Source: a virus. Taken from it: a stretch of DNA of 41,736 nucleotides. The position numbers and the translations under genes are program-made. A model generated the notes under the pieces. The model had not been told where the DNA came from, made no database searches, and worked only from the letters and a program-made list of their open reading frames with translations. The stretch is from positions 1 to 41,736 of the IMG/VR virus record IMGVR_UViG_3300043420_001028. One strand, written 5' to 3'. Shown here piece after piece: positions 1 through 41,736 of this stretch; positions within the stretch are counted from its first letter, which is position 1; every line of letters begins with the position of its first letter.

Positions 1-385
1 TCAGGTAGGCCTTGCGCGCATCGAGCTCCACTACCTGCCGATCATCCAAGTAGGCCACGCCGGTGAGGGCGTCGAGGATGGCCCGGCAGAGCTTGTCAAG
101 ATCGCCTACGCGAGAGCTGATGGGCTCAATCGGTGCGGTGGGCTTCAGGTAGGAGATGCCGGCCTTATTGCCGTAGTGGCTGGCGGGCCTGGGAAACCAA
201 AACACCAGCTCGACGGCAACAGGACCGGCCATTGTCCAGTCGTGCGGCTTGTTCTGCAGGGCTGTGGTGCGCACGTCGCTACGCCATGGATGAACGCGGC
301 GGGAGGACTCCACCATGACCTTGCCGAGCAAACGCTTGCTGCCCTGTGGTGCTGCGGTGCCGGGGACGATGAAGGAGTAGGGCAT
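1..385 (-). CDS. RusA-like Holliday junction resolvase, C-terminus cut by window edge
   Basis: An open frame of 128 codons runs from an ATG at 385 off the left edge, so the C-terminus is missing. RusA enzymes are small dimeric endonucleases that resolve Holliday junctions. The family pattern is visible: an N-terminal strand ending in a Pro-Gln-Gly turn (about residues 12-15), then GDLDKL (94-99), an Asp at 105 and the pair DD (114-115), which match the acidic metal-binding residues. Its ATG shares one base with the stop of the upstream gene (TGATG), which implies translational coupling. A second RusA-like gene lies at 25431-25790. The fold assignment rests on motif reading only. Confidence 0.85.
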   Translation of the reverse strand, partial: MPYSFIVPGTAAPQGSKRLLGKVMVESSRRVHPWRSDVRTTALQNKPHDWTMAGPVAVELVFWFPRPASHYGNKAGISYLKPTAPIEPISSRVGDLDKLCRAILDALTGVAYLDDRQVVELDARKAYL

Positions 386-720
386 CACGGTTCGTCAGGC
401 AGCGCCTCAAGAGCGCGGCGGATGATGTTCTCGTGAGCAGCATCAAGCCGATTGGAGGCATCCTCCAGCACTGCAAGCGCCTGCTTTTTCAAGCTCGGCG
501 GCTTGGGGCGGCGGTCTGCCACAAGCTCGCAGACGGCAAGATCCCAGTGCGCATGGCGCCGCAAAGTGTCGCAACACGCCTCCAGCTCCTGGTCGGCGCC
601 CCAGCGGGCCGCTTGGGTGGCGATGTATTCGCCGTGAGCAATCGGAACCTTTGGAGAGTCGGCTATCCACTGCTGCATCAACTCACGCGGCGGAGTGATT
701 GGGTGGTTGTTGTCAGTCAT
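385..720 (-). CDS. conserved phage protein, unknown function (111 aa)
   Basis: No function is recognised. The protein opens with a Pro-rich stretch (ITPPRELMQQW), has an Ala/Gln-rich helical centre with two adjacent Cys (QELEACC), then RRPKPPSLKKQAL and an acidic helical end. I associate this overall pattern with small proteins of cyanobacterial phages, from memory and not checked. Its ATG overlaps the stop of a possible 41-aa upstream ORF by four bases and its own stop overlaps the RusA start. Confidence 0.8.
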   Translation of the reverse strand: MTDNNHPITPPRELMQQWIADSPKVPIAHGEYIATQAARWGADQELEACCDTLRRHAHWDLAVCELVADRRPKPPSLKKQALAVLEDASNRLDAAHENIIRRALEALPDEP

Positions 721-842
721 GAGGAAAAGAAGTGATGTTGACTAAGAACTCCTAATTGGGAGGAAATTAGGAGGTCATTAGGATGTGGATCTAAGGGCCG
801 CGTGGGTGATGGGGTTAATACGAGTAGAGAATACTTGAGCAT
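717..842 (-). CDS. possible small protein or leader peptide (41 aa)
   Basis: An ATG at 842 follows a strong ribosome binding site (AAAGGAG, seven bases before the ATG). The frame ends in an ATGA overlap with the next gene. A TATGAT -10 element lies just upstream (870-875). The product is rich in Pro, Ser, Leu and His with no recognisable domain, so it could be a leader peptide or a chance ORF. It contains a perfect 8-bp inverted repeat (750-772). The start signal and coupling argue for translation, but the composition argues against a folded protein. Confidence 0.45.
   Translation of the reverse strand: MLKYSLLVLTPSPTRPLDPHPNDLLISSQLGVLSQHHFFSS
750..772. repeat. perfect 8-bp inverted repeat
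   Basis: TCCTAATT (750-757) and AATTAGGA (765-772) flank a 7-base loop, with a related ATTAGGA-like copy just after (776-782). There is no T-run, so it is not a classical terminator. It sits just upstream of the 111-aa gene and could be an operator or an RNA hairpin affecting coupling. Confidence 0.5.
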
Positions 843-949
843 GGGTGAACTCCTTTAGTTGACTCCGTCATCATAGTACGGGAAAGGGGGCAGGTGCCAC
901 CGTATGAAACAAAAGTTTACTCGCAGGGGTAGAAGAGGCAGATACTGTG
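843..949. other. non-coding gap
   Basis: Apart from the TATGAT element and the ribosome binding site of the 41-aa ORF, I see no gene or clear hairpin here. Confidence 0.5.
870..875 (-). promoter_or_regulatory. -10-like element TATGAT
   Basis: On the minus strand TATGAT lies 27 bases before the ATG at 842. No convincing -35 is seen. It could start the unit that runs through the 41-aa ORF, the 111-aa gene and RusA. Confidence 0.4.
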
Positions 950-1168
950 TCATAAGAAAAAGTCCTGTACGTGGGTGAAGCCGTCGATGACTCTGTCGTG
1001 GTGCTGGCGCAGCTCCAGGATAGCCTTCTGCAGGTCATCCAGGAACTTCCTCGAGCCTGCCTCAGGGTCAGTGAGGTACTCATCCACCGACTCAAGCAGC
1101 CGCTCGTACCGCTGCTCGTCGTAGCTCTTGATGTTGTAGAACGGGATTTCAGATTCAGGTAAGGTCAT
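950..1168 (-). CDS. hypothetical acidic helical protein (72 aa)
   Basis: An unrecognised protein, mostly helical and charged (for example ERLLESVDEYL), with no Cys and no membrane segment. Its start overlaps the end of the 43-aa gene upstream, part of a tight chain of small genes (1155-2006). Confidence 0.75.
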   Translation of the reverse strand: MTLPESEIPFYNIKSYDEQRYERLLESVDEYLTDPEAGSRKFLDDLQKAILELRQHHDRVIDGFTHVQDFFL

Positions 1169-1286
1169 TGGCTTCGATCAGTTGCTTTTGTAGGTGGGCT
1201 AACCAGACAATCTCCCTGGGTTTCAGGTTGACATTGTCCAGCAGGTACTCCAGGAACTCCAGAACCTGGCTGTCGATGTCATTCAT
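1155..1286 (-). CDS. small hypothetical protein (43 aa)
   Basis: The frame reads MNDIDSQVLEFLEYLLD... and is predicted helical. It starts in an ATGA overlap with the preceding gene and ends inside the start of the 72-aa gene. The ribosome binding site is weak, consistent with translational coupling. No family is recognised. Confidence 0.65.
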   Translation of the reverse strand: MNDIDSQVLEFLEYLLDNVNLKPREIVWLAHLQKQLIEANDLT

Positions 1287-1447
1287 GGTAGGTACCTTGC
1301 CTTGAGACGGTAGAATACCTCGCCTGTCACGTATCCAGCTGTATACGTCGCAGCGACGATAGGGGCGAGGCGAAGGGCGATAGCCCTGGCGCGGCGGCCG
1401 ATTTCCTCTGCGGGAGGAATGACCAGAGTAGGCAGGACGATGATCAT
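1283..1447 (-). CDS. small hypothetical protein, possible membrane segment (54 aa)
   Basis: A good AAGGAG site precedes the ATG. The middle (LRLAPIVAATYTAGYV) is moderately hydrophobic and could associate with a membrane. The stop and the next start form an ATGA overlap, and the start overlaps the upstream gene in the same way. Confidence 0.65.
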   Translation of the reverse strand: MIIVLPTLVIPPAEEIGRRARAIALRLAPIVAATYTAGYVTGEVFYRLKARYLP

Positions 1448-1581
1448 AGGGTCTCCTTGCGGTAGAGGCGGTTGATACGGTCTCGCTGCTCTTGCTTGGC
1501 CTGTTCCTTGTAATCGATCAGGGGGCAGCGGTTGAGCTTAAGGCTTGCGAGGAAGCGCTCCCAGTATGCCAGGTAGGTCAT
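1444..1581 (-). CDS. small basic hypothetical protein (45 aa)
   Basis: A charged, probably helical protein (YKEQAKQEQRDRINRLYRK) coupled by ATGA overlaps to the lyase-like gene upstream and to the 54-aa gene downstream. No domain is recognised. Confidence 0.65.
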   Translation of the reverse strand: MTYLAYWERFLASLKLNRCPLIDYKEQAKQEQRDRINRLYRKETL

Positions 1582-2006
1582 CACATACGAAACTCCGTGT
1601 ATTGCCCCGCAAGGGCGAAGGACCCATCGGCTTTGGTGCCGAAGGTCTGACGCAGTCTATACTGGTCATTGCTGATCAGTCGAATCTCCTCCCTGTAGGT
1701 TACACCGTCGTAGGTGGTGGTGAAAACGATGGTGTCATCGTCGACCATCTCCACGTCCGAGTCGTGGGCGTCGTCGCCGAAGTAATCCCTGCTGCGCACC
1801 AGAACGTTCCCGTCCAGGGTAACCTCCATCTTGCCGCTGGTCTTGCCTTCCCAGTTGATGATGAACTGGTTACCACGTTCCCCTTCGCGGATGTCCATGA
1901 GGGTGGTGTAGTTGACGGGCTTGCCGTCAGGCTGAAAGAGGTAGCGACGCTCTGAGCGCCACTTGCCGCAGGAGCGACGGAGCCAGGTGAGAACTGCTGT
2001 ATTCAT
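1581..2006 (-). CDS. CpcS/CpeS-like phycobiliprotein lyase
   Basis: S-type lyases are lipocalin-like proteins that attach bilin chromophores to cysteines of phycobiliproteins, the cyanobacterial light-harvesting pigments. The 141-aa frame starts MNTAVLTWLRRSCGKW, matching the family's short N-terminus before its conserved S-x-GKW. It then has ERRYLF, a string of beta strands, the pair YDGVTYREEIRLIS and YRLRQT, and ends with a Phe-Arg-Met like the family's EIR[LM]. It is shorter than typical members in the middle. A longer frame from 2033 is possible, but 2006 fits the family start; neither start has a clear ribosome binding site. If correct, the host makes phycobilisomes. Generic lipocalin-like folds are the alternative. 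Confidence 0.6.
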   Translation of the reverse strand: MNTAVLTWLRRSCGKWRSERRYLFQPDGKPVNYTTLMDIREGERGNQFIINWEGKTSGKMEVTLDGNVLVRSRDYFGDDAHDSDVEMVDDDTIVFTTTYDGVTYREEIRLISNDQYRLRQTFGTKADGSFALAGQYTEFRM

Positions 2007-2166
2007 TGAGATTCGGGAAAGAGTGTTTGGCATCGGTGTAGATCGTAAAGCATCTTAGTGGCAGTTATCAAGCCTACCTTAACCTGCTGCCGTAGCTCGT
2101 ATTCGAGCCTGTTGCAAACGTACTCGGTGTAAGCTTTTTTGCGGCCTGCACCTCCTTGACCTGGTC
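2007..2166. other. gap without supported gene
   Basis: About 160 bases between the lyase-like gene and the 28-aa membrane peptide. I find no convincing frame, promoter or terminator on either strand. Confidence 0.4.
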
Positions 2167-2253
2167 CTAGTGCCAGGCAACGGTGACCAGGGAGCCAAAC
2201 AGCATCAAAGCGGCGATCAGCACCACCAAGCCAGGGGCGTTAGTGTTTGCCAT
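2167..2253 (-). CDS. tiny single-pass membrane protein (28 aa)
   Basis: The frame MANTNAPGLVVLIAAL... holds one strongly hydrophobic helix (about residues 8-26). GGAGC precedes the ATG, and the gene overlaps the end of the 32-aa gene upstream. One of a run of tiny membrane proteins; function unknown. Confidence 0.55.
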   Translation of the reverse strand: MANTNAPGLVVLIAALMLFGSLVTVAWH

Positions 2254-2338
2254 CGAGCTTGCTCCAGGCAATGGGTAGGAAGGTGATCAGCAGGCCCAGG
2301 GCCGTGCCGCCACCGTAGAGAAGAATGTCGTGGATCAT
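2240..2338 (-). CDS. tiny membrane protein (32 aa)
   Basis: Begins MIHDILLYGGGTALGLL and has one hydrophobic helix ending in a polar tail. It overlaps genes on both sides (ATGA with the 56-aa gene upstream). No homology is recognised. Confidence 0.55.
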   Translation of the reverse strand: MIHDILLYGGGTALGLLITFLPIAWSKLDGKH

Positions 2339-2505
2339 TGGTACTCCTGTGGTAGGTCTTCGATCAGGCCCTCGTCGAAGTTGAAGTCGCCGCAGATTTG
2401 GGCGACCATCTCGATGGCCTCGTCTCTGTCATAGGCGCCGACAAGGTACTTCTTCCCTGTGACGCGGTGAATGAAACAAAACTTGGTGGTTGTGGGTGCG
2501 GTCAT
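2335..2505 (-). CDS. hypothetical protein (56 aa)
   Basis: A soluble small protein with a basic, beta-type start (FCFIHRVTGKKYLVGAYD) and an acidic end. It is coupled by ATGA overlaps on both sides. It may adopt a small alpha-beta fold; function unknown. Confidence 0.7.
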   Translation of the reverse strand: MTAPTTTKFCFIHRVTGKKYLVGAYDRDEAIEMVAQICGDFNFDEGLIEDLPQEYQ

Positions 2506-2753
2506 AGTAGGGCGGGAATCAGAACGAACAAGCTAGCAACGATGAAGAAGGCTGCCAACCAGGCCATGTCCCACGCCTCTGTGTAATAGAAGTAGGGAAG
2601 CCTGAGGAATTCGCCAATCAGCTTGAGCAGGGCTCCCAGGGCGATGTTGCCAGTCAGGAAGACGATGTAGCCGACGACATTGATGACGACGGAGAGTCTC
2701 CTGGCCTGGCGAGCACCCTTGGGGCATAGTCCAAGGCGTAGATGGTGTTTCAT
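2502..2753 (-). CDS. two-helix membrane protein (83 aa)
   Basis: A basic N-terminus (about 1-19) is followed by hydrophobic segments at about 21-48 and 62-83. Size and topology would fit a holin, but both lysis enzymes are far away and nothing specific supports that. It is coupled by ATGA overlaps to its neighbours. Confidence 0.7.
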   Translation of the reverse strand: MKHHLRLGLCPKGARQARRLSVVINVVGYIVFLTGNIALGALLKLIGEFLRLPYFYYTEAWDMAWLAAFFIVASLFVLIPALL

Positions 2754-2920
2754 TGGTCATTCAGGCGCTGCTGGAGACGCTCTCGTTCCTCTGACAGGTA
2801 CCAGAACTCGCGGCTGTCGATCGGGTGCTTGCTCATGGCGCTTTCAACGTTACGCAGCTGAAACTGAAGGTTTTCGCGGGCGTTTTGGCTCATGACATTG
2901 GAGAACTTGGTGCGTGTCAC
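2750..2920 (-). CDS. hypothetical coiled-coil protein (56 aa)
   Basis: A GTG start at 2920 with GAGG eight bases upstream is preferred over the internal ATG at 2893, which lacks a ribosome binding site. The product is helical and charged, ending EERERLQQRLNDQ. Function unknown. Confidence 0.6.
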   Translation of the reverse strand: MTRTKFSNVMSQNARENLQFQLRNVESAMSKHPIDSREFWYLSEERERLQQRLNDQ

Positions 2921-2964
2921 AGGGAATCCTCAGATACAGCGTAGAGGTGGGCTGGGTCGTGGGC

Positions 2965-3084
2965 CTACCACTCCTGGCAGAAGGATTCCGCCTCACGGAG
3001 AGACGCGAAACGAGCGAAGACTGAACCCTTATTCTCCTCGTTGAACACGTAGATGACGAAGGGCTGGCGGACGAAGATGGTCAT
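2965..3084 (-). CDS. small hypothetical protein (39 aa)
   Basis: MTIFVRQPFVIYVFNEENKG suggests a small beta hairpin followed by a helix. The ATG overlaps the stop of the upstream SH3-like gene by four bases. No family is recognised. Confidence 0.6.
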   Translation of the reverse strand: MTIFVRQPFVIYVFNEENKGSVFARFASLREAESFCQEW

Positions 3085-3356
3085 GCAACCTCCTGGGAAA
3101 GGGTGGTGATCTGGCCGTTGACCTTGATGGAGATCACGCGGCGGGCATCGAAGGAACGCCAGGCGTTAAGCTTAGCGTCCATGAAGCGAAAGATGTTGGG
3201 GTCCTGGGTGACGTGGCCAGTGCCCTTGACCTCGCCGTGGTGGCGGGGGTTGAGGGTGGCCTGGCGCTGAGACCCATCCTTTTTGATGAAAATCACGGAG
3301 ACGAAGTGGGAGCCAGCATCGTCGAGGGCCTTGCGGATGGTTTCGTGGTTGGTCAT
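3081..3356 (-). CDS. WYL_2/Sm-like SH3 beta-barrel protein (91 aa)
   Basis: The start follows a strong AAAGGAGG site; a longer frame to 3518 is not used. A helix (about 1-12) is followed by SVIFIKKDGSQR, a GTGHVTQDPN turn and NAWRSFDARRVISI. This looks like the phage WYL_2 (DUF2693) family of small SH3-like barrels also found in T-even phages, whose role is unknown. A TATAAT element upstream (3381-3386) gives it a possible promoter of its own. Confidence 0.75.
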   Translation of the reverse strand: MTNHETIRKALDDAGSHFVSVIFIKKDGSQRQATLNPRHHGEVKGTGHVTQDPNIFRFMDAKLNAWRSFDARRVISIKVNGQITTLSQEVA

Positions 3357-3380
3357 GGTTGCCTCCTTTGGTATGTCTTG

Positions 3381-3386
3381 ATTATA
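3381..3386 (-). promoter_or_regulatory. -10 element TATAAT
   Basis: TATAAT on the minus strand lies 24 bases before the ATG at 3356, in the context TCTATAATCA. The same context recurs at 3661-3666. No clear -35 is seen. Confidence 0.5.
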
Positions 3387-3393
3387 GACCCGC

Positions 3394-3633
3394 TCAGAGC
3401 AGGTCGAACAGGTCCTGAAACAAAACGTCACACAGCTCCTCCTCGAGGGCCTCGAGACGGGCCAGCTCCTTGCGCATTTCGCGCTCGGTGAAGGCGTCGT
3501 CAAACCAGCCCTCGGCAAGGGTCTTCTTGAGTGCTTTGACCTCGCCCTCGATGTGGGTGAGGGCGGCCTTGGCCTCCTCGGTGTCAGAGAAGTTGACCTT
3601 GGCCCAGGTCAGATCGGAAGCTTTGATGGTCAT
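3394..3633 (-). CDS. hypothetical acidic coiled-coil protein (79 aa)
   Basis: AAAGGAGG lies just before the ATG. After MTIKASDLTWAKVNF the rest is acidic helix with heptad-like Leu spacing (ELARLEALEEEL). Function unknown. It is preceded by a TATAAT element. Confidence 0.75.
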   Translation of the reverse strand: MTIKASDLTWAKVNFSDTEEAKAALTHIEGEVKALKKTLAEGWFDDAFTEREMRKELARLEALEEELCDVLFQDLFDLL

Positions 3634-3660
3634 GGGGATTCCTCCTTTGGGGATGTACTG

Positions 3661-3666
3661 ATTATA
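3661..3666 (-). promoter_or_regulatory. -10 element TATAAT overlapping a stop codon
   Basis: The TAA stop of the upstream cupin-like gene lies inside this TATAAT. It lies 28 bases before the ATG at 3633. A nearly identical arrangement occurs at 4197-4202. Confidence 0.5.
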
Positions 3667-4165
3667 GGCTGTCGTGGGTGGCGATCAGCTCGGCGATGCG
3701 GGCAAAGTTACCAATCGTAATAATTGGCTTGAGATAACCCAGGCCCAGCACCTCATCAGAGTCGGTGGAGCGAGGGTGGAACTCGTTAGCCTCGTCGTAC
3801 TGATCATCCCTGACGGCCTGATTGAGCAGGACGCTGCCAGTAGAGCAGCTCACAGAGCGGTGGTACACCCCAGGGGGAATCTCCAGGGCGCCGCTGTCGT
3901 TATCCAGGTGCACCAGGTAGTGGCCACCGCCGGGGAACACCAGCTCGAACACGCGCTCCCCGAAGACGACGCGATTGAAGTCGGTTTGATGGTAGTGGAC
4001 GTAGAACTGCTTGTGGCCCGTCACGGCGTATGGCGGACTGACGGCTGGGCCGTAGTGAGTGACGACATCAAGGCCGTTCTGGCCTGAAAGCCAGGCATCG
4101 GCGAAATAAACAGAAGGGGTCTCGCGGAAGATGCGAGCGCGGTGGAGCTTGACTTCGTTGGTCAT
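3662..4165 (-). CDS. cupin-like protein, possibly WxcM/FdtA-related (167 aa)
   Basis: GGAGA lies before the ATG at 4165, so the upstream extension to 4207 is not used. The middle reads like a cupin barrel: YVHYHQTDFNRVVFGERVFEL, then LVHLDNDSGALEIPPGVYHR, then SVLLNQAVRDDQYDEANEF. The IPPGVYH turn and the YDEANEF tail recall sugar-nucleotide 3,4-ketoisomerases (WxcM/FdtA/QdtA), which modify dTDP-sugars. No other sugar gene is nearby, so a catalytic role is uncertain. Confidence 0.55.
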   Translation of the reverse strand: MTNEVKLHRARIFRETPSVYFADAWLSGQNGLDVVTHYGPAVSPPYAVTGHKQFYVHYHQTDFNRVVFGERVFELVFPGGGHYLVHLDNDSGALEIPPGVYHRSVSCSTGSVLLNQAVRDDQYDEANEFHPRSTDSDEVLGLGYLKPIITIGNFARIAELIATHDSL

Positions 4166-4196
4166 GGCGGTCTCCTGGGGGTAAGGGGTTGAGTAA

Positions 4197-4202
4197 ATTA
4201 TA
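4197..4202 (-). promoter_or_regulatory. -10 element TATAAT overlapping a stop codon
   Basis: TATAAT contains the TAA stop of the gene at 4198-4692. It lies 32 bases before the ATG at 4165. Context is TGGCTATAATTT. Confidence 0.5.
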
Positions 4203-4692
4203 GCCACTCGGGGGCGGGGGTCCCCTTGCGCCAGACGAAGGACTCAGGCTTCTCCTTCACCTTCAGTCTAATACATGCGCGGTAGGACTCAACAGCGTCG
4301 TCGGTCTTGCACTCGTCAGGCATGGCCAGAGCAGGGCGGGTGAGCTGGCCAGCAGGAATAGACTCGAGGGACTTGAGAAGCTGATGGAGCTGGCCTTCGG
4401 CGAAGTGCTGCTTACCGTAGCGCTTGGTGTACTCCTCGCACAGACTGAAGCCCCAGGACAGGGTCCAGAACCAGTTCTCCTGTGTATCGCCTGCCCAGAC
4501 GGTGCTGGGGTGCTTGTGGTAGCCACCTTTGTGGATGGTACCAGACTTGGTCACCACGTTGGGCTGGACGTCGTGACGCAGACAGGCGGAGACCAGCATT
4601 TGCACGGCCTCGACGGGCATCTTGACGATGTGCTTGTCGGGCAGGCTGCGAGCAGCGGTGTCGGGGTTGCGGTCAGTGAAGAAGATGTTAAT
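4198..4692 (-). CDS. conserved phage protein of unknown function, possible ATT start
   Basis: The sequence begins INIFFTDRNPDTAARSL and contains LPDKHIVKMPVEAVQML, WAGDTQENWFW, EYTKRYGK and PALAMPDECK. I recognise this as a family common in T4-like phages and cyanophages that normally begins with Met-Asn-Ile-Phe; its function is unknown to me. Here the Met position is ATT, preceded by AAGGGAG at good spacing. An in-frame ATG lies at 4716 but has no ribosome binding site and sits next to the -10 (4719-4724). I therefore favour ATT; with ATG the protein has 172 aa. Confidence 0.75.
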   Translation of the reverse strand: MNIFFTDRNPDTAARSLPDKHIVKMPVEAVQMLVSACLRHDVQPNVVTKSGTIHKGGYHKHPSTVWAGDTQENWFWTLSWGFSLCEEYTKRYGKQHFAEGQLHQLLKSLESIPAGQLTRPALAMPDECKTDDAVESYRACIRLKVKEKPESFVWRKGTPAPEWL

Positions 4693-4718
4693 GGGTCTGC
4701 TCCCTTGGGTATGCACCT

Positions 4719-4724
4719 ATCATA
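4719..4724 (-). promoter_or_regulatory. -10-like element TATGAT after terminator
   Basis: TATGAT directly follows the T-run of the terminator at 4724-4746 and precedes the gene starting near 4692. Confidence 0.45.
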
Positions 4725-4746
4725 AAAAAAGACCCCCGAGGGGGTC
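4724..4746 (-). terminator. Rho-independent terminator
   Basis: GACCCC, loop CTCG, GGGGTC, then seven T on the minus strand. It ends the unit containing the 32-aa gene (4766-4864). Confidence 0.9.
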
Positions 4747-4765
4747 AATGGGTATTTGCACTTAT

Positions 4766-4864
4766 TCACACAATGCCTTTTGCGGAAGGCTTGTGGGCCA
4801 GCTGCGCTGACTTGAGTGCTGCGGCCTTGAGGATGGTGGCCTTGATCAGCTGGAGGTGATTCAT
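4766..4864 (-). CDS. tiny Ala/Lys-rich protein (32 aa)
   Basis: MNHLQLIKATILKAAALKS forms an amphipathic basic helix. GGAGC precedes the ATG and a terminator follows closely. No function is recognised; it could bind a membrane or nucleic acid. Confidence 0.5.
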   Translation of the reverse strand: MNHLQLIKATILKAAALKSAQLAHKPSAKGIV

Positions 4865-4943
4865 GGTGTTGCTCCGGTTACCAGCCCCGTTGCCTGCTGG
4901 CTCGAAGATGCGACGGTAACAACTGCTACCGTTCAACGTGTCC

Positions 4944-5204
4944 TCAGTTTACCAGCTCGTTTAGCTCCTTATTGATCTCGGCGATACAGCCCTCGTAAAC
5001 CTTGCGACGGTCTTCCAGGACTTCACGGCGACGCTGGCGCTTCTTGTCCAGCATCTCGTCGTACTGCTTCTCGCTGACGACGTACACTCGGGGCTGAAGG
5101 AGATCATAGAGGTCGAACATGGAAAAGGGGGTGAACTCTTCGCCCTCAGAATACCGACTGTGACTAGGTTTTGGCCGAACAGACCGTACCCCAAAAACCG
5201 TCAA
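4944..5204 (-). CDS. hypothetical charged protein (86 aa)
   Basis: The TTG start overlaps the upstream TGA (TTGA), implying coupling; a later ATG (Met 29) is the alternative. The second half is a strongly charged coiled coil (DEMLDKKRQRRREVLEDRRK). Function unknown. Confidence 0.65.
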   Translation of the reverse strand: MTVFGVRSVRPKPSHSRYSEGEEFTPFSMFDLYDLLQPRVYVVSEKQYDEMLDKKRQRRREVLEDRRKVYEGCIAEINKELNELVN

Positions 5205-5476
5205 AGAAGATTGTTTAGGGCCGACTTAATGGACTGAAGCTCGGTAAACCGCTCCGCCATCACACGCATTGCCTGCATGTAGCGGTGGCAGGTCTCGAAA
5301 GCGATACCCCTGGCCTCCCCAGCCTCGTCGAACTTCTTAATCTGCTCAGGGGTGTAGATGCTGTTCAGGATCATCAGTGTGAACCTGTCCGTGCTCTCCA
5401 TCAGAGCCTCCAGGTCCATCTCCTGGAGGTCTACCTCGAACATGTTGCCGCTGAATCCCTTGGGTAGTTCCGTCAT
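5201..5476 (-). CDS. hypothetical protein (91 aa)
   Basis: A soluble, mostly helical protein (FEVDLQEMDLEALMEST, then helices to the C-terminus). No motif is recognised. It sits inside the tail of the longer frame at 5346-5636. Confidence 0.7.
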   Translation of the reverse strand: MTELPKGFSGNMFEVDLQEMDLEALMESTDRFTLMILNSIYTPEQIKKFDEAGEARGIAFETCHRYMQAMRVMAERFTELQSIKSALNNLL

Positions 5477-5636
5477 TCCAGTGCCTCCAGACTCCTAAGC
5501 AGATGATGGTGTTGGTGATCAAGTATGAAGAGAGGACTAACAGCCGTATAATGGCGACCAGATCGGCCTCTTTGTCATAAGGGGAGGCTTTCTCCCCCAG
5601 GGCTTTGGCGATTACTCGCCAGGCTTTGCGTCCCAT
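5346..5636 (-). CDS. small membrane protein with read-through tail (96 aa)
   Basis: The start MGRKAWRVIAKALGEK is followed by KEADLVAIIRLLVLSSYL, a hydrophobic helix (about 27-48), and GVWRHWND. I recall similar small phage membrane proteins that end near the RHWND motif. Here no stop occurs, and about 42 more residues of low-complexity composition overlap the next gene in another frame. The tail may be a recent loss of the stop codon. The N-terminal half is convincing. Confidence 0.6.
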   Translation of the reverse strand: MGRKAWRVIAKALGEKASPYDKEADLVAIIRLLVLSSYLITNTIICLGVWRHWNDGTTQGIQRQHVRGRPPGDGPGGSDGEHGQVHTDDPEQHLHP

Positions 5637-5893
5637 GCGCTCCCGTTTGACCGAAGGTCTTCGGGCCTGAAGCCGTTGGCCCAGATCTCTCTGCACTCCT
5701 TGTAGAGCTGTTTGGGTGTCATCTTCCAGTAGCGGACGATGATACCGATGTCCTCCAGTGTTCCAGGGTCTGCCTGGTAGCGCATCATGAGCGCACCGAG
5801 CATGACCTTGTCGTACGAGGTGGGCTGAGCGACTTCGGCCAGCTGCATCAGCATGACCTTGTCACGGGAACGTTGTGCGAAATCATCGCTCAT
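5612..5893 (-). CDS. conserved phage protein, unknown function (93 aa)
   Basis: It starts MSDDFAQRSRDKVMLMQLAE and contains VMLGALMMRYQADPGTLED and RYWKMTPKQLYKECREIW, all predicted helices with aromatic residues. It overlaps genes on both sides. I believe related proteins occur in cyanophages, but no function is known to me. Confidence 0.75.
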   Translation of the reverse strand: MSDDFAQRSRDKVMLMQLAEVAQPTSYDKVMLGALMMRYQADPGTLEDIGIIVRYWKMTPKQLYKECREIWANGFRPEDLRSNGSAWDAKPGE

Positions 5894-6344
5894 GGTCAAT
5901 CTCCAGTTGAACAGGGTGGGCCGTGATGGCAACGCCTTTGTGACCCTTGCCGAAAGGCAGACGTTTGACCTTGCGGCCGACATAGGTGCGCTCATCTTCA
6001 GGATCGATGAAGACGCGAACACCCTCAGGGATGAAGCAGATCTCACCCAGGTGATCAAGGATGCCATTGAGGCGCTCCCTGGTCGTACGACTGGGGCGGC
6101 CAGCCTTGTCGTAGAAGTTGCCATCGAAAAGGATGACTCCCTCGAAACGACCGCCCAGGAAAAGAAGTTCGGCGATCGGCTCGCCAAACAACCATACTCC
6201 AAGCACGTCTTTGTCTGCTTCTCGCGTCAGCGTGACGCTGGAGTTGCCGCCAGCGGCGTTGACGAAGCGCTCAGGGCCTAGGTCCAGGTACTCATCGATC
6301 TTGCCGATAACGAACTGGGTGAGGGCGCGATTGGAACGTGTCAT
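5883..6344 (-). CDS. hypothetical protein (153 aa)
   Basis: AAGGAGG precedes the ATG, and an extended -10 (6371-6376) precedes that. The fold looks mixed alpha-beta: GVWLFGEPIAELLFLGGRFE, LFDGNFYDKAGRPSRTTRER, then a beta-rich end. No catalytic motif is recognised. Confidence 0.75.
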   Translation of the reverse strand: MTRSNRALTQFVIGKIDEYLDLGPERFVNAAGGNSSVTLTREADKDVLGVWLFGEPIAELLFLGGRFEGVILFDGNFYDKAGRPSRTTRERLNGILDHLGEICFIPEGVRVFIDPEDERTYVGRKVKRLPFGKGHKGVAITAHPVQLEIDHER

Positions 6345-6370
6345 AGGGTTTTCCTCCTTGGTGTGTGGGT

Positions 6371-6376
6371 AGTATA
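6371..6376 (-). promoter_or_regulatory. extended -10 promoter TGCTATACT
   Basis: TATACT is preceded by TGC on the minus strand, 27 bases before the ATG at 6344. No -35 is visible. It belongs to the recurrent promoter family of this genome. Confidence 0.6.
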
Positions 6377-6383
6377 GCAGAGA

Positions 6384-6647
6384 TCAGAACCAGCGGTCAA
6401 GCAACTCGCGAAACCAGGAGCCTTTCTTCACGGCGGCCTTTTCTTGCTGGGCGTCGAAGAACACCTCAAGCTCGGCGTTGTTAAGGTCATCATAGAGCAG
6501 CTCGCAGTACTCCTTCTTCAGGAACTCAAGCTCGGGCAGAACGCCAGCACGGTCGGCAACATCATTCAGGTCGAAACGGCCGTTGGAGCGGATCCACTCG
6601 GCCATGTAATGGGCAGCTTGGTGCAGTCTTGGGGTGTACTCAGGCAT
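6384..6647 (-). CDS. hypothetical protein (87 aa)
   Basis: A soluble, helical protein (MPEYTPRLHQAAHYMAEWI, then ELEFLKKEYCELLYDDL). Its start overlaps the end of the 44-aa gene upstream. Function unknown. Confidence 0.7.
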   Translation of the reverse strand: MPEYTPRLHQAAHYMAEWIRSNGRFDLNDVADRAGVLPELEFLKKEYCELLYDDLNNAELEVFFDAQQEKAAVKKGSWFRELLDRWF

Positions 6648-6774
6648 TGGTTTGCTCCTTTTGTTGTTTGATTAGGGCACAGGTCTCGAGGTAGCCTGGT
6701 GGAACAAGGGCGGGTCTTCTCTTGAATATAGCCGCCCAGTCAGGGGCCGGGGTGACTTGTTTGTTTTTCTTCAT
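6640..6774 (-). CDS. small basic protein (44 aa)
   Basis: The frame begins MKKNKQVTPAPDWAAIFKRR. The ATG overlaps the stop of the 115-aa gene by ATGA, which favours this start over an upstream extension. Function unknown. Confidence 0.6.
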   Translation of the reverse strand: MKKNKQVTPAPDWAAIFKRRPALVPPGYLETCALIKQQKEQTNA

Positions 6775-7118
6775 GAAAACTCGGGATAGGGGTGGCCAGT
6801 GGGGACCTTGGCATACCAGGATTTCTTGAGATCTCCCTCCAGGCGGTCGTGGTACACCACAAGCACCTGCTCCCATTCGTTGCCCCAGGCATCTTTGGCC
6901 TTCACTGAGAAGGCTGGACAGCGTGAGGCGGCCAGGTCGGGAACGAAGCGCTTGCCGACCCTGTTCCAGCTTGGCTCCTTACCTTTCCAAGAGAGCCTGC
7001 AACTGGGCCAGGATAACTGCTCTCTGTCGTACAAGACGCAGCAGGGGCCCTGCACCTCATAGAAAAAACTGCCACCAGGGGAGCGGAGCTTTTTACCATT
7101 GGGCAGGAGTGTTCTCAT
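6771..7118 (-). CDS. hypothetical protein (115 aa)
   Basis: A Trp- and Tyr-rich, probably beta-type protein (GGSFFYEVQGPCCVLYD, SWYAKVPTGHPYPEF). It is coupled by ATGA overlaps on both sides. No family is recognised. Confidence 0.7.
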   Translation of the reverse strand: MRTLLPNGKKLRSPGGSFFYEVQGPCCVLYDREQLSWPSCRLSWKGKEPSWNRVGKRFVPDLAASRCPAFSVKAKDAWGNEWEQVLVVYHDRLEGDLKKSWYAKVPTGHPYPEFS

Positions 7119-7246
7119 TTCTTAAAGAAAGGGTAGAGGCAGTAGGTCAGAACGGCAAAGCCAACGATAGCGGTGGTGCCGAAGACGTAGGCCCCGAACA
7201 GCGCAATGGCGCGTAGGAGCATGGTGTAATATTCGAACTGGGTCAT
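7115..7246 (-). CDS. tiny membrane protein (43 aa)
   Basis: MTQFEYYTMLLRAIALFGAY runs into one long hydrophobic stretch (about 9-37) with a Lys-Lys end. It is coupled to the 115-aa gene by an ATGA overlap. Function unknown. Confidence 0.6.
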   Translation of the reverse strand: MTQFEYYTMLLRAIALFGAYVFGTTAIVGFAVLTYCLYPFFKK

Positions 7247-7248
7247 GG

Positions 7249-7452
7249 TCACTCGGCAGGCTGGGTGGACAGGGACACAACGCGGCCGTTGACCAAGGCA
7301 GTCACGTCAACGATAGCCTCGTTGAACTCTTCGCAATCGGCAATCAGATCCTCGACAGTGTCGTAACGCTGCTCGACGAACAGGCTGCCAACGTCGCTGA
7401 ACTCAGCAGCGCGGTCTTCTTGGAACTGGAAGCGGGCGACCACATTAGACAT
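7249..7452 (-). CDS. hypothetical acidic protein (67 aa)
   Basis: AGAGAGG precedes the ATG at 7452. The protein begins MSNVVARFQFQEDRAAEF and ends in beta strands. A TATACT element (7479-7484) gives it a probable promoter of its own. Confidence 0.7.
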   Translation of the reverse strand: MSNVVARFQFQEDRAAEFSDVGSLFVEQRYDTVEDLIADCEEFNEAIVDVTALVNGRVVSLSTQPAE

Positions 7453-7478
7453 GGGCTTTCCTCTCTTGGTACCCACCC

Positions 7479-7484
7479 AGTATA
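7479..7484 (-). promoter_or_regulatory. extended -10-type promoter TATACTGG
   Basis: Minus-strand context GGTGTATACTGGGTGGG, 27 bases before the ATG at 7452. Same family as 13149, 28000 and 30090. Confidence 0.6.
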
Positions 7485-7539
7485 CACCAGAAAACCTCAC
7501 AGGTGTCAACCCATAGGGCTAGCGGATCTGGTTGTTGCA

Positions 7540-9147
7540 TCACTTAGCGTTCTGAGCTGCCTTCTGAGCCTTCTCGGTCTCACTGGGAGGGGTGCGCTCA
7601 CCCTGCTTAGGTTTCTCGTCTGCGGTCCCCTGGCCTGGCTGGCTGGGGGCGACCGCCTGGAACTCCTCGGCGCGAGCTAGGTCGTTCTCGAGCTTCATGT
7701 CTGCCTCCTCCTGCTGCTGGTCCATAGCCTCCTGGCGGTCCTTTTCGGTGCGCTCCATCTCTTCCTCGACAACCAGGTCAGGATCGAGTACGCCACCGCG
7801 CTGCAGCTCATCCAGGACGGTTTTCTTGGACAACAGGCCCTGAGAGTAGAGATTGGTCAACTGAGCCATTTCGCTAGCGCCCAGAGGCTTGTTGATCAGG
7901 GAGTCGTTGATGGCCAGGCCGGATTCCTTGGTGATCTGTGCCTGCTCGCCAGCATAGAAGGCCCAGAGGCGCATCAGGACGCCGAAGGCTGCGGCCTTGT
8001 TGCGTACCAGGGCAGACACACTGGACGCAACCTGAGAAGCACGTAGGCTGGCCTCAGTAGCAGTCTTGACGTTAGCCCCATAAAGGAAGTTCAGGGAGCT
8101 GCGGTCCATCAAGGCTTCGACGTGGACGATCTCAGCCTGGTGGCGTTCGAGACTCTTGCCGGAAGGCTCGGCAAAGCTGAAATCGGAGCCGCTTTCGCCA
8201 GACAGATCGACAGCGGTGTTAGGGCCGAGGATAAGGGGAGCGGGGTTGCCGTCAGGGCCGATCGGGGCACCCTTGCGGACGGGCACCGGCATGGCGCACT
8301 TATGGAGTAGCTCGTTCAGGTCAGAGCGCATCTGGAAGTGCTGGATGCTCAGGTCAGCCAGGCCGTCCATGGGCAGGTCGCCCTGGGCGAAGCGAGTGGT
8401 GGTGGCGCCATACCACACCAGAGGGATGATTGGCAAGGTAGTGCTGATCTTGTCGATCCTCTTGTTGGCCCAGCGCTGGGCATCGGCTTTGACCACGCGG
8501 TACATCTCGACCTTGCCAGGGGTCAGGACGTAGTAGACAGGCTCAACGACAGAGCCGTATGCACCCTCGGGATTAGGGACCGAGCGAAGCATACGAACGG
8601 TCACCTGGTCAACGCTCTCGAGACCACGGCTGTAGCTGACCTTCCAGTTGATAACGTCTGCACGGGCGATGGAGATGAAGTACGGCTGGCGGCCATCGTT
8701 CATCTGGTCGAAGAAGTTGTTGTCTCCGCCACGCTCGGGCATCATGTCAACCATGATGAAGGTGCCGCCATCACGCAGCGCCATCTCGTCAATACGGGTC
8801 AGGAACGAGGTCAGGCTCGAACCCTGCAGGTCAACATTCTGCTCGGCATTTTCCAGGGAGGCCGGAGAGTCAATGAGGTGAACGCGGCTCAGTAGGCCAG
8901 CGTAGCTCTTGATGGCATCGCGGTAGATCGGCGTGTAGGTGGCGCGACCGAGGCGGGCCTTGTAGGCACTTGCGGGCTCAGCTGGCTCCCTGGGCAGATA
9001 CTTCTCCTTAGCAGCTCCCAGGCCACCTGCGTTGAGCAGGGTCCAGCAGTCGTAGGCTTGCTCCAGCTGGGGGAGCAGACGCACCAACTCGGGACGATGG
9101 TAGGAGACCAGCGAGGGGTCGTTTATCGGGTGATTGATGCCTTTCAT
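7540..9147 (-). CDS. phage portal protein (DUF4055-like)
   Basis: Portals form the dodecameric ring at the capsid vertex through which DNA is packaged and ejected. The 535-aa length is right. The N-terminal region YKARLGRATYTPIYRDAIK with a following SYAGLL, the central GGTFIMVDM strand and the long Gln/Glu-rich C-terminal helix fit the DUF4055-type phage portal proteins. The stretch NFLYGANVKTATEASLRASQ matches the portal stem and clip helical region. The gene is separated from the terminase by about 12 kb, unusual for siphoviruses. It is the first structural gene on the left side; capsid genes are not in the window. Confidence 0.75.
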   Translation of the reverse strand: MKGINHPINDPSLVSYHRPELVRLLPQLEQAYDCWTLLNAGGLGAAKEKYLPREPAEPASAYKARLGRATYTPIYRDAIKSYAGLLSRVHLIDSPASLENAEQNVDLQGSSLTSFLTRIDEMALRDGGTFIMVDMMPERGGDNNFFDQMNDGRQPYFISIARADVINWKVSYSRGLESVDQVTVRMLRSVPNPEGAYGSVVEPVYYVLTPGKVEMYRVVKADAQRWANKRIDKISTTLPIIPLVWYGATTTRFAQGDLPMDGLADLSIQHFQMRSDLNELLHKCAMPVPVRKGAPIGPDGNPAPLILGPNTAVDLSGESGSDFSFAEPSGKSLERHQAEIVHVEALMDRSSLNFLYGANVKTATEASLRASQVASSVSALVRNKAAAFGVLMRLWAFYAGEQAQITKESGLAINDSLINKPLGASEMAQLTNLYSQGLLSKKTVLDELQRGGVLDPDLVVEEEMERTEKDRQEAMDQQQEEADMKLENDLARAEEFQAVAPSQPGQGTADEKPKQGERTPPSETEKAQKAAQNAK

Positions 9148-9243
9148 TGCTTTCTCAGCGAATGGCGGCCGTCGCGGCCTGAATAGGGGTGATTCCGAAG
9201 GGCCTCTCGCGTCTTCGTCGTCTTAATAGGTTGCCGTAGCAAG

Positions 9244-9264
9244 AAAAAAGGGGCCAGTGGCCCC
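9244..9264 (-). terminator. Rho-independent terminator after dCTP deaminase
   Basis: GGGGCCA, loop C, TGGCCCC, then six T on the minus strand, just after the stop at 9269. Confidence 0.9.
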
Positions 9265-9268
9265 CAGA

Positions 9269-9766
9269 TCAACCTTTACTGGTTACAGCGCCCCTGTCAT
9301 TCATGTAACGACCAGTGAGTGAGTAGGGGCGGTGGGGTACCTCGTCCATCTTCATGAACCTGAGCTGGCCGATCCGCATACCAGCCGACAGTGGCAGCCA
9401 GTGGTGGCGGTTCAGATTTGTCAGCTCGAGGGTCACCTGGCCAGTAAAACCAGGATCGATGTACCCAGCAAGAGCATGCTCATAGCCTTCTCGGCCACGG
9501 CTGCTCTTGAGCTGGAAGGTGGACTCCAGCCAGTTGGGGATGCGAACCACCTCCTCGGTGTAGGCCAGCACGAAGGCCCCAGGGGCTAGCAAGAACTCTA
9601 CAGTTGAGATGTCTACGTCCTGCCAGCCGTTACGGGTTTCGACCTTGATCTTAGAGCCGAGGGTGACGTCGTATGACGCTGGGTTGAGCTGTTCTGGGTT
9701 GTAGGGCTCAATGAGCCCCTGGTTGCGGGCCAGTTCTCTGATACGGAAGTCGGGGATAGTAGCCAA
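9269..9766 (-). CDS. dcd: dCTP deaminase
   Basis: Dcd converts dCTP to dUTP, the precursor of dUMP for ThyX. The 165-aa frame contains LNPASYDVTLG at the start, then a typical active-site set: KSSRGREGYEHALAGYIDPG, FTGQVTLELTN with the catalytic Glu, and PLSAGMRIGQLRF. I choose a TTG start at 9766 because AGGAG lies seven bases upstream and the frame follows directly on the preceding stop (TAA-TTG). The frame stays open to 9841, but that extension overlaps the 53-aa gene. It is the last gene of the RNR unit and is followed by a terminator. Confidence 0.9.
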   Translation of the reverse strand: MATIPDFRIRELARNQGLIEPYNPEQLNPASYDVTLGSKIKVETRNGWQDVDISTVEFLLAPGAFVLAYTEEVVRIPNWLESTFQLKSSRGREGYEHALAGYIDPGFTGQVTLELTNLNRHHWLPLSAGMRIGQLRFMKMDEVPHRPYSLTGRYMNDRGAVTSKG

Positions 9767-9767
9767 A

Positions 9768-9929
9768 TTAGCTCTCCTGTTGTTTGCGTAGTTTGAGGTA
9801 CTTGGTCCAGGCTGTTGAGACCTGATCGCAATCGGCCTCATTGAATGTCCTGTAGCGCTTCTCTATCTTCATCATGTAGATAGAGAACGCGGCCCTGAAG
9901 TCCTCCAGGGCCCGTTCCAGATCGGTCAT
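9768..9929 (-). CDS. small charged protein between RNR and dCTP deaminase (53 aa)
   Basis: The frame MTDLERALEDFRAAFSIYMM is helical. It is coupled to the RNR stop by an ATGA overlap and ends two bases before the dcd TTG. Function unknown; position suggests co-expression with nucleotide metabolism. Confidence 0.7.
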   Translation of the reverse strand: MTDLERALEDFRAAFSIYMMKIEKRYRTFNEADCDQVSTAWTKYLKLRKQQES

Positions 9930-12900
9930 GCCTTGCCTTCCTGCTCCTCTTTCTCTGCCTTAGCGATACAGGCAGCGTTGGCGCAGCCAGCCACCGACTC
10001 GATGGTCCACTCACTGCTGTCGAACTTCTTCAAGATGTCCAGCAGGGTGCGGTCGTCAGTCTCTGCCACGACCTGACGGGGCAGGATCTGGATGTCGTAC
10101 TCCTCCTTAGAGATGGGTTCAAACGGGAGTCTTGGAAAAGTGCCCCCGGAGACATCAAAACGAGCGAGCAGGGCTGCAGAGATGTAGCCGCCGTCGTTCT
10201 GGATGTCGTCGTAGATCAGCTTAGCGAGAACAGGGATCTCCTCTTCGCGCAGTTCGATGGTGGCTGAGCAGTTGTGGTCCACATAGTTGCGCTGCACATT
10301 CATGTACAGGCCATACTGTGCCTCCACGGGCAGCTGGTTCAAGTCGAACTCGTCGCAGCCAGGCAGATCTGCCCAGGATACGGCGGTCGGGATCTCCACC
10401 AGCACCTCATGCACACGGGGATCGGTGATGTCGTCCAGCAGGTTACCCTCATCGTCGCGGGCGCTCTGTGCAGGGATGACGTTGTAGCCATACTCAATCA
10501 GAGCGGGCACCAGGGGGTCCTTGGCGCCCAGGGTGATGCGGCGGATGAAACGCTGGGCCTTGGGCGGATGCCAGCCGCTGGAGGCGCCTGTGAGCAGGCT
10601 CTTGGTGCCAGCAGGTTGAACCGTGGTGATGCGGTTGGGGTGGCGGATGCCGTACTTGTTGCAGTAATCACGGACGCCACGATGAGCAGCCAGGCGGAAG
10701 TTGGCCAGGTACTCAGCCTCTGCGGCCTCGAAGATGCGGCCAGCGCGGTAGCCTTTGCGGCCACCCATCATCCACTTGAGCCACTCGTAGCCGAAGGCGT
10801 GGACAAAGAAGTCGAAGAGACCAGTGAAGCTGACGCCCACGATAGGATCGATCTCACGGCTGTACTGGTACCGCTCGTGTACGAACTCGTGCTGCAGGAG
10901 TGCTGCTACCTGGAGGCCAGCGGCGTAGAAGGCATCTTCCTGTGCCCCGTAGTCTTTCGGGTCGATGGTGTTCAGGTGCACCTCGGCCAGATTGCAGTGG
11001 AAGTCGCGGCCAATGATCTCCCCACAAGGATTGAGGCCGTAGCGATCCATACGGTGGCCAATCTCGCGGGCATCCAGCGAGTTGTCCAGCTTGGCCAGGT
11101 ACTTGGCCGCCTTGTCGCGTCCCTTGCTGGTGTAGATGTCCAGGAACCTAGCCTTCTTGGCTTGGGTATTCAGCAGGTCGACGTTGGCACGGGCCACCGC
11201 CTCGGGGACGTACTGGATAGCACCTTCGCCAGACTGGAACTGCAGGCGCACTGCATCCTCAACCTCCTGGTAGGAGGGCTTGGTGTGGTAGCAGCGGGTG
11301 TGATTAGCCATCCGCAGGGCCTCCTTCTTGGGGTCCACACGCCAGTTACCTTCCTCGTCCTGGCTGTACAGGCCCAGCTTGGCAGTGGCAGCTTCCTGGT
11401 CGTCCTGAGAGAACTGGCGCATGCCAGCAGAGCGGCGGATGTTGCCAGCGACGATACAAGCAGCGGCTTCGTCGATCAGCAGGCAAGCCTCGACGGTAGT
11501 CAGCTTGCGGCCCACGGCACCGTTCAACAGGTCAACGACCTTGCGGAACATGGTCTCGAGCTTGATCGGGTTGGCAGTGCCACCAAAACCCTTGAGGCGC
11601 TCGCCAGCAGGGCGCACCTGGCTCAGATCGATGGTCAGCTCGATCTCCTCTGCGCCGTTGTAGGCGGCCTGGTTGATCAGGGCCTGATAGGCATCCACCC
11701 ATCCCTTGCGGCTGTCGCCAACAGAGATCATGACATGCCCCTTCTCGGAGATCACATGAGTGACCGCGCAACCAGGGGCGTCTCCGACGGGGTTGAGGCG
11801 AACGATCTTGATCGCAGACTTGATCGGGGGCAACTGGTCCACCACGTCTTGCTCGAGCACTGCGCCAGTACCAGAGCCCTGCATGGCCAGGTCCACCAGA
11901 AGACCAAAGGCATTCAGGTCGGAGATGTGGGTCGAAGTGCAGTTGCCTGTCAGCAAACCGTGGGCAAGCACGAAGCTACGGGTTTCGGGCTCTTCGGCAC
12001 AGTAGACAGTTTCAGGAGCCTCTTCTACCCCGATGGACTTGACGGTCCACCAGCGCTTTTCAGCACCCTTGCGGAAGCTCTTGCGATGCGAGGAGCGGAG
12101 AAGGTCCTCCGCATCAACCGAATCCTTGTCCAGTACGATCGCCCACAAGTCCTGCTTGCGCTTGCCAAGGTTGGTTTTCTCGCCAGTACGGGCAGCAACA
12201 CGAGACGAGACAAATGTGAAGCCCGCTACGGCTGCGTAACTAGCCGCAAAAGAGGCGAGTTCTGCACTGCCGTAAATGACAACTGACTGTCCAACAGAGC
12301 CGTCGGTAGCAATCAATCCCTGAAAGAATCCGCGCAGATAATCAGGGTCATAGGCAGGAGGGAGCTCCTTGAGGTTTTTCTCTGAATCAACGTAGGCGCG
12401 GACGTGCTGATAATGGCGTATGTCATCAAAGTGCCGATACAGCTCTACTTTTTCCCCGACAAGGTCGACAAAGAACTTGCCGTACTGAGTGGTGCCGTCA
12501 CCATAGACGATGCCATGGCGAATGCCTTCCACACTGGCTTTGGGCTTAGGAGAGTAGACCTTGGCGATCTTGTCTCCACGGCGCAGTTCGGCTGTCGTCA
12601 CCTCACCACGACGAGTGATCCAGCGATGGTTTGGAGTGCTGCGAATCACCTGGGCAGCGCCACCCTTCTGACCGAAGGTTACGGGGATCAGGGTCTGCTC
12701 TCCGTAGCCCTTGAACTCAACATCAACCCAATGACCATTGCCATTAAGTACGGTGGTCGTACCGCTAGCAAGATCCTCGATCCTCTCCAGTCCGTAAGCG
12801 GTCTGGACAAGGGTGTCGCGATGGAGGCAGTTGTAGTAACCGCTGAAATTCTCGGGGCGCTTGCCCCATTCGGTGCCAGCCACCCAGAAGGCGCGGCCAG

Positions 12901-13102
12901 ACGGGAACGAATGCTGAGCGAGGGCCTGCTCCCTGACGAGAGCGTACTCCTCTTGGTCGAACTTGCCGATCTCAGCGATGTCGTTCACCGTCCTGAGCAT
13001 GGCTTCCTCGAAGTTCTCGCGGGTGCCGTCTTCCTTCCGACGGCTGTAGGTGCGGAGGAAGACCGTCTCTGCGCTAGGGGCTTGGGGACGGAAGTCGGAC
13101 AT
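9926..13102 (-). CDS. nrdJ: class II ribonucleotide reductase with intein
   Basis: Adenosylcobalamin-dependent RNRs reduce ribonucleotides to deoxyribonucleotides. The precursor has 1058 aa; removing the 296-aa intein leaves 762, close to monomeric class II enzymes. Seen in the sequence: NPCGEI (Cys 693), FHCNLAEV (Cys 703), PAGTKSLLTGASSGWHPP near the end of the barrel, and a C-terminal CANAAC pair (about 1040/1045), matching the thiyl-radical, active-site and swinging-arm cysteines of the Lactobacillus enzyme. The intein sits directly before CTSTHIS, the other active-site Cys. I start at ATG 13102, 47 bases after a TATACT promoter; the frame is open further upstream. The host must provide cobalamin. 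Confidence 0.95.
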   Translation of the reverse strand: MSDFRPQAPSAETVFLRTYSRRKEDGTRENFEEAMLRTVNDIAEIGKFDQEEYALVREQALAQHSFPSGRAFWVAGTEWGKRPENFSGYYNCLHRDTLVQTAYGLERIEDLASGTTTVLNGNGHWVDVEFKGYGEQTLIPVTFGQKGGAAQVIRSTPNHRWITRRGEVTTAELRRGDKIAKVYSPKPKASVEGIRHGIVYGDGTTQYGKFFVDLVGEKVELYRHFDDIRHYQHVRAYVDSEKNLKELPPAYDPDYLRGFFQGLIATDGSVGQSVVIYGSAELASFAASYAAVAGFTFVSSRVAARTGEKTNLGKRKQDLWAIVLDKDSVDAEDLLRSSHRKSFRKGAEKRWWTVKSIGVEEAPETVYCAEEPETRSFVLAHGLLTGNCTSTHISDLNAFGLLVDLAMQGSGTGAVLEQDVVDQLPPIKSAIKIVRLNPVGDAPGCAVTHVISEKGHVMISVGDSRKGWVDAYQALINQAAYNGAEEIELTIDLSQVRPAGERLKGFGGTANPIKLETMFRKVVDLLNGAVGRKLTTVEACLLIDEAAACIVAGNIRRSAGMRQFSQDDQEAATAKLGLYSQDEEGNWRVDPKKEALRMANHTRCYHTKPSYQEVEDAVRLQFQSGEGAIQYVPEAVARANVDLLNTQAKKARFLDIYTSKGRDKAAKYLAKLDNSLDAREIGHRMDRYGLNPCGEIIGRDFHCNLAEVHLNTIDPKDYGAQEDAFYAAGLQVAALLQHEFVHERYQYSREIDPIVGVSFTGLFDFFVHAFGYEWLKWMMGGRKGYRAGRIFEAAEAEYLANFRLAAHRGVRDYCNKYGIRHPNRITTVQPAGTKSLLTGASSGWHPPKAQRFIRRITLGAKDPLVPALIEYGYNVIPAQSARDDEGNLLDDITDPRVHEVLVEIPTAVSWADLPGCDEFDLNQLPVEAQYGLYMNVQRNYVDHNCSATIELREEEIPVLAKLIYDDIQNDGGYISAALLARFDVSGGTFPRLPFEPISKEEYDIQILPRQVVAETDDRTLLDILKKFDSSEWTIESVAGCANAACIAKAEKEEQEGKA
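11942..12829 (-). mobile_element. LAGLIDADG intein in the RNR gene
   Basis: An in-frame 296-aa insertion between SGYYN and CTSTHIS. It begins with Cys (CLHRDTLVQT), has the block B TPNH motif (about 65-68) and ends ...HGLLTGN before the +1 Cys. The usual penultimate His is Gly here. Two LAGLIDADG-type motifs, HGIVYGDGT (Asp 111) and FFQGLIATDGS (Asp 176), keep their acidic residues, so the homing endonuclease looks intact. Splicing would restore the catalytic-pair Cys as the first residue of the C-extein. An inteinless allele would be the homing target. Confidence 0.92.
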
Positions 13103-13148
13103 ATCTGGTGTTTGGTGACGCAGGAGTAGAATACCTGTCGTCCTAACC

Positions 13149-13154
13149 AGTATA
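13149..13154 (-). promoter_or_regulatory. extended -10-type promoter TATACTGG before nrdJ
   Basis: Minus-strand context GCTGTATACTGGTTAGG, four bases after the T-run of the preceding terminator. The region where a -35 would lie is the terminator stem itself, so it must act without one. Confidence 0.65.
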
Positions 13155-13157
13155 CAG

Positions 13158-13183
13158 CAAAAGAGGGGACCGAAGCCCCCTCT
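13158..13183 (-). terminator. Rho-independent terminator
   Basis: AGAGGGG, 8-base loop, CCCCTCT and a short T-run on the minus strand, after the stop at 13215. Immediately followed by the nrdJ promoter. Confidence 0.85.
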
Positions 13184-13214
13184 CGTTACAATCCGAAAAC
13201 TGATCAGACTCGCT

Positions 13215-13580
13215 TTAATCATCAGTCAGCGCAGCCAGCGCCGCTTCAAGGTGCGGGATTGCAGCAGCAGCAGTGGAGCGGCTGCGGGCACGGTTGCTGA
13301 TTTGAATAGCAAGCTGATACGCGCGTTCCTGGTCTTGCTTGATCTGCCGCCTGCGCTCTACTTCCGCGAGTTGATCAGGCGTAGCGGGAACGATCCAGCA
13401 GTAATCCCAGCTGCCGTATCCGATCTCTTGCCAATCGCTGATTCGGAACCGGCGCGGGCCAACGATGATTCGCGTCTTGGTGAGGCGGTCAACAGTTGCG
13501 ATTCGGTCGGGGATGTACGGCGTGGAATACCGCAATATCACCGTATCGCCGGGCTTGAGGTCAGAGAGTGATGTGGTCAT
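13215..13580 (-). CDS. hypothetical protein with small beta-barrel N-terminus (121 aa)
   Basis: The N-terminal part (LKPGDTVILRYS, then RIATVDRLTKTRIIVG and RRFRISDWQEIG) looks like a KOW/SH3-type barrel. The rest is a helical, Ala-rich tail. I use the ATG at 13580; a TTG at 13589 is also in frame. It ends at the terminator in front of nrdJ. Function unknown. Confidence 0.7.
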   Translation of the reverse strand: MTTSLSDLKPGDTVILRYSTPYIPDRIATVDRLTKTRIIVGPRRFRISDWQEIGYGSWDYCWIVPATPDQLAEVERRRQIKQDQERAYQLAIQISNRARSRSTAAAAIPHLEAALAALTDD

Positions 13581-13623
13581 GGTTGACAATCAGGTTGACA
13601 ATAGTGGGCGGTGGGGTTGGCAA

Positions 13624-13809
13624 TCATTCAGTCAAGTAACCGAGCACACTTATGAATACAACAACCGCGAAGAAGTAGACAGCGAGCCCAGTAAGCGGTC
13701 CGCCCCACAGAGCGGCAAGGCCCCCAGCAAGATACGTTGCCGCGACACCTAGAACGAATGCGGCAGCGCGGACAAAATGGCGCAGAAAGCGCGTGATAGG
13801 GGTGGGCAT
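13624..13809 (-). CDS. two-helix membrane protein (61 aa)
   Basis: Basic N-terminus (MPTPITRFLRHFVR) and two hydrophobic helices (about 15-36 and 40-58). No strong ribosome binding site is seen. Function unknown. Confidence 0.6.
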   Translation of the reverse strand: MPTPITRFLRHFVRAAAFVLGVAATYLAGGLAALWGGPLTGLAVYFFAVVVFISVLGYLTE

Positions 13810-13900
13810 GGTCTAGGTGGCGAGGATGGTGCTGCCGGATTGGAAGCGGCTCCGGCGGGCCGTGGGGTGGGGTGGGTAGTTGATCGCGGTTATTCCATAT

Positions 13901-13975
13901 TCATACAACTTTTTCGTGTTCGGCAACGGGGTGGCTGTCCCGGACTGCGGCCCACTGTATCTGTAGCTTGTCCAT
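13901..13975 (-). CDS. possible tiny coupled ORF (24 aa)
   Basis: Its ATG shares one base with the upstream stop (TGATG). The product MDKLQIQWAAVRDSH... has no feature beyond this coupling. It may be chance. Confidence 0.3.
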   Translation of the reverse strand: MDKLQIQWAAVRDSHPVAEHEKVV

Positions 13976-14160
13976 CATTGCGCGACGGTTGCGTTGGGCA
14001 GCCGATGATAATCAACGTCGCAAACCCTATCGAAATAGCGGTTAGCAGAGTACTCGTCAACGGCGTGCACGGTGGCTTTGAGCACGAAGGAGCCGTCGCC
14101 CACCGTGTAGAAGACCGAGAAGGGCTTGCCGCGCTTGCGGCCAAAGAGGAACTTAAACAT
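13975..14160 (-). CDS. small hypothetical protein (61 aa)
   Basis: Begins MFKFLFGRKRGKPFSVFY, with a basic patch and beta strands after it. It overlaps the gene upstream. No family is recognised. Confidence 0.6.
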   Translation of the reverse strand: MFKFLFGRKRGKPFSVFYTVGDGSFVLKATVHAVDEYSANRYFDRVCDVDYHRLPNATVAQ

Positions 14161-14311
14161 CGAAGATTTTAGACTCGGAGGCGGACGGGTTAGCTTCCAC
14201 GTACTTGCGGAAGGCTTTGGTGGACTGGTCCTCCTTGCACTTGCATTTCGGACATTTTTTCTCGCAGGCCATAAGGTTCAGGCGGTAGAGGTTCGAGTAG
14301 GTCGGAAGCAT
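14153..14311 (-). CDS. small Cys-rich protein (52 aa)
   Basis: The ATG at 14311 shares one base with the HNH stop. The centre CEKKCPKCKCKED has four cysteines in a short span and could bind zinc. Function unknown. Confidence 0.6.
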   Translation of the reverse strand: MLPTYSNLYRLNLMACEKKCPKCKCKEDQSTKAFRKYVEANPSASESKIFDV

Positions 14312-14769
14312 CAACGACCCTTTTTGATCTGAGAGATGCGCTCCGTTGTTACACCGTAACGTTCGGCGAGGAGCTTGTTCGGCTCGGTGGAGCATTTAAT
14401 CAGCTCCCTGTCGTCCAAGGATACCTTTCTCTTGAGGTTTGCGCGTCCCCTCCTAAAACGATCCTCCATGTTCTGCTTTTGGGTCCCGAGATAGAGGTGT
14501 GCGGGATTAAAGCAGATCGGATTATCGCAGTGGTGGTTGACTTGCATCCCCTCAGGTATCGGCTCTGCGTGGTGGGCCTCCCAGGCCATGCGGTGGACCA
14601 TCATTCTCGACTTATCATCAAGCCTGATGCGAGTGTGCCCAGCGATGCTGGTGGAGCCGTGATACTCCCAGCACTCATCGTCCGCGTCGCCAACAGCCTT
14701 GGTCCAGAGTCGTTCCAGAACATTGACGCTGGCCATGCGGCCGTTCTGGAGTCTTTTGTAGTGGATCAT
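14311..14769 (-). CDS. HNH homing endonuclease (152 aa)
   Basis: The core MVHRMAWEAHHAEPIPEGMQ, VNHHCDNPICFNPAHL and YLGTQKQNMED is the classic HNH_3 arrangement of free-standing phage homing endonucleases, with catalytic His in NHHCDN. The C-terminus (ERYGVTTERISQIKKGR) is a helix-turn-helix for target binding. Such genes cut DNA at inteinless/intronless-type sites near their own locus. It lies among small genes with no split partner visible. Confidence 0.9.
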   Translation of the reverse strand: MIHYKRLQNGRMASVNVLERLWTKAVGDADDECWEYHGSTSIAGHTRIRLDDKSRMMVHRMAWEAHHAEPIPEGMQVNHHCDNPICFNPAHLYLGTQKQNMEDRFRRGRANLKRKVSLDDRELIKCSTEPNKLLAERYGVTTERISQIKKGR

Positions 14770-14924
14770 CTGCGGGTCCCTTGTCCCCGCGAGCGCTTGC
14801 TGTTCTTGAAGGAGCCGCGCTTGCGCTTGCCGTTACCGATGGAGGTGCGCTTGTTGAAGTCACCAAGCTTGTGGCCGTCGCGGGCGTAGGAGGCGCCGTT
14901 CTTAACTTTGGCTGAGTAGCTCAT
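14766..14924 (-). CDS. small highly basic protein (52 aa)
   Basis: MSYSAKVKNGASYARDGHKL is followed by a Lys/Arg/Gly-rich tail ending SKRSRGQGTRR. It is likely disordered and nucleic-acid binding. Coupled by overlaps on both sides. Confidence 0.65.
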   Translation of the reverse strand: MSYSAKVKNGASYARDGHKLGDFNKRTSIGNGKRKRGSFKNSKRSRGQGTRR

Positions 14925-15154
14925 TTGATTTCTCGATCCCAGATGGGGATGAATTTGAAAGGAGGAACTGGCCACCCGAGGGCGCCAAACTCCTTCTTCA
15001 TTTTACGGTGTATGGTCCAGGCACCCCACCACATACGGGCGTTTGTGCAATGAAGCTTAACCTGAGCCTCGATCCAGCGAGGAAGCAGCAAAGCATCCTT
15101 AGGAAACAGGACCACCAGGGCGGCCAAGAACAGGTAGACGTAGATGTGGTTCAT
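14921..15154 (-). CDS. membrane-anchored hypothetical protein (77 aa)
   Basis: One hydrophobic helix at the N-terminus (about 4-18, IYVYLFLAALVVLF), then a Trp-rich basic region. Function unknown. Confidence 0.65.
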   Translation of the reverse strand: MNHIYVYLFLAALVVLFPKDALLLPRWIEAQVKLHCTNARMWWGAWTIHRKMKKEFGALGWPVPPFKFIPIWDREIK

Positions 15155-15157
15155 GTG

Positions 15158-15412
15158 TTAGAGGCCAGCGATGGTGTAGCCGAGCTTGGATACCAGTCCT
15201 AAGGTTTCCAGGGTGACTCGGAGGGTGTTGACCTCGGAGATGAGGTCCAGGTCGTTATCGGCGTCTTTGTGGCCGATGATGATCTGCTTCTTCGTGTGGT
15301 GCGGCCTGACGACCCAGCCAACACGCTTTGGGTGGATTGCCAGTACATGGCGGATCTCTTCACACAGTTCGCACACGGCGAGCTGGGTTGGGGTGTAGTT
15401 GGATTTGGCCAT
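15158..15412 (-). CDS. hypothetical protein (84 aa)
   Basis: A soluble protein with a Cys pair near residue 14-17 (CELC), a basic His-rich centre (RPHHTKKQIIIG) and a hydrophobic helical end. Its start overlaps the upstream stop by one base. No family is recognised. Confidence 0.65.
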   Translation of the reverse strand: MAKSNYTPTQLAVCELCEEIRHVLAIHPKRVGWVVRPHHTKKQIIIGHKDADNDLDLISEVNTLRVTLETLGLVSKLGYTIAGL

Positions 15413-15579
15413 TACCAGTTGGAATCATGGTAGGTGCGTACGATGTCGACGCACTCGGGGAGCAGTTCACGGGCGGCCAGGGTAGCCCGGCAGCAGCTGG
15501 TGGCTTTCAGGTACATCTCGCGGCGGATGCCGTTGCAGTCCTGGTAGACCACGGTGAAGTCTTTAAGAAGGTCGGTCAT
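15412..15579 (-). CDS. small hypothetical protein (55 aa)
   Basis: GGAGG precedes the ATG at 15579. The protein MTDLLKDFTVVYQDCNGIRR has an adjacent Cys pair (SCC) in the middle. It overlaps the end of the lysozyme-like gene. Function unknown. Confidence 0.6.
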   Translation of the reverse strand: MTDLLKDFTVVYQDCNGIRREMYLKATSCCRATLAARELLPECVDIVRTYHDSNW

Positions 15580-16189
15580 GGGATGCCTCCGTTGGACTCC
15601 CTGAATATAGCTTTCTGGCCTCCTGGAGCGCAAGTGCTGCTTCATTTCTCGTTACACGAGCACGGTTGCCGCCTCGGCCAGCGTAGTAGCTGTAGCCATT
15701 GGTCCAAGCAACAGAGGCCCATTCCAGGGCCATAGCCCGTAGTGCCAGGTTGAGGTTGTTGTGCTCCCCTCTGATGTAGGCGCCGATCGACGGGCGCTTG
15801 TGATCCAGCAGGGCCTGCAGGAGGCGGTTCTGGACTTGTGGGGTGAATCGTTCGCTAGCAGCCACTCCAGCCTTGCTGACGGCGTAGGAGAGGGTGCCGG
15901 GAATCATCTGGTACCTGCCGACGGCGTAGATCCTGCTCCTCTGCAGGCTCTTGACTTGGCCGACGGTAAGCTCGGAGAAACTCTTGCCAGTTACGGAGGC
16001 AATGCCGCCAGGGGTGTCGCCAGCACGCCCTCGGTTGACTGAGTTCCAATCGCCCTCGCCCTTGGCCAGGACGTTCGCTACAGGGACGATCGGGTTCTTG
16101 CGGAGTGGTGGGAGGTTCGCCTCCATGGGCAGGGCTTGCTGGCCCACCAGGGATGTTAGTAGGAACAGTGTTACTGCATGTGCTTGCAT
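15563..16189 (-). CDS. secreted lysozyme-like muralytic protein (208 aa)
   Basis: The N-terminus MQAHAVTLFLLTSLVGQQAL looks like a signal peptide. Then follows a lysozyme-superfamily layout: AKGEGDWNSVNRG with the likely catalytic Glu, a VGRYQMIPGTLSYAV helix typical of lytic transglycosylases/muramidases, and WASVAWTNGYSYYAGRGGN. It would cleave peptidoglycan in the periplasm. The window also holds a separate cytoplasmic-type endolysin (34357-35496). Its exact glycosidase family is not resolved. Confidence 0.65.
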   Translation of the reverse strand: MQAHAVTLFLLTSLVGQQALPMEANLPPLRKNPIVPVANVLAKGEGDWNSVNRGRAGDTPGGIASVTGKSFSELTVGQVKSLQRSRIYAVGRYQMIPGTLSYAVSKAGVAASERFTPQVQNRLLQALLDHKRPSIGAYIRGEHNNLNLALRAMALEWASVAWTNGYSYYAGRGGNRARVTRNEAALALQEARKLYSGSPTEASHDRPS

Positions 16190-16290
16190 TGATAGTCTCG
16201 GTTGCCGACAAGCAAGGCAGGGACCAGAGGGGCTTACGCCAAAGCCCAGGGGTTGCCTGGGCCGACTGGTTTGATCTTGCTCTCGGGTGA

Positions 16291-16485
16291 TCAGGTGCTA
16301 GTTCGGACGGACCTGGCTAGCTCGGTGAAACCGCCTATTAGGGTTCCGTCCTTGATTATAGCAGGAACCGTGGGCCAGTCTGGGTGCTTTTGTACGATTT
16401 CTTCATACTCGGCACCCAGCTTGTCCAGCAGGAGCTTGGCGCGGACGCACCAGGGGCAGGTCTTGGACGTGTAGATAGTGTACAT
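16291..16485 (-). CDS. glutaredoxin-like protein (64 aa)
   Basis: MYTIYTSKTCPWCVRAKLLL carries the dithiol active site CPWC (residues 10-13). TVPAII (about 39-44) holds the cis-Pro of the fold and GTLIGGFTEL the glutathione-binding loop. At 64 residues it is shorter than usual (about 80), lacking the last helix. A likely role is reducing RNR or other host proteins. It is coupled to the gene upstream. Confidence 0.9.
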   Translation of the reverse strand: MYTIYTSKTCPWCVRAKLLLDKLGAEYEEIVQKHPDWPTVPAIIKDGTLIGGFTELARSVRTST

Positions 16486-16790
16486 TAGGAAGAAAGGTGC
16501 TGTTGATTTTCATAGTCCAGGACGCAGTAAGTAGCTTCTTTGATTACCTCTGCGGCGTATTCAAGGTTCCCCCAGTCGGAGATGTCCTTCACCCCTCGTC
16601 CCTGCATGGCTCGGCAAAGATCGCCGAAAGCATGCCAGTTGAAGTCGTCGCCTTCCTCGGACTCCTCTCGAGCGTAGTCGAGGCTGGAGATGAGGTTGTT
16701 CTCGGTGTAGGAGTCGTCTGTGCCAAAGATGCAGTCAAGCGCATCGAGAACAGAGGACAGGTGCTTGTAAAACTGCTCTTCTGTGCTCAT
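16485..16790 (-). CDS. hypothetical acidic protein (101 aa)
   Basis: An acidic helical protein (MSTEEQFYKHLSSVLDALD, SLDYAREESEEGDDFNWH). It lies between the metallophosphoesterase and glutaredoxin, one base of overlap on each side. Function unknown. Confidence 0.7.
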   Translation of the reverse strand: MSTEEQFYKHLSSVLDALDCIFGTDDSYTENNLISSLDYAREESEEGDDFNWHAFGDLCRAMQGRGVKDISDWGNLEYAAEVIKEATYCVLDYENQQHLSS

Positions 16791-18061
16791 CAGATGACCA
16801 CCTTTACAATGAGTTGGGGCTCGCGCAGGGCTTCGTGGGCCTTGTCGGCGCTTCTTGCGTTGTAAGCTGCAAGAGATTCGATGATATCGTAACCATCGAC
16901 CCCTTCGATGTTCTGAAGGTCACACTTGATACCGTCCAGCCCTTGGGGTGTGACAAGGTGGATGTTCTGGCTAGCCTTACTGACGAAGCCCAGAGCCTCT
17001 TCTGAGTAGGCATTAGACCCAACCAGCGAAGCGTTGCGTGAAACATAGTCGGAGACAACGGCTGCGTGGACATGGCCGCAGAGGATGTGTGTGATGTTAA
17101 CCCCCTTCGCCGCATACTTGCCGATCACTGCTTGGACCTTCTTCTGGTCGGTGGCCGAGATTTGATGGCCATGCACGCCCAGGAAGGTCTCGTTATGCAG
17201 CGAGAACACGGTCTCATTGGCCTGGAAGTCGTGGAAGCGCATGCCCTTGTCCTCGATGGCCTCGAAGATCACCTGTAGCATGCTGTAGATGGTGTAATCG
17301 TAGCTGTCTGTCGCTACGACATCAATCCAGCCCAGGTTCTCCTTGGCACGAGACTCGTTACCAGTGACACCGAAGCAGTCGACGAAGAAGTCGGTACGCA
17401 GGTCCATCAGGAACTGGCGGTATAGATGCACTGCCAGCAGGGTGGCCTTGGCACGATTGGTGCTCATGGCCAGCAGCTCATCCAGGCGACGATCGCTGTT
17501 CATCAGGTCGCCACCGAAGAAGACGACGACACGCTCCACGCTGTAGCTCTTGCCGAAGGTCTTAGCCTTCTGGGCCAGGAGCTGCAGGCGCTTAGCAGCC
17601 ACCTCGAAGTCGAAGCGGTTGGTGGGCAGGTTCACCAGCTCGTTGAAGTGGTTGTCGCTCAGGTGGATCACCATGGCAGCGGCCTTGGGGTCCAGGGGCC
17701 CAGAGCGGCGCTCGCAGCCAGCCATCGACTCGCCGATCTGCTCCAGCTCAGCCACGATGGCCTCGTTGAAGGAGGCGACAGCGTTCTCGATGCGGGCATG
17801 CTCGCGGAACGCCTTGTTCTTGATGCGAGCATCATCGGACTGGCGCTGGACCAGCTTTGCAAGGCGAACATTCTCGCTTACAGTCTCGAGGTCAACTTCC
17901 CTGCTTGAGAGTTCGGTCTTGATGTACCCGCGAAGCTGATTTGGCTTAGCGAGGCCCGCATGTCGGGCATATAGCGCCTCTGCTGTTCCGAGGTAAGATC
18001 CGATCTCTTCGTAGAGATTACGCACCTCATCATGCAGATGGCTGATCGGGGTCAGACTCAT
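16790..18061 (-). CDS. calcineurin-like metallophosphoesterase
   Basis: Metal-dependent phosphatase/nuclease fold. The motifs are in order: HLSDNHF (D-x-H), FFGGDLMNSDR, VTGNES (the usual GNH is GNE), VHGH and CGHVHAA. The N-terminal 120 residues are helical, with a coiled coil (about 60-120). A GTG start at 18082 is possible; I use the ATG at 18061, downstream of a TATAAT inside the primase end. Its position next to primase suggests DNA processing, as in SbcD/Mre11, but that is inference. Confidence 0.85.
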   Translation of the reverse strand: MSLTPISHLHDEVRNLYEEIGSYLGTAEALYARHAGLAKPNQLRGYIKTELSSREVDLETVSENVRLAKLVQRQSDDARIKNKAFREHARIENAVASFNEAIVAELEQIGESMAGCERRSGPLDPKAAAMVIHLSDNHFNELVNLPTNRFDFEVAAKRLQLLAQKAKTFGKSYSVERVVVFFGGDLMNSDRRLDELLAMSTNRAKATLLAVHLYRQFLMDLRTDFFVDCFGVTGNESRAKENLGWIDVVATDSYDYTIYSMLQVIFEAIEDKGMRFHDFQANETVFSLHNETFLGVHGHQISATDQKKVQAVIGKYAAKGVNITHILCGHVHAAVVSDYVSRNASLVGSNAYSEEALGFVSKASQNIHLVTPQGLDGIKCDLQNIEGVDGYDIIESLAAYNARSADKAHEALREPQLIVKVVI

Positions 18062-19637
18062 CAGGGGAAGATAGTACTTCACCTTCCATTATAGTAGCCA
18101 GGTGCGCCAGGACCCCAGGAGCTTCATCAACGACAACATTTGGCCGAACCAAAGTCCGCAGTTGTTGCATGTAGTGGGGCTCGGCCACTGCTACGATGGC
18201 CATGGCGCTATGCGGGGTCAGGTCGGCGTCGCAGTACTCGTTGAGCAGGGTCAACTGCTTCGAGAGCCACAGTAGGGCAGGATTGCTCACTCGCTCCAGG
18301 AGGGGCTGCAAGGTGCTCCTGAGCCCCTGTCGGTGCACATATAGCCTCACGAGCCTTTTCTCTGCTGCTAGGCGTGTCTCAGCGGGCGTCCGGGGCCTCC
18401 AGGTATCGGCGGCGTGGAAGAATTCTCGATTGCCCCAGTCCTTGGCCAGCTTTTCCGCTTCTTTCTCAGTGGTCGACAGCACACGGGCTGCCTTGTCGAT
18501 GTAGTGAGTGCGCAGCGCCTTTGAGCGCAGGCCATCGATCAACCCGTGGAGCTTATTCTCCACATCGGTTACCATGGCGGTATCTTCCTTGTCAAGAGCT
18601 GCCGCCCAGGTATCAATCACCCAGTCCAGCCAGGAGGGGGCCGAGGCCAGGTAGCCGTACAGGTCACCGCCTGAGCGGATTACCTCGTCGGGGTCCTGTC
18701 CGTCGGGAAGGGTGGCAACAGTGACGTTCAGTTCGCCAGCCAGGGCCATAGGGCCAGCGCTTGCGATGAAGTACTCTGCAGCCTTGCGGCCACCGGCATC
18801 GCCATCGAAGCAGAGAACGAAGTTCTTACTGGCCTTTGCCAGGCGCTTCAGCACCAGAGGGTCGGGCGTGCCGGTGCCCTGGAGGGCGACGACGTTGCGG
18901 ATACCGGCCTGCCACATCGAAACCACATCCAGGTGGCCCTCGACGAACACGATGGACCCGGCCTCACGCGCAGCTTCCTTGGCCCGTACCTCGTTAAAGA
19001 CCAGCAGCTTCTTCTGAAACAGGTCGCTGTCGGCACTGTTCTTATACTTAGCAGGCTGCTCTTCTTTGCTTTTGGTAGCACGGCCAGCCCAGCCCACCAG
19101 TTCATTGCGGTGGTTATAGATCGGCAGGGTGATGCGGCCAGCAAAGAAGCCGTCGGGGGCGAAACCAGCACCGAACTCGAGGGCAGCCTCCTTGGTTAGG
19201 CCACGGTCGATCCAGATCTGCTTGACACGCTTAGCGCGGGCGTCGCGCAGGTTAGCGCTGTACTTGTCCTGCTCCACGACAAGCTGACTAATTTCAGCCT
19301 TACGGGCCGCTATGCGCCTGGCAGTCTCTTCTGGGTTTTCATCGTCTGTCTCGAGCTGCACGCCGAGAATATCGGCGGCCTTTTCAGCAGCTTCGCGCCA
19401 AGACAGTCCGTAGCGTTGGCCCACGTAATCGATAGCGTCACCGCCGCCGCGACATACGTGGCAATAGCAAAAACCTTTATCATCGCTGACGGTGAGGGAG
19501 GGGTTGGCGTCATCGTGCCACAAGCATTGAGTCAGAAACTCGCGGCCGACTCGCTTGAGCCTGCCACCGGTCTGCTTAATTAGGTCAGACAGGGGGGCCG
19601 CTTTAATGGCGACCAGGGTGCGGGGGGTTACTGCCAT
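18030..19637 (-). CDS. DnaG-type DNA primase
   Basis: Makes RNA primers for lagging-strand synthesis. A CHC2 zinc finger is visible (Cys38-x2-His41, Cys59-x2-Cys62 in FCYCHVCRGGG). The TOPRIM domain has VEGHLD (Glu 233) and CFDGDAGGRKA (Asp 278 and 280), the metal-binding residues. The C-terminal 200 residues are helical and may contact the helicase. The 535-aa length fits. It overlaps the phosphoesterase start. It lies on the opposite strand from and 12 kb away from the DnaB-type helicase. Confidence 0.95.
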   Translation of the reverse strand: MAVTPRTLVAIKAAPLSDLIKQTGGRLKRVGREFLTQCLWHDDANPSLTVSDDKGFCYCHVCRGGGDAIDYVGQRYGLSWREAAEKAADILGVQLETDDENPEETARRIAARKAEISQLVVEQDKYSANLRDARAKRVKQIWIDRGLTKEAALEFGAGFAPDGFFAGRITLPIYNHRNELVGWAGRATKSKEEQPAKYKNSADSDLFQKKLLVFNEVRAKEAAREAGSIVFVEGHLDVVSMWQAGIRNVVALQGTGTPDPLVLKRLAKASKNFVLCFDGDAGGRKAAEYFIASAGPMALAGELNVTVATLPDGQDPDEVIRSGGDLYGYLASAPSWLDWVIDTWAAALDKEDTAMVTDVENKLHGLIDGLRSKALRTHYIDKAARVLSTTEKEAEKLAKDWGNREFFHAADTWRPRTPAETRLAAEKRLVRLYVHRQGLRSTLQPLLERVSNPALLWLSKQLTLLNEYCDADLTPHSAMAIVAVAEPHYMQQLRTLVRPNVVVDEAPGVLAHLATIMEGEVLSSPDESDPDQPSA

Positions 19638-19659
19638 GCGGTCATTCTACTACCCGTAA

Positions 19660-20394
19660 TCAAAAAAGGGAACCCTGGACCCTCCCCTCGCCTAGGTCTT
19701 CCCATCCCTCCATCAGATCGATTTCCATCTCGCTCCAGTCGGTAGTGGCGCAGCCCGCCAGCTGAAGCAGCGTGTCGACGGCCTCCCTAGGGATCCTGGA
19801 GCCAGTCCCAGACAAGTAGATCTCCATCTGATCCAGGAGGCGTTGCTGGGCCTCAGGAAGCCCTTTCATTGCCTCGTCTGCGGCCTTGGTGTAGATGGCG
19901 GCGAAGTCGATCTCGGAGGGCTCCAGGGGCTCTGTAGGGGTAGCCTGGTCCTTAAGCTCGAGCGGCGGGCCAGAGCATACCTTGCGCACCTCTTGCCACT
20001 CCTGCAGGGAAATACCGAGGAATGCTGCTACCTCGATGTCGGTACCGCCGCGATACAAAAGTTTACGCCCCTTGACCCAGTACTCACGCATCTTATGAGA
20101 CAGGCGCATGGAATACGTTCTGTCGCGCACCCAGTGCAATAGCTCGCCACGGATGGTGGGGATAGCCAGCGAGGAGAACTTCATGCTCTTCCCCGTCACG
20201 GGGTGGGGCTTGCTGGCGTCGTATCGATAAGCTGCCTTACAAAGCCCCTCGAAGGCCACGGACTCCAGGGTCTGGTACTCGATACCAGTCGACCTCTGGA
20301 TACGCCACGCTTCCCGCCTGGCCAAGTTCAGGTTATCAGCAGCCATCTTCTGCTGCTCGCGGTCAAGCTTGAACTTTGCGGGTTTTCTTGCCAC
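19660..20394 (-). CDS. sigma-70 family factor, SigB/SigF-like, region 4 weak
   Basis: Directs RNA polymerase to promoters. Region 2 is clear: NLNLARREAWRIQ, LESVAFEGLCKAAYRYD and MKFSSLAIPTIRGELLHWVR (2.4 to 3.0). Region 3 follows (DIEVAAFLGISLQEWQEV). A canonical region 4.2 helix-turn-helix is not evident in the acidic C-terminus. The start is GTG at 20394 without a good ribosome binding site, 25 bases after a TAGACTGG promoter; an ATG at 20346 is the alternative. Likely reprograms host transcription. Confidence 0.85.
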   Translation of the reverse strand: MARKPAKFKLDREQQKMAADNLNLARREAWRIQRSTGIEYQTLESVAFEGLCKAAYRYDASKPHPVTGKSMKFSSLAIPTIRGELLHWVRDRTYSMRLSHKMREYWVKGRKLLYRGGTDIEVAAFLGISLQEWQEVRKVCSGPPLELKDQATPTEPLEPSEIDFAAIYTKAADEAMKGLPEAQQRLLDQMEIYLSGTGSRIPREAVDTLLQLAGCATTDWSEMEIDLMEGWEDLGEGRVQGSLF

Positions 20395-20482
20395 GGCGCA
20401 GCTTTCTATACTGCACCCAGTCTACCAGGTTAAATAGTGACCCCCAGGTTTGTGCGTCATCCGGCGTCCCGGAGCTAGGCAT
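20363..20482 (-). CDS. possible small ORF overlapping the sigma gene (39 aa)
   Basis: MPSSGTPDDAQTWGSLFNLV... ends in a basic tail inside the sigma gene in another frame. It contains the TAGACTGG promoter (20419-20424), so it may be only a shadow. There is no strong ribosome binding site. Confidence 0.3.
   Translation of the reverse strand: MPSSGTPDDAQTWGSLFNLVDWVQYRKLRRGKKTRKVQA
20419..20424 (-). promoter_or_regulatory. extended -10 promoter TGGTAGACTGG
   Basis: Located 25 bases before the GTG of the sigma factor; same family as the other TGNTAKACT elements. Confidence 0.5.
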
Positions 20483-20763
20483 AGGGGGTGTTGTTGTTGT
20501 GTGTTCTCAAACCGCAAGGTATGATTCGCCGCAAGGCTTTACACACGAGGTGAAGGCCCCATTTAACACGTGAGACGCCTCAAGGACGCACAGAGGTGGG
20601 GGCGAGGGTGGTGGTAGGAGGGACCTCTATGCGCGGACGGGGTCACCTTTCCTTCATCTAGCCACAGAATACTAGGACTAGAGAGAGGGTTGCGCTTCCT
20701 ACACGAAAGCCCGTTGCTACGTCCAGATATTTCCAGACCACGCAGAGCGGGAACACCTATAGT
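20483..20763. other. 280-base non-coding region downstream of the terminase
   Basis: No supported frame, tRNA or terminator is seen. It begins (minus strand) with a TAGACT element at the terminase stop and ends near a second one. It contains a direct CCTTGCGG repeat (minus strand, about 20510-20542). It could be a leader, a small RNA or part of a packaging site; none is shown. Confidence 0.45.
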
Positions 20764-20766
20764 CTA
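20761..20766 (-). promoter_or_regulatory. extended -10-like element TGGTAGACT
   Basis: It contains the terminase TAG stop. Context on the minus strand GTGTGGTAGACTATAGG. It could start a transcript through the 280-base non-coding region. Confidence 0.4.
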
Positions 20767-22287
20767 CCACACCTGGTAGTGGTGTGCCTGGGGTAGCACT
20801 CTATCGCCACGGCCCCAGGCAACCGAGGTCATTTGTGGTGCAGACCTTTGAGCCATATAGTTTACAGCCATCGTCAGTGCATCAACCATGTCATCGTTCT
20901 TCGATGCAGGAAATAACGAGAATTCATTGATGAAATTGTCGAGCCAATGGGCACTCGCGGGCAGGTATACGTTGCCCGCCTCCACTATAGGCACGATGCC
21001 GCTGGCCCTTGCTTCCTTGGACTTCTCTGGCTTGAAGCCGATCAGCCCAGGCACTCGTTTGCTCATCATCTGGTAAACGGCGTAGCCTGATGCCGCAAGC
21101 TCGATTACCGTACCAGATAGGGCATGCCGTTGATACATGCGGTTGATCATGGCCATCGTGCCAACGACGTCCAGCTTCTCTCTGGCGAGATCCAGCACGT
21201 AGAATTGGTTGCCAGCCTGTCCTACAACAGCGCCAACCACGTAGTCAGACTTGTTTGTGGCGGTGAAGGTGGCGTCAACGGCCAGCATGATGCGTTGGAA
21301 GTCGGGAATGACACTGTCATGCGAGTAGTACTGCCACCAGTCAGGGTTGAACATGTTGCCCCCTTCTGGAGCGGGGCGCTGCTGATACAGGGAGGCGAAG
21401 TCACGGGAGCCGACAGCCTCGCGGATGCGCTCCAGGTCGTCGCTGTCGTAGCGCTGGGGGCACAGGGCCTGGCCAATCTCGGTACGCCAATCAGGGATAA
21501 CCTCGCAGTGCTCGGGGAGAATGGGACGATCACCCTCGTCCTCGTACAGAGCAGGTAGGTCCACGATGGTCCAGTTCTCGCGACCCCTCTCGGAGACGTT
21601 CATCTCATTCTCCAGAAGCTGCCCGATCATGTCGTTCTCGGACCACCGAGTCTGAATCACCACAATGGCGCCCACCTGGGGCTCAAGACGGGTGTACAGG
21701 GTAGATGTATACCAGTCGTTGAGCTTCTCCATCATGCGGGCGCTCTCGGCATCCTCGCGGTTCTTGACAGGGTCGTCGATGATCAGAAGGTGGCCACTGC
21801 GACCAGTGATTGCGCCGCCGACGCCAGCTGCCCAGAGCCCGCCGCCTCCTTCGGTAGCCCAGGCGTTGACTGCCTGACTGCTGGGGTTGAGGAGGCCACC
21901 TGCTTCGCGGTAGTAATCGCGGGCTTTGCGGGAGAATCCTTCGGCGAGTTCGGCCGAGTAGGAACTAATCCCCACAAACCGATCAGGGTGAGCGAGTAGA
22001 TAAGCAGCAGGGAGAAGTTGACTTGCAAGCAGTGACTTTCCGTGTCGAGGCGGGACCTGAAGTATGAGTCGATTGCACTCTCCGTCGAGGACGCGCTGAA
22101 GCTGCTCGATGACTGTCGCATGAAATTTGTAGAATTTGTAGTTAGGAAACACCTTGCGGATAAACTTCCACAAGATGACCCGCTCGCCATTGGCTTGGCG
22201 CTCGGCCTTCTTGGCCTTGACGGCCTTTACGAGATCCTGTCCAGAAGCGGCCTTCTGCAGGTAGTCCTTGCCTAGTTTGCTGCTCAT
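20764..22287 (-). CDS. terL: terminase large subunit
   Basis: ATP-driven DNA packaging motor and nuclease. Walker A PPRHGKS (79-85), Walker B LLIIDDP (167-173), an RWSEND coupling region (214-219), and the RNase H-like nuclease with AVDATF (Asp 338) and NDDMVDAL (464-471) are all visible. The 507-aa length is normal. The ATG overlaps the small subunit stop by four bases. The order TerS-TerL is standard. Confidence 0.97.
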   Translation of the reverse strand: MSSKLGKDYLQKAASGQDLVKAVKAKKAERQANGERVILWKFIRKVFPNYKFYKFHATVIEQLQRVLDGECNRLILQVPPRHGKSLLASQLLPAAYLLAHPDRFVGISSYSAELAEGFSRKARDYYREAGGLLNPSSQAVNAWATEGGGGLWAAGVGGAITGRSGHLLIIDDPVKNREDAESARMMEKLNDWYTSTLYTRLEPQVGAIVVIQTRWSENDMIGQLLENEMNVSERGRENWTIVDLPALYEDEGDRPILPEHCEVIPDWRTEIGQALCPQRYDSDDLERIREAVGSRDFASLYQQRPAPEGGNMFNPDWWQYYSHDSVIPDFQRIMLAVDATFTATNKSDYVVGAVVGQAGNQFYVLDLAREKLDVVGTMAMINRMYQRHALSGTVIELAASGYAVYQMMSKRVPGLIGFKPEKSKEARASGIVPIVEAGNVYLPASAHWLDNFINEFSLFPASKNDDMVDALTMAVNYMAQRSAPQMTSVAWGRGDRVLPQAHHYQVW

Positions 22288-22907
22288 TCGTCTAAGGGGA
22301 TCTCGTCGATGTCGGTGACGTCTTCAACGTTGACCTGCTCAAGCTCCTGGTCAACCACTTGCATCAGTTCGTTAACACCAAGAGAGGTTGCCCAAGCCTG
22401 GCGACCAGAGTCGGAGATGTTTGCAGCTGCACGCATCAGGCCGGAAATAAGGCCCATCGGAATATCCTCACCCTCCGCGTCGGCCTTTTCAATGCGCTTC
22501 TGGATGATCGCCATCAGATCGTTGCTGACGGCTACGAACTTCTCAGCCTGCTCTTGCTGACTAGCGCGGAACTTCTCGATCGACTCGCGATGCTTGCGGC
22601 GCTCCATCTTGGTGGCGTCACGCAGGGCCAGGGTCATCTGGGTCTTGTCGTGGTGCGCTGCACGGCGCTGCCACTCATACTTCTCGGCCCAGTTTTGAAT
22701 GGTGGCCTCCGAGACCTCTGCGACCTCTGCAGTGGCGACATAGCTGCGGCCTGCCCCTGAGTTCATGTAGAAGCAGAAGGCTCTATATTGCTGATCGGTC
22801 TCATGTCTCCCAGCCCTTTCTACACGATACCCACGTCGAAAGTTAGTGATCGGGCCTGGATTGTAAGGCGGCTTCGCCTCTTTCCAGGATGAAGGGTCTG
22901 AGCTCAC
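22284..22907 (-). CDS. probable terminase small subunit
   Basis: Recognises the packaging site and recruits the large subunit. GTG start at 22907 with GGAGAG upstream. A helix-turn-helix is visible (YVATAEVAEVSEATIQNWAE, about 55-75), followed by a long coiled coil (ATKMERRKHRESIEKFRASQ) and an acidic tail for contact with TerL. Position directly upstream of terL supports this. Confidence 0.8.
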   Translation of the reverse strand: MSSDPSSWKEAKPPYNPGPITNFRRGYRVERAGRHETDQQYRAFCFYMNSGAGRSYVATAEVAEVSEATIQNWAEKYEWQRRAAHHDKTQMTLALRDATKMERRKHRESIEKFRASQQEQAEKFVAVSNDLMAIIQKRIEKADAEGEDIPMGLISGLMRAAANISDSGRQAWATSLGVNELMQVVDQELEQVNVEDVTDIDEIPLDE

Positions 22908-22925
22908 GGGAATCTCTCCAGTGCG

Positions 22926-23312
22926 CTAGTATGCCGAAAGGTAGTCGTCCCAAGGCTTTGGGTCCTTTTTGTACATCTCAATTCGACCAAGATGGGCATT
23001 GCATCCACGGCACAGTAGTCCGCGAACTTTTCCCGTTTCGTGGCAGTGGTCGACGCTGAGCCTCTGCCCAGAAGGGCACTCTTTCTTGCAGATCTTGCAT
23101 ACCCCGCCTTGGTCTAGGACCATTTGCTCGAACTGATCCAGGGGCAAGCCGTAGAAATGCTTCAGGCGATCCCTAAGCATCGTCCTGCTGGATCTGGATT
23201 TATTGTTGCAATCTTTGCAGGAGCTATAAAGTCCGTCGCTGGCACGCTTATCTGGAGAAAAAGCCCCGAAGGGCTTGATCTCCTCACAGCGCTTGCACTG
23301 TTTGGTCTCCAT
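22926..23312 (-). CDS. endonuclease VII-like (HNH/Zn) nuclease (128 aa)
   Basis: N-terminal zinc knuckles (CKRCEEIK, SSCKDCNN) precede an endonuclease VII-like core: HFYGLPLDQFEQMVLDQGG, VCKICKK, LSVDHCHETGKVRGLLCRGC. The DHCHETG motif holds the catalytic His. Such free-standing nucleases behave as homing genes; T4 Endo VII instead resolves junctions. Start ATG 23312 follows AAGGAAG and shares a base with the upstream stop. It sits just upstream of TerS. Confidence 0.88.
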   Translation of the reverse strand: METKQCKRCEEIKPFGAFSPDKRASDGLYSSCKDCNNKSRSSRTMLRDRLKHFYGLPLDQFEQMVLDQGGVCKICKKECPSGQRLSVDHCHETGKVRGLLCRGCNAHLGRIEMYKKDPKPWDDYLSAY

Positions 23313-23587
23313 CACTCTTCCTTGCGGAATTCGTCCAGGTCGTACTCCTCGTGGAGTTTTCTCATTTTGGCCGAGTCTCGCCATTCGTTGAAGGCTAACT
23401 GTAGGCCACCCTTCTGGATGACGTATTCATCGAAGCCCTGTGCAAGTAAGACCTTCTCGAAGAGCTTGAACCAGGCGTGCACATCAAGGTTTGTGACGTC
23501 TGCCTCCAGGGATAGCTCGAACCCTGGAAAGTGGCTGTCCAGGGAGCGGCTTTCGTCAGAGGTGAGGTGGATAACAAGCTTGTCCAT
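23312..23587 (-). CDS. hypothetical protein (91 aa)
   Basis: A soluble alpha-beta protein (MDKLVIHLTSDESRS, DVHAWFKLFEKVLLAQGF, then a charged helical end). It is coupled by one-base overlaps to ThyX and the nuclease. Function unknown. Confidence 0.7.
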   Translation of the reverse strand: MDKLVIHLTSDESRSLDSHFPGFELSLEADVTNLDVHAWFKLFEKVLLAQGFDEYVIQKGGLQLAFNEWRDSAKMRKLHEEYDLDEFRKEE

Positions 23588-24276
23588 CAGATACTCCAGT
23601 TAAGGTCATCGAGCGCTTCGGCCACCGAGGGGAAGTTATTCCTGAACAGTGCCTGGGCTTTGAGGGCAACCAGTTGGTGCTCCTCTTGTGTGCCGTTGGC
23701 TGATCGCAGACAGATGTAGTGGATCCAGCTGCGGCAGTTACCAGTCATGTACAGTGTAGTCTCCGTCGCCTGGGGTAGGACCGCCCTGGCACACTCCTTG
23801 GCTACACCATGCTCGAGCATCGCTTTGTACAGCTCCTCGGCCTGGCGGAAGTGCTCGTCGAGCTTGGCCTGGAACCAGAGCTGAGTGTCGCCTGGAAGCT
23901 CGTCTACGCTCTTCTGGCGATTCTTGGGGTGCGGTGCCCGCAGGTGGGGCAGGTGGATGTTCAGAGGCGCCTCAGCCTCCCCTGCGTAGCGCCTGGACAG
24001 CTGCTGGAAGCAGAAGCCCTTCCCGTGGCGCAGGATCTGGGTGGCGATGTCCAGCGTGGTGGTGACCTGTAAGGTCATGTGGGAGTGCTCGAACACGCTC
24101 CAGTGGCCATGCTTGATGCAGTACTTGAGCAGGCCAGCGACGTTAGGGTTGTCCTGGTTGCTTGGGTTGCTCACGCGGGCGACGTAGCCCATCAGCCGCT
24201 CGGGGTTCGGCGTAACGAATTCCAGCTCCACACGAGGAAAGCTCACGGTAGAGAAGTCGGTGTTGATAATGGCCAT
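23587..24276 (-). CDS. thyX: FAD-dependent thymidylate synthase ThyX
   Basis: Converts dUMP to dTMP using methylene-tetrahydrofolate and FAD. The family features WSVFEHSHMTLQV, QILRHGKGFCFQQLSRRY (residues 80-97) and TTLYMTGNCRSWIHY are present. The ThyX signature RHR-X7-S reads RHG-X8-S here, one residue longer than the textbook form. The 229-aa length fits. It complements dCTP deaminase. Confidence 0.95.
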   Translation of the reverse strand: MAIINTDFSTVSFPRVELEFVTPNPERLMGYVARVSNPSNQDNPNVAGLLKYCIKHGHWSVFEHSHMTLQVTTTLDIATQILRHGKGFCFQQLSRRYAGEAEAPLNIHLPHLRAPHPKNRQKSVDELPGDTQLWFQAKLDEHFRQAEELYKAMLEHGVAKECARAVLPQATETTLYMTGNCRSWIHYICLRSANGTQEEHQLVALKAQALFRNNFPSVAEALDDLNWSI

Positions 24277-24470
24277 CAGTACTCCGTGCGAACTTTGGGG
24301 TTGTAGGGGTGGCGGCGCTTGTCACGCACGCATTGGTCGATGGAGTCTAGCACCTCGGAGAGGTTTCGTCCACCTCCGCAGTAGGGGCCGCGTGCATTGC
24401 GGTCCCCCTCTACCACCCAATCGTACCAGCCATCGATGTCCTCGATGGTGATCTTGAAGTTAGCGCTCAA
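24276..24470 (-). CDS. hypothetical protein (64 aa)
   Basis: A TTG start overlapping the exonuclease stop (TTGA) with GAGGAGG about ten bases upstream is the best start. The product MSANFKITIEDIDGWYDWVV is acidic with a basic end. Function unknown. Confidence 0.6.
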   Translation of the reverse strand: MSANFKITIEDIDGWYDWVVEGDRNARGPYCGGGRNLSEVLDSIDQCVRDKRRHPYNPKVRTEY

Positions 24471-25312
24471 AACAGACCAGCCTCCTCTTCTTGGACTCTT
24501 GGCTGGCCATACGGTGTATACCAGCTCGGGTAGCTCAACCTGCGTATGGTAGCAGGGCGGTTGGGCCATTCGCCCATCTCGTTACAATCCTTAAACAAGC
24601 GCAGGGCGGCAACGCACTTGGCCGTACCTTCGGCCATCATCTCCTCGTCGACCTGGAACAGGTCCACGGTATATGGGGCCTTGCGCTCCACGGCGGCAAA
24701 GATGAAGTCGAACTTCTTGCCAAAGGCAACCTCGGCGGCCTTGGCGTAATAGGCAGCCTGGAAGTCGTAGCCCAAGCCGACGACCTTCTTGGTGAAAAGC
24801 TCAGGCTCAACACTGTCGGTAGTCTTCAGGTCAAGTACTAGCCCGTTTTCGACGTCGATGCGATCCAGACGAGCCTTGCAGCGCACGCCTTCCCAGTCCC
24901 AGTAGATTGAGACCTCGTTGTACTTGATGTAGTCGGGCTGAGATGGGTCGAAGTAGGCCAGCTCGCGCAGGCTGTAGCCCATACCTTGCACGCTACCCCA
25001 GGGGTCGTCCTTACCGCCTTCGGCGAGGGGCTTCTTATTGCCCAGATCGGCCTTCCATTTCCTGCCCTCTTTAGTAGCCAGCGAGAGGCCGTCGGGCTTC
25101 TTGACGTACTGGGCATCGAAAGCCTTCTGGCCGTCGAGGGTAAGGCAGTGCAATGCTGTTCCTATCTCCATTGCTGGAGTAGGAATCATCTTGAACTTGA
25201 GGGTCGCCTGGTAGTGGGCGGGGCTCTCGAGGATCTTCTTCAGGGAGGACTGGTTGGCGCCCTCCTCTCTTCGGTAGTCAAATTCGGACTCATTGTACCT
25301 TGTCTCCGCCAC
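24467..25312 (-). CDS. RecE/exonuclease VIII-like PD-(D/E)XK exonuclease
   Basis: Resects double-stranded ends to give 3' tails for single-strand annealing. The order of motifs fits PDDEXK_1-type phage exonucleases: QSSLKKILESPAHY, MEIGTALHCLTLDG, CKARLDRIDVENGLVLDLKT (the D...DLK active site) and YDFQAAYYAKA. The GTG start has GAGG upstream. The partner annealing protein lies at 29385-30065. Confidence 0.9.
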   Translation of the reverse strand: MAETRYNESEFDYRREEGANQSSLKKILESPAHYQATLKFKMIPTPAMEIGTALHCLTLDGQKAFDAQYVKKPDGLSLATKEGRKWKADLGNKKPLAEGGKDDPWGSVQGMGYSLRELAYFDPSQPDYIKYNEVSIYWDWEGVRCKARLDRIDVENGLVLDLKTTDSVEPELFTKKVVGLGYDFQAAYYAKAAEVAFGKKFDFIFAAVERKAPYTVDLFQVDEEMMAEGTAKCVAALRLFKDCNEMGEWPNRPATIRRLSYPSWYTPYGQPRVQEEEAGLF

Positions 25313-25338
25313 GGTTCCTCAAAAAAGGGTCTCCTTAC

Positions 25339-25344
25339 AGTCTA
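25339..25344 (-). promoter_or_regulatory. extended -10-like element TGCTAGACTG
   Basis: It contains the TAG stop of the 51-aa gene, 27 bases before the exonuclease GTG. Confidence 0.4.
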
Positions 25345-25497
25345 GCAGGCAAAGTCGTGTTCCAGTCGGTGAGCCACGGAGGCGAGGTGGGCGTCCCTCA
25401 GGCGCGGCCCGATCGCCTTGTATCGCGGATTCACCTTGAACTCAGCGGGATGATCCGAATAAGCCATTGAGACTCGCTTTTTGATGCCTTTTCCCAT
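25342..25497 (-). CDS. small basic protein (51 aa)
   Basis: The ATG at 25497 has AGAGG upstream; an ATG at 25467 is the alternative. The protein MGKGIKKRVSMAYSDHPAEF overlaps the end of RusA by 67 bases. Function unknown. Confidence 0.55.
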   Translation of the reverse strand: MGKGIKKRVSMAYSDHPAEFKVNPRYKAIGPRLRDAHLASVAHRLEHDFAC

Positions 25498-25790
25498 GTG
25501 ACGGATACCTCTGGAATGATGCTGATGCGGTCGTCTGTCCACAATATACCAGCCCCAGCGTCCATTAACGACCCCAGGATGTTGTCGGCGTCACCACGAC
25601 CCTCGCCACGCAGGTCGATCTCAAGACGCAGGGGCCCCTCGAGAGGCGGCCCGTCCCACTGCTCCTTGAGCTGGCGGACCATCTCGGCCTGCTTCACTCG
25701 GTATTCCTTCGGCATAAAGGTCCCACGCACTGTAACCCGAGGTCTTGCCTTACTGAACAATGCCATGTTAACAACTAGCTCGATGATCAC
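25431..25790 (-). CDS. RusA-like Holliday junction resolvase
   Basis: Shows KARPRVTVRGTFMPKEYR near the start and RGDADNILGSLMDAG followed by WTDDRISI, the acidic pattern of RusA. Two starts are possible: GTG 25790 (119 aa), overlapping the upstream TGA, and ATG 25766 (111 aa), closer to the usual N-terminus. This is the second RusA-like gene; the two share only the family pattern. Confidence 0.85.
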   Translation of the reverse strand: MIIELVVNMALFSKARPRVTVRGTFMPKEYRVKQAEMVRQLKEQWDGPPLEGPLRLEIDLRGEGRGDADNILGSLMDAGAGILWTDDRISIIPEVSVTWEKASKSESQWLIRIIPLSSR

Positions 25791-25894
25791 TTACGTGCCT
25801 CTAGGTAGGTCACCAAGAATACCAAGCCACAAAAAAAGGCTCCGCTAATGATAGCAGAGCCCAGAGTAAGACCAGAGAAAGCAAGGAAGGTCAT
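25787..25894 (-). CDS. possible tiny membrane protein (35 aa) containing a terminator
   Basis: MTFLAFSGLTLGSAII... is one hydrophobic helix. The ATG overlaps the LOG gene stop and the stop overlaps the RusA GTG, which favours translation. However, an 8-bp hairpin with seven T (25831-25861) and a promoter-like TATTCT lie inside it, which favours a regulatory region. Both may be true. Confidence 0.4.
   Translation of the reverse strand: MTFLAFSGLTLGSAIISGAFFCGLVFLVTYLEARK
25816..25821 (-). promoter_or_regulatory. extended -10-like element TGGTATTCTTGG
   Basis: Nine bases after the T-run of the hairpin at 25831-25861, 26 bases before the RusA GTG. It resembles TGGTATACTTGG at 29300. Confidence 0.45.
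25831..25861 (-). terminator. terminator-like hairpin inside a small ORF
   Basis: Minus-strand RNA: GGCUCUGC, 8-base loop, GCGGAGCC, seven U; one U-G pair. It would end the LOG transcript. Confidence 0.65.
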
Positions 25895-26436
25895 GTTGCT
25901 CGGATCAGCCTTTCGGCCGCCTCTAACGGTGAGCTAGTATTCCACCAGAAGTACTGCTCGTCGTCAGAGATGAAACGCTCGCGCCACATGCGATTCGACA
26001 TGTAGTGCATGACATCCTGAAGCATCGAACCAACCAGGATGAGCGGCTTGCTTTCCATGTGCTTCACCTGAAGCAGTTGAACGACTGTCAGGACCTCCAG
26101 CAAAGTGCCATAGCCACCAGGAAGAGCAATAAAAGCGTCGCACTTATCAGTAAACTGCTTGAGTCTGGTAAAGAAATTGTCGTGATGAGAGTCACGTTGC
26201 ACTGCTGCGTTTGCCTCGGACTCGAATGGCAGGTAAATACTGTAGTCGAGTGAACAGGCCCCTCCTTCACAGGCATACTTTGCGCCAATGCCAGCTGCTT
26301 CCATGAGGCCAGGGCCTCCACCTGTGGCGATTGTCCAGCCATTTTCGGCCAGCAAGCAAGCTGCCTCTACAGTTTCCCTATAAAGGGGAGTCGCTGAACT
26401 CGGACGAGCCGAGCCGAACATTGCTACTGTCTTCAT
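25891..26436 (-). CDS. LOG-family (TIGR00730-like) nucleotide phosphoribohydrolase-like protein
   Basis: Known LOG proteins hydrolyse cytokinin riboside monophosphates or related nucleotides to the base and ribose phosphate. The Rossmann-type fold and both signatures are clear: GGGPGLMEA (39-47) and PGGYGTLLE (106-114). The N-terminal VAMFGSARPS is also typical. The 181-aa length is normal. In a phage a role in purine salvage or NMP breakdown is plausible but unproven. Confidence 0.9.
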   Translation of the reverse strand: MKTVAMFGSARPSSATPLYRETVEAACLLAENGWTIATGGGPGLMEAAGIGAKYACEGGACSLDYSIYLPFESEANAAVQRDSHHDNFFTRLKQFTDKCDAFIALPGGYGTLLEVLTVVQLLQVKHMESKPLILVGSMLQDVMHYMSNRMWRERFISDDEQYFWWNTSSPLEAAERLIRAT

Positions 26437-27026
26437 CAGTCTGCTCCGAGGATGTAGGTGCGGCCCTGCTTGTCGACACCAAAGATCAGGCCACGGCGTT
26501 CAAAGGTGCTGACGATCTCGTCGCTCTCGAATTGATCGAGGTTCTTGTGGAGTTCGTCGACGTCAAAGTCACAGAACTTCCTCATCATGTCCGCCTGGGC
26601 CTCGTCAGTTTCGCGCTTGTACTGCTGAGACACCTCGTAGGAGGCATCCCACTCAGCGCCACCCAGGCAATCGACCTGAGGGGGCTCCATGGGGCCTAGG
26701 GAGTCGTCCCAAAGGGTGTACTGGTCGTCCAATGCCAGACGGAGGTCGTGGCCCTCAGAGGCGCATGCAGCATGGTCCTGCAGCACGTCCTCGTAGGTCA
26801 CAGCGTAATCGCTCTTAGGCTTCTCGTAGGATTCGATTTCACGAGTGAGGTACCAGACGGCCTTTTTCAGACCCTCGCGGGGATCCTCGCCAGGCTTGCG
26901 GCCATTACGAGAGATGTACTTGACGGCGTTGCCCAGTCGGTAGTTGAGCCCCCAGTCCTCGATGACCGCGATAGGCTCGAACCTGCGGCCACCGTGGTAA
27001 TGGGCGGGGTTGATCATGTCAGTCAT
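26436..27026 (-). CDS. DUF3310-containing protein (196 aa)
   Basis: The N-terminal 60 residues (INPAHYHGGRRFEPIAVIED, YRLGNAVKYISRNGRKPGED, KKAVWYLTREIE) are a DUF3310 domain, seen in T7 gp1.7-related nucleotide kinase proteins and other phages. The acidic C-terminal 130 residues are not recognised. ATG 27026 with GAGG upstream overlaps the preceding stop. Confidence 0.8.
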   Translation of the reverse strand: MTDMINPAHYHGGRRFEPIAVIEDWGLNYRLGNAVKYISRNGRKPGEDPREGLKKAVWYLTREIESYEKPKSDYAVTYEDVLQDHAACASEGHDLRLALDDQYTLWDDSLGPMEPPQVDCLGGAEWDASYEVSQQYKRETDEAQADMMRKFCDFDVDELHKNLDQFESDEIVSTFERRGLIFGVDKQGRTYILGAD

Positions 27027-27283
27027 TTGGAAGAATCCTCCATGATGTTGCGGGCGTCGTACGTGGTCACCCGACGGCTCCCTATCTTCAAGTATACAAT
27101 ACAGCGGTGCTTGTCGCTGTATTCGACTGCCCCCTTCCCCCAACCAGCTCCGATAAAGACCTTGACAGGGGTGCCCTTGCGGTATATGGGCAGCGGGGTT
27201 GGCGGTTGCTGCATCCGCTCGCCAGCCTTGACGGTTGACGGCTTGGGCGTGAACTCGCCCGTCTGCTTGTTGAAGCGGCCCAT
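27023..27283 (-). CDS. hypothetical protein with SH3-like segment (86 aa)
   Basis: After a Pro-rich start (TPLPIYRKGTPV) come beta strands (KVFIGAGWGKGAVEYSD, CIVYLKIGSRRVTTYD) like a small SH3/KOW barrel. The ATG overlaps the upstream stop (TAATG). Function unknown. Confidence 0.65.
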   Translation of the reverse strand: MGRFNKQTGEFTPKPSTVKAGERMQQPPTPLPIYRKGTPVKVFIGAGWGKGAVEYSDKHRCIVYLKIGSRRVTTYDARNIMEDSSK

Positions 27284-27501
27284 TACTTCTTCACGTCCCC
27301 ATCCCACAGGATGATGGCATTCTCCAGGGAGTTCCACAGAGCCTGGGCCCGCTTGAGACTCAGCCCCTTGTGCTTCTCCTTGGTGGTCTTGTTGAAGACG
27401 CAGAACTGGCCGTCAGATGGATCTTCGGACTGCTGGATGTCTTTCTCGAGCTGGCGCTCGTAGCGCTGCCTCCGAAGGCGTTTGTTCTGGTGCTGGGCCA
27501 A
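27283..27501 (-). CDS. hypothetical basic protein (72 aa), TTG start
   Basis: The frame has no Met at all, so the TTG at 27501 with GAGG upstream is the best start. The N-terminal half is a charged helix (NKRLRRQRYERQLEKDI), followed by FCVFNKTTKEKHKGLSL. Function unknown. Confidence 0.6.
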   Translation of the reverse strand: MAQHQNKRLRRQRYERQLEKDIQQSEDPSDGQFCVFNKTTKEKHKGLSLKRAQALWNSLENAIILWDGDVKK

Positions 27502-27524
27502 ATTATACCTCAGTGATAACTGGA

Positions 27525-27974
27525 CTAAAACGGAACAGGCAGTTTACGGCGATCCTCGGCGGCCAGATCAGCCAACAGGTGGTGTGGCATCATGGCGTCA
27601 AGAGCGGTGACCACGTTGATCACCTTGGGGACGTTCTGCCGGTTCTCTCCGAGGGTAAGAACCCAGAGGTCTTCCTCCTCGTTGTAACGCAGGATGCGGC
27701 TGCCTACCATCTCGCCGAGCACCTCGTCAAGCAGAAGCTCAACACGGGTTCGATCGGTGTAATCGCCCTCTAGGGCGCTCCAGGCGCCGACTTTTAGATC
27801 TTCGACAGAACATACCGCAGAGATGGCCGCAACCACCTCGTGGGGCCGTACAGCGCCCCTGTAGAGCAGAATCGGCCAGACGAAGGCGCGAACGTGGGCG
27901 TGCGTCAGCAGTGGCGTATCGTCAAAGAGTAGCCCCGTGGTTCCAGGGACCAGTTCGGCTTCATCAATGTTCAT
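27525..27974 (-). CDS. hypothetical acidic protein (149 aa)
   Basis: AAAAGGAGG precedes the ATG, and an extended -10 lies upstream (28000-28005). The protein appears helical with winged-helix-like parts (RPHEVVAAISAVCSVEDLKV, RVELLLDEVLGEMVGSRIL, DLWVLTLGENR). It might bind DNA, but no family is recognised. Confidence 0.7.
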   Translation of the reverse strand: MNIDEAELVPGTTGLLFDDTPLLTHAHVRAFVWPILLYRGAVRPHEVVAAISAVCSVEDLKVGAWSALEGDYTDRTRVELLLDEVLGEMVGSRILRYNEEEDLWVLTLGENRQNVPKVINVVTALDAMMPHHLLADLAAEDRRKLPVPF

Positions 27975-27999
27975 CGGTCCTCCTTTTGGAAGTGATACC

Positions 28000-28005
28000 A
28001 GTATA
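28000..28005 (-). promoter_or_regulatory. extended -10 promoter TGCTATACTGG
   Basis: Five bases after the terminator T-run of ssb, 26 bases before the ATG at 27974. No room for a separate -35. Confidence 0.7.
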
Positions 28006-28010
28006 GCATG

Positions 28011-28032
28011 AAAAAAGGGGCCTTGCGGCCCC
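28011..28032 (-). terminator. Rho-independent terminator after ssb
   Basis: GGGGCC, loop GCAA, GGCCCC, then six T on the minus strand. Confidence 0.92.
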
Positions 28033-28046
28033 CGTGATCTTTCTTA

Positions 28047-28397
28047 TCAGAAAGCGTCCCCACCACCACCGCCTTCACGGCGAGCTTCTAAGTACGTTAA
28101 ACGAGCGTTCTTCACGTCCAGGTAGGTCTTATTCTGGTATTCACGCTGCACGAGCTGGCCAGTAACGCCAACCTTGTCGCCACGCTGGAGACGGTCAGCA
28201 GCGATCTGGGCTGCCTTACCCCGCACTTCGACGCGGTAGAACTGGCCCTTTTGCTCTTCCCCAGGCTTAGTGTACACGTATTCGCGGTCTGCTACGGAGA
28301 AGGTAGCTACGCTATCGCCTGAGTCGAACTGCTTGACAGTCACAGGGGTTTCGCCCTGCTTGCCAGTCACGGTTCCAGCGATTGAGATTGAGGCCAT
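28047..28397 (-). CDS. ssb: single-stranded DNA-binding protein
   Basis: OB-fold protein that coats single-stranded DNA in replication and recombination. Visible features: ATFSVADREYVYTKPGEE, FYRVEVRGKAAQIAADRLQ, RGDKVGVTGQLVQREYQNK and a Gly-rich linker ending in an acidic-aromatic tip (DAF). The 116-aa length is short but intact. AAGGAA precedes the ATG. A hairpin lies in its leader and a terminator follows. Confidence 0.95.
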   Translation of the reverse strand: MASISIAGTVTGKQGETPVTVKQFDSGDSVATFSVADREYVYTKPGEEQKGQFYRVEVRGKAAQIAADRLQRGDKVGVTGQLVQREYQNKTYLDVKNARLTYLEARREGGGGGDAF

Positions 28398-28423
28398 GTT
28401 CGGTTCCTTTGTAAGGGTTGAGG

Positions 28424-28449
28424 GGGGACGTTTTTACAGCGGTGTCCCC
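28424..28449 (-). promoter_or_regulatory. hairpin in the ssb leader
   Basis: GGGGAC and GTCCCC (6 bp) flank a 14-base loop between the TAGACTGG element and the ssb ribosome binding site. No T-run follows. Could be a site for translational feedback. Confidence 0.4.
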
Positions 28450-28463
28450 TCCCGCTCATCTCC

Positions 28464-28469
28464 AGTCTA
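28464..28469 (-). promoter_or_regulatory. extended -10-like element TGATAGACTGG before ssb
   Basis: Directly after the TGA stop of the sigma gene, 67 bases before the ssb ATG. Confidence 0.5.
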
Positions 28470-29267
28470 TCAGCCCACGGCGGCGCCGCAGTGCTCCTGG
28501 ATCTTGGCAATGGCATCACGCACCTTGGCACGGGTCTCCTTGCTGTTGCACTTGTGCTTCATCAGAACGGTATCCATGTTGCCGCGCTTGATGTAGGCCA
28601 GTACCAGGTCCTGAACGCGAGGCTCGATACCTAGGCTGGACATGATGCCAACGGTATCAACAACGCGACTGATGGGCTCCTGCTCGGTGGGGTCGATCAG
28701 GCGGTTCTCGTCCGACAGTATCTCGAGGAAGCTGGTGTCATTGAGAACCTGAGCATCGTATGAGGTGGCCGCGTAGGCCATCTTGGCGGACTCAGCAGCC
28801 TGAGCTACCCACTTAGCGACTTTCTCGTTGCGGGGTTTGCCGTGGTTGTTGTAGTAGAAGATCTCACGCGCAGAGGACTCGGGCACGCGGACCACGCTCA
28901 GGTTCTCGACGTGATAACGGCCAAGGGCTTGACGCACCCAGGCGCTAGCATAAGTGGCGAAGGTGTAGCCGCGCTCGGGGTCGAACTTCTCGGCTGCACG
29001 ACGAAGGCCGAAGTAGCCTTGCTGCAGGTAGTCTTGGGCAGCGTCGTCGCCCATGCCGATCTGGCGGTTGCTGCTATTCATGTAGGAACGAGCGAACTTG
29101 GCCACTAGGCGCAGGTTGTGCACGCAGAGCTTGTTAACGAGTTTGATGCGGGCCGGGGAGCCAGTCTCAGCTTCCTGGATCTTGCGTGCGAGTCGCAGGG
29201 TCTCAGCTTCTGGCAGAACGGGGTAGCGACCAGCAGCGTTCAGCCAGGCAGACAGGTTGCTTTTCAT
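28470..29267 (-). CDS. sigma-70 family factor, RpoD-like with degenerate region 4
   Basis: GGAGG precedes the ATG. Region 1.2 (YPVLPEAETLRLARKIQ), region 2 (CVHNLRLVAKFARSY, DDAAQDYLQQGYFGLRRAAE, FDPERGYTFATYASAWVRQA) and region 3 (NLSVVRVPESSAREI) are clear. The C-terminal part, LAYIKRGNMDTVLM and NSKETRAKVRDAI, is only a vague trace of region 4. In standard factors region 4 reads the -35. The gene has its own extended -10 promoter and ends just before ssb. Confidence 0.92.
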   Translation of the reverse strand: MKSNLSAWLNAAGRYPVLPEAETLRLARKIQEAETGSPARIKLVNKLCVHNLRLVAKFARSYMNSSNRQIGMGDDAAQDYLQQGYFGLRRAAEKFDPERGYTFATYASAWVRQALGRYHVENLSVVRVPESSAREIFYYNNHGKPRNEKVAKWVAQAAESAKMAYAATSYDAQVLNDTSFLEILSDENRLIDPTEQEPISRVVDTVGIMSSLGIEPRVQDLVLAYIKRGNMDTVLMKHKCNSKETRAKVRDAIAKIQEHCGAAVG

Positions 29268-29299
29268 GCGGTACCTCCATGAGGTTTGTTTACTCTCCA

Positions 29300-29305
29300 A
29301 GTATA
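29300..29305 (-). promoter_or_regulatory. extended -10 promoter TGGTATACTTGG
   Basis: Follows the terminator at 29310-29332 and precedes the sigma-factor ATG at 29267 by 32 bases. Confidence 0.65.
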
Positions 29306-29309
29306 CCAT

Positions 29310-29332
29310 AAAAAAGGGGGCTGTTAACCCCC
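29310..29332 (-). terminator. Rho-independent terminator after the annealing protein unit
   Basis: GGGGG, 7-base loop, CCCCC, then six T on the minus strand. The TAA of the possible 25-aa ORF lies in its loop. Confidence 0.88.
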
Positions 29333-29401
29333 TATGACAATTCCATTGAAGAAAGCGGCCAGTCGCTCGGCGATCAGGTCGAGATCACCATTGTTCCCCA
29401 C
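29324..29401 (-). CDS. possible tiny ORF (25 aa)
   Basis: A GTG start overlapping the end of the annealing protein gives a short hydrophobic peptide (LIAERLAAFFNGIVIGG). There is no strong ribosome binding site. Confidence 0.3.
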   Translation of the reverse strand: MGNNGDLDLIAERLAAFFNGIVIGG

Positions 29402-30065
29402 TGGCTTCGGCGGGGGCGAACTTGGCGTTGAGCTGCTCGACGTCGGCTGCGGACTTCTTGGCAACGGTTGCGATGCCCTTGGCGAAGTCGCCCTTGATGA
29501 TCCCGAGGAGACCATCGATGGCATGAGTGGTGAAGCCCTTCTCGAGGGCTGCCTCACGAAAGGCGGCCTCTGTGGCCTCAGAAGTGCCACCAGTAGTCGC
29601 CTGTGCAGCCCTGTTGGCTACAGGAGCAGGCTTTGGGGCCTCTGCAGTGTCATCAGAGTTGAAGCCAGACTCGAGCGGCATCTTCGCCCACAGCTCGTAT
29701 GCCAGGCCGAAGGTCATGGCGGCTGCCATGCACATGCCGCGACGCTGTGTGTCTGTGATGTCGCGGGCGGTAATCCGATCAAACGCAATGGCGTTGTTCT
29801 TGTGATCCATCACTGCCTGGGGCAGGGCGGGGGTCACGACGCCGTCGACGTTACGGAAGCGGATCATCAGGTAGGCGCCAACAGGAGCCCTATGGAGCAG
29901 GCCGCCATCAGCGGCGGGCTCGTAGTCCACCATCCAGCCAGGAGCGTTCTCCCGGAGCAGCTGCATGGTACGGGACCAGTTGATGTAGCTGGCCTTGAAG
30001 GAGCCAGAGCCGATGGTTTCTACCAGGTCCTTGGTAGCAACGCCAGCGAGATTGGGGAGAGTCAT
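29385..30065 (-). CDS. Sak3/DUF1071-like single-strand annealing protein
   Basis: Anneals complementary single strands in phage recombination. The DUF1071-like core is visible: INWSRTMQLLRENAPGWMVD, VGAYLMIRFRNVDGV, PQAVMDHKNNAI, DITDTQRRGMCMAAAMTFGL. After an Ala/Pro-rich linker comes a helical C-terminal domain. GAGGA precedes the ATG, and an extended -10 lies upstream. Likely partner of the RecE-like exonuclease. Confidence 0.8.
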   Translation of the reverse strand: MTLPNLAGVATKDLVETIGSGSFKASYINWSRTMQLLRENAPGWMVDYEPAADGGLLHRAPVGAYLMIRFRNVDGVVTPALPQAVMDHKNNAIAFDRITARDITDTQRRGMCMAAAMTFGLAYELWAKMPLESGFNSDDTAEAPKPAPVANRAAQATTGGTSEATEAAFREAALEKGFTTHAIDGLLGIIKGDFAKGIATVAKKSAADVEQLNAKFAPAEASGEQW

Positions 30066-30089
30066 CGATTCCTCGAAAGGTACTCACCC

Positions 30090-30095
30090 AGTATA
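30090..30095 (-). promoter_or_regulatory. extended -10 promoter TGCTATACTGG
   Basis: Almost identical to 28000-28005, 25 bases before the ATG at 30065. Confidence 0.65.
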
Positions 30096-30100
30096 GCAGG

Positions 30101-30325
30101 TCAGAACCCGAGCAGCACGCGCAGGTTGACAGTCAGGAAGAAGCCGCTCAGGGCAATCAAGTCCCAGGATCGTGTCCGCAGGCCAAATGGCATCAGCAGG
30201 AACTGTCCGAGTGTGTTCAGTAGCACACCAGGAACCAGGAGGCCGCCAGTGATGAGCAGGTACGCTCCACACAGGGAGGCGCTGCCTGCCATGCGCAGGA
30301 TGTTGATTTTGCGTTCCAGGGTCAT
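30101..30325 (-). CDS. membrane protein (74 aa)
   Basis: Hydrophobic segments at about 12-32, 33-48 and 54-72 (for example GGLLVPGVLLNTLGQFLLM). The ATG overlaps the upstream stop. Function unknown. Confidence 0.65.
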   Translation of the reverse strand: MTLERKINILRMAGSASLCGAYLLITGGLLVPGVLLNTLGQFLLMPFGLRTRSWDLIALSGFFLTVNLRVLLGF

Positions 30326-30663
30326 AGTTGCGATTCCCCAGGTCTTTCCGGGGGCTGAGTTGGTTTGAGCATGGCCACCGAGGCGGCTTCTCGTGATGTC
30401 TCAAGCCTACTAGCCCAGGTCAGTTTTCTCTGTTTGCGCTTGTTCCTGGCCGACTTGATGCAGCTGTATTCCTGCGGGTTCTCAAGCCGCCAGATGGACT
30501 TGAATGCCTGCAGGTACCACCGCTTCCAGATCCCAGTACCGGCCACTAGGAGCCAAACGCGAGGTTCCTCCTCGGGGTGGTAGTTCAGCAGCCTGCCTAT
30601 GGCCTCTCCTCCTTCGCGGTAGAACGGCTCAGCTTCTGCCCTCATTCGACGGCCGACTGTCAT
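30322..30663 (-). CDS. hypothetical basic protein (113 aa)
   Basis: First gene of the leftward transcripts. It starts MTVGRRMRAEAEPFYREGGE and contains a Trp-rich middle and a basic stretch (SARNKRKQRKLTWASR). Function unknown. Its ATG lies at the edge of the AT-rich candidate origin. Confidence 0.6.
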   Translation of the reverse strand: MTVGRRMRAEAEPFYREGGEAIGRLLNYHPEEEPRVWLLVAGTGIWKRWYLQAFKSIWRLENPQEYSCIKSARNKRKQRKLTWASRLETSREAASVAMLKPTQPPERPGESQL

Positions 30664-30710
30664 GTCAAAAATGATTGTTTTGATAAGAGGTTTTGAATAT
30701 ACATAGAGGG

Positions 30711-30775
30711 ACTGCTACGTCACGGTGCAGTCGACTGCTACGCCACGGTGCAGTACTGCTACGTGACGGGTCAGT
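30711..30775. repeat. three tandem 21-23-bp iteron-like repeats
   Basis: ACTGCTACGTCACGGTGCAG (30711-30730), ACTGCTACGCCACGGTGCAG (30734-30753) and a divergent third copy ACTGCTACGTGACGGGTCAG (30755-30774). Repeat starts are 23 and 21 bases apart, about two helical turns. Each unit begins ACTGC and the first two end GCAGT. Confidence 0.85.
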
Positions 30776-30780
30776 GCATG

Positions 30781-30786
30781 GTAGAC
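30781..30786 (+). promoter_or_regulatory. extended -10 promoter TGGTAGACTGG, plus strand
   Basis: It follows the repeats directly, 25 bases before the ATG at 30811. It is the only copy of the family found on the plus strand. Confidence 0.5.
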
Positions 30787-30810
30787 TGGTGGCACCCCGA
30801 CCTGACAGCC

Positions 30811-31875
30811 ATGAAAGTCATCCGGTCCAGACCCACGGGAAACTACACACAGGTTCCCAACGAGGTCCTCAAGCACCCCATCTGGACCAACGGCAGCAAG
30901 CCGACCTGGGCAGCCCTGGTGGCACTGATCCAGCTCTATCGCGTCGCCGATGCCAGGTTCGCTAATCTCGAGGCGCTGGCCGAGGCCATGGGCTACGAGT
31001 ACAACTCCCTGCGCAAGCACTTCCCGATCTGGACACAGAGCGGCCTGGTGCGCCGCGATGGATCCAATTTCGAGCTCTACCCGTTCGCTGATGGCTCAGA
31101 GCTTCCCGAGCATGTCGCCGAGCAAGCTACCGAGCATGTCGCCGAGCAAGCTACCGAGCAAGCCGACAAGGGAATCGCCGAAGAGATCGCGGAACAACCG
31201 AAGCGCGAATCGACTGGACTTAGCCAGAAGCAGCGCTGGGCAATGATCAAGGAAGCCTGGAACGAGCACAAGCCCTCTGGCTACATGCAGCTCGATGGCT
31301 CGGTCAACCTGCCACTACTGATTGCCGTCGAGACTCAGACCAAGCGCCTCAAAATCGATCGCGACGACTACGATGCCTTCATCGGTGCCGTACTGCGCGG
31401 AGCCAAGGCTGACGCCTGGTGGGCTGACAAGGACTTCAAGGCCACTGCCGTGTTCGGGTTCGGCGCCGAGCTGGACGACAAGAAGTTCGAGAACGTCGAG
31501 AAGCTCTACAAGGCTGGCCTAAAGATTGCTCCCCGTAAAGCCCCCAAGGATCTCGACGACGAGACCGCCCTGCGCCTTGTGCGCGAAGCGTGGCCCAGCG
31601 CAACCTACAAACGAGTGGTCCGCAAGACCTTTGCCACTTACGAAGAAGCAAAGGACGCAGCCGCTGGTCCCGGTCTGGTCATCGGGATAAAGAAGGGCTA
31701 CTGCTCCAAGGATGACCCTAAGGTTCGCGACCAGATAAATCGCATCAAATTGTTGGGCGTCAACCCCGCTGCCGATCCTGAGTGGTATGATGAGGAGGTG
31801 TTGGGCCTGACTTACGTCGACGGCAATGCCTTCCCGTCCTACTGGACTGACGCTGAAACCTTCCCCCTGAGCTGA
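30811..31875 (+). CDS. winged-helix replication initiator-like protein
   Basis: The N-terminal 95 residues (TGNYTQVPNEVLKHP, PTWAALVALIQLYRV, LEALAEAMGYEYNSLRKHFP) form a winged-helix DNA-binding domain like those of phage replication initiators (lambda O type). A low-complexity linker with tandem EHVAEQAT repeats follows, then a helical C-terminal domain. It lies directly upstream of the DnaB-type helicase. I start at ATG 30811 (354 aa), behind the TAGACTGG element; ATGs at 30778 and 30748 extend it to 375 aa. A role in origin binding or helicase loading is inference. Confidence 0.7.
   Translation: MKVIRSRPTGNYTQVPNEVLKHPIWTNGSKPTWAALVALIQLYRVADARFANLEALAEAMGYEYNSLRKHFPIWTQSGLVRRDGSNFELYPFADGSELPEHVAEQATEHVAEQATEQADKGIAEEIAEQPKRESTGLSQKQRWAMIKEAWNEHKPSGYMQLDGSVNLPLLIAVETQTKRLKIDRDDYDAFIGAVLRGAKADAWWADKDFKATAVFGFGAELDDKKFENVEKLYKAGLKIAPRKAPKDLDDETALRLVREAWPSATYKRVVRKTFATYEEAKDAAAGPGLVIGIKKGYCSKDDPKVRDQINRIKLLGVNPAADPEWYDEEVLGLTYVDGNAFPSYWTDAETFPLS
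31108..31164 (+). repeat. 24-bp tandem repeat inside the initiator-like gene
   Basis: Two exact copies of a 24-bp unit (31108-31131, 31132-31155; starting GAGCATGTCGCC) plus a 9-base part-copy. They encode EHVAEQAT twice. The lambda O gene likewise carries iterons in its coding sequence. Confidence 0.85.
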
Positions 31876-31876
31876 T

Positions 31877-33574
31877 ATGACCTTTCCCCACTACATCCAG
31901 AAAGCCGTCGACCTCGGTTTGCTCACTGTGGACGGCGGCAAGATCACTGGCTGCGACAAAAGCGCTGTCGAGACTGTGCTCGGCACGGCTCGCCTAATCG
32001 AGAAGCTGCAGCCCACTACCACGGCCCAGCAGGACGATACCACCGACCAGGAGGCCATCGTCCTATGCCGCGTGCTGTCCTCCCCAAGCGGCAAGGCTCG
32101 CCAGCTCTGGGCTGACCTGCGCGTGGGGTTCGGCATCGGCCATGGCCAGGCGGTTCCTGACAGCATGTGGTCGACTCCCGTATTCCGCGCCATCGGTAAC
32201 GAAGTCGATCGCACCTTCATGGGCGAGCGCAATGCTTCCCTGATCAGCCGCGAGTCCCTAATCGCCCAGTACGGCGACCTGAATCCTGCCAGTCGCATTG
32301 TCGGCATGGCCGAGTTCAACAAGACCATCACCGAGCTGGCCCAGCCTGAGACCATGGCCACCTACGGCGACGCTCAGTCCGAGTGGGACACCGCCATCGA
32401 CCTCCTGCGCCAGCGTCGCGTGCGTGCGTTGTACAAGGAGACCCTACACTACGCCGAGCAGGTCGGCCGCTCCGACAGCAAGCTCGAGAAGAACATCGAG
32501 TTCCTGCAGCAGCGGTCCATGGAGTGCCTGGGCATGCTCCGTGGCTCCATTGGGAATCAGGGCAACGCTGTCGACATCGTCGAGGACCTTTTTGGCAACG
32601 ATGGCCAGCCTGGCTTCCTGGATCAGATTATGAATGCCCGCGAGCAGGAGGAGCCTGTTTCCACCGGGATCATGGCCCTGGACATCGACATGGAGGGCGG
32701 GATCTACCGCCCCTGTAGCGTAAACCAAGGTGGCCGCCTCTTCACCCTGGCTGCCCGTACTGGTGTCGGCAAGACCCAGATCGGCGTACAGGTTGCAGCA
32801 CAGGCAGTCGTCGCTGGCCTGGTTGTCGGCTTTGTCTCTGCCGAGCTTGACCGTGGCAGTATCTACGCACGCCTCTGGTCGTCGATCACCAAGAAGACCA
32901 ACTCCCGTGGCGTGTTCTCTGGCAAGATCGCCGCCCCCAGCAACCACGACAAGGAGGACATTGCCTCCGCCCTGGCCCAGGCAGGTGGCGCTATCCAGAA
33001 CTGTGGCGGCAAGCTGATGGTTGAAGCCCCCTGGGGCGCAGACGTTGACACCGTTGTCAATAGCATGCGCACCATGAAGGCCAAGAACCCCGAGCTGCGC
33101 CTGGTTGTCCTGGATCACTTCCACTGTCTGTCACGCCACAAGGGCGCCCCCTCGAACGAGGCAGCCATGATGGAGGATCGGGCCTACAAGCTGATGACCG
33201 CCGCTAAGGAACTGGACATCGACTTACTCGTCCTGGCTCAGATGAACCGGGTCGGCATGGATGCCATGAGCAAGAAGGCTGCGCCTGGGTTAGATCAGCT
33301 TCGCGGTACAGACGCCCTGTCCCACGTCAGCCATGCTGTCTGGATTGTTCGCAAGGAACCCACCGACGAGGAGTTCTTTGATCCGAGCAAGGCCCGTAAT
33401 CTTGAGCTATGGCACGCAAAGGTTCGTGGGCGCCAGGCTTATTGGAATGCTCAAGAGCAGCGTGTTAAGGGTATCCGTGGCTTCATCGACAAATCGGTGA
33501 TCACCATGGACCACGCCACCTCCTCGGTCGGCGAAGATAACACAATCGAAACCGTCCGTAAACTCGAACGATGA
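31877..33574 (+). CDS. DnaB-type replicative helicase
   Basis: Hexameric helicase that unwinds DNA at the fork and works with primase. Walker A ARTGVGKT (293-300), Walker B RLVVLDHFH (Asp 413) and LAQMNR (453-458) are clear, as are SAELDRGSIYARL and an RGTDALSHVSHAVWIV arginine region. The N-terminal 240 residues are helical, as in DnaB. The 565-aa length is longer than E. coli DnaB. It starts one base after the initiator-like gene. Confidence 0.93.
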   Translation: MTFPHYIQKAVDLGLLTVDGGKITGCDKSAVETVLGTARLIEKLQPTTTAQQDDTTDQEAIVLCRVLSSPSGKARQLWADLRVGFGIGHGQAVPDSMWSTPVFRAIGNEVDRTFMGERNASLISRESLIAQYGDLNPASRIVGMAEFNKTITELAQPETMATYGDAQSEWDTAIDLLRQRRVRALYKETLHYAEQVGRSDSKLEKNIEFLQQRSMECLGMLRGSIGNQGNAVDIVEDLFGNDGQPGFLDQIMNAREQEEPVSTGIMALDIDMEGGIYRPCSVNQGGRLFTLAARTGVGKTQIGVQVAAQAVVAGLVVGFVSAELDRGSIYARLWSSITKKTNSRGVFSGKIAAPSNHDKEDIASALAQAGGAIQNCGGKLMVEAPWGADVDTVVNSMRTMKAKNPELRLVVLDHFHCLSRHKGAPSNEAAMMEDRAYKLMTAAKELDIDLLVLAQMNRVGMDAMSKKAAPGLDQLRGTDALSHVSHAVWIVRKEPTDEEFFDPSKARNLELWHAKVRGRQAYWNAQEQRVKGIRGFIDKSVITMDHATSSVGEDNTIETVRKLER

Positions 33575-34014
33575 AGAAAACTCTCTTCCACATCATTTCT
33601 TGGAGCACCTACGCTCTTGTCGTTGCCTCAGACAAGGGCGCAGCCGCACTGACCTGGGTGATTGCCTGGAGTTCGGCCATCTCTCGCTGGTTGATCGCAA
33701 GCGGCGGCCAGATTTTGATGCAAAAGTTCACTCCAGAGCAGTGGGAGGAAGTGCGAGCCCAGATACAGCTCGAAAGCCAGCAGACTGAATTGGAGCTTCT
33801 ATCTTCTGTCAGCAAGCTGAAGGAGCACGCCATCGAGACCGGCAACTGGACAAATGACCATACAGATGCTCTCACTGCTGTCGGCAACGCATTACTGAAT
33901 GATTGTGATTGGGACGAGGAGCACGTCCACCAGTACCTCAAGGAAGTCGTAGAGTCTGTCCCTGGCCTAAAATACAGCACACCGGAAGATCCATTCGACG
34001 GGCCGCTAGACTAG
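33571..34014 (+). CDS. hypothetical protein (147 aa)
   Basis: Coupled to the helicase by an ATGA overlap. A moderately hydrophobic N-terminus (about 5-48) is followed by helical, acidic sequence (TPEQWEEVRAQIQLESQQTE). A start at the internal MQKFTPEQW is possible. Last gene of the plus-strand operon. Function unknown. Confidence 0.65.
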   Translation: MKKTLFHIISWSTYALVVASDKGAAALTWVIAWSSAISRWLIASGGQILMQKFTPEQWEEVRAQIQLESQQTELELLSSVSKLKEHAIETGNWTNDHTDALTAVGNALLNDCDWDEEHVHQYLKEVVESVPGLKYSTPEDPFDGPLD

Positions 34015-34043
34015 AGGGGAGCCCATCGGGTTCGGGGGGGGAC

Positions 34044-34067
34044 AAGGGGGCTGAAAGGCCCCTTTTT
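34044..34067. terminator. bidirectional Rho-independent terminator
   Basis: AAGGGG ... CCCCTT stem; T-run on the plus strand. It separates the plus-strand replication operon from the minus-strand gene at 34067. Confidence 0.8.
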
Positions 34068-34276
34068 CATGCCTTGCCGTCAGCGATAGCTCGCATGATA
34101 CCAGAGCGCTTGACGTAAAGACCAACGGTCGGGCCGTCAATGAAGAATGGACGGACGTAGTAGATCGTTTCGCCAGTCGTCGGGTCCATGTGCTGGGTAG
34201 GTGGTAGAGCGGCGCCAGTTGACTTTAACTGGTCATTCACCCACATGTAGCCTGGTAGGAACCCGAGGATTTGCAT
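34067..34276 (-). CDS. hypothetical protein (69 aa)
   Basis: MQILGFLPGYMWVNDQLKST is followed by a beta-rich part with Asp-Pro-Thr-Thr-Gly (DPTTGETIYYVRPFF). The promoter TATACT at 34298-34303 lies just upstream. No function is recognised. Confidence 0.6.
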   Translation of the reverse strand: MQILGFLPGYMWVNDQLKSTGAALPPTQHMDPTTGETIYYVRPFFIDGPTVGLYVKRSGIMRAIADGKA

Positions 34277-34297
34277 CGGCCTAATACGTCCGCACAG

Positions 34298-34303
34298 AGT
34301 ATA
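34298..34303 (-). promoter_or_regulatory. extended -10 promoter TGGTATACT
   Basis: Minus-strand context CTTGGTATACTCTG, 22 bases before the ATG at 34276. Confidence 0.6.
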
Positions 34304-34356
34304 CCAAGAATTTTCAGGATTCTGAATAATTCACGTTTATTGAAAATTCAAGTAGA

Positions 34357-35496
34357 TCAGTCAAACTTCACGTACCAGCCGTCGTGGTCGTTAGCGATCA
34401 GCCAGCGCTTCATCAGGCTCTTCTTCGAGTACCGCTTGTTCATGCCATCATGCGGGCCAGCCTTCGGGTAGCCGCCATTGATCAGATCAAGCTCCCCGAA
34501 CGGGTCATGGACCATGAAGTGGGTCTCGTCGTGGCCGATCAGGCAGATCCAGTGACCACCGCCCGACGGACGATCGACGGTCCCCTTGTGCAAAATTCCG
34601 ATCGGAACAGGGATGCCTTCGTCGAGCAGGCACTCCAGGTCGGATTGCCTGCCATTAGTATGGAACTTGCAAGGTACGCCAAGATTGTTAGCGGCATTGA
34701 TCTGAGCGCTCGACGAGACGGTATCGCCAAACTTCAAAACCTCTCGCAGGTAAGTGTCGTCATCCCCGTCGATGGCCTCTGGGTCCAGATACTCGACAGC
34801 CATTGCCATAGAGCTAGAGAAGCACATGCGCTCGCCGTGACCAGTCTTACTATCTCGCTGATAGAAGTACGGCACGTTAAGTGGGAACTGGCCAGCCTCG
34901 GGCTCATGTTCAACCGCCTCGTTACGGAACATCGCCTTGAATAGCTCCAGCTGCTCAGGACGCAGTGATGCCTCCAGAGCCCTCCAGGCAGCCGTCTGGT
35001 GCGGTTCTGCGACATAGTGGGTAGCGGCCCTCTCAAGAAAGCCTGGAGTGGCCTTCTGGGCGCTTGTAGCGAGTTCTACCTCAGCAGCCCGCCGACGAAC
35101 AAGGCCAGGCATCACGCCACTGCCTCCCTTGTTCCACCTGGGTAGCTCTTGCTCGAAGACCTCGGCACCTCCTCCTGCGTTCAGGCGTTTGCGCAGTGTG
35201 CTATCGCGCAGTGCTCCCTCCCCGATGTTGAAGGTAAAGCTCACAAGAGCATCGAATTCCTCCTGGGCCAGAGGCACAGTAATCAGGTCTTGCACGGCAT
35301 GCTCGAAGCGTTTCAGATCCTGAACCAGGAACTCCTCTGCCTGCCCTGCTGTGATCACCTGTCCAGGTTTTACGCCACCAGTATGGCCGTAGCCGATCGT
35401 ATACGGCTCGCCTCCCGTGCCTGGGTCTGGATACGCCTTAAGCTCCAGTCCCTCGAACTTCTTGATCAGATCGATGCCAGCTTGAGAGGTTTTCAT
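34357..35496 (-). CDS. endolysin: GH24 lysozyme plus C39-like peptidase domain
   Basis: Degrades peptidoglycan at lysis. Residues 1-145 are a T4-type lysozyme: IKKFEGLELKAYPDPGTGG and YTIGYGHT give the Glu15-Asp24-Thr33 triad, with NIGEGAL and RRRAAEVELA after. Residues 205-379 resemble a C39-type cysteine peptidase: GERMCFSSSMAMAVEYL (Cys 225), SGGGHWICLIGHD (His 315) and MVHDPFGEL (Asp 331). This bifunctional arrangement suggests cutting of both glycan and peptide bonds. There is no signal peptide, so a holin is expected. Confidence 0.9.
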   Translation of the reverse strand: MKTSQAGIDLIKKFEGLELKAYPDPGTGGEPYTIGYGHTGGVKPGQVITAGQAEEFLVQDLKRFEHAVQDLITVPLAQEEFDALVSFTFNIGEGALRDSTLRKRLNAGGGAEVFEQELPRWNKGGSGVMPGLVRRRAAEVELATSAQKATPGFLERAATHYVAEPHQTAAWRALEASLRPEQLELFKAMFRNEAVEHEPEAGQFPLNVPYFYQRDSKTGHGERMCFSSSMAMAVEYLDPEAIDGDDDTYLREVLKFGDTVSSSAQINAANNLGVPCKFHTNGRQSDLECLLDEGIPVPIGILHKGTVDRPSGGGHWICLIGHDETHFMVHDPFGELDLINGGYPKAGPHDGMNKRYSKKSLMKRWLIANDHDGWYVKFD

Positions 35497-35526
35497 CGCG
35501 CCAAAAGCAGTGCACTAGGGTGCCAA

Positions 35527-36963
35527 TCAACTCCAGGTAACATTAAGCGCGGTCAGTGCATTCTTAAGCAATACCCATGACTGATTCTGGCGCACGTAAT
35601 ACTCGCCGTCGTTCGGAGCTTCTGGGATGCCTGGCGCACTTGGTGCCGCGTGTTCCCAGCGTCTTGTTAACTCGTTCCAGGTTAAAACATCGCCGTCATG
35701 AGGTGCCGTTACCTCTACGTCATGCAAGTCTTGGATCCTTTCGCCCGTCTTCGAGCGAACCATCAGGATGCCATTGTTTTGGCTTGAAATCACGGCCGCG
35801 ATTGGCAGCTTGATATTGGGCGCATTAGGCTCGGTCTCGGTCAGGCCACCAGGTACAGCGGGATCACACCACAGAACTGCTCCTTCACTGAAAGAGCCTG
35901 TATTGACGCCCTTGATCTTACCTTGAGTGTAGACGTTTCCATCTTCTCCAGGAAGGATATTTTCGGCGGCCAAGCCAAGGAAAACGTAGCCAGGGTATGT
36001 GCCATCGGCAATCATTGGCGCAACAAGAAGCCGCCCGCTGTTTCCAAGCGTGCCGACGAACATGACGGCCGTACCCTTGCCGATAATAGAGTCAGTACTA
36101 TTCCTGGCCCATAGAAACAAATCATGGCCAAGATGAGCATGGATTCCGTTGATACCAAGGGTGGCGGTATGCTCGTCCTGCTCCCAGGCCAGTTCACCTT
36201 CTCTTGGGTCAATGATATTCGCAGTATCAAGCTGAACAGATCCTCCTGGTGCCCAGGCAGTGCCATTCCAGGTCAATGGCTGGTCTTCATAGCTACCATC
36301 AGGTAACGCCGCGCCGCCGCGACCACTAGACAACGTTTGCGGAATGTAAAGATTGGTCCACTTGACTCCGTCCCAAGTCAGGACCTGTCCCTTCTCTTTG
36401 ACGATGCCATCCTCAACATTGTTCAGGTCCTCGAGATTTGCATCTGTCGCAACCATATCTCGACCATCTTTACCGTCTCGCCCATCCCTGCCATCTTTAC
36501 CATCTTTGCCGTTCAGGCCGTTTCTACCGTCGATCCCGTCTCTGCCGTCGCGGACAGTAGACAAACGGGCTTGTAGCCCCTCCTGGAGGCCGCTGAAGTC
36601 CTTCTGGAGCCGCTGGCGCTCGGCCCTGGTCTCTTCAAGTTCTATTTCGGCCTGGGACTTGACTACAGTATTCTCTGACGCGAAATCAGTTACTGTGTAA
36701 TGCTTGCCATTGAAGTCGAACTTTGGCAGCAATGTGGTCATCGCATTGAGGACCACATCAAAGAGGCCGGAGCCGCCATTGATAACCCAGATCTTCCAGG
36801 TGGCCTCGAATTCCTCGATTACAGGGTAGCGATCAATATAGATGTAGACGTACTCATCGATACCAAACCCAGGCTTGCCGTCAACGATGTTCAGCCTCGC
36901 TTCCTGACGAATGACAGCGTCAGCGCCGAGGATGCGAAGAATGTCGGCGGAGCTAAAGATCAT
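35527..36963 (-). CDS. tail fibre/virion structural protein with collagen-like repeats
   Basis: N-terminal domain (MIFSSADILRILGADAVIRQ, YVYIYIDRYPVIEEFEATWK) precedes a coiled coil (about 95-125), then a collagen-type Gly-X-Y run of about ten triplets (DGRDGIDGRNGLNG...) and a long beta-rich C-terminus with repeats of the type LTWDGVKWTN / LTWNGTAWAP / LTWNELTRRWEHA. Collagen repeats trimerise fibres. The start ATG 36963 is chosen because the frame further upstream overlaps plus-strand genes. Probably contacts the host surface. Confidence 0.85.
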   Translation of the reverse strand: MIFSSADILRILGADAVIRQEARLNIVDGKPGFGIDEYVYIYIDRYPVIEEFEATWKIWVINGGSGLFDVVLNAMTTLLPKFDFNGKHYTVTDFASENTVVKSQAEIELEETRAERQRLQKDFSGLQEGLQARLSTVRDGRDGIDGRNGLNGKDGKDGRDGRDGKDGRDMVATDANLEDLNNVEDGIVKEKGQVLTWDGVKWTNLYIPQTLSSGRGGAALPDGSYEDQPLTWNGTAWAPGGSVQLDTANIIDPREGELAWEQDEHTATLGINGIHAHLGHDLFLWARNSTDSIIGKGTAVMFVGTLGNSGRLLVAPMIADGTYPGYVFLGLAAENILPGEDGNVYTQGKIKGVNTGSFSEGAVLWCDPAVPGGLTETEPNAPNIKLPIAAVISSQNNGILMVRSKTGERIQDLHDVEVTAPHDGDVLTWNELTRRWEHAAPSAPGIPEAPNDGEYYVRQNQSWVLLKNALTALNVTWS

Positions 36964-37027
36964 TACAAGCGCTACCTCGTCAAGGTAGGATGCCGATAGG
37001 CAAACTACGGCAGTTATCCTTAGAACC

Positions 37028-37174
37028 TTGGAATTCGCAGCTATTGCAGGACTTATCCTGTTCCTCGTCTCCGAACTTCTTCCCTTTACTCCCCTGAAGG
37101 GCAATGGCATTGTGGACGCAATCCTCAAGGCCCTGATCGTCGCTTTCCCGAAGCCCGAGGCTGACAAGAAGTGA
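37028..37174 (+). CDS. small membrane protein (48 aa), TTG start
   Basis: The frame encodes one hydrophobic helix (AAIAGLILFLVSELLPF) and a helical tail. It overlaps the next gene by GTGA. The exact start is unclear; TTG 37028 is the first usual start codon in the frame. Confidence 0.55.
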   Translation: MEFAAIAGLILFLVSELLPFTPLKGNGIVDAILKALIVAFPKPEADKK

Positions 37175-37479
37175 TCTGGCAAGGTCTCGTTGTCGAGATC
37201 ATACGCACCCTTTGGCACCATGGGTACTACCGAAAGAACCCGTGGCTCCAAAGGGTGCACGCCTATTGGTTTGACTATTGGGTAGAATGGAAGACCCAGG
37301 CCACCATGTCCGACGTGGACAAGCAGGTCGAAGAGGTCCAAAAGGAGTGGGCCGCCGAAGAGCCCAAGCCAATTATCATCGAGCACGAACCTGACGGCAG
37401 CAAAGCTCAGGAGCTTCTCGGTGGCACCTTAGAAATCAAAGCACCCTGGTATGAAGCTGACGACGAAGCAAGCATGTGA
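37171..37479 (+). CDS. hypothetical protein (102 aa)
   Basis: Aromatic-rich N-terminus (IIRTLWHHGYYRKNPWLQRV), acidic tail. GTG start overlapping the upstream stop. Function unknown. Confidence 0.6.
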   Translation: MIWQGLVVEIIRTLWHHGYYRKNPWLQRVHAYWFDYWVEWKTQATMSDVDKQVEEVQKEWAAEEPKPIIIEHEPDGSKAQELLGGTLEIKAPWYEADDEASM

Positions 37480-37639
37480 CCTGCTCTACAGGGGGAAGAG
37501 CAACGTGCCCAACGCCGCCAAGCTCTGTGGCCTGTCGACCGAAACGATGTTCGAGGTGTTCAGCACCTATGCAAAAGAAATCCCCCTGATAGACGATACC
37601 TGGCAAGGGGACGTAGAGATGAGATGGCCCTGGGGCTAG
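37451..37639 (+). CDS. hypothetical protein (62 aa)
   Basis: MKLTTKQACDLLYRGKSNVP and KLCGLSTETMFEVFSTYA suggest a small helical, possibly DNA-binding fold. It ends one base before the end of the oppositely oriented 41-aa gene. Function unknown. Confidence 0.6.
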   Translation: MKLTTKQACDLLYRGKSNVPNAAKLCGLSTETMFEVFSTYAKEIPLIDDTWQGDVEMRWPWG

Positions 37640-37640
37640 A

Positions 37641-37766
37641 TCACTTCTTAGCCTTCTTAGGGGGGAAGGGAGGCTTCTTAGCGCCCTTCTTGCCCATCAT
37701 CGGATCAGTCTTTGCGCCCTTGGCCTTAGCGAGGAAGGCAGGAGGCATTTTCTTTTTGGCGGCCAT
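37641..37766 (-). CDS. small Lys-rich protein (41 aa)
   Basis: MAAKKKMPPAFLAKAKGAKT with a Lys/Pro tail. It belongs to a cluster of basic small proteins (38482-39193) typical of phage head regions. Confidence 0.65.
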   Translation of the reverse strand: MAAKKKMPPAFLAKAKGAKTDPMMGKKGAKKPPFPPKKAKK

Positions 37767-37795
37767 GAGAATAGTTGAGACTCTCAATAAGATCC

Positions 37796-37987
37796 CTATT
37801 TTGGAGCCAGTGGCGTCATGAGCGCCAACAGAATAGCCACGTAGGTCTCGGCGGCCCGTTGAAATGTCTCGGGTTTGTCAGTGCGAAAGCCCATAAACGT
37901 CAAGTGCGAAACCATCAGAACGCCCAGCAGTGAAAGGACGATCCGATGGTTGCTGGTATCAGGCTTCGGAGCTACCATTTCACGCAC
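37796..37987 (-). CDS. two-helix membrane protein, holin candidate (63 aa)
   Basis: GTG start sharing a base with the HNH stop; an ATG at 37978 is an alternative. Hydrophobic helices at about 15-34 and 45-60 with a basic linker. Topology fits a class II holin, and the endolysin lies 2.3 kb away, but this is inference only. Confidence 0.6.
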   Translation of the reverse strand: MREMVAPKPDTSNHRIVLSLLGVLMVSHLTFMGFRTDKPETFQRAAETYVAILLALMTPLAPK

Positions 37988-38436
37988 TAGGATACTTTAG
38001 TGTGCCTGCCCCAGGGTCCTCTGTTGGCGCATTGCTGCTCGTGGGTGGCCCAGCGCACGTTTCCTGGCTCGTAGTGGCCGTTGTTGTCGATGCGGTCGAC
38101 CGTCATGCCTTCGGGGCGAATACCCAGCTCGGCGAACCACTGGTCAAACGACTCAAAGCGAAACTCGATGTTGGCGTAAGCTCCCTTGTAGTTGGTCTTG
38201 CAACGCCGCTTAGCCTTAGTGTAGCTGCTGTAGGAGCCTTTGTAGACAGGATCTTTTTTGACGCCCAGTCCATATTTCGGACCCCTGCCGATAGCAAACC
38301 CTTCGCTTTGTCTGGCTTCAATGCGGGCCTTACTGGCGCAGGATCTGCAGCAGGTAACAGACCTGTCTTTACGGATAGTGCGAACAATTCCGCAGCTAGG
38401 ACACGGCTGGTCCCAGTAGGAGTGATGTGCGGCCAT
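37987..38436 (-). CDS. HNH homing endonuclease with N-terminal zinc motif (149 aa)
   Basis: CPSCG and CCRSC at the N-terminus form a zinc ribbon; the C-terminal GMTVDRIDNNGHYEPGNVRW with ATHEQQCANR is the HNH motif of phage homing nucleases. Its ATG follows directly after the T-run of a terminator (38437-38460), suggesting insertion at this spot. It couples to the 63-aa gene. Confidence 0.88.
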   Translation of the reverse strand: MAAHHSYWDQPCPSCGIVRTIRKDRSVTCCRSCASKARIEARQSEGFAIGRGPKYGLGVKKDPVYKGSYSSYTKAKRRCKTNYKGAYANIEFRFESFDQWFAELGIRPEGMTVDRIDNNGHYEPGNVRWATHEQQCANRGPWGRHTKVS

Positions 38437-38460
38437 AAAAAAAGAGGGGTCTCTCCCTCT
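38437..38460 (-). terminator. Rho-independent terminator in front of the HNH gene
   Basis: AGAGGG, 6-base loop, CCCTCT, seven T on the minus strand, ending one base before the HNH ATG. Ends the basic-protein cluster unit. Confidence 0.85.
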
Positions 38461-38461
38461 T

Positions 38462-38467
38462 ATTATA
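38462..38467 (-). promoter_or_regulatory. extended -10-like element TGGTATAAT
   Basis: It precedes, not follows, the terminator at 38437-38460. A transcript from it would meet the hairpin almost at once. Possibly non-functional, or part of an attenuator. Confidence 0.35.
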
Positions 38468-38481
38468 CCACTTATCGTCGT

Positions 38482-38775
38482 CTACCACTTCACACGGTCC
38501 GCCCAGTATGCCGCCGACATCTTGCCCTTAGCGATGTTCTTGGCGTGACGAGCCTTAAAGCTAGCACGCTTTTGTTTCATACGGTCGGACTCGCCAGACT
38601 TCGGCTTGCCTGCGGTACTGGCACCCTGCTCGCCGAAACGGATCAACTTGGTTTGGCCGCCTTCCTTGGCCAGCACTACGTGGCTTTTCGTCGGATGGCT
38701 AGGCGTGCGCTTAGGCTTGTTGTAGCCAGACAGGCCGTTCTTGGCCAGACGTGAATCTTTCTTCTTGGGAGCCAT
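38482..38775 (-). CDS. DUF6321-like basic phage protein (97 aa)
   Basis: Recognised from KDSRLAKNGLSGYNKPKRTP, SHPTKSHVVLAKEGGQTKLI, RARHAKNIAKGKMSAAYW-type sequence near the end. Such proteins are common in aquatic phages next to structural genes; function unknown. Start overlaps the upstream stop (TAATG). Confidence 0.75.
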   Translation of the reverse strand: MAPKKKDSRLAKNGLSGYNKPKRTPSHPTKSHVVLAKEGGQTKLIRFGEQGASTAGKPKSGESDRMKQKRASFKARHAKNIAKGKMSAAYWADRVKW

Positions 38776-38876
38776 TACTTTTTCCCCTTTTTCTTGGTAG
38801 AGTGCTTGGCGCCCTTCATGAGCTTACCATTGGGCATGCGGTGAGAGCCCTTGGGAGCCTTCTTTGCAGTGCTCAT
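38775..38876 (-). CDS. tiny Lys-rich protein (33 aa)
   Basis: MSTAKKAPKGSHRMPNGKLM with a Lys-rich tail. Coupled by TAATG and overlap to neighbours. Function unknown. Confidence 0.65.
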   Translation of the reverse strand: MSTAKKAPKGSHRMPNGKLMKGAKHSTKKKGKK

Positions 38877-39193
38877 TTCTTCTTCCTCGGCTTGTAGCCA
38901 GGCTTGGACTTACGAGCCGATCCGCCATTGGCTAGGCGACCATTGTTGCCATGCCCGTTCCGGGCGCGGTTCCTGGAGGCATTCTCAAGCTTGAACTTGC
39001 CATCTTTGGCGTGACTCACATCAGGACCGCCTTTGCCCATGATGCCGCGAGCGCGACGCTCCTTGGCGAGTTCTGCGCGATACTTCTTGCGACCTGGCTT
39101 GGCGTTACGCTTCTTGTCGTAAGCAAGCTTTTTCTTATATGCCTCCGGGTTGGACTTGTAAAAGTCGGCGGTTTTGCGTTTCTTGGCGGCCAT
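38873..39193 (-). CDS. conserved Lys-rich phage protein (106 aa)
   Basis: KTADFYKSNPEAYKKKLAYD, AKPGRKKYRAELAKERRARG and GKGGPDVSHAKDGKFKLE are features of a family common in aquatic phages, always very basic. Probably binds DNA or the virion interior. Function unknown. Confidence 0.75.
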   Translation of the reverse strand: MAAKKRKTADFYKSNPEAYKKKLAYDKKRNAKPGRKKYRAELAKERRARGIMGKGGPDVSHAKDGKFKLENASRNRARNGHGNNGRLANGGSARKSKPGYKPRKKK

Positions 39194-39196
39194 GGA

Positions 39197-39574
39197 TCAA
39201 CCCTCGTACTTTTTGAGTTTGTTGCGCAGTTCCTTGGACTCTTGAGTCTGCTCGCTGATGTGGTAGTCAACCTTGTCCTCGAGGCGATGCAGGAACTTGC
39301 TCATCGACTCGTATGACTCTTTGTGGTAGTTACGCATTACGTCAAAACCATGACTGATTTCGGCTCGAGTCCGAGTGAACTCGCTCAAAACGTTATCGAT
39401 TGCGTAACGGAACTCTTCTTTGGTGACGTACTGTTCAGCCAACTTGACCTCCAGTTTGTCGACGGCTTCTGCGTTCTCTCGTGCAGCAATTAGAGCGTCC
39501 TCAGCTCTTCGCCAAACGAAACCGCCCCATCCAAGCAAAGCTGTTGCCACGAAACCCAAAACGTATTCAGGCAC
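39197..39574 (-). CDS. membrane-anchored coiled-coil protein (125 aa)
   Basis: GTG start; one N-terminal hydrophobic helix (VLGFVATALLGWGGFVW), then about 100 residues of coiled coil ending ESKELRNKLKKYEG. The layout resembles Rz-like spanin or holin-accessory proteins, but there is no specific evidence. Confidence 0.65.
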   Translation of the reverse strand: MPEYVLGFVATALLGWGGFVWRRAEDALIAARENAEAVDKLEVKLAEQYVTKEEFRYAIDNVLSEFTRTRAEISHGFDVMRNYHKESYESMSKFLHRLEDKVDYHISEQTQESKELRNKLKKYEG

Positions 39575-39605
39575 AACTCAAGGTGCGTACGACTTTAGGT
39601 TACCG

Positions 39606-39797
39606 CTATTTGCTAAGATGTTCGTAGCTAACATGCCCAAGGGTAACAAATTTGACCAACTCTTGGCGATGAAGCTCAGAACTGCCGCACCAGATATACA
39701 TGAAGGTGAACAGTCCTGCAGTGTAAGACACGAACCCCCAAGCGGCCAGCATAATGCGAGCAGTCCTCCTTGAAGCCTGACATTCTTGACGGGTCAT
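39606..39797 (-). CDS. small membrane protein (63 aa)
   Basis: One hydrophobic helix (about 14-36, IMLAAWGFVSYTAGLFTFMY) after a basic start, then a polar tail. ATGA overlap with the upstream gene. Function unknown. Confidence 0.55.
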   Translation of the reverse strand: MTRQECQASRRTARIMLAAWGFVSYTAGLFTFMYIWCGSSELHRQELVKFVTLGHVSYEHLSK

Positions 39798-39970
39798 AAG
39801 TCTGAGCCATCTTTGTTTTTTTGGCCAGGTTCGTAACCCTCACCAGCAAGCCCTGTCACGGAGTCGGCAATATCCAACTCGGCCACCTGATGTGCCGGGC
39901 TAGCGTCGGCATCGGCGTCGATGTTTACGCCGTCAATGTAGCGGGGTCCGCTGGTGTAGGTCACTTCCAT
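39794..39970 (-). CDS. small acidic protein (58 aa)
   Basis: MEVTYTSGPRYIDGVNIDAD is followed by a disordered acidic tail. Could be a head-tail or decoration component by position, but unrecognised. Confidence 0.6.
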   Translation of the reverse strand: MEVTYTSGPRYIDGVNIDADADASPAHQVAELDIADSVTGLAGEGYEPGQKNKDGSDL

Positions 39971-39994
39971 GGAATTAGTTTTCCATAACGTATA

Positions 39995-40342
39995 CTACAG
40001 GGATTCTTCGATTTCTTTGCAAAGCTTGAAGATTTCAGCCTTAGGCAGAGCGCTCTTCAGGTCGTGGCCCTGATCAAGCGCCCAATCGAGCAGCTCAGCC
40101 TTGGTCATCTCCTCCAGGCGCTCGGCCACGGGCTCGGTCAGAGACTCAGTGCTGTCGTATGGCTCGGCACCCACCTCGTTGACGATCTCGGGCTGGGGCT
40201 TGGGAGCCGGAGCGGGAGCGGCCTTTGCACCCTCTTCAACCCATCCGTTTGCGAGCAGCTCGCGAGCGTTGATGGTATAGTAGGCAGCTCGACGCTGGTC
40301 GCCCTTGACGAACCACGTAGGTAGTTTCTCTAGGTGCGGCAT
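39995..40342 (-). CDS. conserved virion-region protein with SAP/HeH-like C-terminus (115 aa)
   Basis: MPHLEKLPTWFVKGDQRRAA and YTINARELLANGWVEEGAK start a small domain found in phage head regions. After a Pro/Ala-rich linker the C-terminal MTKAELLDWALDQGHDLKSA is a SAP/HeH-type helical motif that may bind DNA. Function unknown. Confidence 0.7.
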   Translation of the reverse strand: MPHLEKLPTWFVKGDQRRAAYYTINARELLANGWVEEGAKAAPAPAPKPQPEIVNEVGAEPYDSTESLTEPVAERLEEMTKAELLDWALDQGHDLKSALPKAEIFKLCKEIEESL

Positions 40343-40418
40343 GACAAAAAAAGGGGCGATTATGCTCCTTAGTCTGCCGATTGTGCTGAAAATAATCAAC
40401 AGTCTTCCTTGGTACCAT

Positions 40419-40439
40419 AAAAAAACCCGCCGAGGCGGG
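40419..40439 (-). terminator. Rho-independent terminator
   Basis: CCCGCC, loop CTC-type, GGCGGG, then seven T on the minus strand. Ends the 118-aa structural-type gene. Confidence 0.9.
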
Positions 40440-40466
40440 CCTTGAGTATTTAGTTGGAAGCTAAGA

Positions 40467-40823
40467 CTACTTAGCGGGGCCATCAACCAGCTCGTAGAAC
40501 ACGCCGCCTGCAACAGCAGCGGAACCAGTGTTAGCGTTAGCAGCGTAGACGACGTTGTTGTCGCCGTCGAGGAGGGCGCCACGGATGTGAGCAATGCCCA
40601 CGCCGTTAGCATCGAGATCGGTAGCCAGGAACACGACGTCCTTGCCGCCGATGTTTACAGTCACGTCGCCGTTGCCAGTAATAGTAGCGCCGATCACGAG
40701 AACGCGGATGGTCTTGGCGTGCTTCAGGGTCACTGCAGCAGCGGTGTCAATGGTGGTGATTTCCAGCTCAGCGTCAAGGTTAAAACCTTCGCGAGGGAAA
40801 ATACCCGAGGAGCGTGCAGCCAT
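40467..40823 (-). CDS. probable virion beta-rich protein (118 aa)
   Basis: Starts MAARSSGIFPREGFNLDAEL and continues as Val/Ala/Gly-rich strands (VLVIGATITGNGDVTVNIGG), typical of small decoration or tail proteins. Single gene with its own terminator, which suggests high expression. No family is recognised with certainty. Confidence 0.65.
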   Translation of the reverse strand: MAARSSGIFPREGFNLDAELEITTIDTAAAVTLKHAKTIRVLVIGATITGNGDVTVNIGGKDVVFLATDLDANGVGIAHIRGALLDGDNNVVYAANANTGSAAVAGGVFYELVDGPAK

Positions 40824-40886
40824 TGTAATGTACCTAATGTAAAGGGAACGGGGGTAGCGAACCAGATCGTGGCGAGGTCCTTGCCC

Positions 40887-40916
40887 TTGACAATAGAGTG
40901 CCAAACATGGTACAAT
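40887..40916 (+). promoter_or_regulatory. classical sigma-70 promoter TTGACA-18-TACAAT
   Basis: TTGACA (40887-40892), 18-base spacer, TACAAT (40911-40916), 22 bases before the HNH ATG at 40939. Unlike the extended -10 class of the rest, it has a perfect -35. Confidence 0.75.
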
Positions 40917-40938
40917 AAAGACATACGCTTCCCTCGCA

Positions 40939-41376
40939 ATGGAAAGAGAGCGACTGAGAGAGCTTTTCTATTACGCATCCAGTGGTCACCTGCACAGGAA
41001 GGTCGGCGCTGGAAGGTCTGGGGCTAACGCAACCATAGGATGGCGAGATCACCAAGGGTACGTCAGAGGCAACATTGACGGAGAAAGAGTGTCAGAGCAT
41101 CGAATGGTCTGGATCTGGTTTAACGGGGACATTCCCGAGGGTATGGTGATAGATCACATCAATGGAGTAAGATGGGACAACAGGATCGAGAACCTGCAGT
41201 GCATCACCCAGAGAGAAAACGTTTCGCAATCGCACAAGAGGGCTCTTCCTACAGGTGTCTACAAGGAAAGAGAGTCGTCCTACAGGGCGGTGGTTATGAT
41301 CGGCGGCAAAAAGCGGAGCAAAAGCTTTGCAACAGTAGAAGAATGTATCGCCTGGAGACAGTGTCAGCTGACATAA
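40939..41376 (+). CDS. HNH-AP2-type homing endonuclease (145 aa)
   Basis: SEHRMVWIWFNGDIPEGMV and DHINGVRWDNRIENLQCITQ form the HNH motif; the C-terminal YKERESSYRAVVMIGGKKRS, SKSFATVEEC is an AP2-like DNA-binding domain. Own plus-strand promoter and terminator within a minus-strand region mark it as an inserted mobile gene. Confidence 0.92.
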   Translation: MERERLRELFYYASSGHLHRKVGAGRSGANATIGWRDHQGYVRGNIDGERVSEHRMVWIWFNGDIPEGMVIDHINGVRWDNRIENLQCITQRENVSQSHKRALPTGVYKERESSYRAVVMIGGKKRSKSFATVEECIAWRQCQLT

Positions 41377-41407
41377 AAAAGGGGCCAGTTTATCGGCCCC
41401 AGTTTTT
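41375..41407. terminator. bidirectional terminator
   Basis: GGGGCC (41381-41386), 8-base loop, GGCCCC (41395-41400), with T-runs on both strands. Ends the HNH transcript and, in the other direction, the minus-strand genes to the right. Confidence 0.88.
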
Positions 41408-41424
41408 ATTCAGTTGATACCGAT

Positions 41425-41490
41425 CAGAAGTTGGCGACTACAAGGGCTGCAGTCACTACAGCAGTCAGGATTTGTTCGCGTTTGGTCACG
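41425..41490 (-). CDS. possible tiny ORF, maybe truncated (21 aa)
   Basis: GTG overlaps the upstream TGA. MTKREQILTAVVTAALVVAN resembles the start of phage tail-terminator-type proteins but stops at once. May be a remnant. Confidence 0.3.
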
Positions 41491-41674
41491 GCTTGGGGTG
41501 ATCAGTCATTACGACTACTGACCTGGAGCAAGAATCAACTTCTTTTTGCAACCTTGGGCTTTGCTGCCACCAGCTTCCCACGGTTGTCGCACAAATTCCC
41601 TCATTGCCTTGGCGCGTCTTCTTGCAGATCGGTTCGCGGTGGATCTGCTGCTGGTTGCTCTTGGGCTTAGTCAC
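41486..41674 (-). CDS. small phage protein with possible frame change (62 aa)
   Basis: GTG start overlapping the upstream stop. TKPKSNQQQIHREPICKKTR resembles small basic phage proteins. After about residue 25 the composition changes, while another frame (ATG AGG, about 41600) reads MREFVRQPWEAGGSKAQG. Either frame may be coding there. Confidence 0.45.
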   Translation of the reverse strand: MTKPKSNQQQIHREPICKKTRQGNEGICATTVGSWWQQSPRLQKEVDSCSRSVVVMTDHPKP

Positions 41675-41736
41675 CGCTTAACCCGCGGGCTGACGATGCC
41701 AGCCAGGATCTCGATTGCTCGGTAGGCCTTCACCAC
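41672..41736 (-). CDS. C-terminal end of a gene cut by the right edge
   Basis: The last 21 codons (VKAYRAIEILAGIVSPRVKR) end in a GTGA overlap with the next gene. Too short to identify. Confidence 0.4.

Follow-up and report, generated by a model that had tools for sequence, protein, structure and literature searches.

The window, a virus record of 41,736 bases, encodes a protein that almost certainly belongs to the S-type phycobiliprotein lyase superfamily. Pfam, tblastn, an AlphaFold2 model and a tree together describe this 141-aa product as a lyase-like lipocalin barrel of the CpeS superfamily, within the phage 'cpcV' clade. The gene lies on the minus strand (2006..1581), with an ATG start and a TGA stop; an alternative in-frame ATG at 2033 would yield a protein of 150 aa. 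The first-pass annotation had based its S-type assignment on several motifs, and all of them (RSCGKW, EEIRLIS, RLRQT and a C-terminal FRM) were found in the 141-aa ORF. Given the 15 Synechococcus phage records that match it, which exceed chance, the gene is confirmed as real.

The Pfam CpeS model (PF09367) scored 41.2 bits on the protein (cut-off 23.3), over residues 65-141 only, the N-terminal half being uncovered. CpeS was the sole Pfam family above its cut-off. A DUF1579 match to residues 7-42 stayed sub-threshold (21.3 bits vs 25.2), and no Pfam CpeT match, which would indicate a T-type lyase, was listed at E<=1; the profile comparison of CpcS/CpeS with CpeT proposed in the first pass thus came out for CpeS. 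A tblastn search returned 17 phage records, consisting of 15 Synechococcus phages and two marginal Stenotrophomonas phage matches (E 0.9). The Synechococcus phage matches covered at least 93% of the protein with E values of 3e-17 to 2e-51, the best being those of S-CRES1-3 at 57% identity, and fifteen IMG/VR loci carried relatives that were 39-58% identical. At E<=1, PF09367 was matched by 7/7 phage rows. In the PDB, a profile built from seven phage proteins matched the Guillardia phycoerythrin lyase CPES (4tq2, E 2.8e-4) and, weakly, 3bdr (E 0.18). The window protein alone retrieved just Pur-alpha from the PDB by phmmer (E 0.62-0.69), had no match in NCBIfam and gave a single weak PHROGs match of unknown function (E 0.084). 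A related-locus search with this single protein found nothing. A scan of genome contigs with the phage alignment was negative too; it used short back-translated patterns and missed families later found by profile.

The AlphaFold2 model was built from an alignment of 15 rows (A2, which omits L016, whose protein equals that of L015) and predicted an N-terminal helix and ten strands with a pLDDT of 95.3 and a pTM of 0.86. Foldseek ranked 4tq2 first for this model (E 2.9e-7). When VIA was run on Foldseek's top 1000, the top two structures were 3bdr (Z 16.9, rmsd 1.8, 127 aligned) and 4tq2 (Z 16.1, rmsd 2.9, 132 aligned), followed by spirocyclases and a DUF3598 protein (Z 14.2-14.6) and nitrobindins (Z about 13), with other barrels at Z 11-15. 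No T-type lyase structure was among the 50 VIA matches listed, an absence that excludes nothing. A viral fold search (BFVD, E<=0.001) gave four rows, all unannotated giant-virus barrels (best 1.5e-5), and was not informative. The predicted fold is therefore a confident lipocalin-like barrel whose nearest solved structures are those of the S-type lyases, 4tq2 and 3bdr. No unrelated lipocalin family, the alternative named in the first pass, matched better, CpeS being the only Pfam pass and S-type lyases the top folds. Sequence profile and fold agree on the S-type lyase superfamily; a shared fold by itself shows no function.

Conserved residues further supported S-type membership. G14, W16, R20, W52, E106, R119 and E138 were identical in 76/76 rows drawn from five groups, the window protein included, and R117 was kept in all rows but one phage row. 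Since the seven columns fixed across the 76 rows are all retained, loss of the putative bilin-binding pocket was not seen at the sequence level. The window protein lacks approximately 25-35 residues that canonical and GQYLEKR proteins carry between strands 2 and 3, and this stretch is just as short in the other phage rows.

The gene is carried by a cyanophage of the S-CRES/S-CBS2 type, a placement based on gene order and terminase identity. The terminase, portal, primase, ribonucleotide reductase and many small genes of the window are collinear with those of the Synechococcus phage S-CRES3, which agrees with the cyanophage origin assumed in the first pass, and the large terminase shares 88-90% identity with its S-CRES3 and S-CBS2 counterparts. 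S-CBS2 itself gave no lyase match at E<=1 by tblastn.

The first-pass annotation had also placed the gene in a coupled operon of small genes, and this held on the downstream side only. The lyase stop overlaps the ATG of a minus-strand ORF of 46 aa (1444..1581, MTYLAYWERFLASLKLNRCPL...; TGATG, 1583..1579), whose homologue, gp56 of S-CRES3 (58.5%), lies directly behind the lyase gene of that phage. Upstream, just ORFs of at most 39 aa were listed between the lyase start and a minus-strand ORF of 56 aa (2335..2505), which has a conserved counterpart (66% over 50 aa) within the corresponding block of small genes in S-CRES3. Among 50,697 phage records, homologues of the 46-aa ORF occurred in three phages only, S-CRES3, S-CREM2 and S-B68. 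All three are lyase carriers; the homologue adjoins the lyase gene in S-CRES3 and lies elsewhere in S-CREM2 and S-B68. A Pfam scan of 20 window ORFs revealed no other bilin gene, an Rfam search gave 0 matches and no tRNAs were found in the window.

Phage S-type lyases named cpcV have been published from the cyanomyoviruses S-CREM2, S-H34, S-N03, S-B68 and S-CBWM1 (PMC10665884), and the nearest isolates, S-CRES1-3 (GenBank OQ587939-41), carry an annotated 'S-type phycobiliprotein lyase'. Because of this published group and these annotations, the window gene extends no known set, contrary to the expectation of the first pass that it would enlarge the phage pigment-gene repertoire; it is of an ordinary kind and adds one member to that group of phage S-type lyase-like genes. 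The window protein falls in the same clade as these phage proteins, shares their invariant residues and is approximately 38-58% identical to them over its full length. It differs from them in sequence divergence only, and its phage is of the S-CRES/S-CBS2 type and not T4-like. The window and IMG/VR contigs with shared neighbouring genes (e.g. L010-L014 and L017) add further S-type lyase-like cases in cyanophages of this type. No open paper on the S-CRES phages was found. The annotated lyase starts at 8079 in S-CRES1 (L002:7986-8429) and 3079 in S-CRES2 (L009:2986-3429) cut off the conserved GSWKSERR start, and both ORFs stay open upstream of these positions, to an ATG. CpeT, the T-type lyase for which the window protein gave no Pfam match, is likewise a phage lyase gene; it was present in 31/153 cyanophage genomes, all of them myoviruses, and was the sole phage lyase counted in the accessible part of that survey (PMC10452541).

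The position of the phage proteins within the superfamily was assessed with a tree of 76 rows: 20 phage rows, 16 canonical CpcS/CpcU/CpeS/CpeU-like rows, 5 short picocyanobacterial rows, 19 rows of a cyanobacterial class ending in RTRQT...GQYLEKR and 16 rows of a picocyanobacterial family with the pattern RRWF...HHEIR. Subfamily names of cellular rows other than CpcU are labels of our own. CpcU is recognised by the motifs SAGKWFS, PNLR and SEIR (PMC6273044). The canonical and short picocyanobacterial rows split from the phage, GQYLEKR and WF...HHEIR rows at 100/100, the phage and WF...HHEIR rows formed one group at 100/98, and the window protein belonged to a nine-row phage clade with S-CRES1 and S-CRES3 at 100/99. 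The tree carries a long-branch warning, the WF...HHEIR stem measuring 3.0 changes per column. The AU test rejected a grouping of the phage with the canonical rows (p-AU 0.024) and one of the phage with the GQYLEKR rows against the rest (p-AU 0.024); it did not reject the 20 phage rows as a single clade (p-AU 0.52). Nesting of the WF...HHEIR family inside the phage rows is unsafe, as the single phage clade fits equally well.

Tree-free profile scores agreed with this arrangement. The 20 phage rows scored 8-36 bits against the canonical profile and 43-74 and 44-84 bits against the two non-canonical families; the window protein scored 25 bits (canonical), 60 (GQYLEKR) and 70 (WF...HHEIR). Profile-profile comparison with the phage proteins gave 99.65% for GQYLEKR (136 columns), 99.44% for WF...HHEIR (140 columns) and 97.97% for the canonical lyases. 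In both trees and profiles, then, the phage proteins lie outside the CpcS/CpcU/CpeS/CpeU branch of established lyase activity, and their nearest cellular relatives are the GQYLEKR class and the WF...HHEIR family. The short SEIRR-ending picocyanobacterial proteins (L114, L120, L127-L129) were considered as host cpcV and source of the phage gene and were set aside; they group with the canonical lyases, and the phage rows scored 0-15 bits against their profile.

With the canonical CpcS/CpcU/CpeS/CpeU proteins (PF09367; 3bdr, 4tq2) the window protein shares the fold, the seven invariant residues, a G.W.S.R start, an E...R.R core and an E.R end. It differs in standing on a separate branch, in having 25-35 fewer residues between strands 2 and 3, and in lacking the WF and SEIRR motifs. 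The GQYLEKR class shares with the phage protein the RQT plus GQYxExR signature and an RRY start, but has the strand 2/3 segment that the window protein lacks. The WF...HHEIR family shares the RRWF..N.G.WRS.R.YF start and the RL..QD.(Y/F)R.R core, but ends in HHEIR where the phage protein has GQYxExR, and shows an FF..KP insert and a long stem.

Of 200 genomes sampled from the order that contains Synechococcus RCC307, 178 were matched by the phage profile, as were 76 of 116 genomes of the wider class; the sampled genomes may be incomplete, which bears on all of the distribution counts. In 59 wider-class genomes the WF...HHEIR profile scored 237-275 bits in four small genomes and 22-35 bits in five others, with no match in 50; the five weak matches all fell at places matched by the phage profile among larger genomes. 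Among 11 named genomes, scores of 223-282 bits were obtained in Synechococcus RCC307, BSA11S, HJ21-Hayes and GFB01, Cyanobium CH-040 and Prochlorococcus MIT 9201; in Prochlorococcus SCGC AAA795-F05 the match, at the end of a contig, scored 159 bits. The profile was unmatched in the other four (Prochlorococcus SCGC AAA795-I06, the single-cell-type assembly AG-439-B13, a Pleurocapsales and a Symploca). The family (RCC307, L191:5552-6109; loci L132-L161) was thus observed in nearly all sampled picocyanobacteria. Across 61 picocyanobacterial genomes the GQYLEKR profile reached at most 73.9 bits, and all three of its RCC307 matches were canonical loci. The two distributions therefore look complementary, which makes WF...HHEIR a possible counterpart, in picocyanobacteria, of the GQYLEKR class, itself possibly the cellular CpcV. 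We know of no name for the WF...HHEIR family. Its members fell below the Pfam CpeS cut-off (16-18 bits vs 23.3, three tested) and had no NCBIfam match (two tested), and its profile retrieved just one unrelated chain from the PDB (E 0.12).

Our preferred reading, which we hold tentatively, is that the window protein binds a bilin in its barrel and, in the course of infection, passes it on to a phycobiliprotein. A linear bilin, phycocyanobilin or phycoerythrobilin, would bind reversibly in the cup of the barrel, in contact with the conserved Arg and Glu; the bilin would be delivered to a phycobiliprotein cysteine, and the antenna proteins would be kept chromophorylated while the phage replicates. 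Bilin binding is the probable part of this scheme; true cysteine-ligase activity is putative and somewhat more doubtful than the scheme as a whole. The effect on phycobilisome maturation suggested in the first pass is likewise putative. The Nostoc S-type lyase CpcS1 offers a precedent, binding phycocyanobilin in approximately 0.1 s and transferring it slowly to apoproteins (PMC2327270). This precedent, the PF09367 score, the 4tq2 and 3bdr matches, the residues invariant in 76 rows and the cyanophage context were counted in favour of a bilin carrier or lyase. Counted against it were the low canonical-profile scores, the p-AU of 0.024, the missing 25-35 residues, the CpcV precedent (in the part of a 2008 review accessible to us, its role in attachment is described as unresolved; PMC2327270) and the lack of another bilin gene among the 20 window ORFs scanned. 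Both the absent strand 2/3 segment and the position on a divergent branch suggest a protein whose partner or site specificity differs from that of CpcS or CpeS. The literature searched, which was mostly open-access, yielded no assay of any phage S-type protein, and the 'lyase' label for the phage branch rests on the superfamily match.

Ranked second, and somewhat unlikely, is a scavenging or turnover role, in which the protein binds bilins freed from dismantled phycobilisomes or holds them for degradation, without ligation. It gains from the grouping of the phage proteins away from lyases of proven activity and from the same review, which reports two S-type homologues without lyase activity and suggests turnover, since one of them is expressed under nitrogen starvation (PMC2327270). 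It also gains from gene content, since seven of the eight isolate records that carry the lyase have no psbA/psbD match (S-CBWM1 is the sole one with a match), which would put the lyase outside the usual photosynthesis-sustaining set. The window had no psbA/psbD match in a search in which the positive control P-SSP7 matched, and two of eight IMG/VR records with the lyase, which may be fragments, had one. The Pfam CpeS search of the same 18 records gave 15 positives, with P-SSP7 negative; the model missed S-B68 and S-N03, although both carry the lyase gene. Against scavenging, no phycobilisome-degradation gene was recognised beside the lyase (ORF P0002 had no Pfam match at E<=0.1), and the residues fixed in the active branch are all retained.

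Third, and unlikely, the protein could resemble the WF...HHEIR family in its action, its ligand being some other tetrapyrrole or a hydrophobic compound unconnected with phycobilisomes. Prochlorococcus lacks phycobilisomes and has almost no phycobiliproteins, and the WF...HHEIR match in Prochlorococcus MIT 9201 (235.9 bits, E 1.8e-70) means that some cellular kin of the phage branch occur where phycobilisomes do not; the one Pfam CpeS match in that genome lies at another place. The grouping of the two families, their profile-profile match and the spread of phage-profile matches through the RCC307 order point the same way. In RCC307 the WF...HHEIR gene is not beside phycobilisome genes and adjoins ORFs that we take, from reading them, to be aminopeptidase-N-like and histidine-kinase-like. 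The long WF...HHEIR stem may however have pulled the position of the family, it is with the GQYLEKR class that the phage rows have RQT and GQYxExR in common, and the single phage clade without WF...HHEIR was not rejected. An unrelated nitrobindin, FABP or DUF1579-like barrel, resembling a lyase by fold only, is very improbable, for the sub-threshold DUF1579 match and the Z scores of other barrels are outweighed by CpeS as the only Pfam family past its cut-off and by S-type lyases as the nearest structures in both VIA and Foldseek.

A broader proposal, which we consider unlikely, is that phage cpcV products are not phycobilisome lyases and form with WF...HHEIR a distinct S-type-derived barrel lineage, kept near-universally by picocyanobacteria, among them Prochlorococcus, for a non-antenna purpose, whose function the phages would take over with a trimmed version. 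The link to WF...HHEIR supplies a relative in cells of phage cpcV, which a 2023 study was unable to group with a host gene, and raises the testable question of what an S-type barrel does in cells with almost no phycobiliproteins.

Three other loci drew attention. A small minus-strand ORF at 14153-14395 is similar both to a protein annotated as CP12 in S-CRES3 and to a hypothetical S-CBS2 protein; it was considered as a CP12 gene and not accepted, its Pfam score of 15.9 bits being below the cut-off of 22.7. In S-CBWM1 (L004, MG450654.1) the psbA/psbD-type match at 111309-112992 is in two pieces approximately 780 bases apart, as if interrupted. The ribonucleotide reductase ORF of the window (9926-13222, minus strand) is 1098 aa long, compared with 765 aa in S-CRES3, and contains sub-threshold intein/Hint matches; it likely holds an intein.

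Follow-up and report, generated by a model that had tools for sequence, protein, structure and literature searches.

Promoter-like elements and two sigma factor genes in an S-CBS2-like Synechococcus siphovirus

Two sigma factor genes of the phage

The window, by which we mean the whole stretch of DNA analyzed (41,736 nucleotides), comes from an S-CBS2-like Synechococcus siphovirus. As its own database record is the window itself, complete relatives were used for the whole-genome test of the motifs described below. Rfam and tRNA scans of the window DNA gave no match. The gene set carries promoter-like elements of at least three kinds, abbreviated here as E (-35 TTGACA plus -10 elements), M (TGNTAKACT(GG), an extended -10 without a -35) and L (GGnAnnCTA(G), normally 18-24 nt upstream of starts), and includes two sigma factor genes.

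28470..29267, minus strand: sigma1, an RpoD/group-2-like sigma factor of 265 aa with regions 1.2-2-3 and a degenerate region 4
19660..20394, minus strand: sigma2, a SigF/group-3-like sigma factor of 244 aa with regions 2-3 and a truncated region 4

Region 2 of sigma1 matched Pfam Sigma70_r2 at 46.3 bits (cut-off 24). Region 4 had no Pfam match and its recognition helix is not conserved; the alignment of the sigma1 profile to SigA of cyanobacteria extends through region 4 (E 1e-51). In the structure model, four region-4 helices span residues 205-264, mostly at pLDDT 82-95. Sigma1 is thus predicted to have the region-4 fold with a degenerate recognition helix. The top NCBIfam matches of sigma2 were NF005644 (SigF, 73.5 bits) and TIGR02980 (SigBFG, 40.9 bits), neither of which reaches the curated cut-off set for full members. 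Regions 2 and 3 of the SigB/SigF/SigG group, where its matches mainly fall, are present in sigma2, and region 4 is absent from its Pfam and NCBIfam matches. PDB profile matches mostly stop near residue 145, and marine orthologues are only 202-214 aa long. As it does not have a complete region 4, we call sigma2 SigF-like and not a SigF. In Foldseek/VIA comparisons the modelled region 2 resembles that of sigma factors well; past residue ~145 the alignments are too weak to bear on region 4. A sequence-only reading of this DNA had seen no convincing region 4 in either protein, which is supported for the truncated sigma2 but not for sigma1.

Promoter-like elements before early, replication and late genes

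The window contains 11 exact copies of TGNTAKACT, compared with 1.14 +/- 1.13 in dinucleotide shuffles, and 5 of TGNTAKACTGG against 0.06 expected. The exact sites are at 6371, 20419, 20761, 24344, 25339, 28000, 28464, 29300, 30090 and 34298 on the minus strand and at 30779 on the plus strand. For nine of the 11, a called start in the same orientation follows within 70 nt (~0 in Markov-shuffled genomes). When one mismatch was allowed the excess disappeared (39 versus 34.6); therefore, the signal resides in the tight motif. The recurrent motif that the earlier reading had pointed out is genuine, as is its enrichment before starts, and relatives, dozens from IMG/VR and also S-CBS2 and S-CRES3, carry the element at orthologous starts. 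The match at 24344 falls within a called gene, and its omission from the earlier site list was correct. The M-class and M-like sites, with a further copy of the sigma2-type element, are as follows.

30090..30098, minus strand: TGCTATACT(GG), 24 nt upstream of the rad52/Sak-like annealing gene (29385-30065)
30779..30787, plus strand: TGGTAGACT(GG), at the replication-protein gene
28464..28472, minus strand: TGATAGACT(GG), upstream of ssb (28047-28397)
28000..28008, minus strand: TGCTATACT(GG), upstream of gene 27525-27974
25339..25347, minus strand: TGCTAGACT(G), upstream of the exonuclease/PDDEXK gene (24467-25312)
20419..20427, minus strand: TGGTAGACT(GG), 24 nt upstream of sigma2
20761..20769, minus strand: further copy of the sigma2-type element, formed by the last codon and stop of terL (TGG TAG ACT)
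13147..13154, minus strand: TATACTGG (TG without N), the first of two tandem promoter-like elements at RNR
34298..34306, minus strand: M-like TGGTATACT, upstream of small ORF 34067-34276, examined in the window

In M elements the TGn lies one base upstream of the -10 hexamer, as in sigma70 extended -10 promoters, and TGnTATACT differs from TGnTATAAT by a single base. Little is conserved where a -35 would lie: information at -38..-28 of 19 non-redundant M sites was not above the null, and TTGACA-like boxes were found upstream of M at 0 of 42 sigma2 starts and 0 of 31 ssb starts among relatives. The rad52 starts of S-CBS2 (TGCTATACTGG) and S-CRES3 share the element at 30090, the S-CRES3 ortholog of gene 27525-27974 carries TGGTATACTGG, and S-CBS2 has TGCTATACTGG at the RNR position. 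The element at 30779 overlaps the called ATG at 30778, and the replication-protein gene probably starts at 30811; its S-CBS2 ortholog has TGATATACTGG 26 nt upstream of the start. At the sigma2 start, TG[G/A]TA.A[A/C]TG is kept in ~40 relatives, none with a -35.

An insertion of ~340 nt separates the copies at 20761 and 20419, and the former is probably a vestigial copy left behind after the insertion. It was rejected as a separate promoter, being the terL Trp-stop with no start at the expected distance. Part of the M motif upstream of sigma2 coincides with the terL Trp-stop in genomes that have sigma2 immediately after terL.

The earlier description of these sites needed correction. The TG-N spacing fails at 7479 and 13149, where TG directly precedes TATACT, and site 25816 reads TGGTATTCT. 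The statement that a -35 is missing stands at ten of the thirteen listed sites (no match above 4/6) and falls at 6371, 7479 and 29300. At 28000 a terminator stem and T-run occupy the -35 position, as that reading had noted; at 29300 the terminator loop holds a TTAACA -35. As 6371, 7479 and 29300 have a -35, they were filed as -35/-10 promoters (E), outside M.

6371..6400, minus strand: TTGACC, 18 nt spacer and TATACT, upstream of gene 5883-6344
7479..7509, minus strand: TTGACA, 19 nt spacer and TATACT, upstream of gene 7249-7452
29300..29327, minus strand: E-class promoter of sigma1, with -35 TTAACA (29327-29322), 16 nt spacer and -10 TATACT
29315..29333, minus strand: terminator hairpin AGGGGG-TTAACAG-CCCCCT, with the -35 box of the sigma1 promoter as its loop

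A TTGACA match of at least 5/6 is present at the sigma1 start in 20 of 32 relatives, compared with 0.38 in shuffles, and a hairpin encloses the sigma1 -35 box in 19 of 33. The terminator stems vary among relatives and the TTGAC-type box persists. The -10 of this promoter has the ATACT core of M, together with a -35. An extended -10 class that has no -35 and marks operon starts is supported, the true members being those before sigma2, ssb, rad52, the replication protein, the exonuclease and RNR.

A second class, larger than M and absent from the earlier reading, is L, which was recovered de novo from 230 upstream regions.

22927..22935, minus strand: GGCATACTA(G), 19 nt upstream of terS (GTG at 22907)
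13127..13135, minus strand: GGTATTCTA, 24 nt upstream of RNR, the second tandem element
35516..35524, minus strand: GGCACCCTA(G), 19 nt upstream of the endolysin gene
36986..36994, minus strand: GGCATCCTA, 22 nt upstream of the fibritin/collagen-like fibre gene
36999..37007, plus strand: GGCAAACTA, 20 nt upstream of the divergent gene 37028-37174
39596..39604, minus strand: GGTAACCTA, 21 nt upstream of gene 39197-39574
40370..40378, minus strand: GGCAGACTA, 27 nt upstream of an ATG
9227..9235, minus strand: GGCAACCTA, 79 nt upstream of the portal gene

L lies upstream of 26 genes in S-CBS2, 27 in S-CRES3 and 25 in S-CRES1, against 0.8-1.5 expected, and the genes that bear it are mostly virion or late genes. 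The motif is present at the terS start in 25 of 29 distinct relatives, despite terS identity down to 49%, and the portal genes of S-CRES1 and S-CRES3 have GGCAAACTA 70 nt upstream. Across 70 L sites, information at -38..-28 equalled the null, indicating no -35. Terminators often precede L sites, a purine is overrepresented close to the predicted start, and SD-like sites occur in 16% of L genes versus 39-50% of other genes.

Candidate readers of the three classes

P-SS2 encodes a sigma2 homologue at 42% identity, and L was recovered de novo before its portal, head and tail genes. Four cyanosiphoviruses without sigma2, a small and phylogenetically unmatched control set, had L at 1 of 214 genes (1.5 expected). 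Hardly any M motif was found (0-1 genes each) in P-SS2, KBS-S-2A, S-CBS1, S-CBS3 and S-CBS4. As P-SS2 has a sigma1-like gene without M, M can be tied only to the S-CBS2 group and not to the sigma1 family. Sigma1 identity spans 28-57% and the M core varies little, so that covariation yielded no link between the two. Of the -10-only classes, GGnAnnCTA before late genes has the best tie to a phage sigma. That a phage sigma factor reads M, as the earlier reading had supposed, is possible.

We consider a staged cascade from host sigmaA to sigma1 to sigma2, with three promoter classes, to be the probable arrangement. Separate -35-less signals at replication and particle genes suggest that two viral sigmas act in stages. 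Host sigmaA polymerase would read E at sigma1 and some early genes and so produce sigma1, which, alone or with host sigmaA, would fire M at replication, recombination and nucleotide genes and at sigma2. The SigF-like sigma2 would then read L through regions 2 and 3 only, and L would drive terS, portal, RNR and virion/lysis genes. The motif classes, the genes they precede, their conservation and -35 status, the domains of the two sigmas and the joint occurrence of L and sigma2 are observed; transcription start at the elements, its timing and the assignment of sigma to class are inferred from sequence. The more specific proposal, a cascade of S-CBS2/P-SS2 type in which a region-4-deficient SigF-like sigma reads a -10-only GGnAnnCTAG before most virion genes and the preceding sigma's -35 is a terminator loop, we hold to be slightly better than an even bet.

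The strongest competitor, to which we give somewhat less than an even chance, is that host sigmaA reads M elements as normal extended -10 promoters, in which TGn with a good -10, helped by a G-rich discriminator, takes the place of the -35 and no phage sigma is required. Established promoter rules allow host sigmaA to work on TGn-extended -10 promoters that have no -35. M is one base from the standard form, and the sigma1 promoter has the same ATACT core with a -35. The extended -10 bypasses the need for a -35, and middle and late promoters of Thermus phage P23-45 are likewise of this kind and use host sigmaA (PMC7403470); a phage factor that disables sigma4, like gp39 of that phage, could favour M. 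However, M is essentially absent from the five phages named above, which also rely on cyanobacterial sigmaA, and at sigma1 the -35 is retained, whereas sigma2 and the replication genes lack it, which suggests a changed reader. E, M and L agree in A at -11 and, as a rule, in CT at -8/-7, which could in principle let a single holoenzyme read more than one of them. M and L might accordingly be one degenerate -10 class (G..A..CT) of a single phage sigma, probably sigma2, split by strength; the first EM run did join them as GG.A.aCT. This is unlikely, as they differ at -15, -12, -6 and -5 and sort by gene function, L occurs without M in P-SS2, and RNR has both in tandem.

The near-fixed spacing of L to start codons and the scarcity of SD-like sites in L genes would also suit an RNA-level signal for processing or translation. 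A-11 and T-7 are the most fixed bases of every sigma70-family -10. L holds both, has the purine near the predicted start, often follows terminators and co-occurs with sigma2, which makes a signal in RNA improbable. Finally, the TGNTAKACT sites could reflect chance, composition or a by-product of the terL Trp-stop, given the missing one-mismatch excess and the overlap of the sigma2 copy with the terL stop in several relatives. We regard this as very improbable: the exact motif is in 10-fold to 80-fold excess and conserved at several unrelated starts, and it stays beside sigma2 where an insertion parts sigma2 from terL (the window and S-CBS2).

Comparison with known phage systems

The literature searched contained no promoter map for this widespread cyanosiphovirus group; its examples of extended -10 phage promoters and sigma cascades were general or came from other hosts. 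The late motif is sufficiently specific for transcription units to be predicted across dozens of contigs from uncultured viruses, and allows direct tests of sigma specificity. If the proposed cascade is true, it would supply -35-less promoters as a natural set, along with a small sigma, with which to dissect how region 4 is dispensed with in cyanobacterial transcription.

In the SPO1 cascade, host sigma is followed by gp28 and then gp33/gp34, each with its own promoter class, and middle and late promoters retain a -35-like element. The proposed order of a host sigma and two successive phage sigmas is similar, whereas M and L have no -35. T4 late promoters (TATAAATA) are recognized by gp55, with specificity in the -10 region only, and require gp33 and the gp45 clamp. 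The likeness would lie in a late-gene phage sigma with -10-only specificity, but sigma2 here is of SigB/F/G type with an ordinary region 3. The roles of gp55, gp33 and gp45 in T4 late transcription have been described (PMC5780444).

Late promoters of Kayvirus vB_SauM-515A1, an SPO1-like phage of S. aureus, are long extended -10 elements, TGTTATATTA, without a -35; they precede morphogenesis genes and are attributed to a phage sigma, and the early promoters are of normal sigma70 type (PMC7698491). L is also -10-only, before virion genes and absent from early genes, an equivalence of behaviour only. The consensus, host and family differ, Kayvirus has two classes with no middle class, and its start sites come from RNA-seq, whereas the E, M and L elements are known from sequence alone. 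P23-45 differs in combining a sigma4-displacing gp39 with host sigmaA and having no phage sigma. P-SS2 has the same pair of sigma genes, group 2 and group 3, at equivalent places (before ssb and after terL). Its 2009 description used BPROM for sigma70 sites only and left open what the group 3 sigma reads; the GGnAnnCTA late motif is a candidate for that missing regulon.

Source genome and the TGNTAKACT motif

The 41.7 kb virus contig is the entire record, and the window is thus all the sequence available for that virus. Because its TerL is 80-90% identical to those of the Synechococcus phages S-CBS2 (72 kb) and S-CRES1/2/3, in which orthologues of both phage sigma factors are also present, the window is, judged by sequence, a fragment of an S-CBS2-like cyanosiphovirus. 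The same gene block was found on about 60 IMG/VR contigs. Gene calls came from a home-made caller and some starts are therefore approximate; terS starts at 22907 and the replication protein probably at 30811. The sigma factor genes are:

28470-29267 (-), sigma1, RpoD/group-2-like
19660-20394 (-), sigma2, SigF/group-3-like

A sequence-only reading had proposed that an extended -10 element, TGNTAKACT (often with GG following; here class M), recurs at gene starts. This was borne out, with 11 exact matches in the window versus 1.14 expected from shuffles, and five of TGNTAKACTGG versus 0.06. As the pattern was picked after inspection of the sequence, conservation served as the independent test. 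Enrichment extended beyond the window to S-CBS2 (10 exact TGNTAKACT versus 2.4 expected) and S-CRES3 (6 versus 2.0), although the M pattern, like the late (L) pattern described below, was partly tuned on the genomes used for counting; the independent checks are Prochlorococcus phage P-SS2, the terS set in IMG/VR contigs and four phages without sigma2. Shared sites lie at equivalent gene starts, namely those of the replication protein, rad52/Sak, sigma1, ssb or the next gene, sigma2 and ribonucleotide reductase (RNR). The element is kept while its flanks diverge: TG(G/A)TA.A(A/C)TG was found upstream of sigma2 in about forty relatives, mostly 27-33 nt before the start.

Between terL and sigma2 the window carries an insertion of ~340 nt (20428-20760) with no called gene inside and TGGTAGACT flanking both ends. 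S-CBS2 has a shorter insertion at this place, and one relative an apparent tRNA-like 3' end. Separately, three 22-nt near-palindromic direct repeats adjoining an AT-rich stretch (30710-30775) occupy the divergent stretch that separates the replication-protein operon from the forward early operon. S-CBS2, S-CRES3 and S-CRES1 have 3-4 repeats in the same divergent region, each with its own sequence, and the array looks like a replication origin or an operator array co-evolving with its binding protein.

-35 boxes and preceding terminators

The -10 was located for each orthologous start, and TTGACA was then sought with at least 5 of 6 matches at a spacing of 16-18. A TTGACA-type -35 was present at the sigma1 start in 20 of 32 relatives (versus 0.38 in shuffled upstream sequence) and at the rad52 start in 4 of 32; by the same measure none was found at the sigma2 start (0/42) or the ssb start (0/31). 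Across 19 non-redundant M sites, positions -38 to -28 held no information (mean 0.122 bits; null 0.11 ± 0.09). The proposed lack of a -35 stands for ten of the thirteen sites originally listed in the window but fails for 6371, 7479 and 29300, which have one.

Terminators had also been placed where a -35 would lie. That location is right, but at 29300 the terminator itself carries the -35. In 19 of 33 relatives the hairpin of the preceding terminator has the TTGACA-type box of the sigma1 promoter within or across its loop; the stems vary among relatives yet still pair, and the box is retained.

The two phage sigma factors

Neither sigma factor had been thought to possess a convincing region 4. 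For sigma1 (265 aa) this probably does not hold: the alignment of a 33-orthologue profile with cyanobacterial SigA extends through region 4 (E 1.3e-51), and in the predicted structure (mean pLDDT 87) helices 205-211, 216-228, 231-237 and 243-264, mostly at pLDDT 82-95, are modelled in a region 4 arrangement. Since orthologues do not share a conserved recognition helix, -35 reading by sigma1 may be altered or lost. According to a review, Synechococcus elongatus that expresses the S-CBS2 orthologue, RpoD, is altered in growth and metabolism (PMC10452541), which suggests that this protein can act in a cyanobacterial cell.

The earlier view is supported for sigma2 (244 aa). In NCBIfam this protein matches SigF and SigB/F/G best, under full-member cut-offs. 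Conservation is high in regions 2 and 3 and the C-terminus is variable; in marine relatives the protein stops at 202-214 residues, short of a complete region 4, and matches in a PDB profile search mostly stop near residue 145. In the S-CBS2 record (NC_015463, 56832-57564) the sigma2 annotation is 206 aa long, but a two-piece tblastn match spans the full 244 residues, so either the reading frame is broken or the record is in error.

A second, probably late motif and a proposed cascade

The top result of a de novo motif search across four genomes (230 upstream regions) was GATAGGCATACTAG. In the form GGHANHCTA it lies before 26 S-CBS2 genes, 27 S-CRES3 genes and 25 S-CRES1 genes, versus 0.8-1.5 in shuffled upstream regions. 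Head, tail, fibre, lysis, terS, portal and RNR genes make up most of this L set, which also includes some genes of unknown function. Seventy non-redundant sites shared G-14, G-13, A-11, C-8, T-7 and A-6, with purine enriched near the expected start, and contained no -35 information (mean 0.046; null 0.03 ± 0.024). Of 29 distinct relatives, 25 have the element at terS, with terS identities down to 49%. Elements in the window, where there are further ones, include:

22927, L element, terS
13127, L element, RNR (M and L elements in tandem at this start)
35516, L element, endolysin
36986, L element, fibritin
9227, L element, portal

Across all four genomes most L genes lack a Shine-Dalgarno sequence (present in 16% of them versus 39-50% of others), and their predicted leaders would be only about 14-18 nt. 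The RNR gene (9926-13102, -) is ~290 codons longer than in S-CBS2; the extra part, with Cys at its start, Gly-Asn at its end before Cys and a Pfam intein splicing domain match under cut-off, is a probable intein.

P-SS2 has a sigma2 homologue (42%) at the same position after terL. An independent de novo search there recovered GGAAnnCT(A) before portal, head-morphogenesis, scaffold, tail and lysozyme genes, and GGnAnnCTA preceded 14 of 126 genes versus 0.7 expected. In KBS-S-2A, S-CBS1, S-CBS3 and S-CBS4 (partial), which are without sigma2, it preceded 1 of 214 genes versus 1.5 expected. This ties L to sigma2 by co-occurrence, not by proof of recognition. The P-SS2 search also recovered TTGACAnnnaCGcC, a strong element that precedes sigma2 and many small genes; it is apparently an early-type promoter, long on its -35 side and different from the S-CBS2 group.

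The M motif was absent from P-SS2, S-CBS1, S-CBS3 and S-CBS4 (partial), with one site in KBS-S-2A, and its distribution among phage groups does not follow that of sigma1. Because of this, and because a dedicated reader is not required at a good extended -10, sequence leaves M promoters as possible targets of either sigma1 or host sigmaA. The simplest reading is a cascade in which host sigmaA, on promoters with a TTGACA-type -35 and a -10, would express sigma1 and some early genes; sigma1 or host sigmaA would then read M promoters for replication proteins and sigma2; and sigma2 would act on L promoters.

Each step is plausible given known precedents. An extended -10 makes the -35 dispensable, and Thermus phage P23-45 relies on such elements together with host sigmaA (PMC7403470). 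Kayvirus late promoters have a long -10 without -35 and are attributed to a phage sigma factor (PMC7698491). The group 3 sigma factor of P-SS2 was proposed by its authors to read its own regulon, which they did not identify (PMC2784084).
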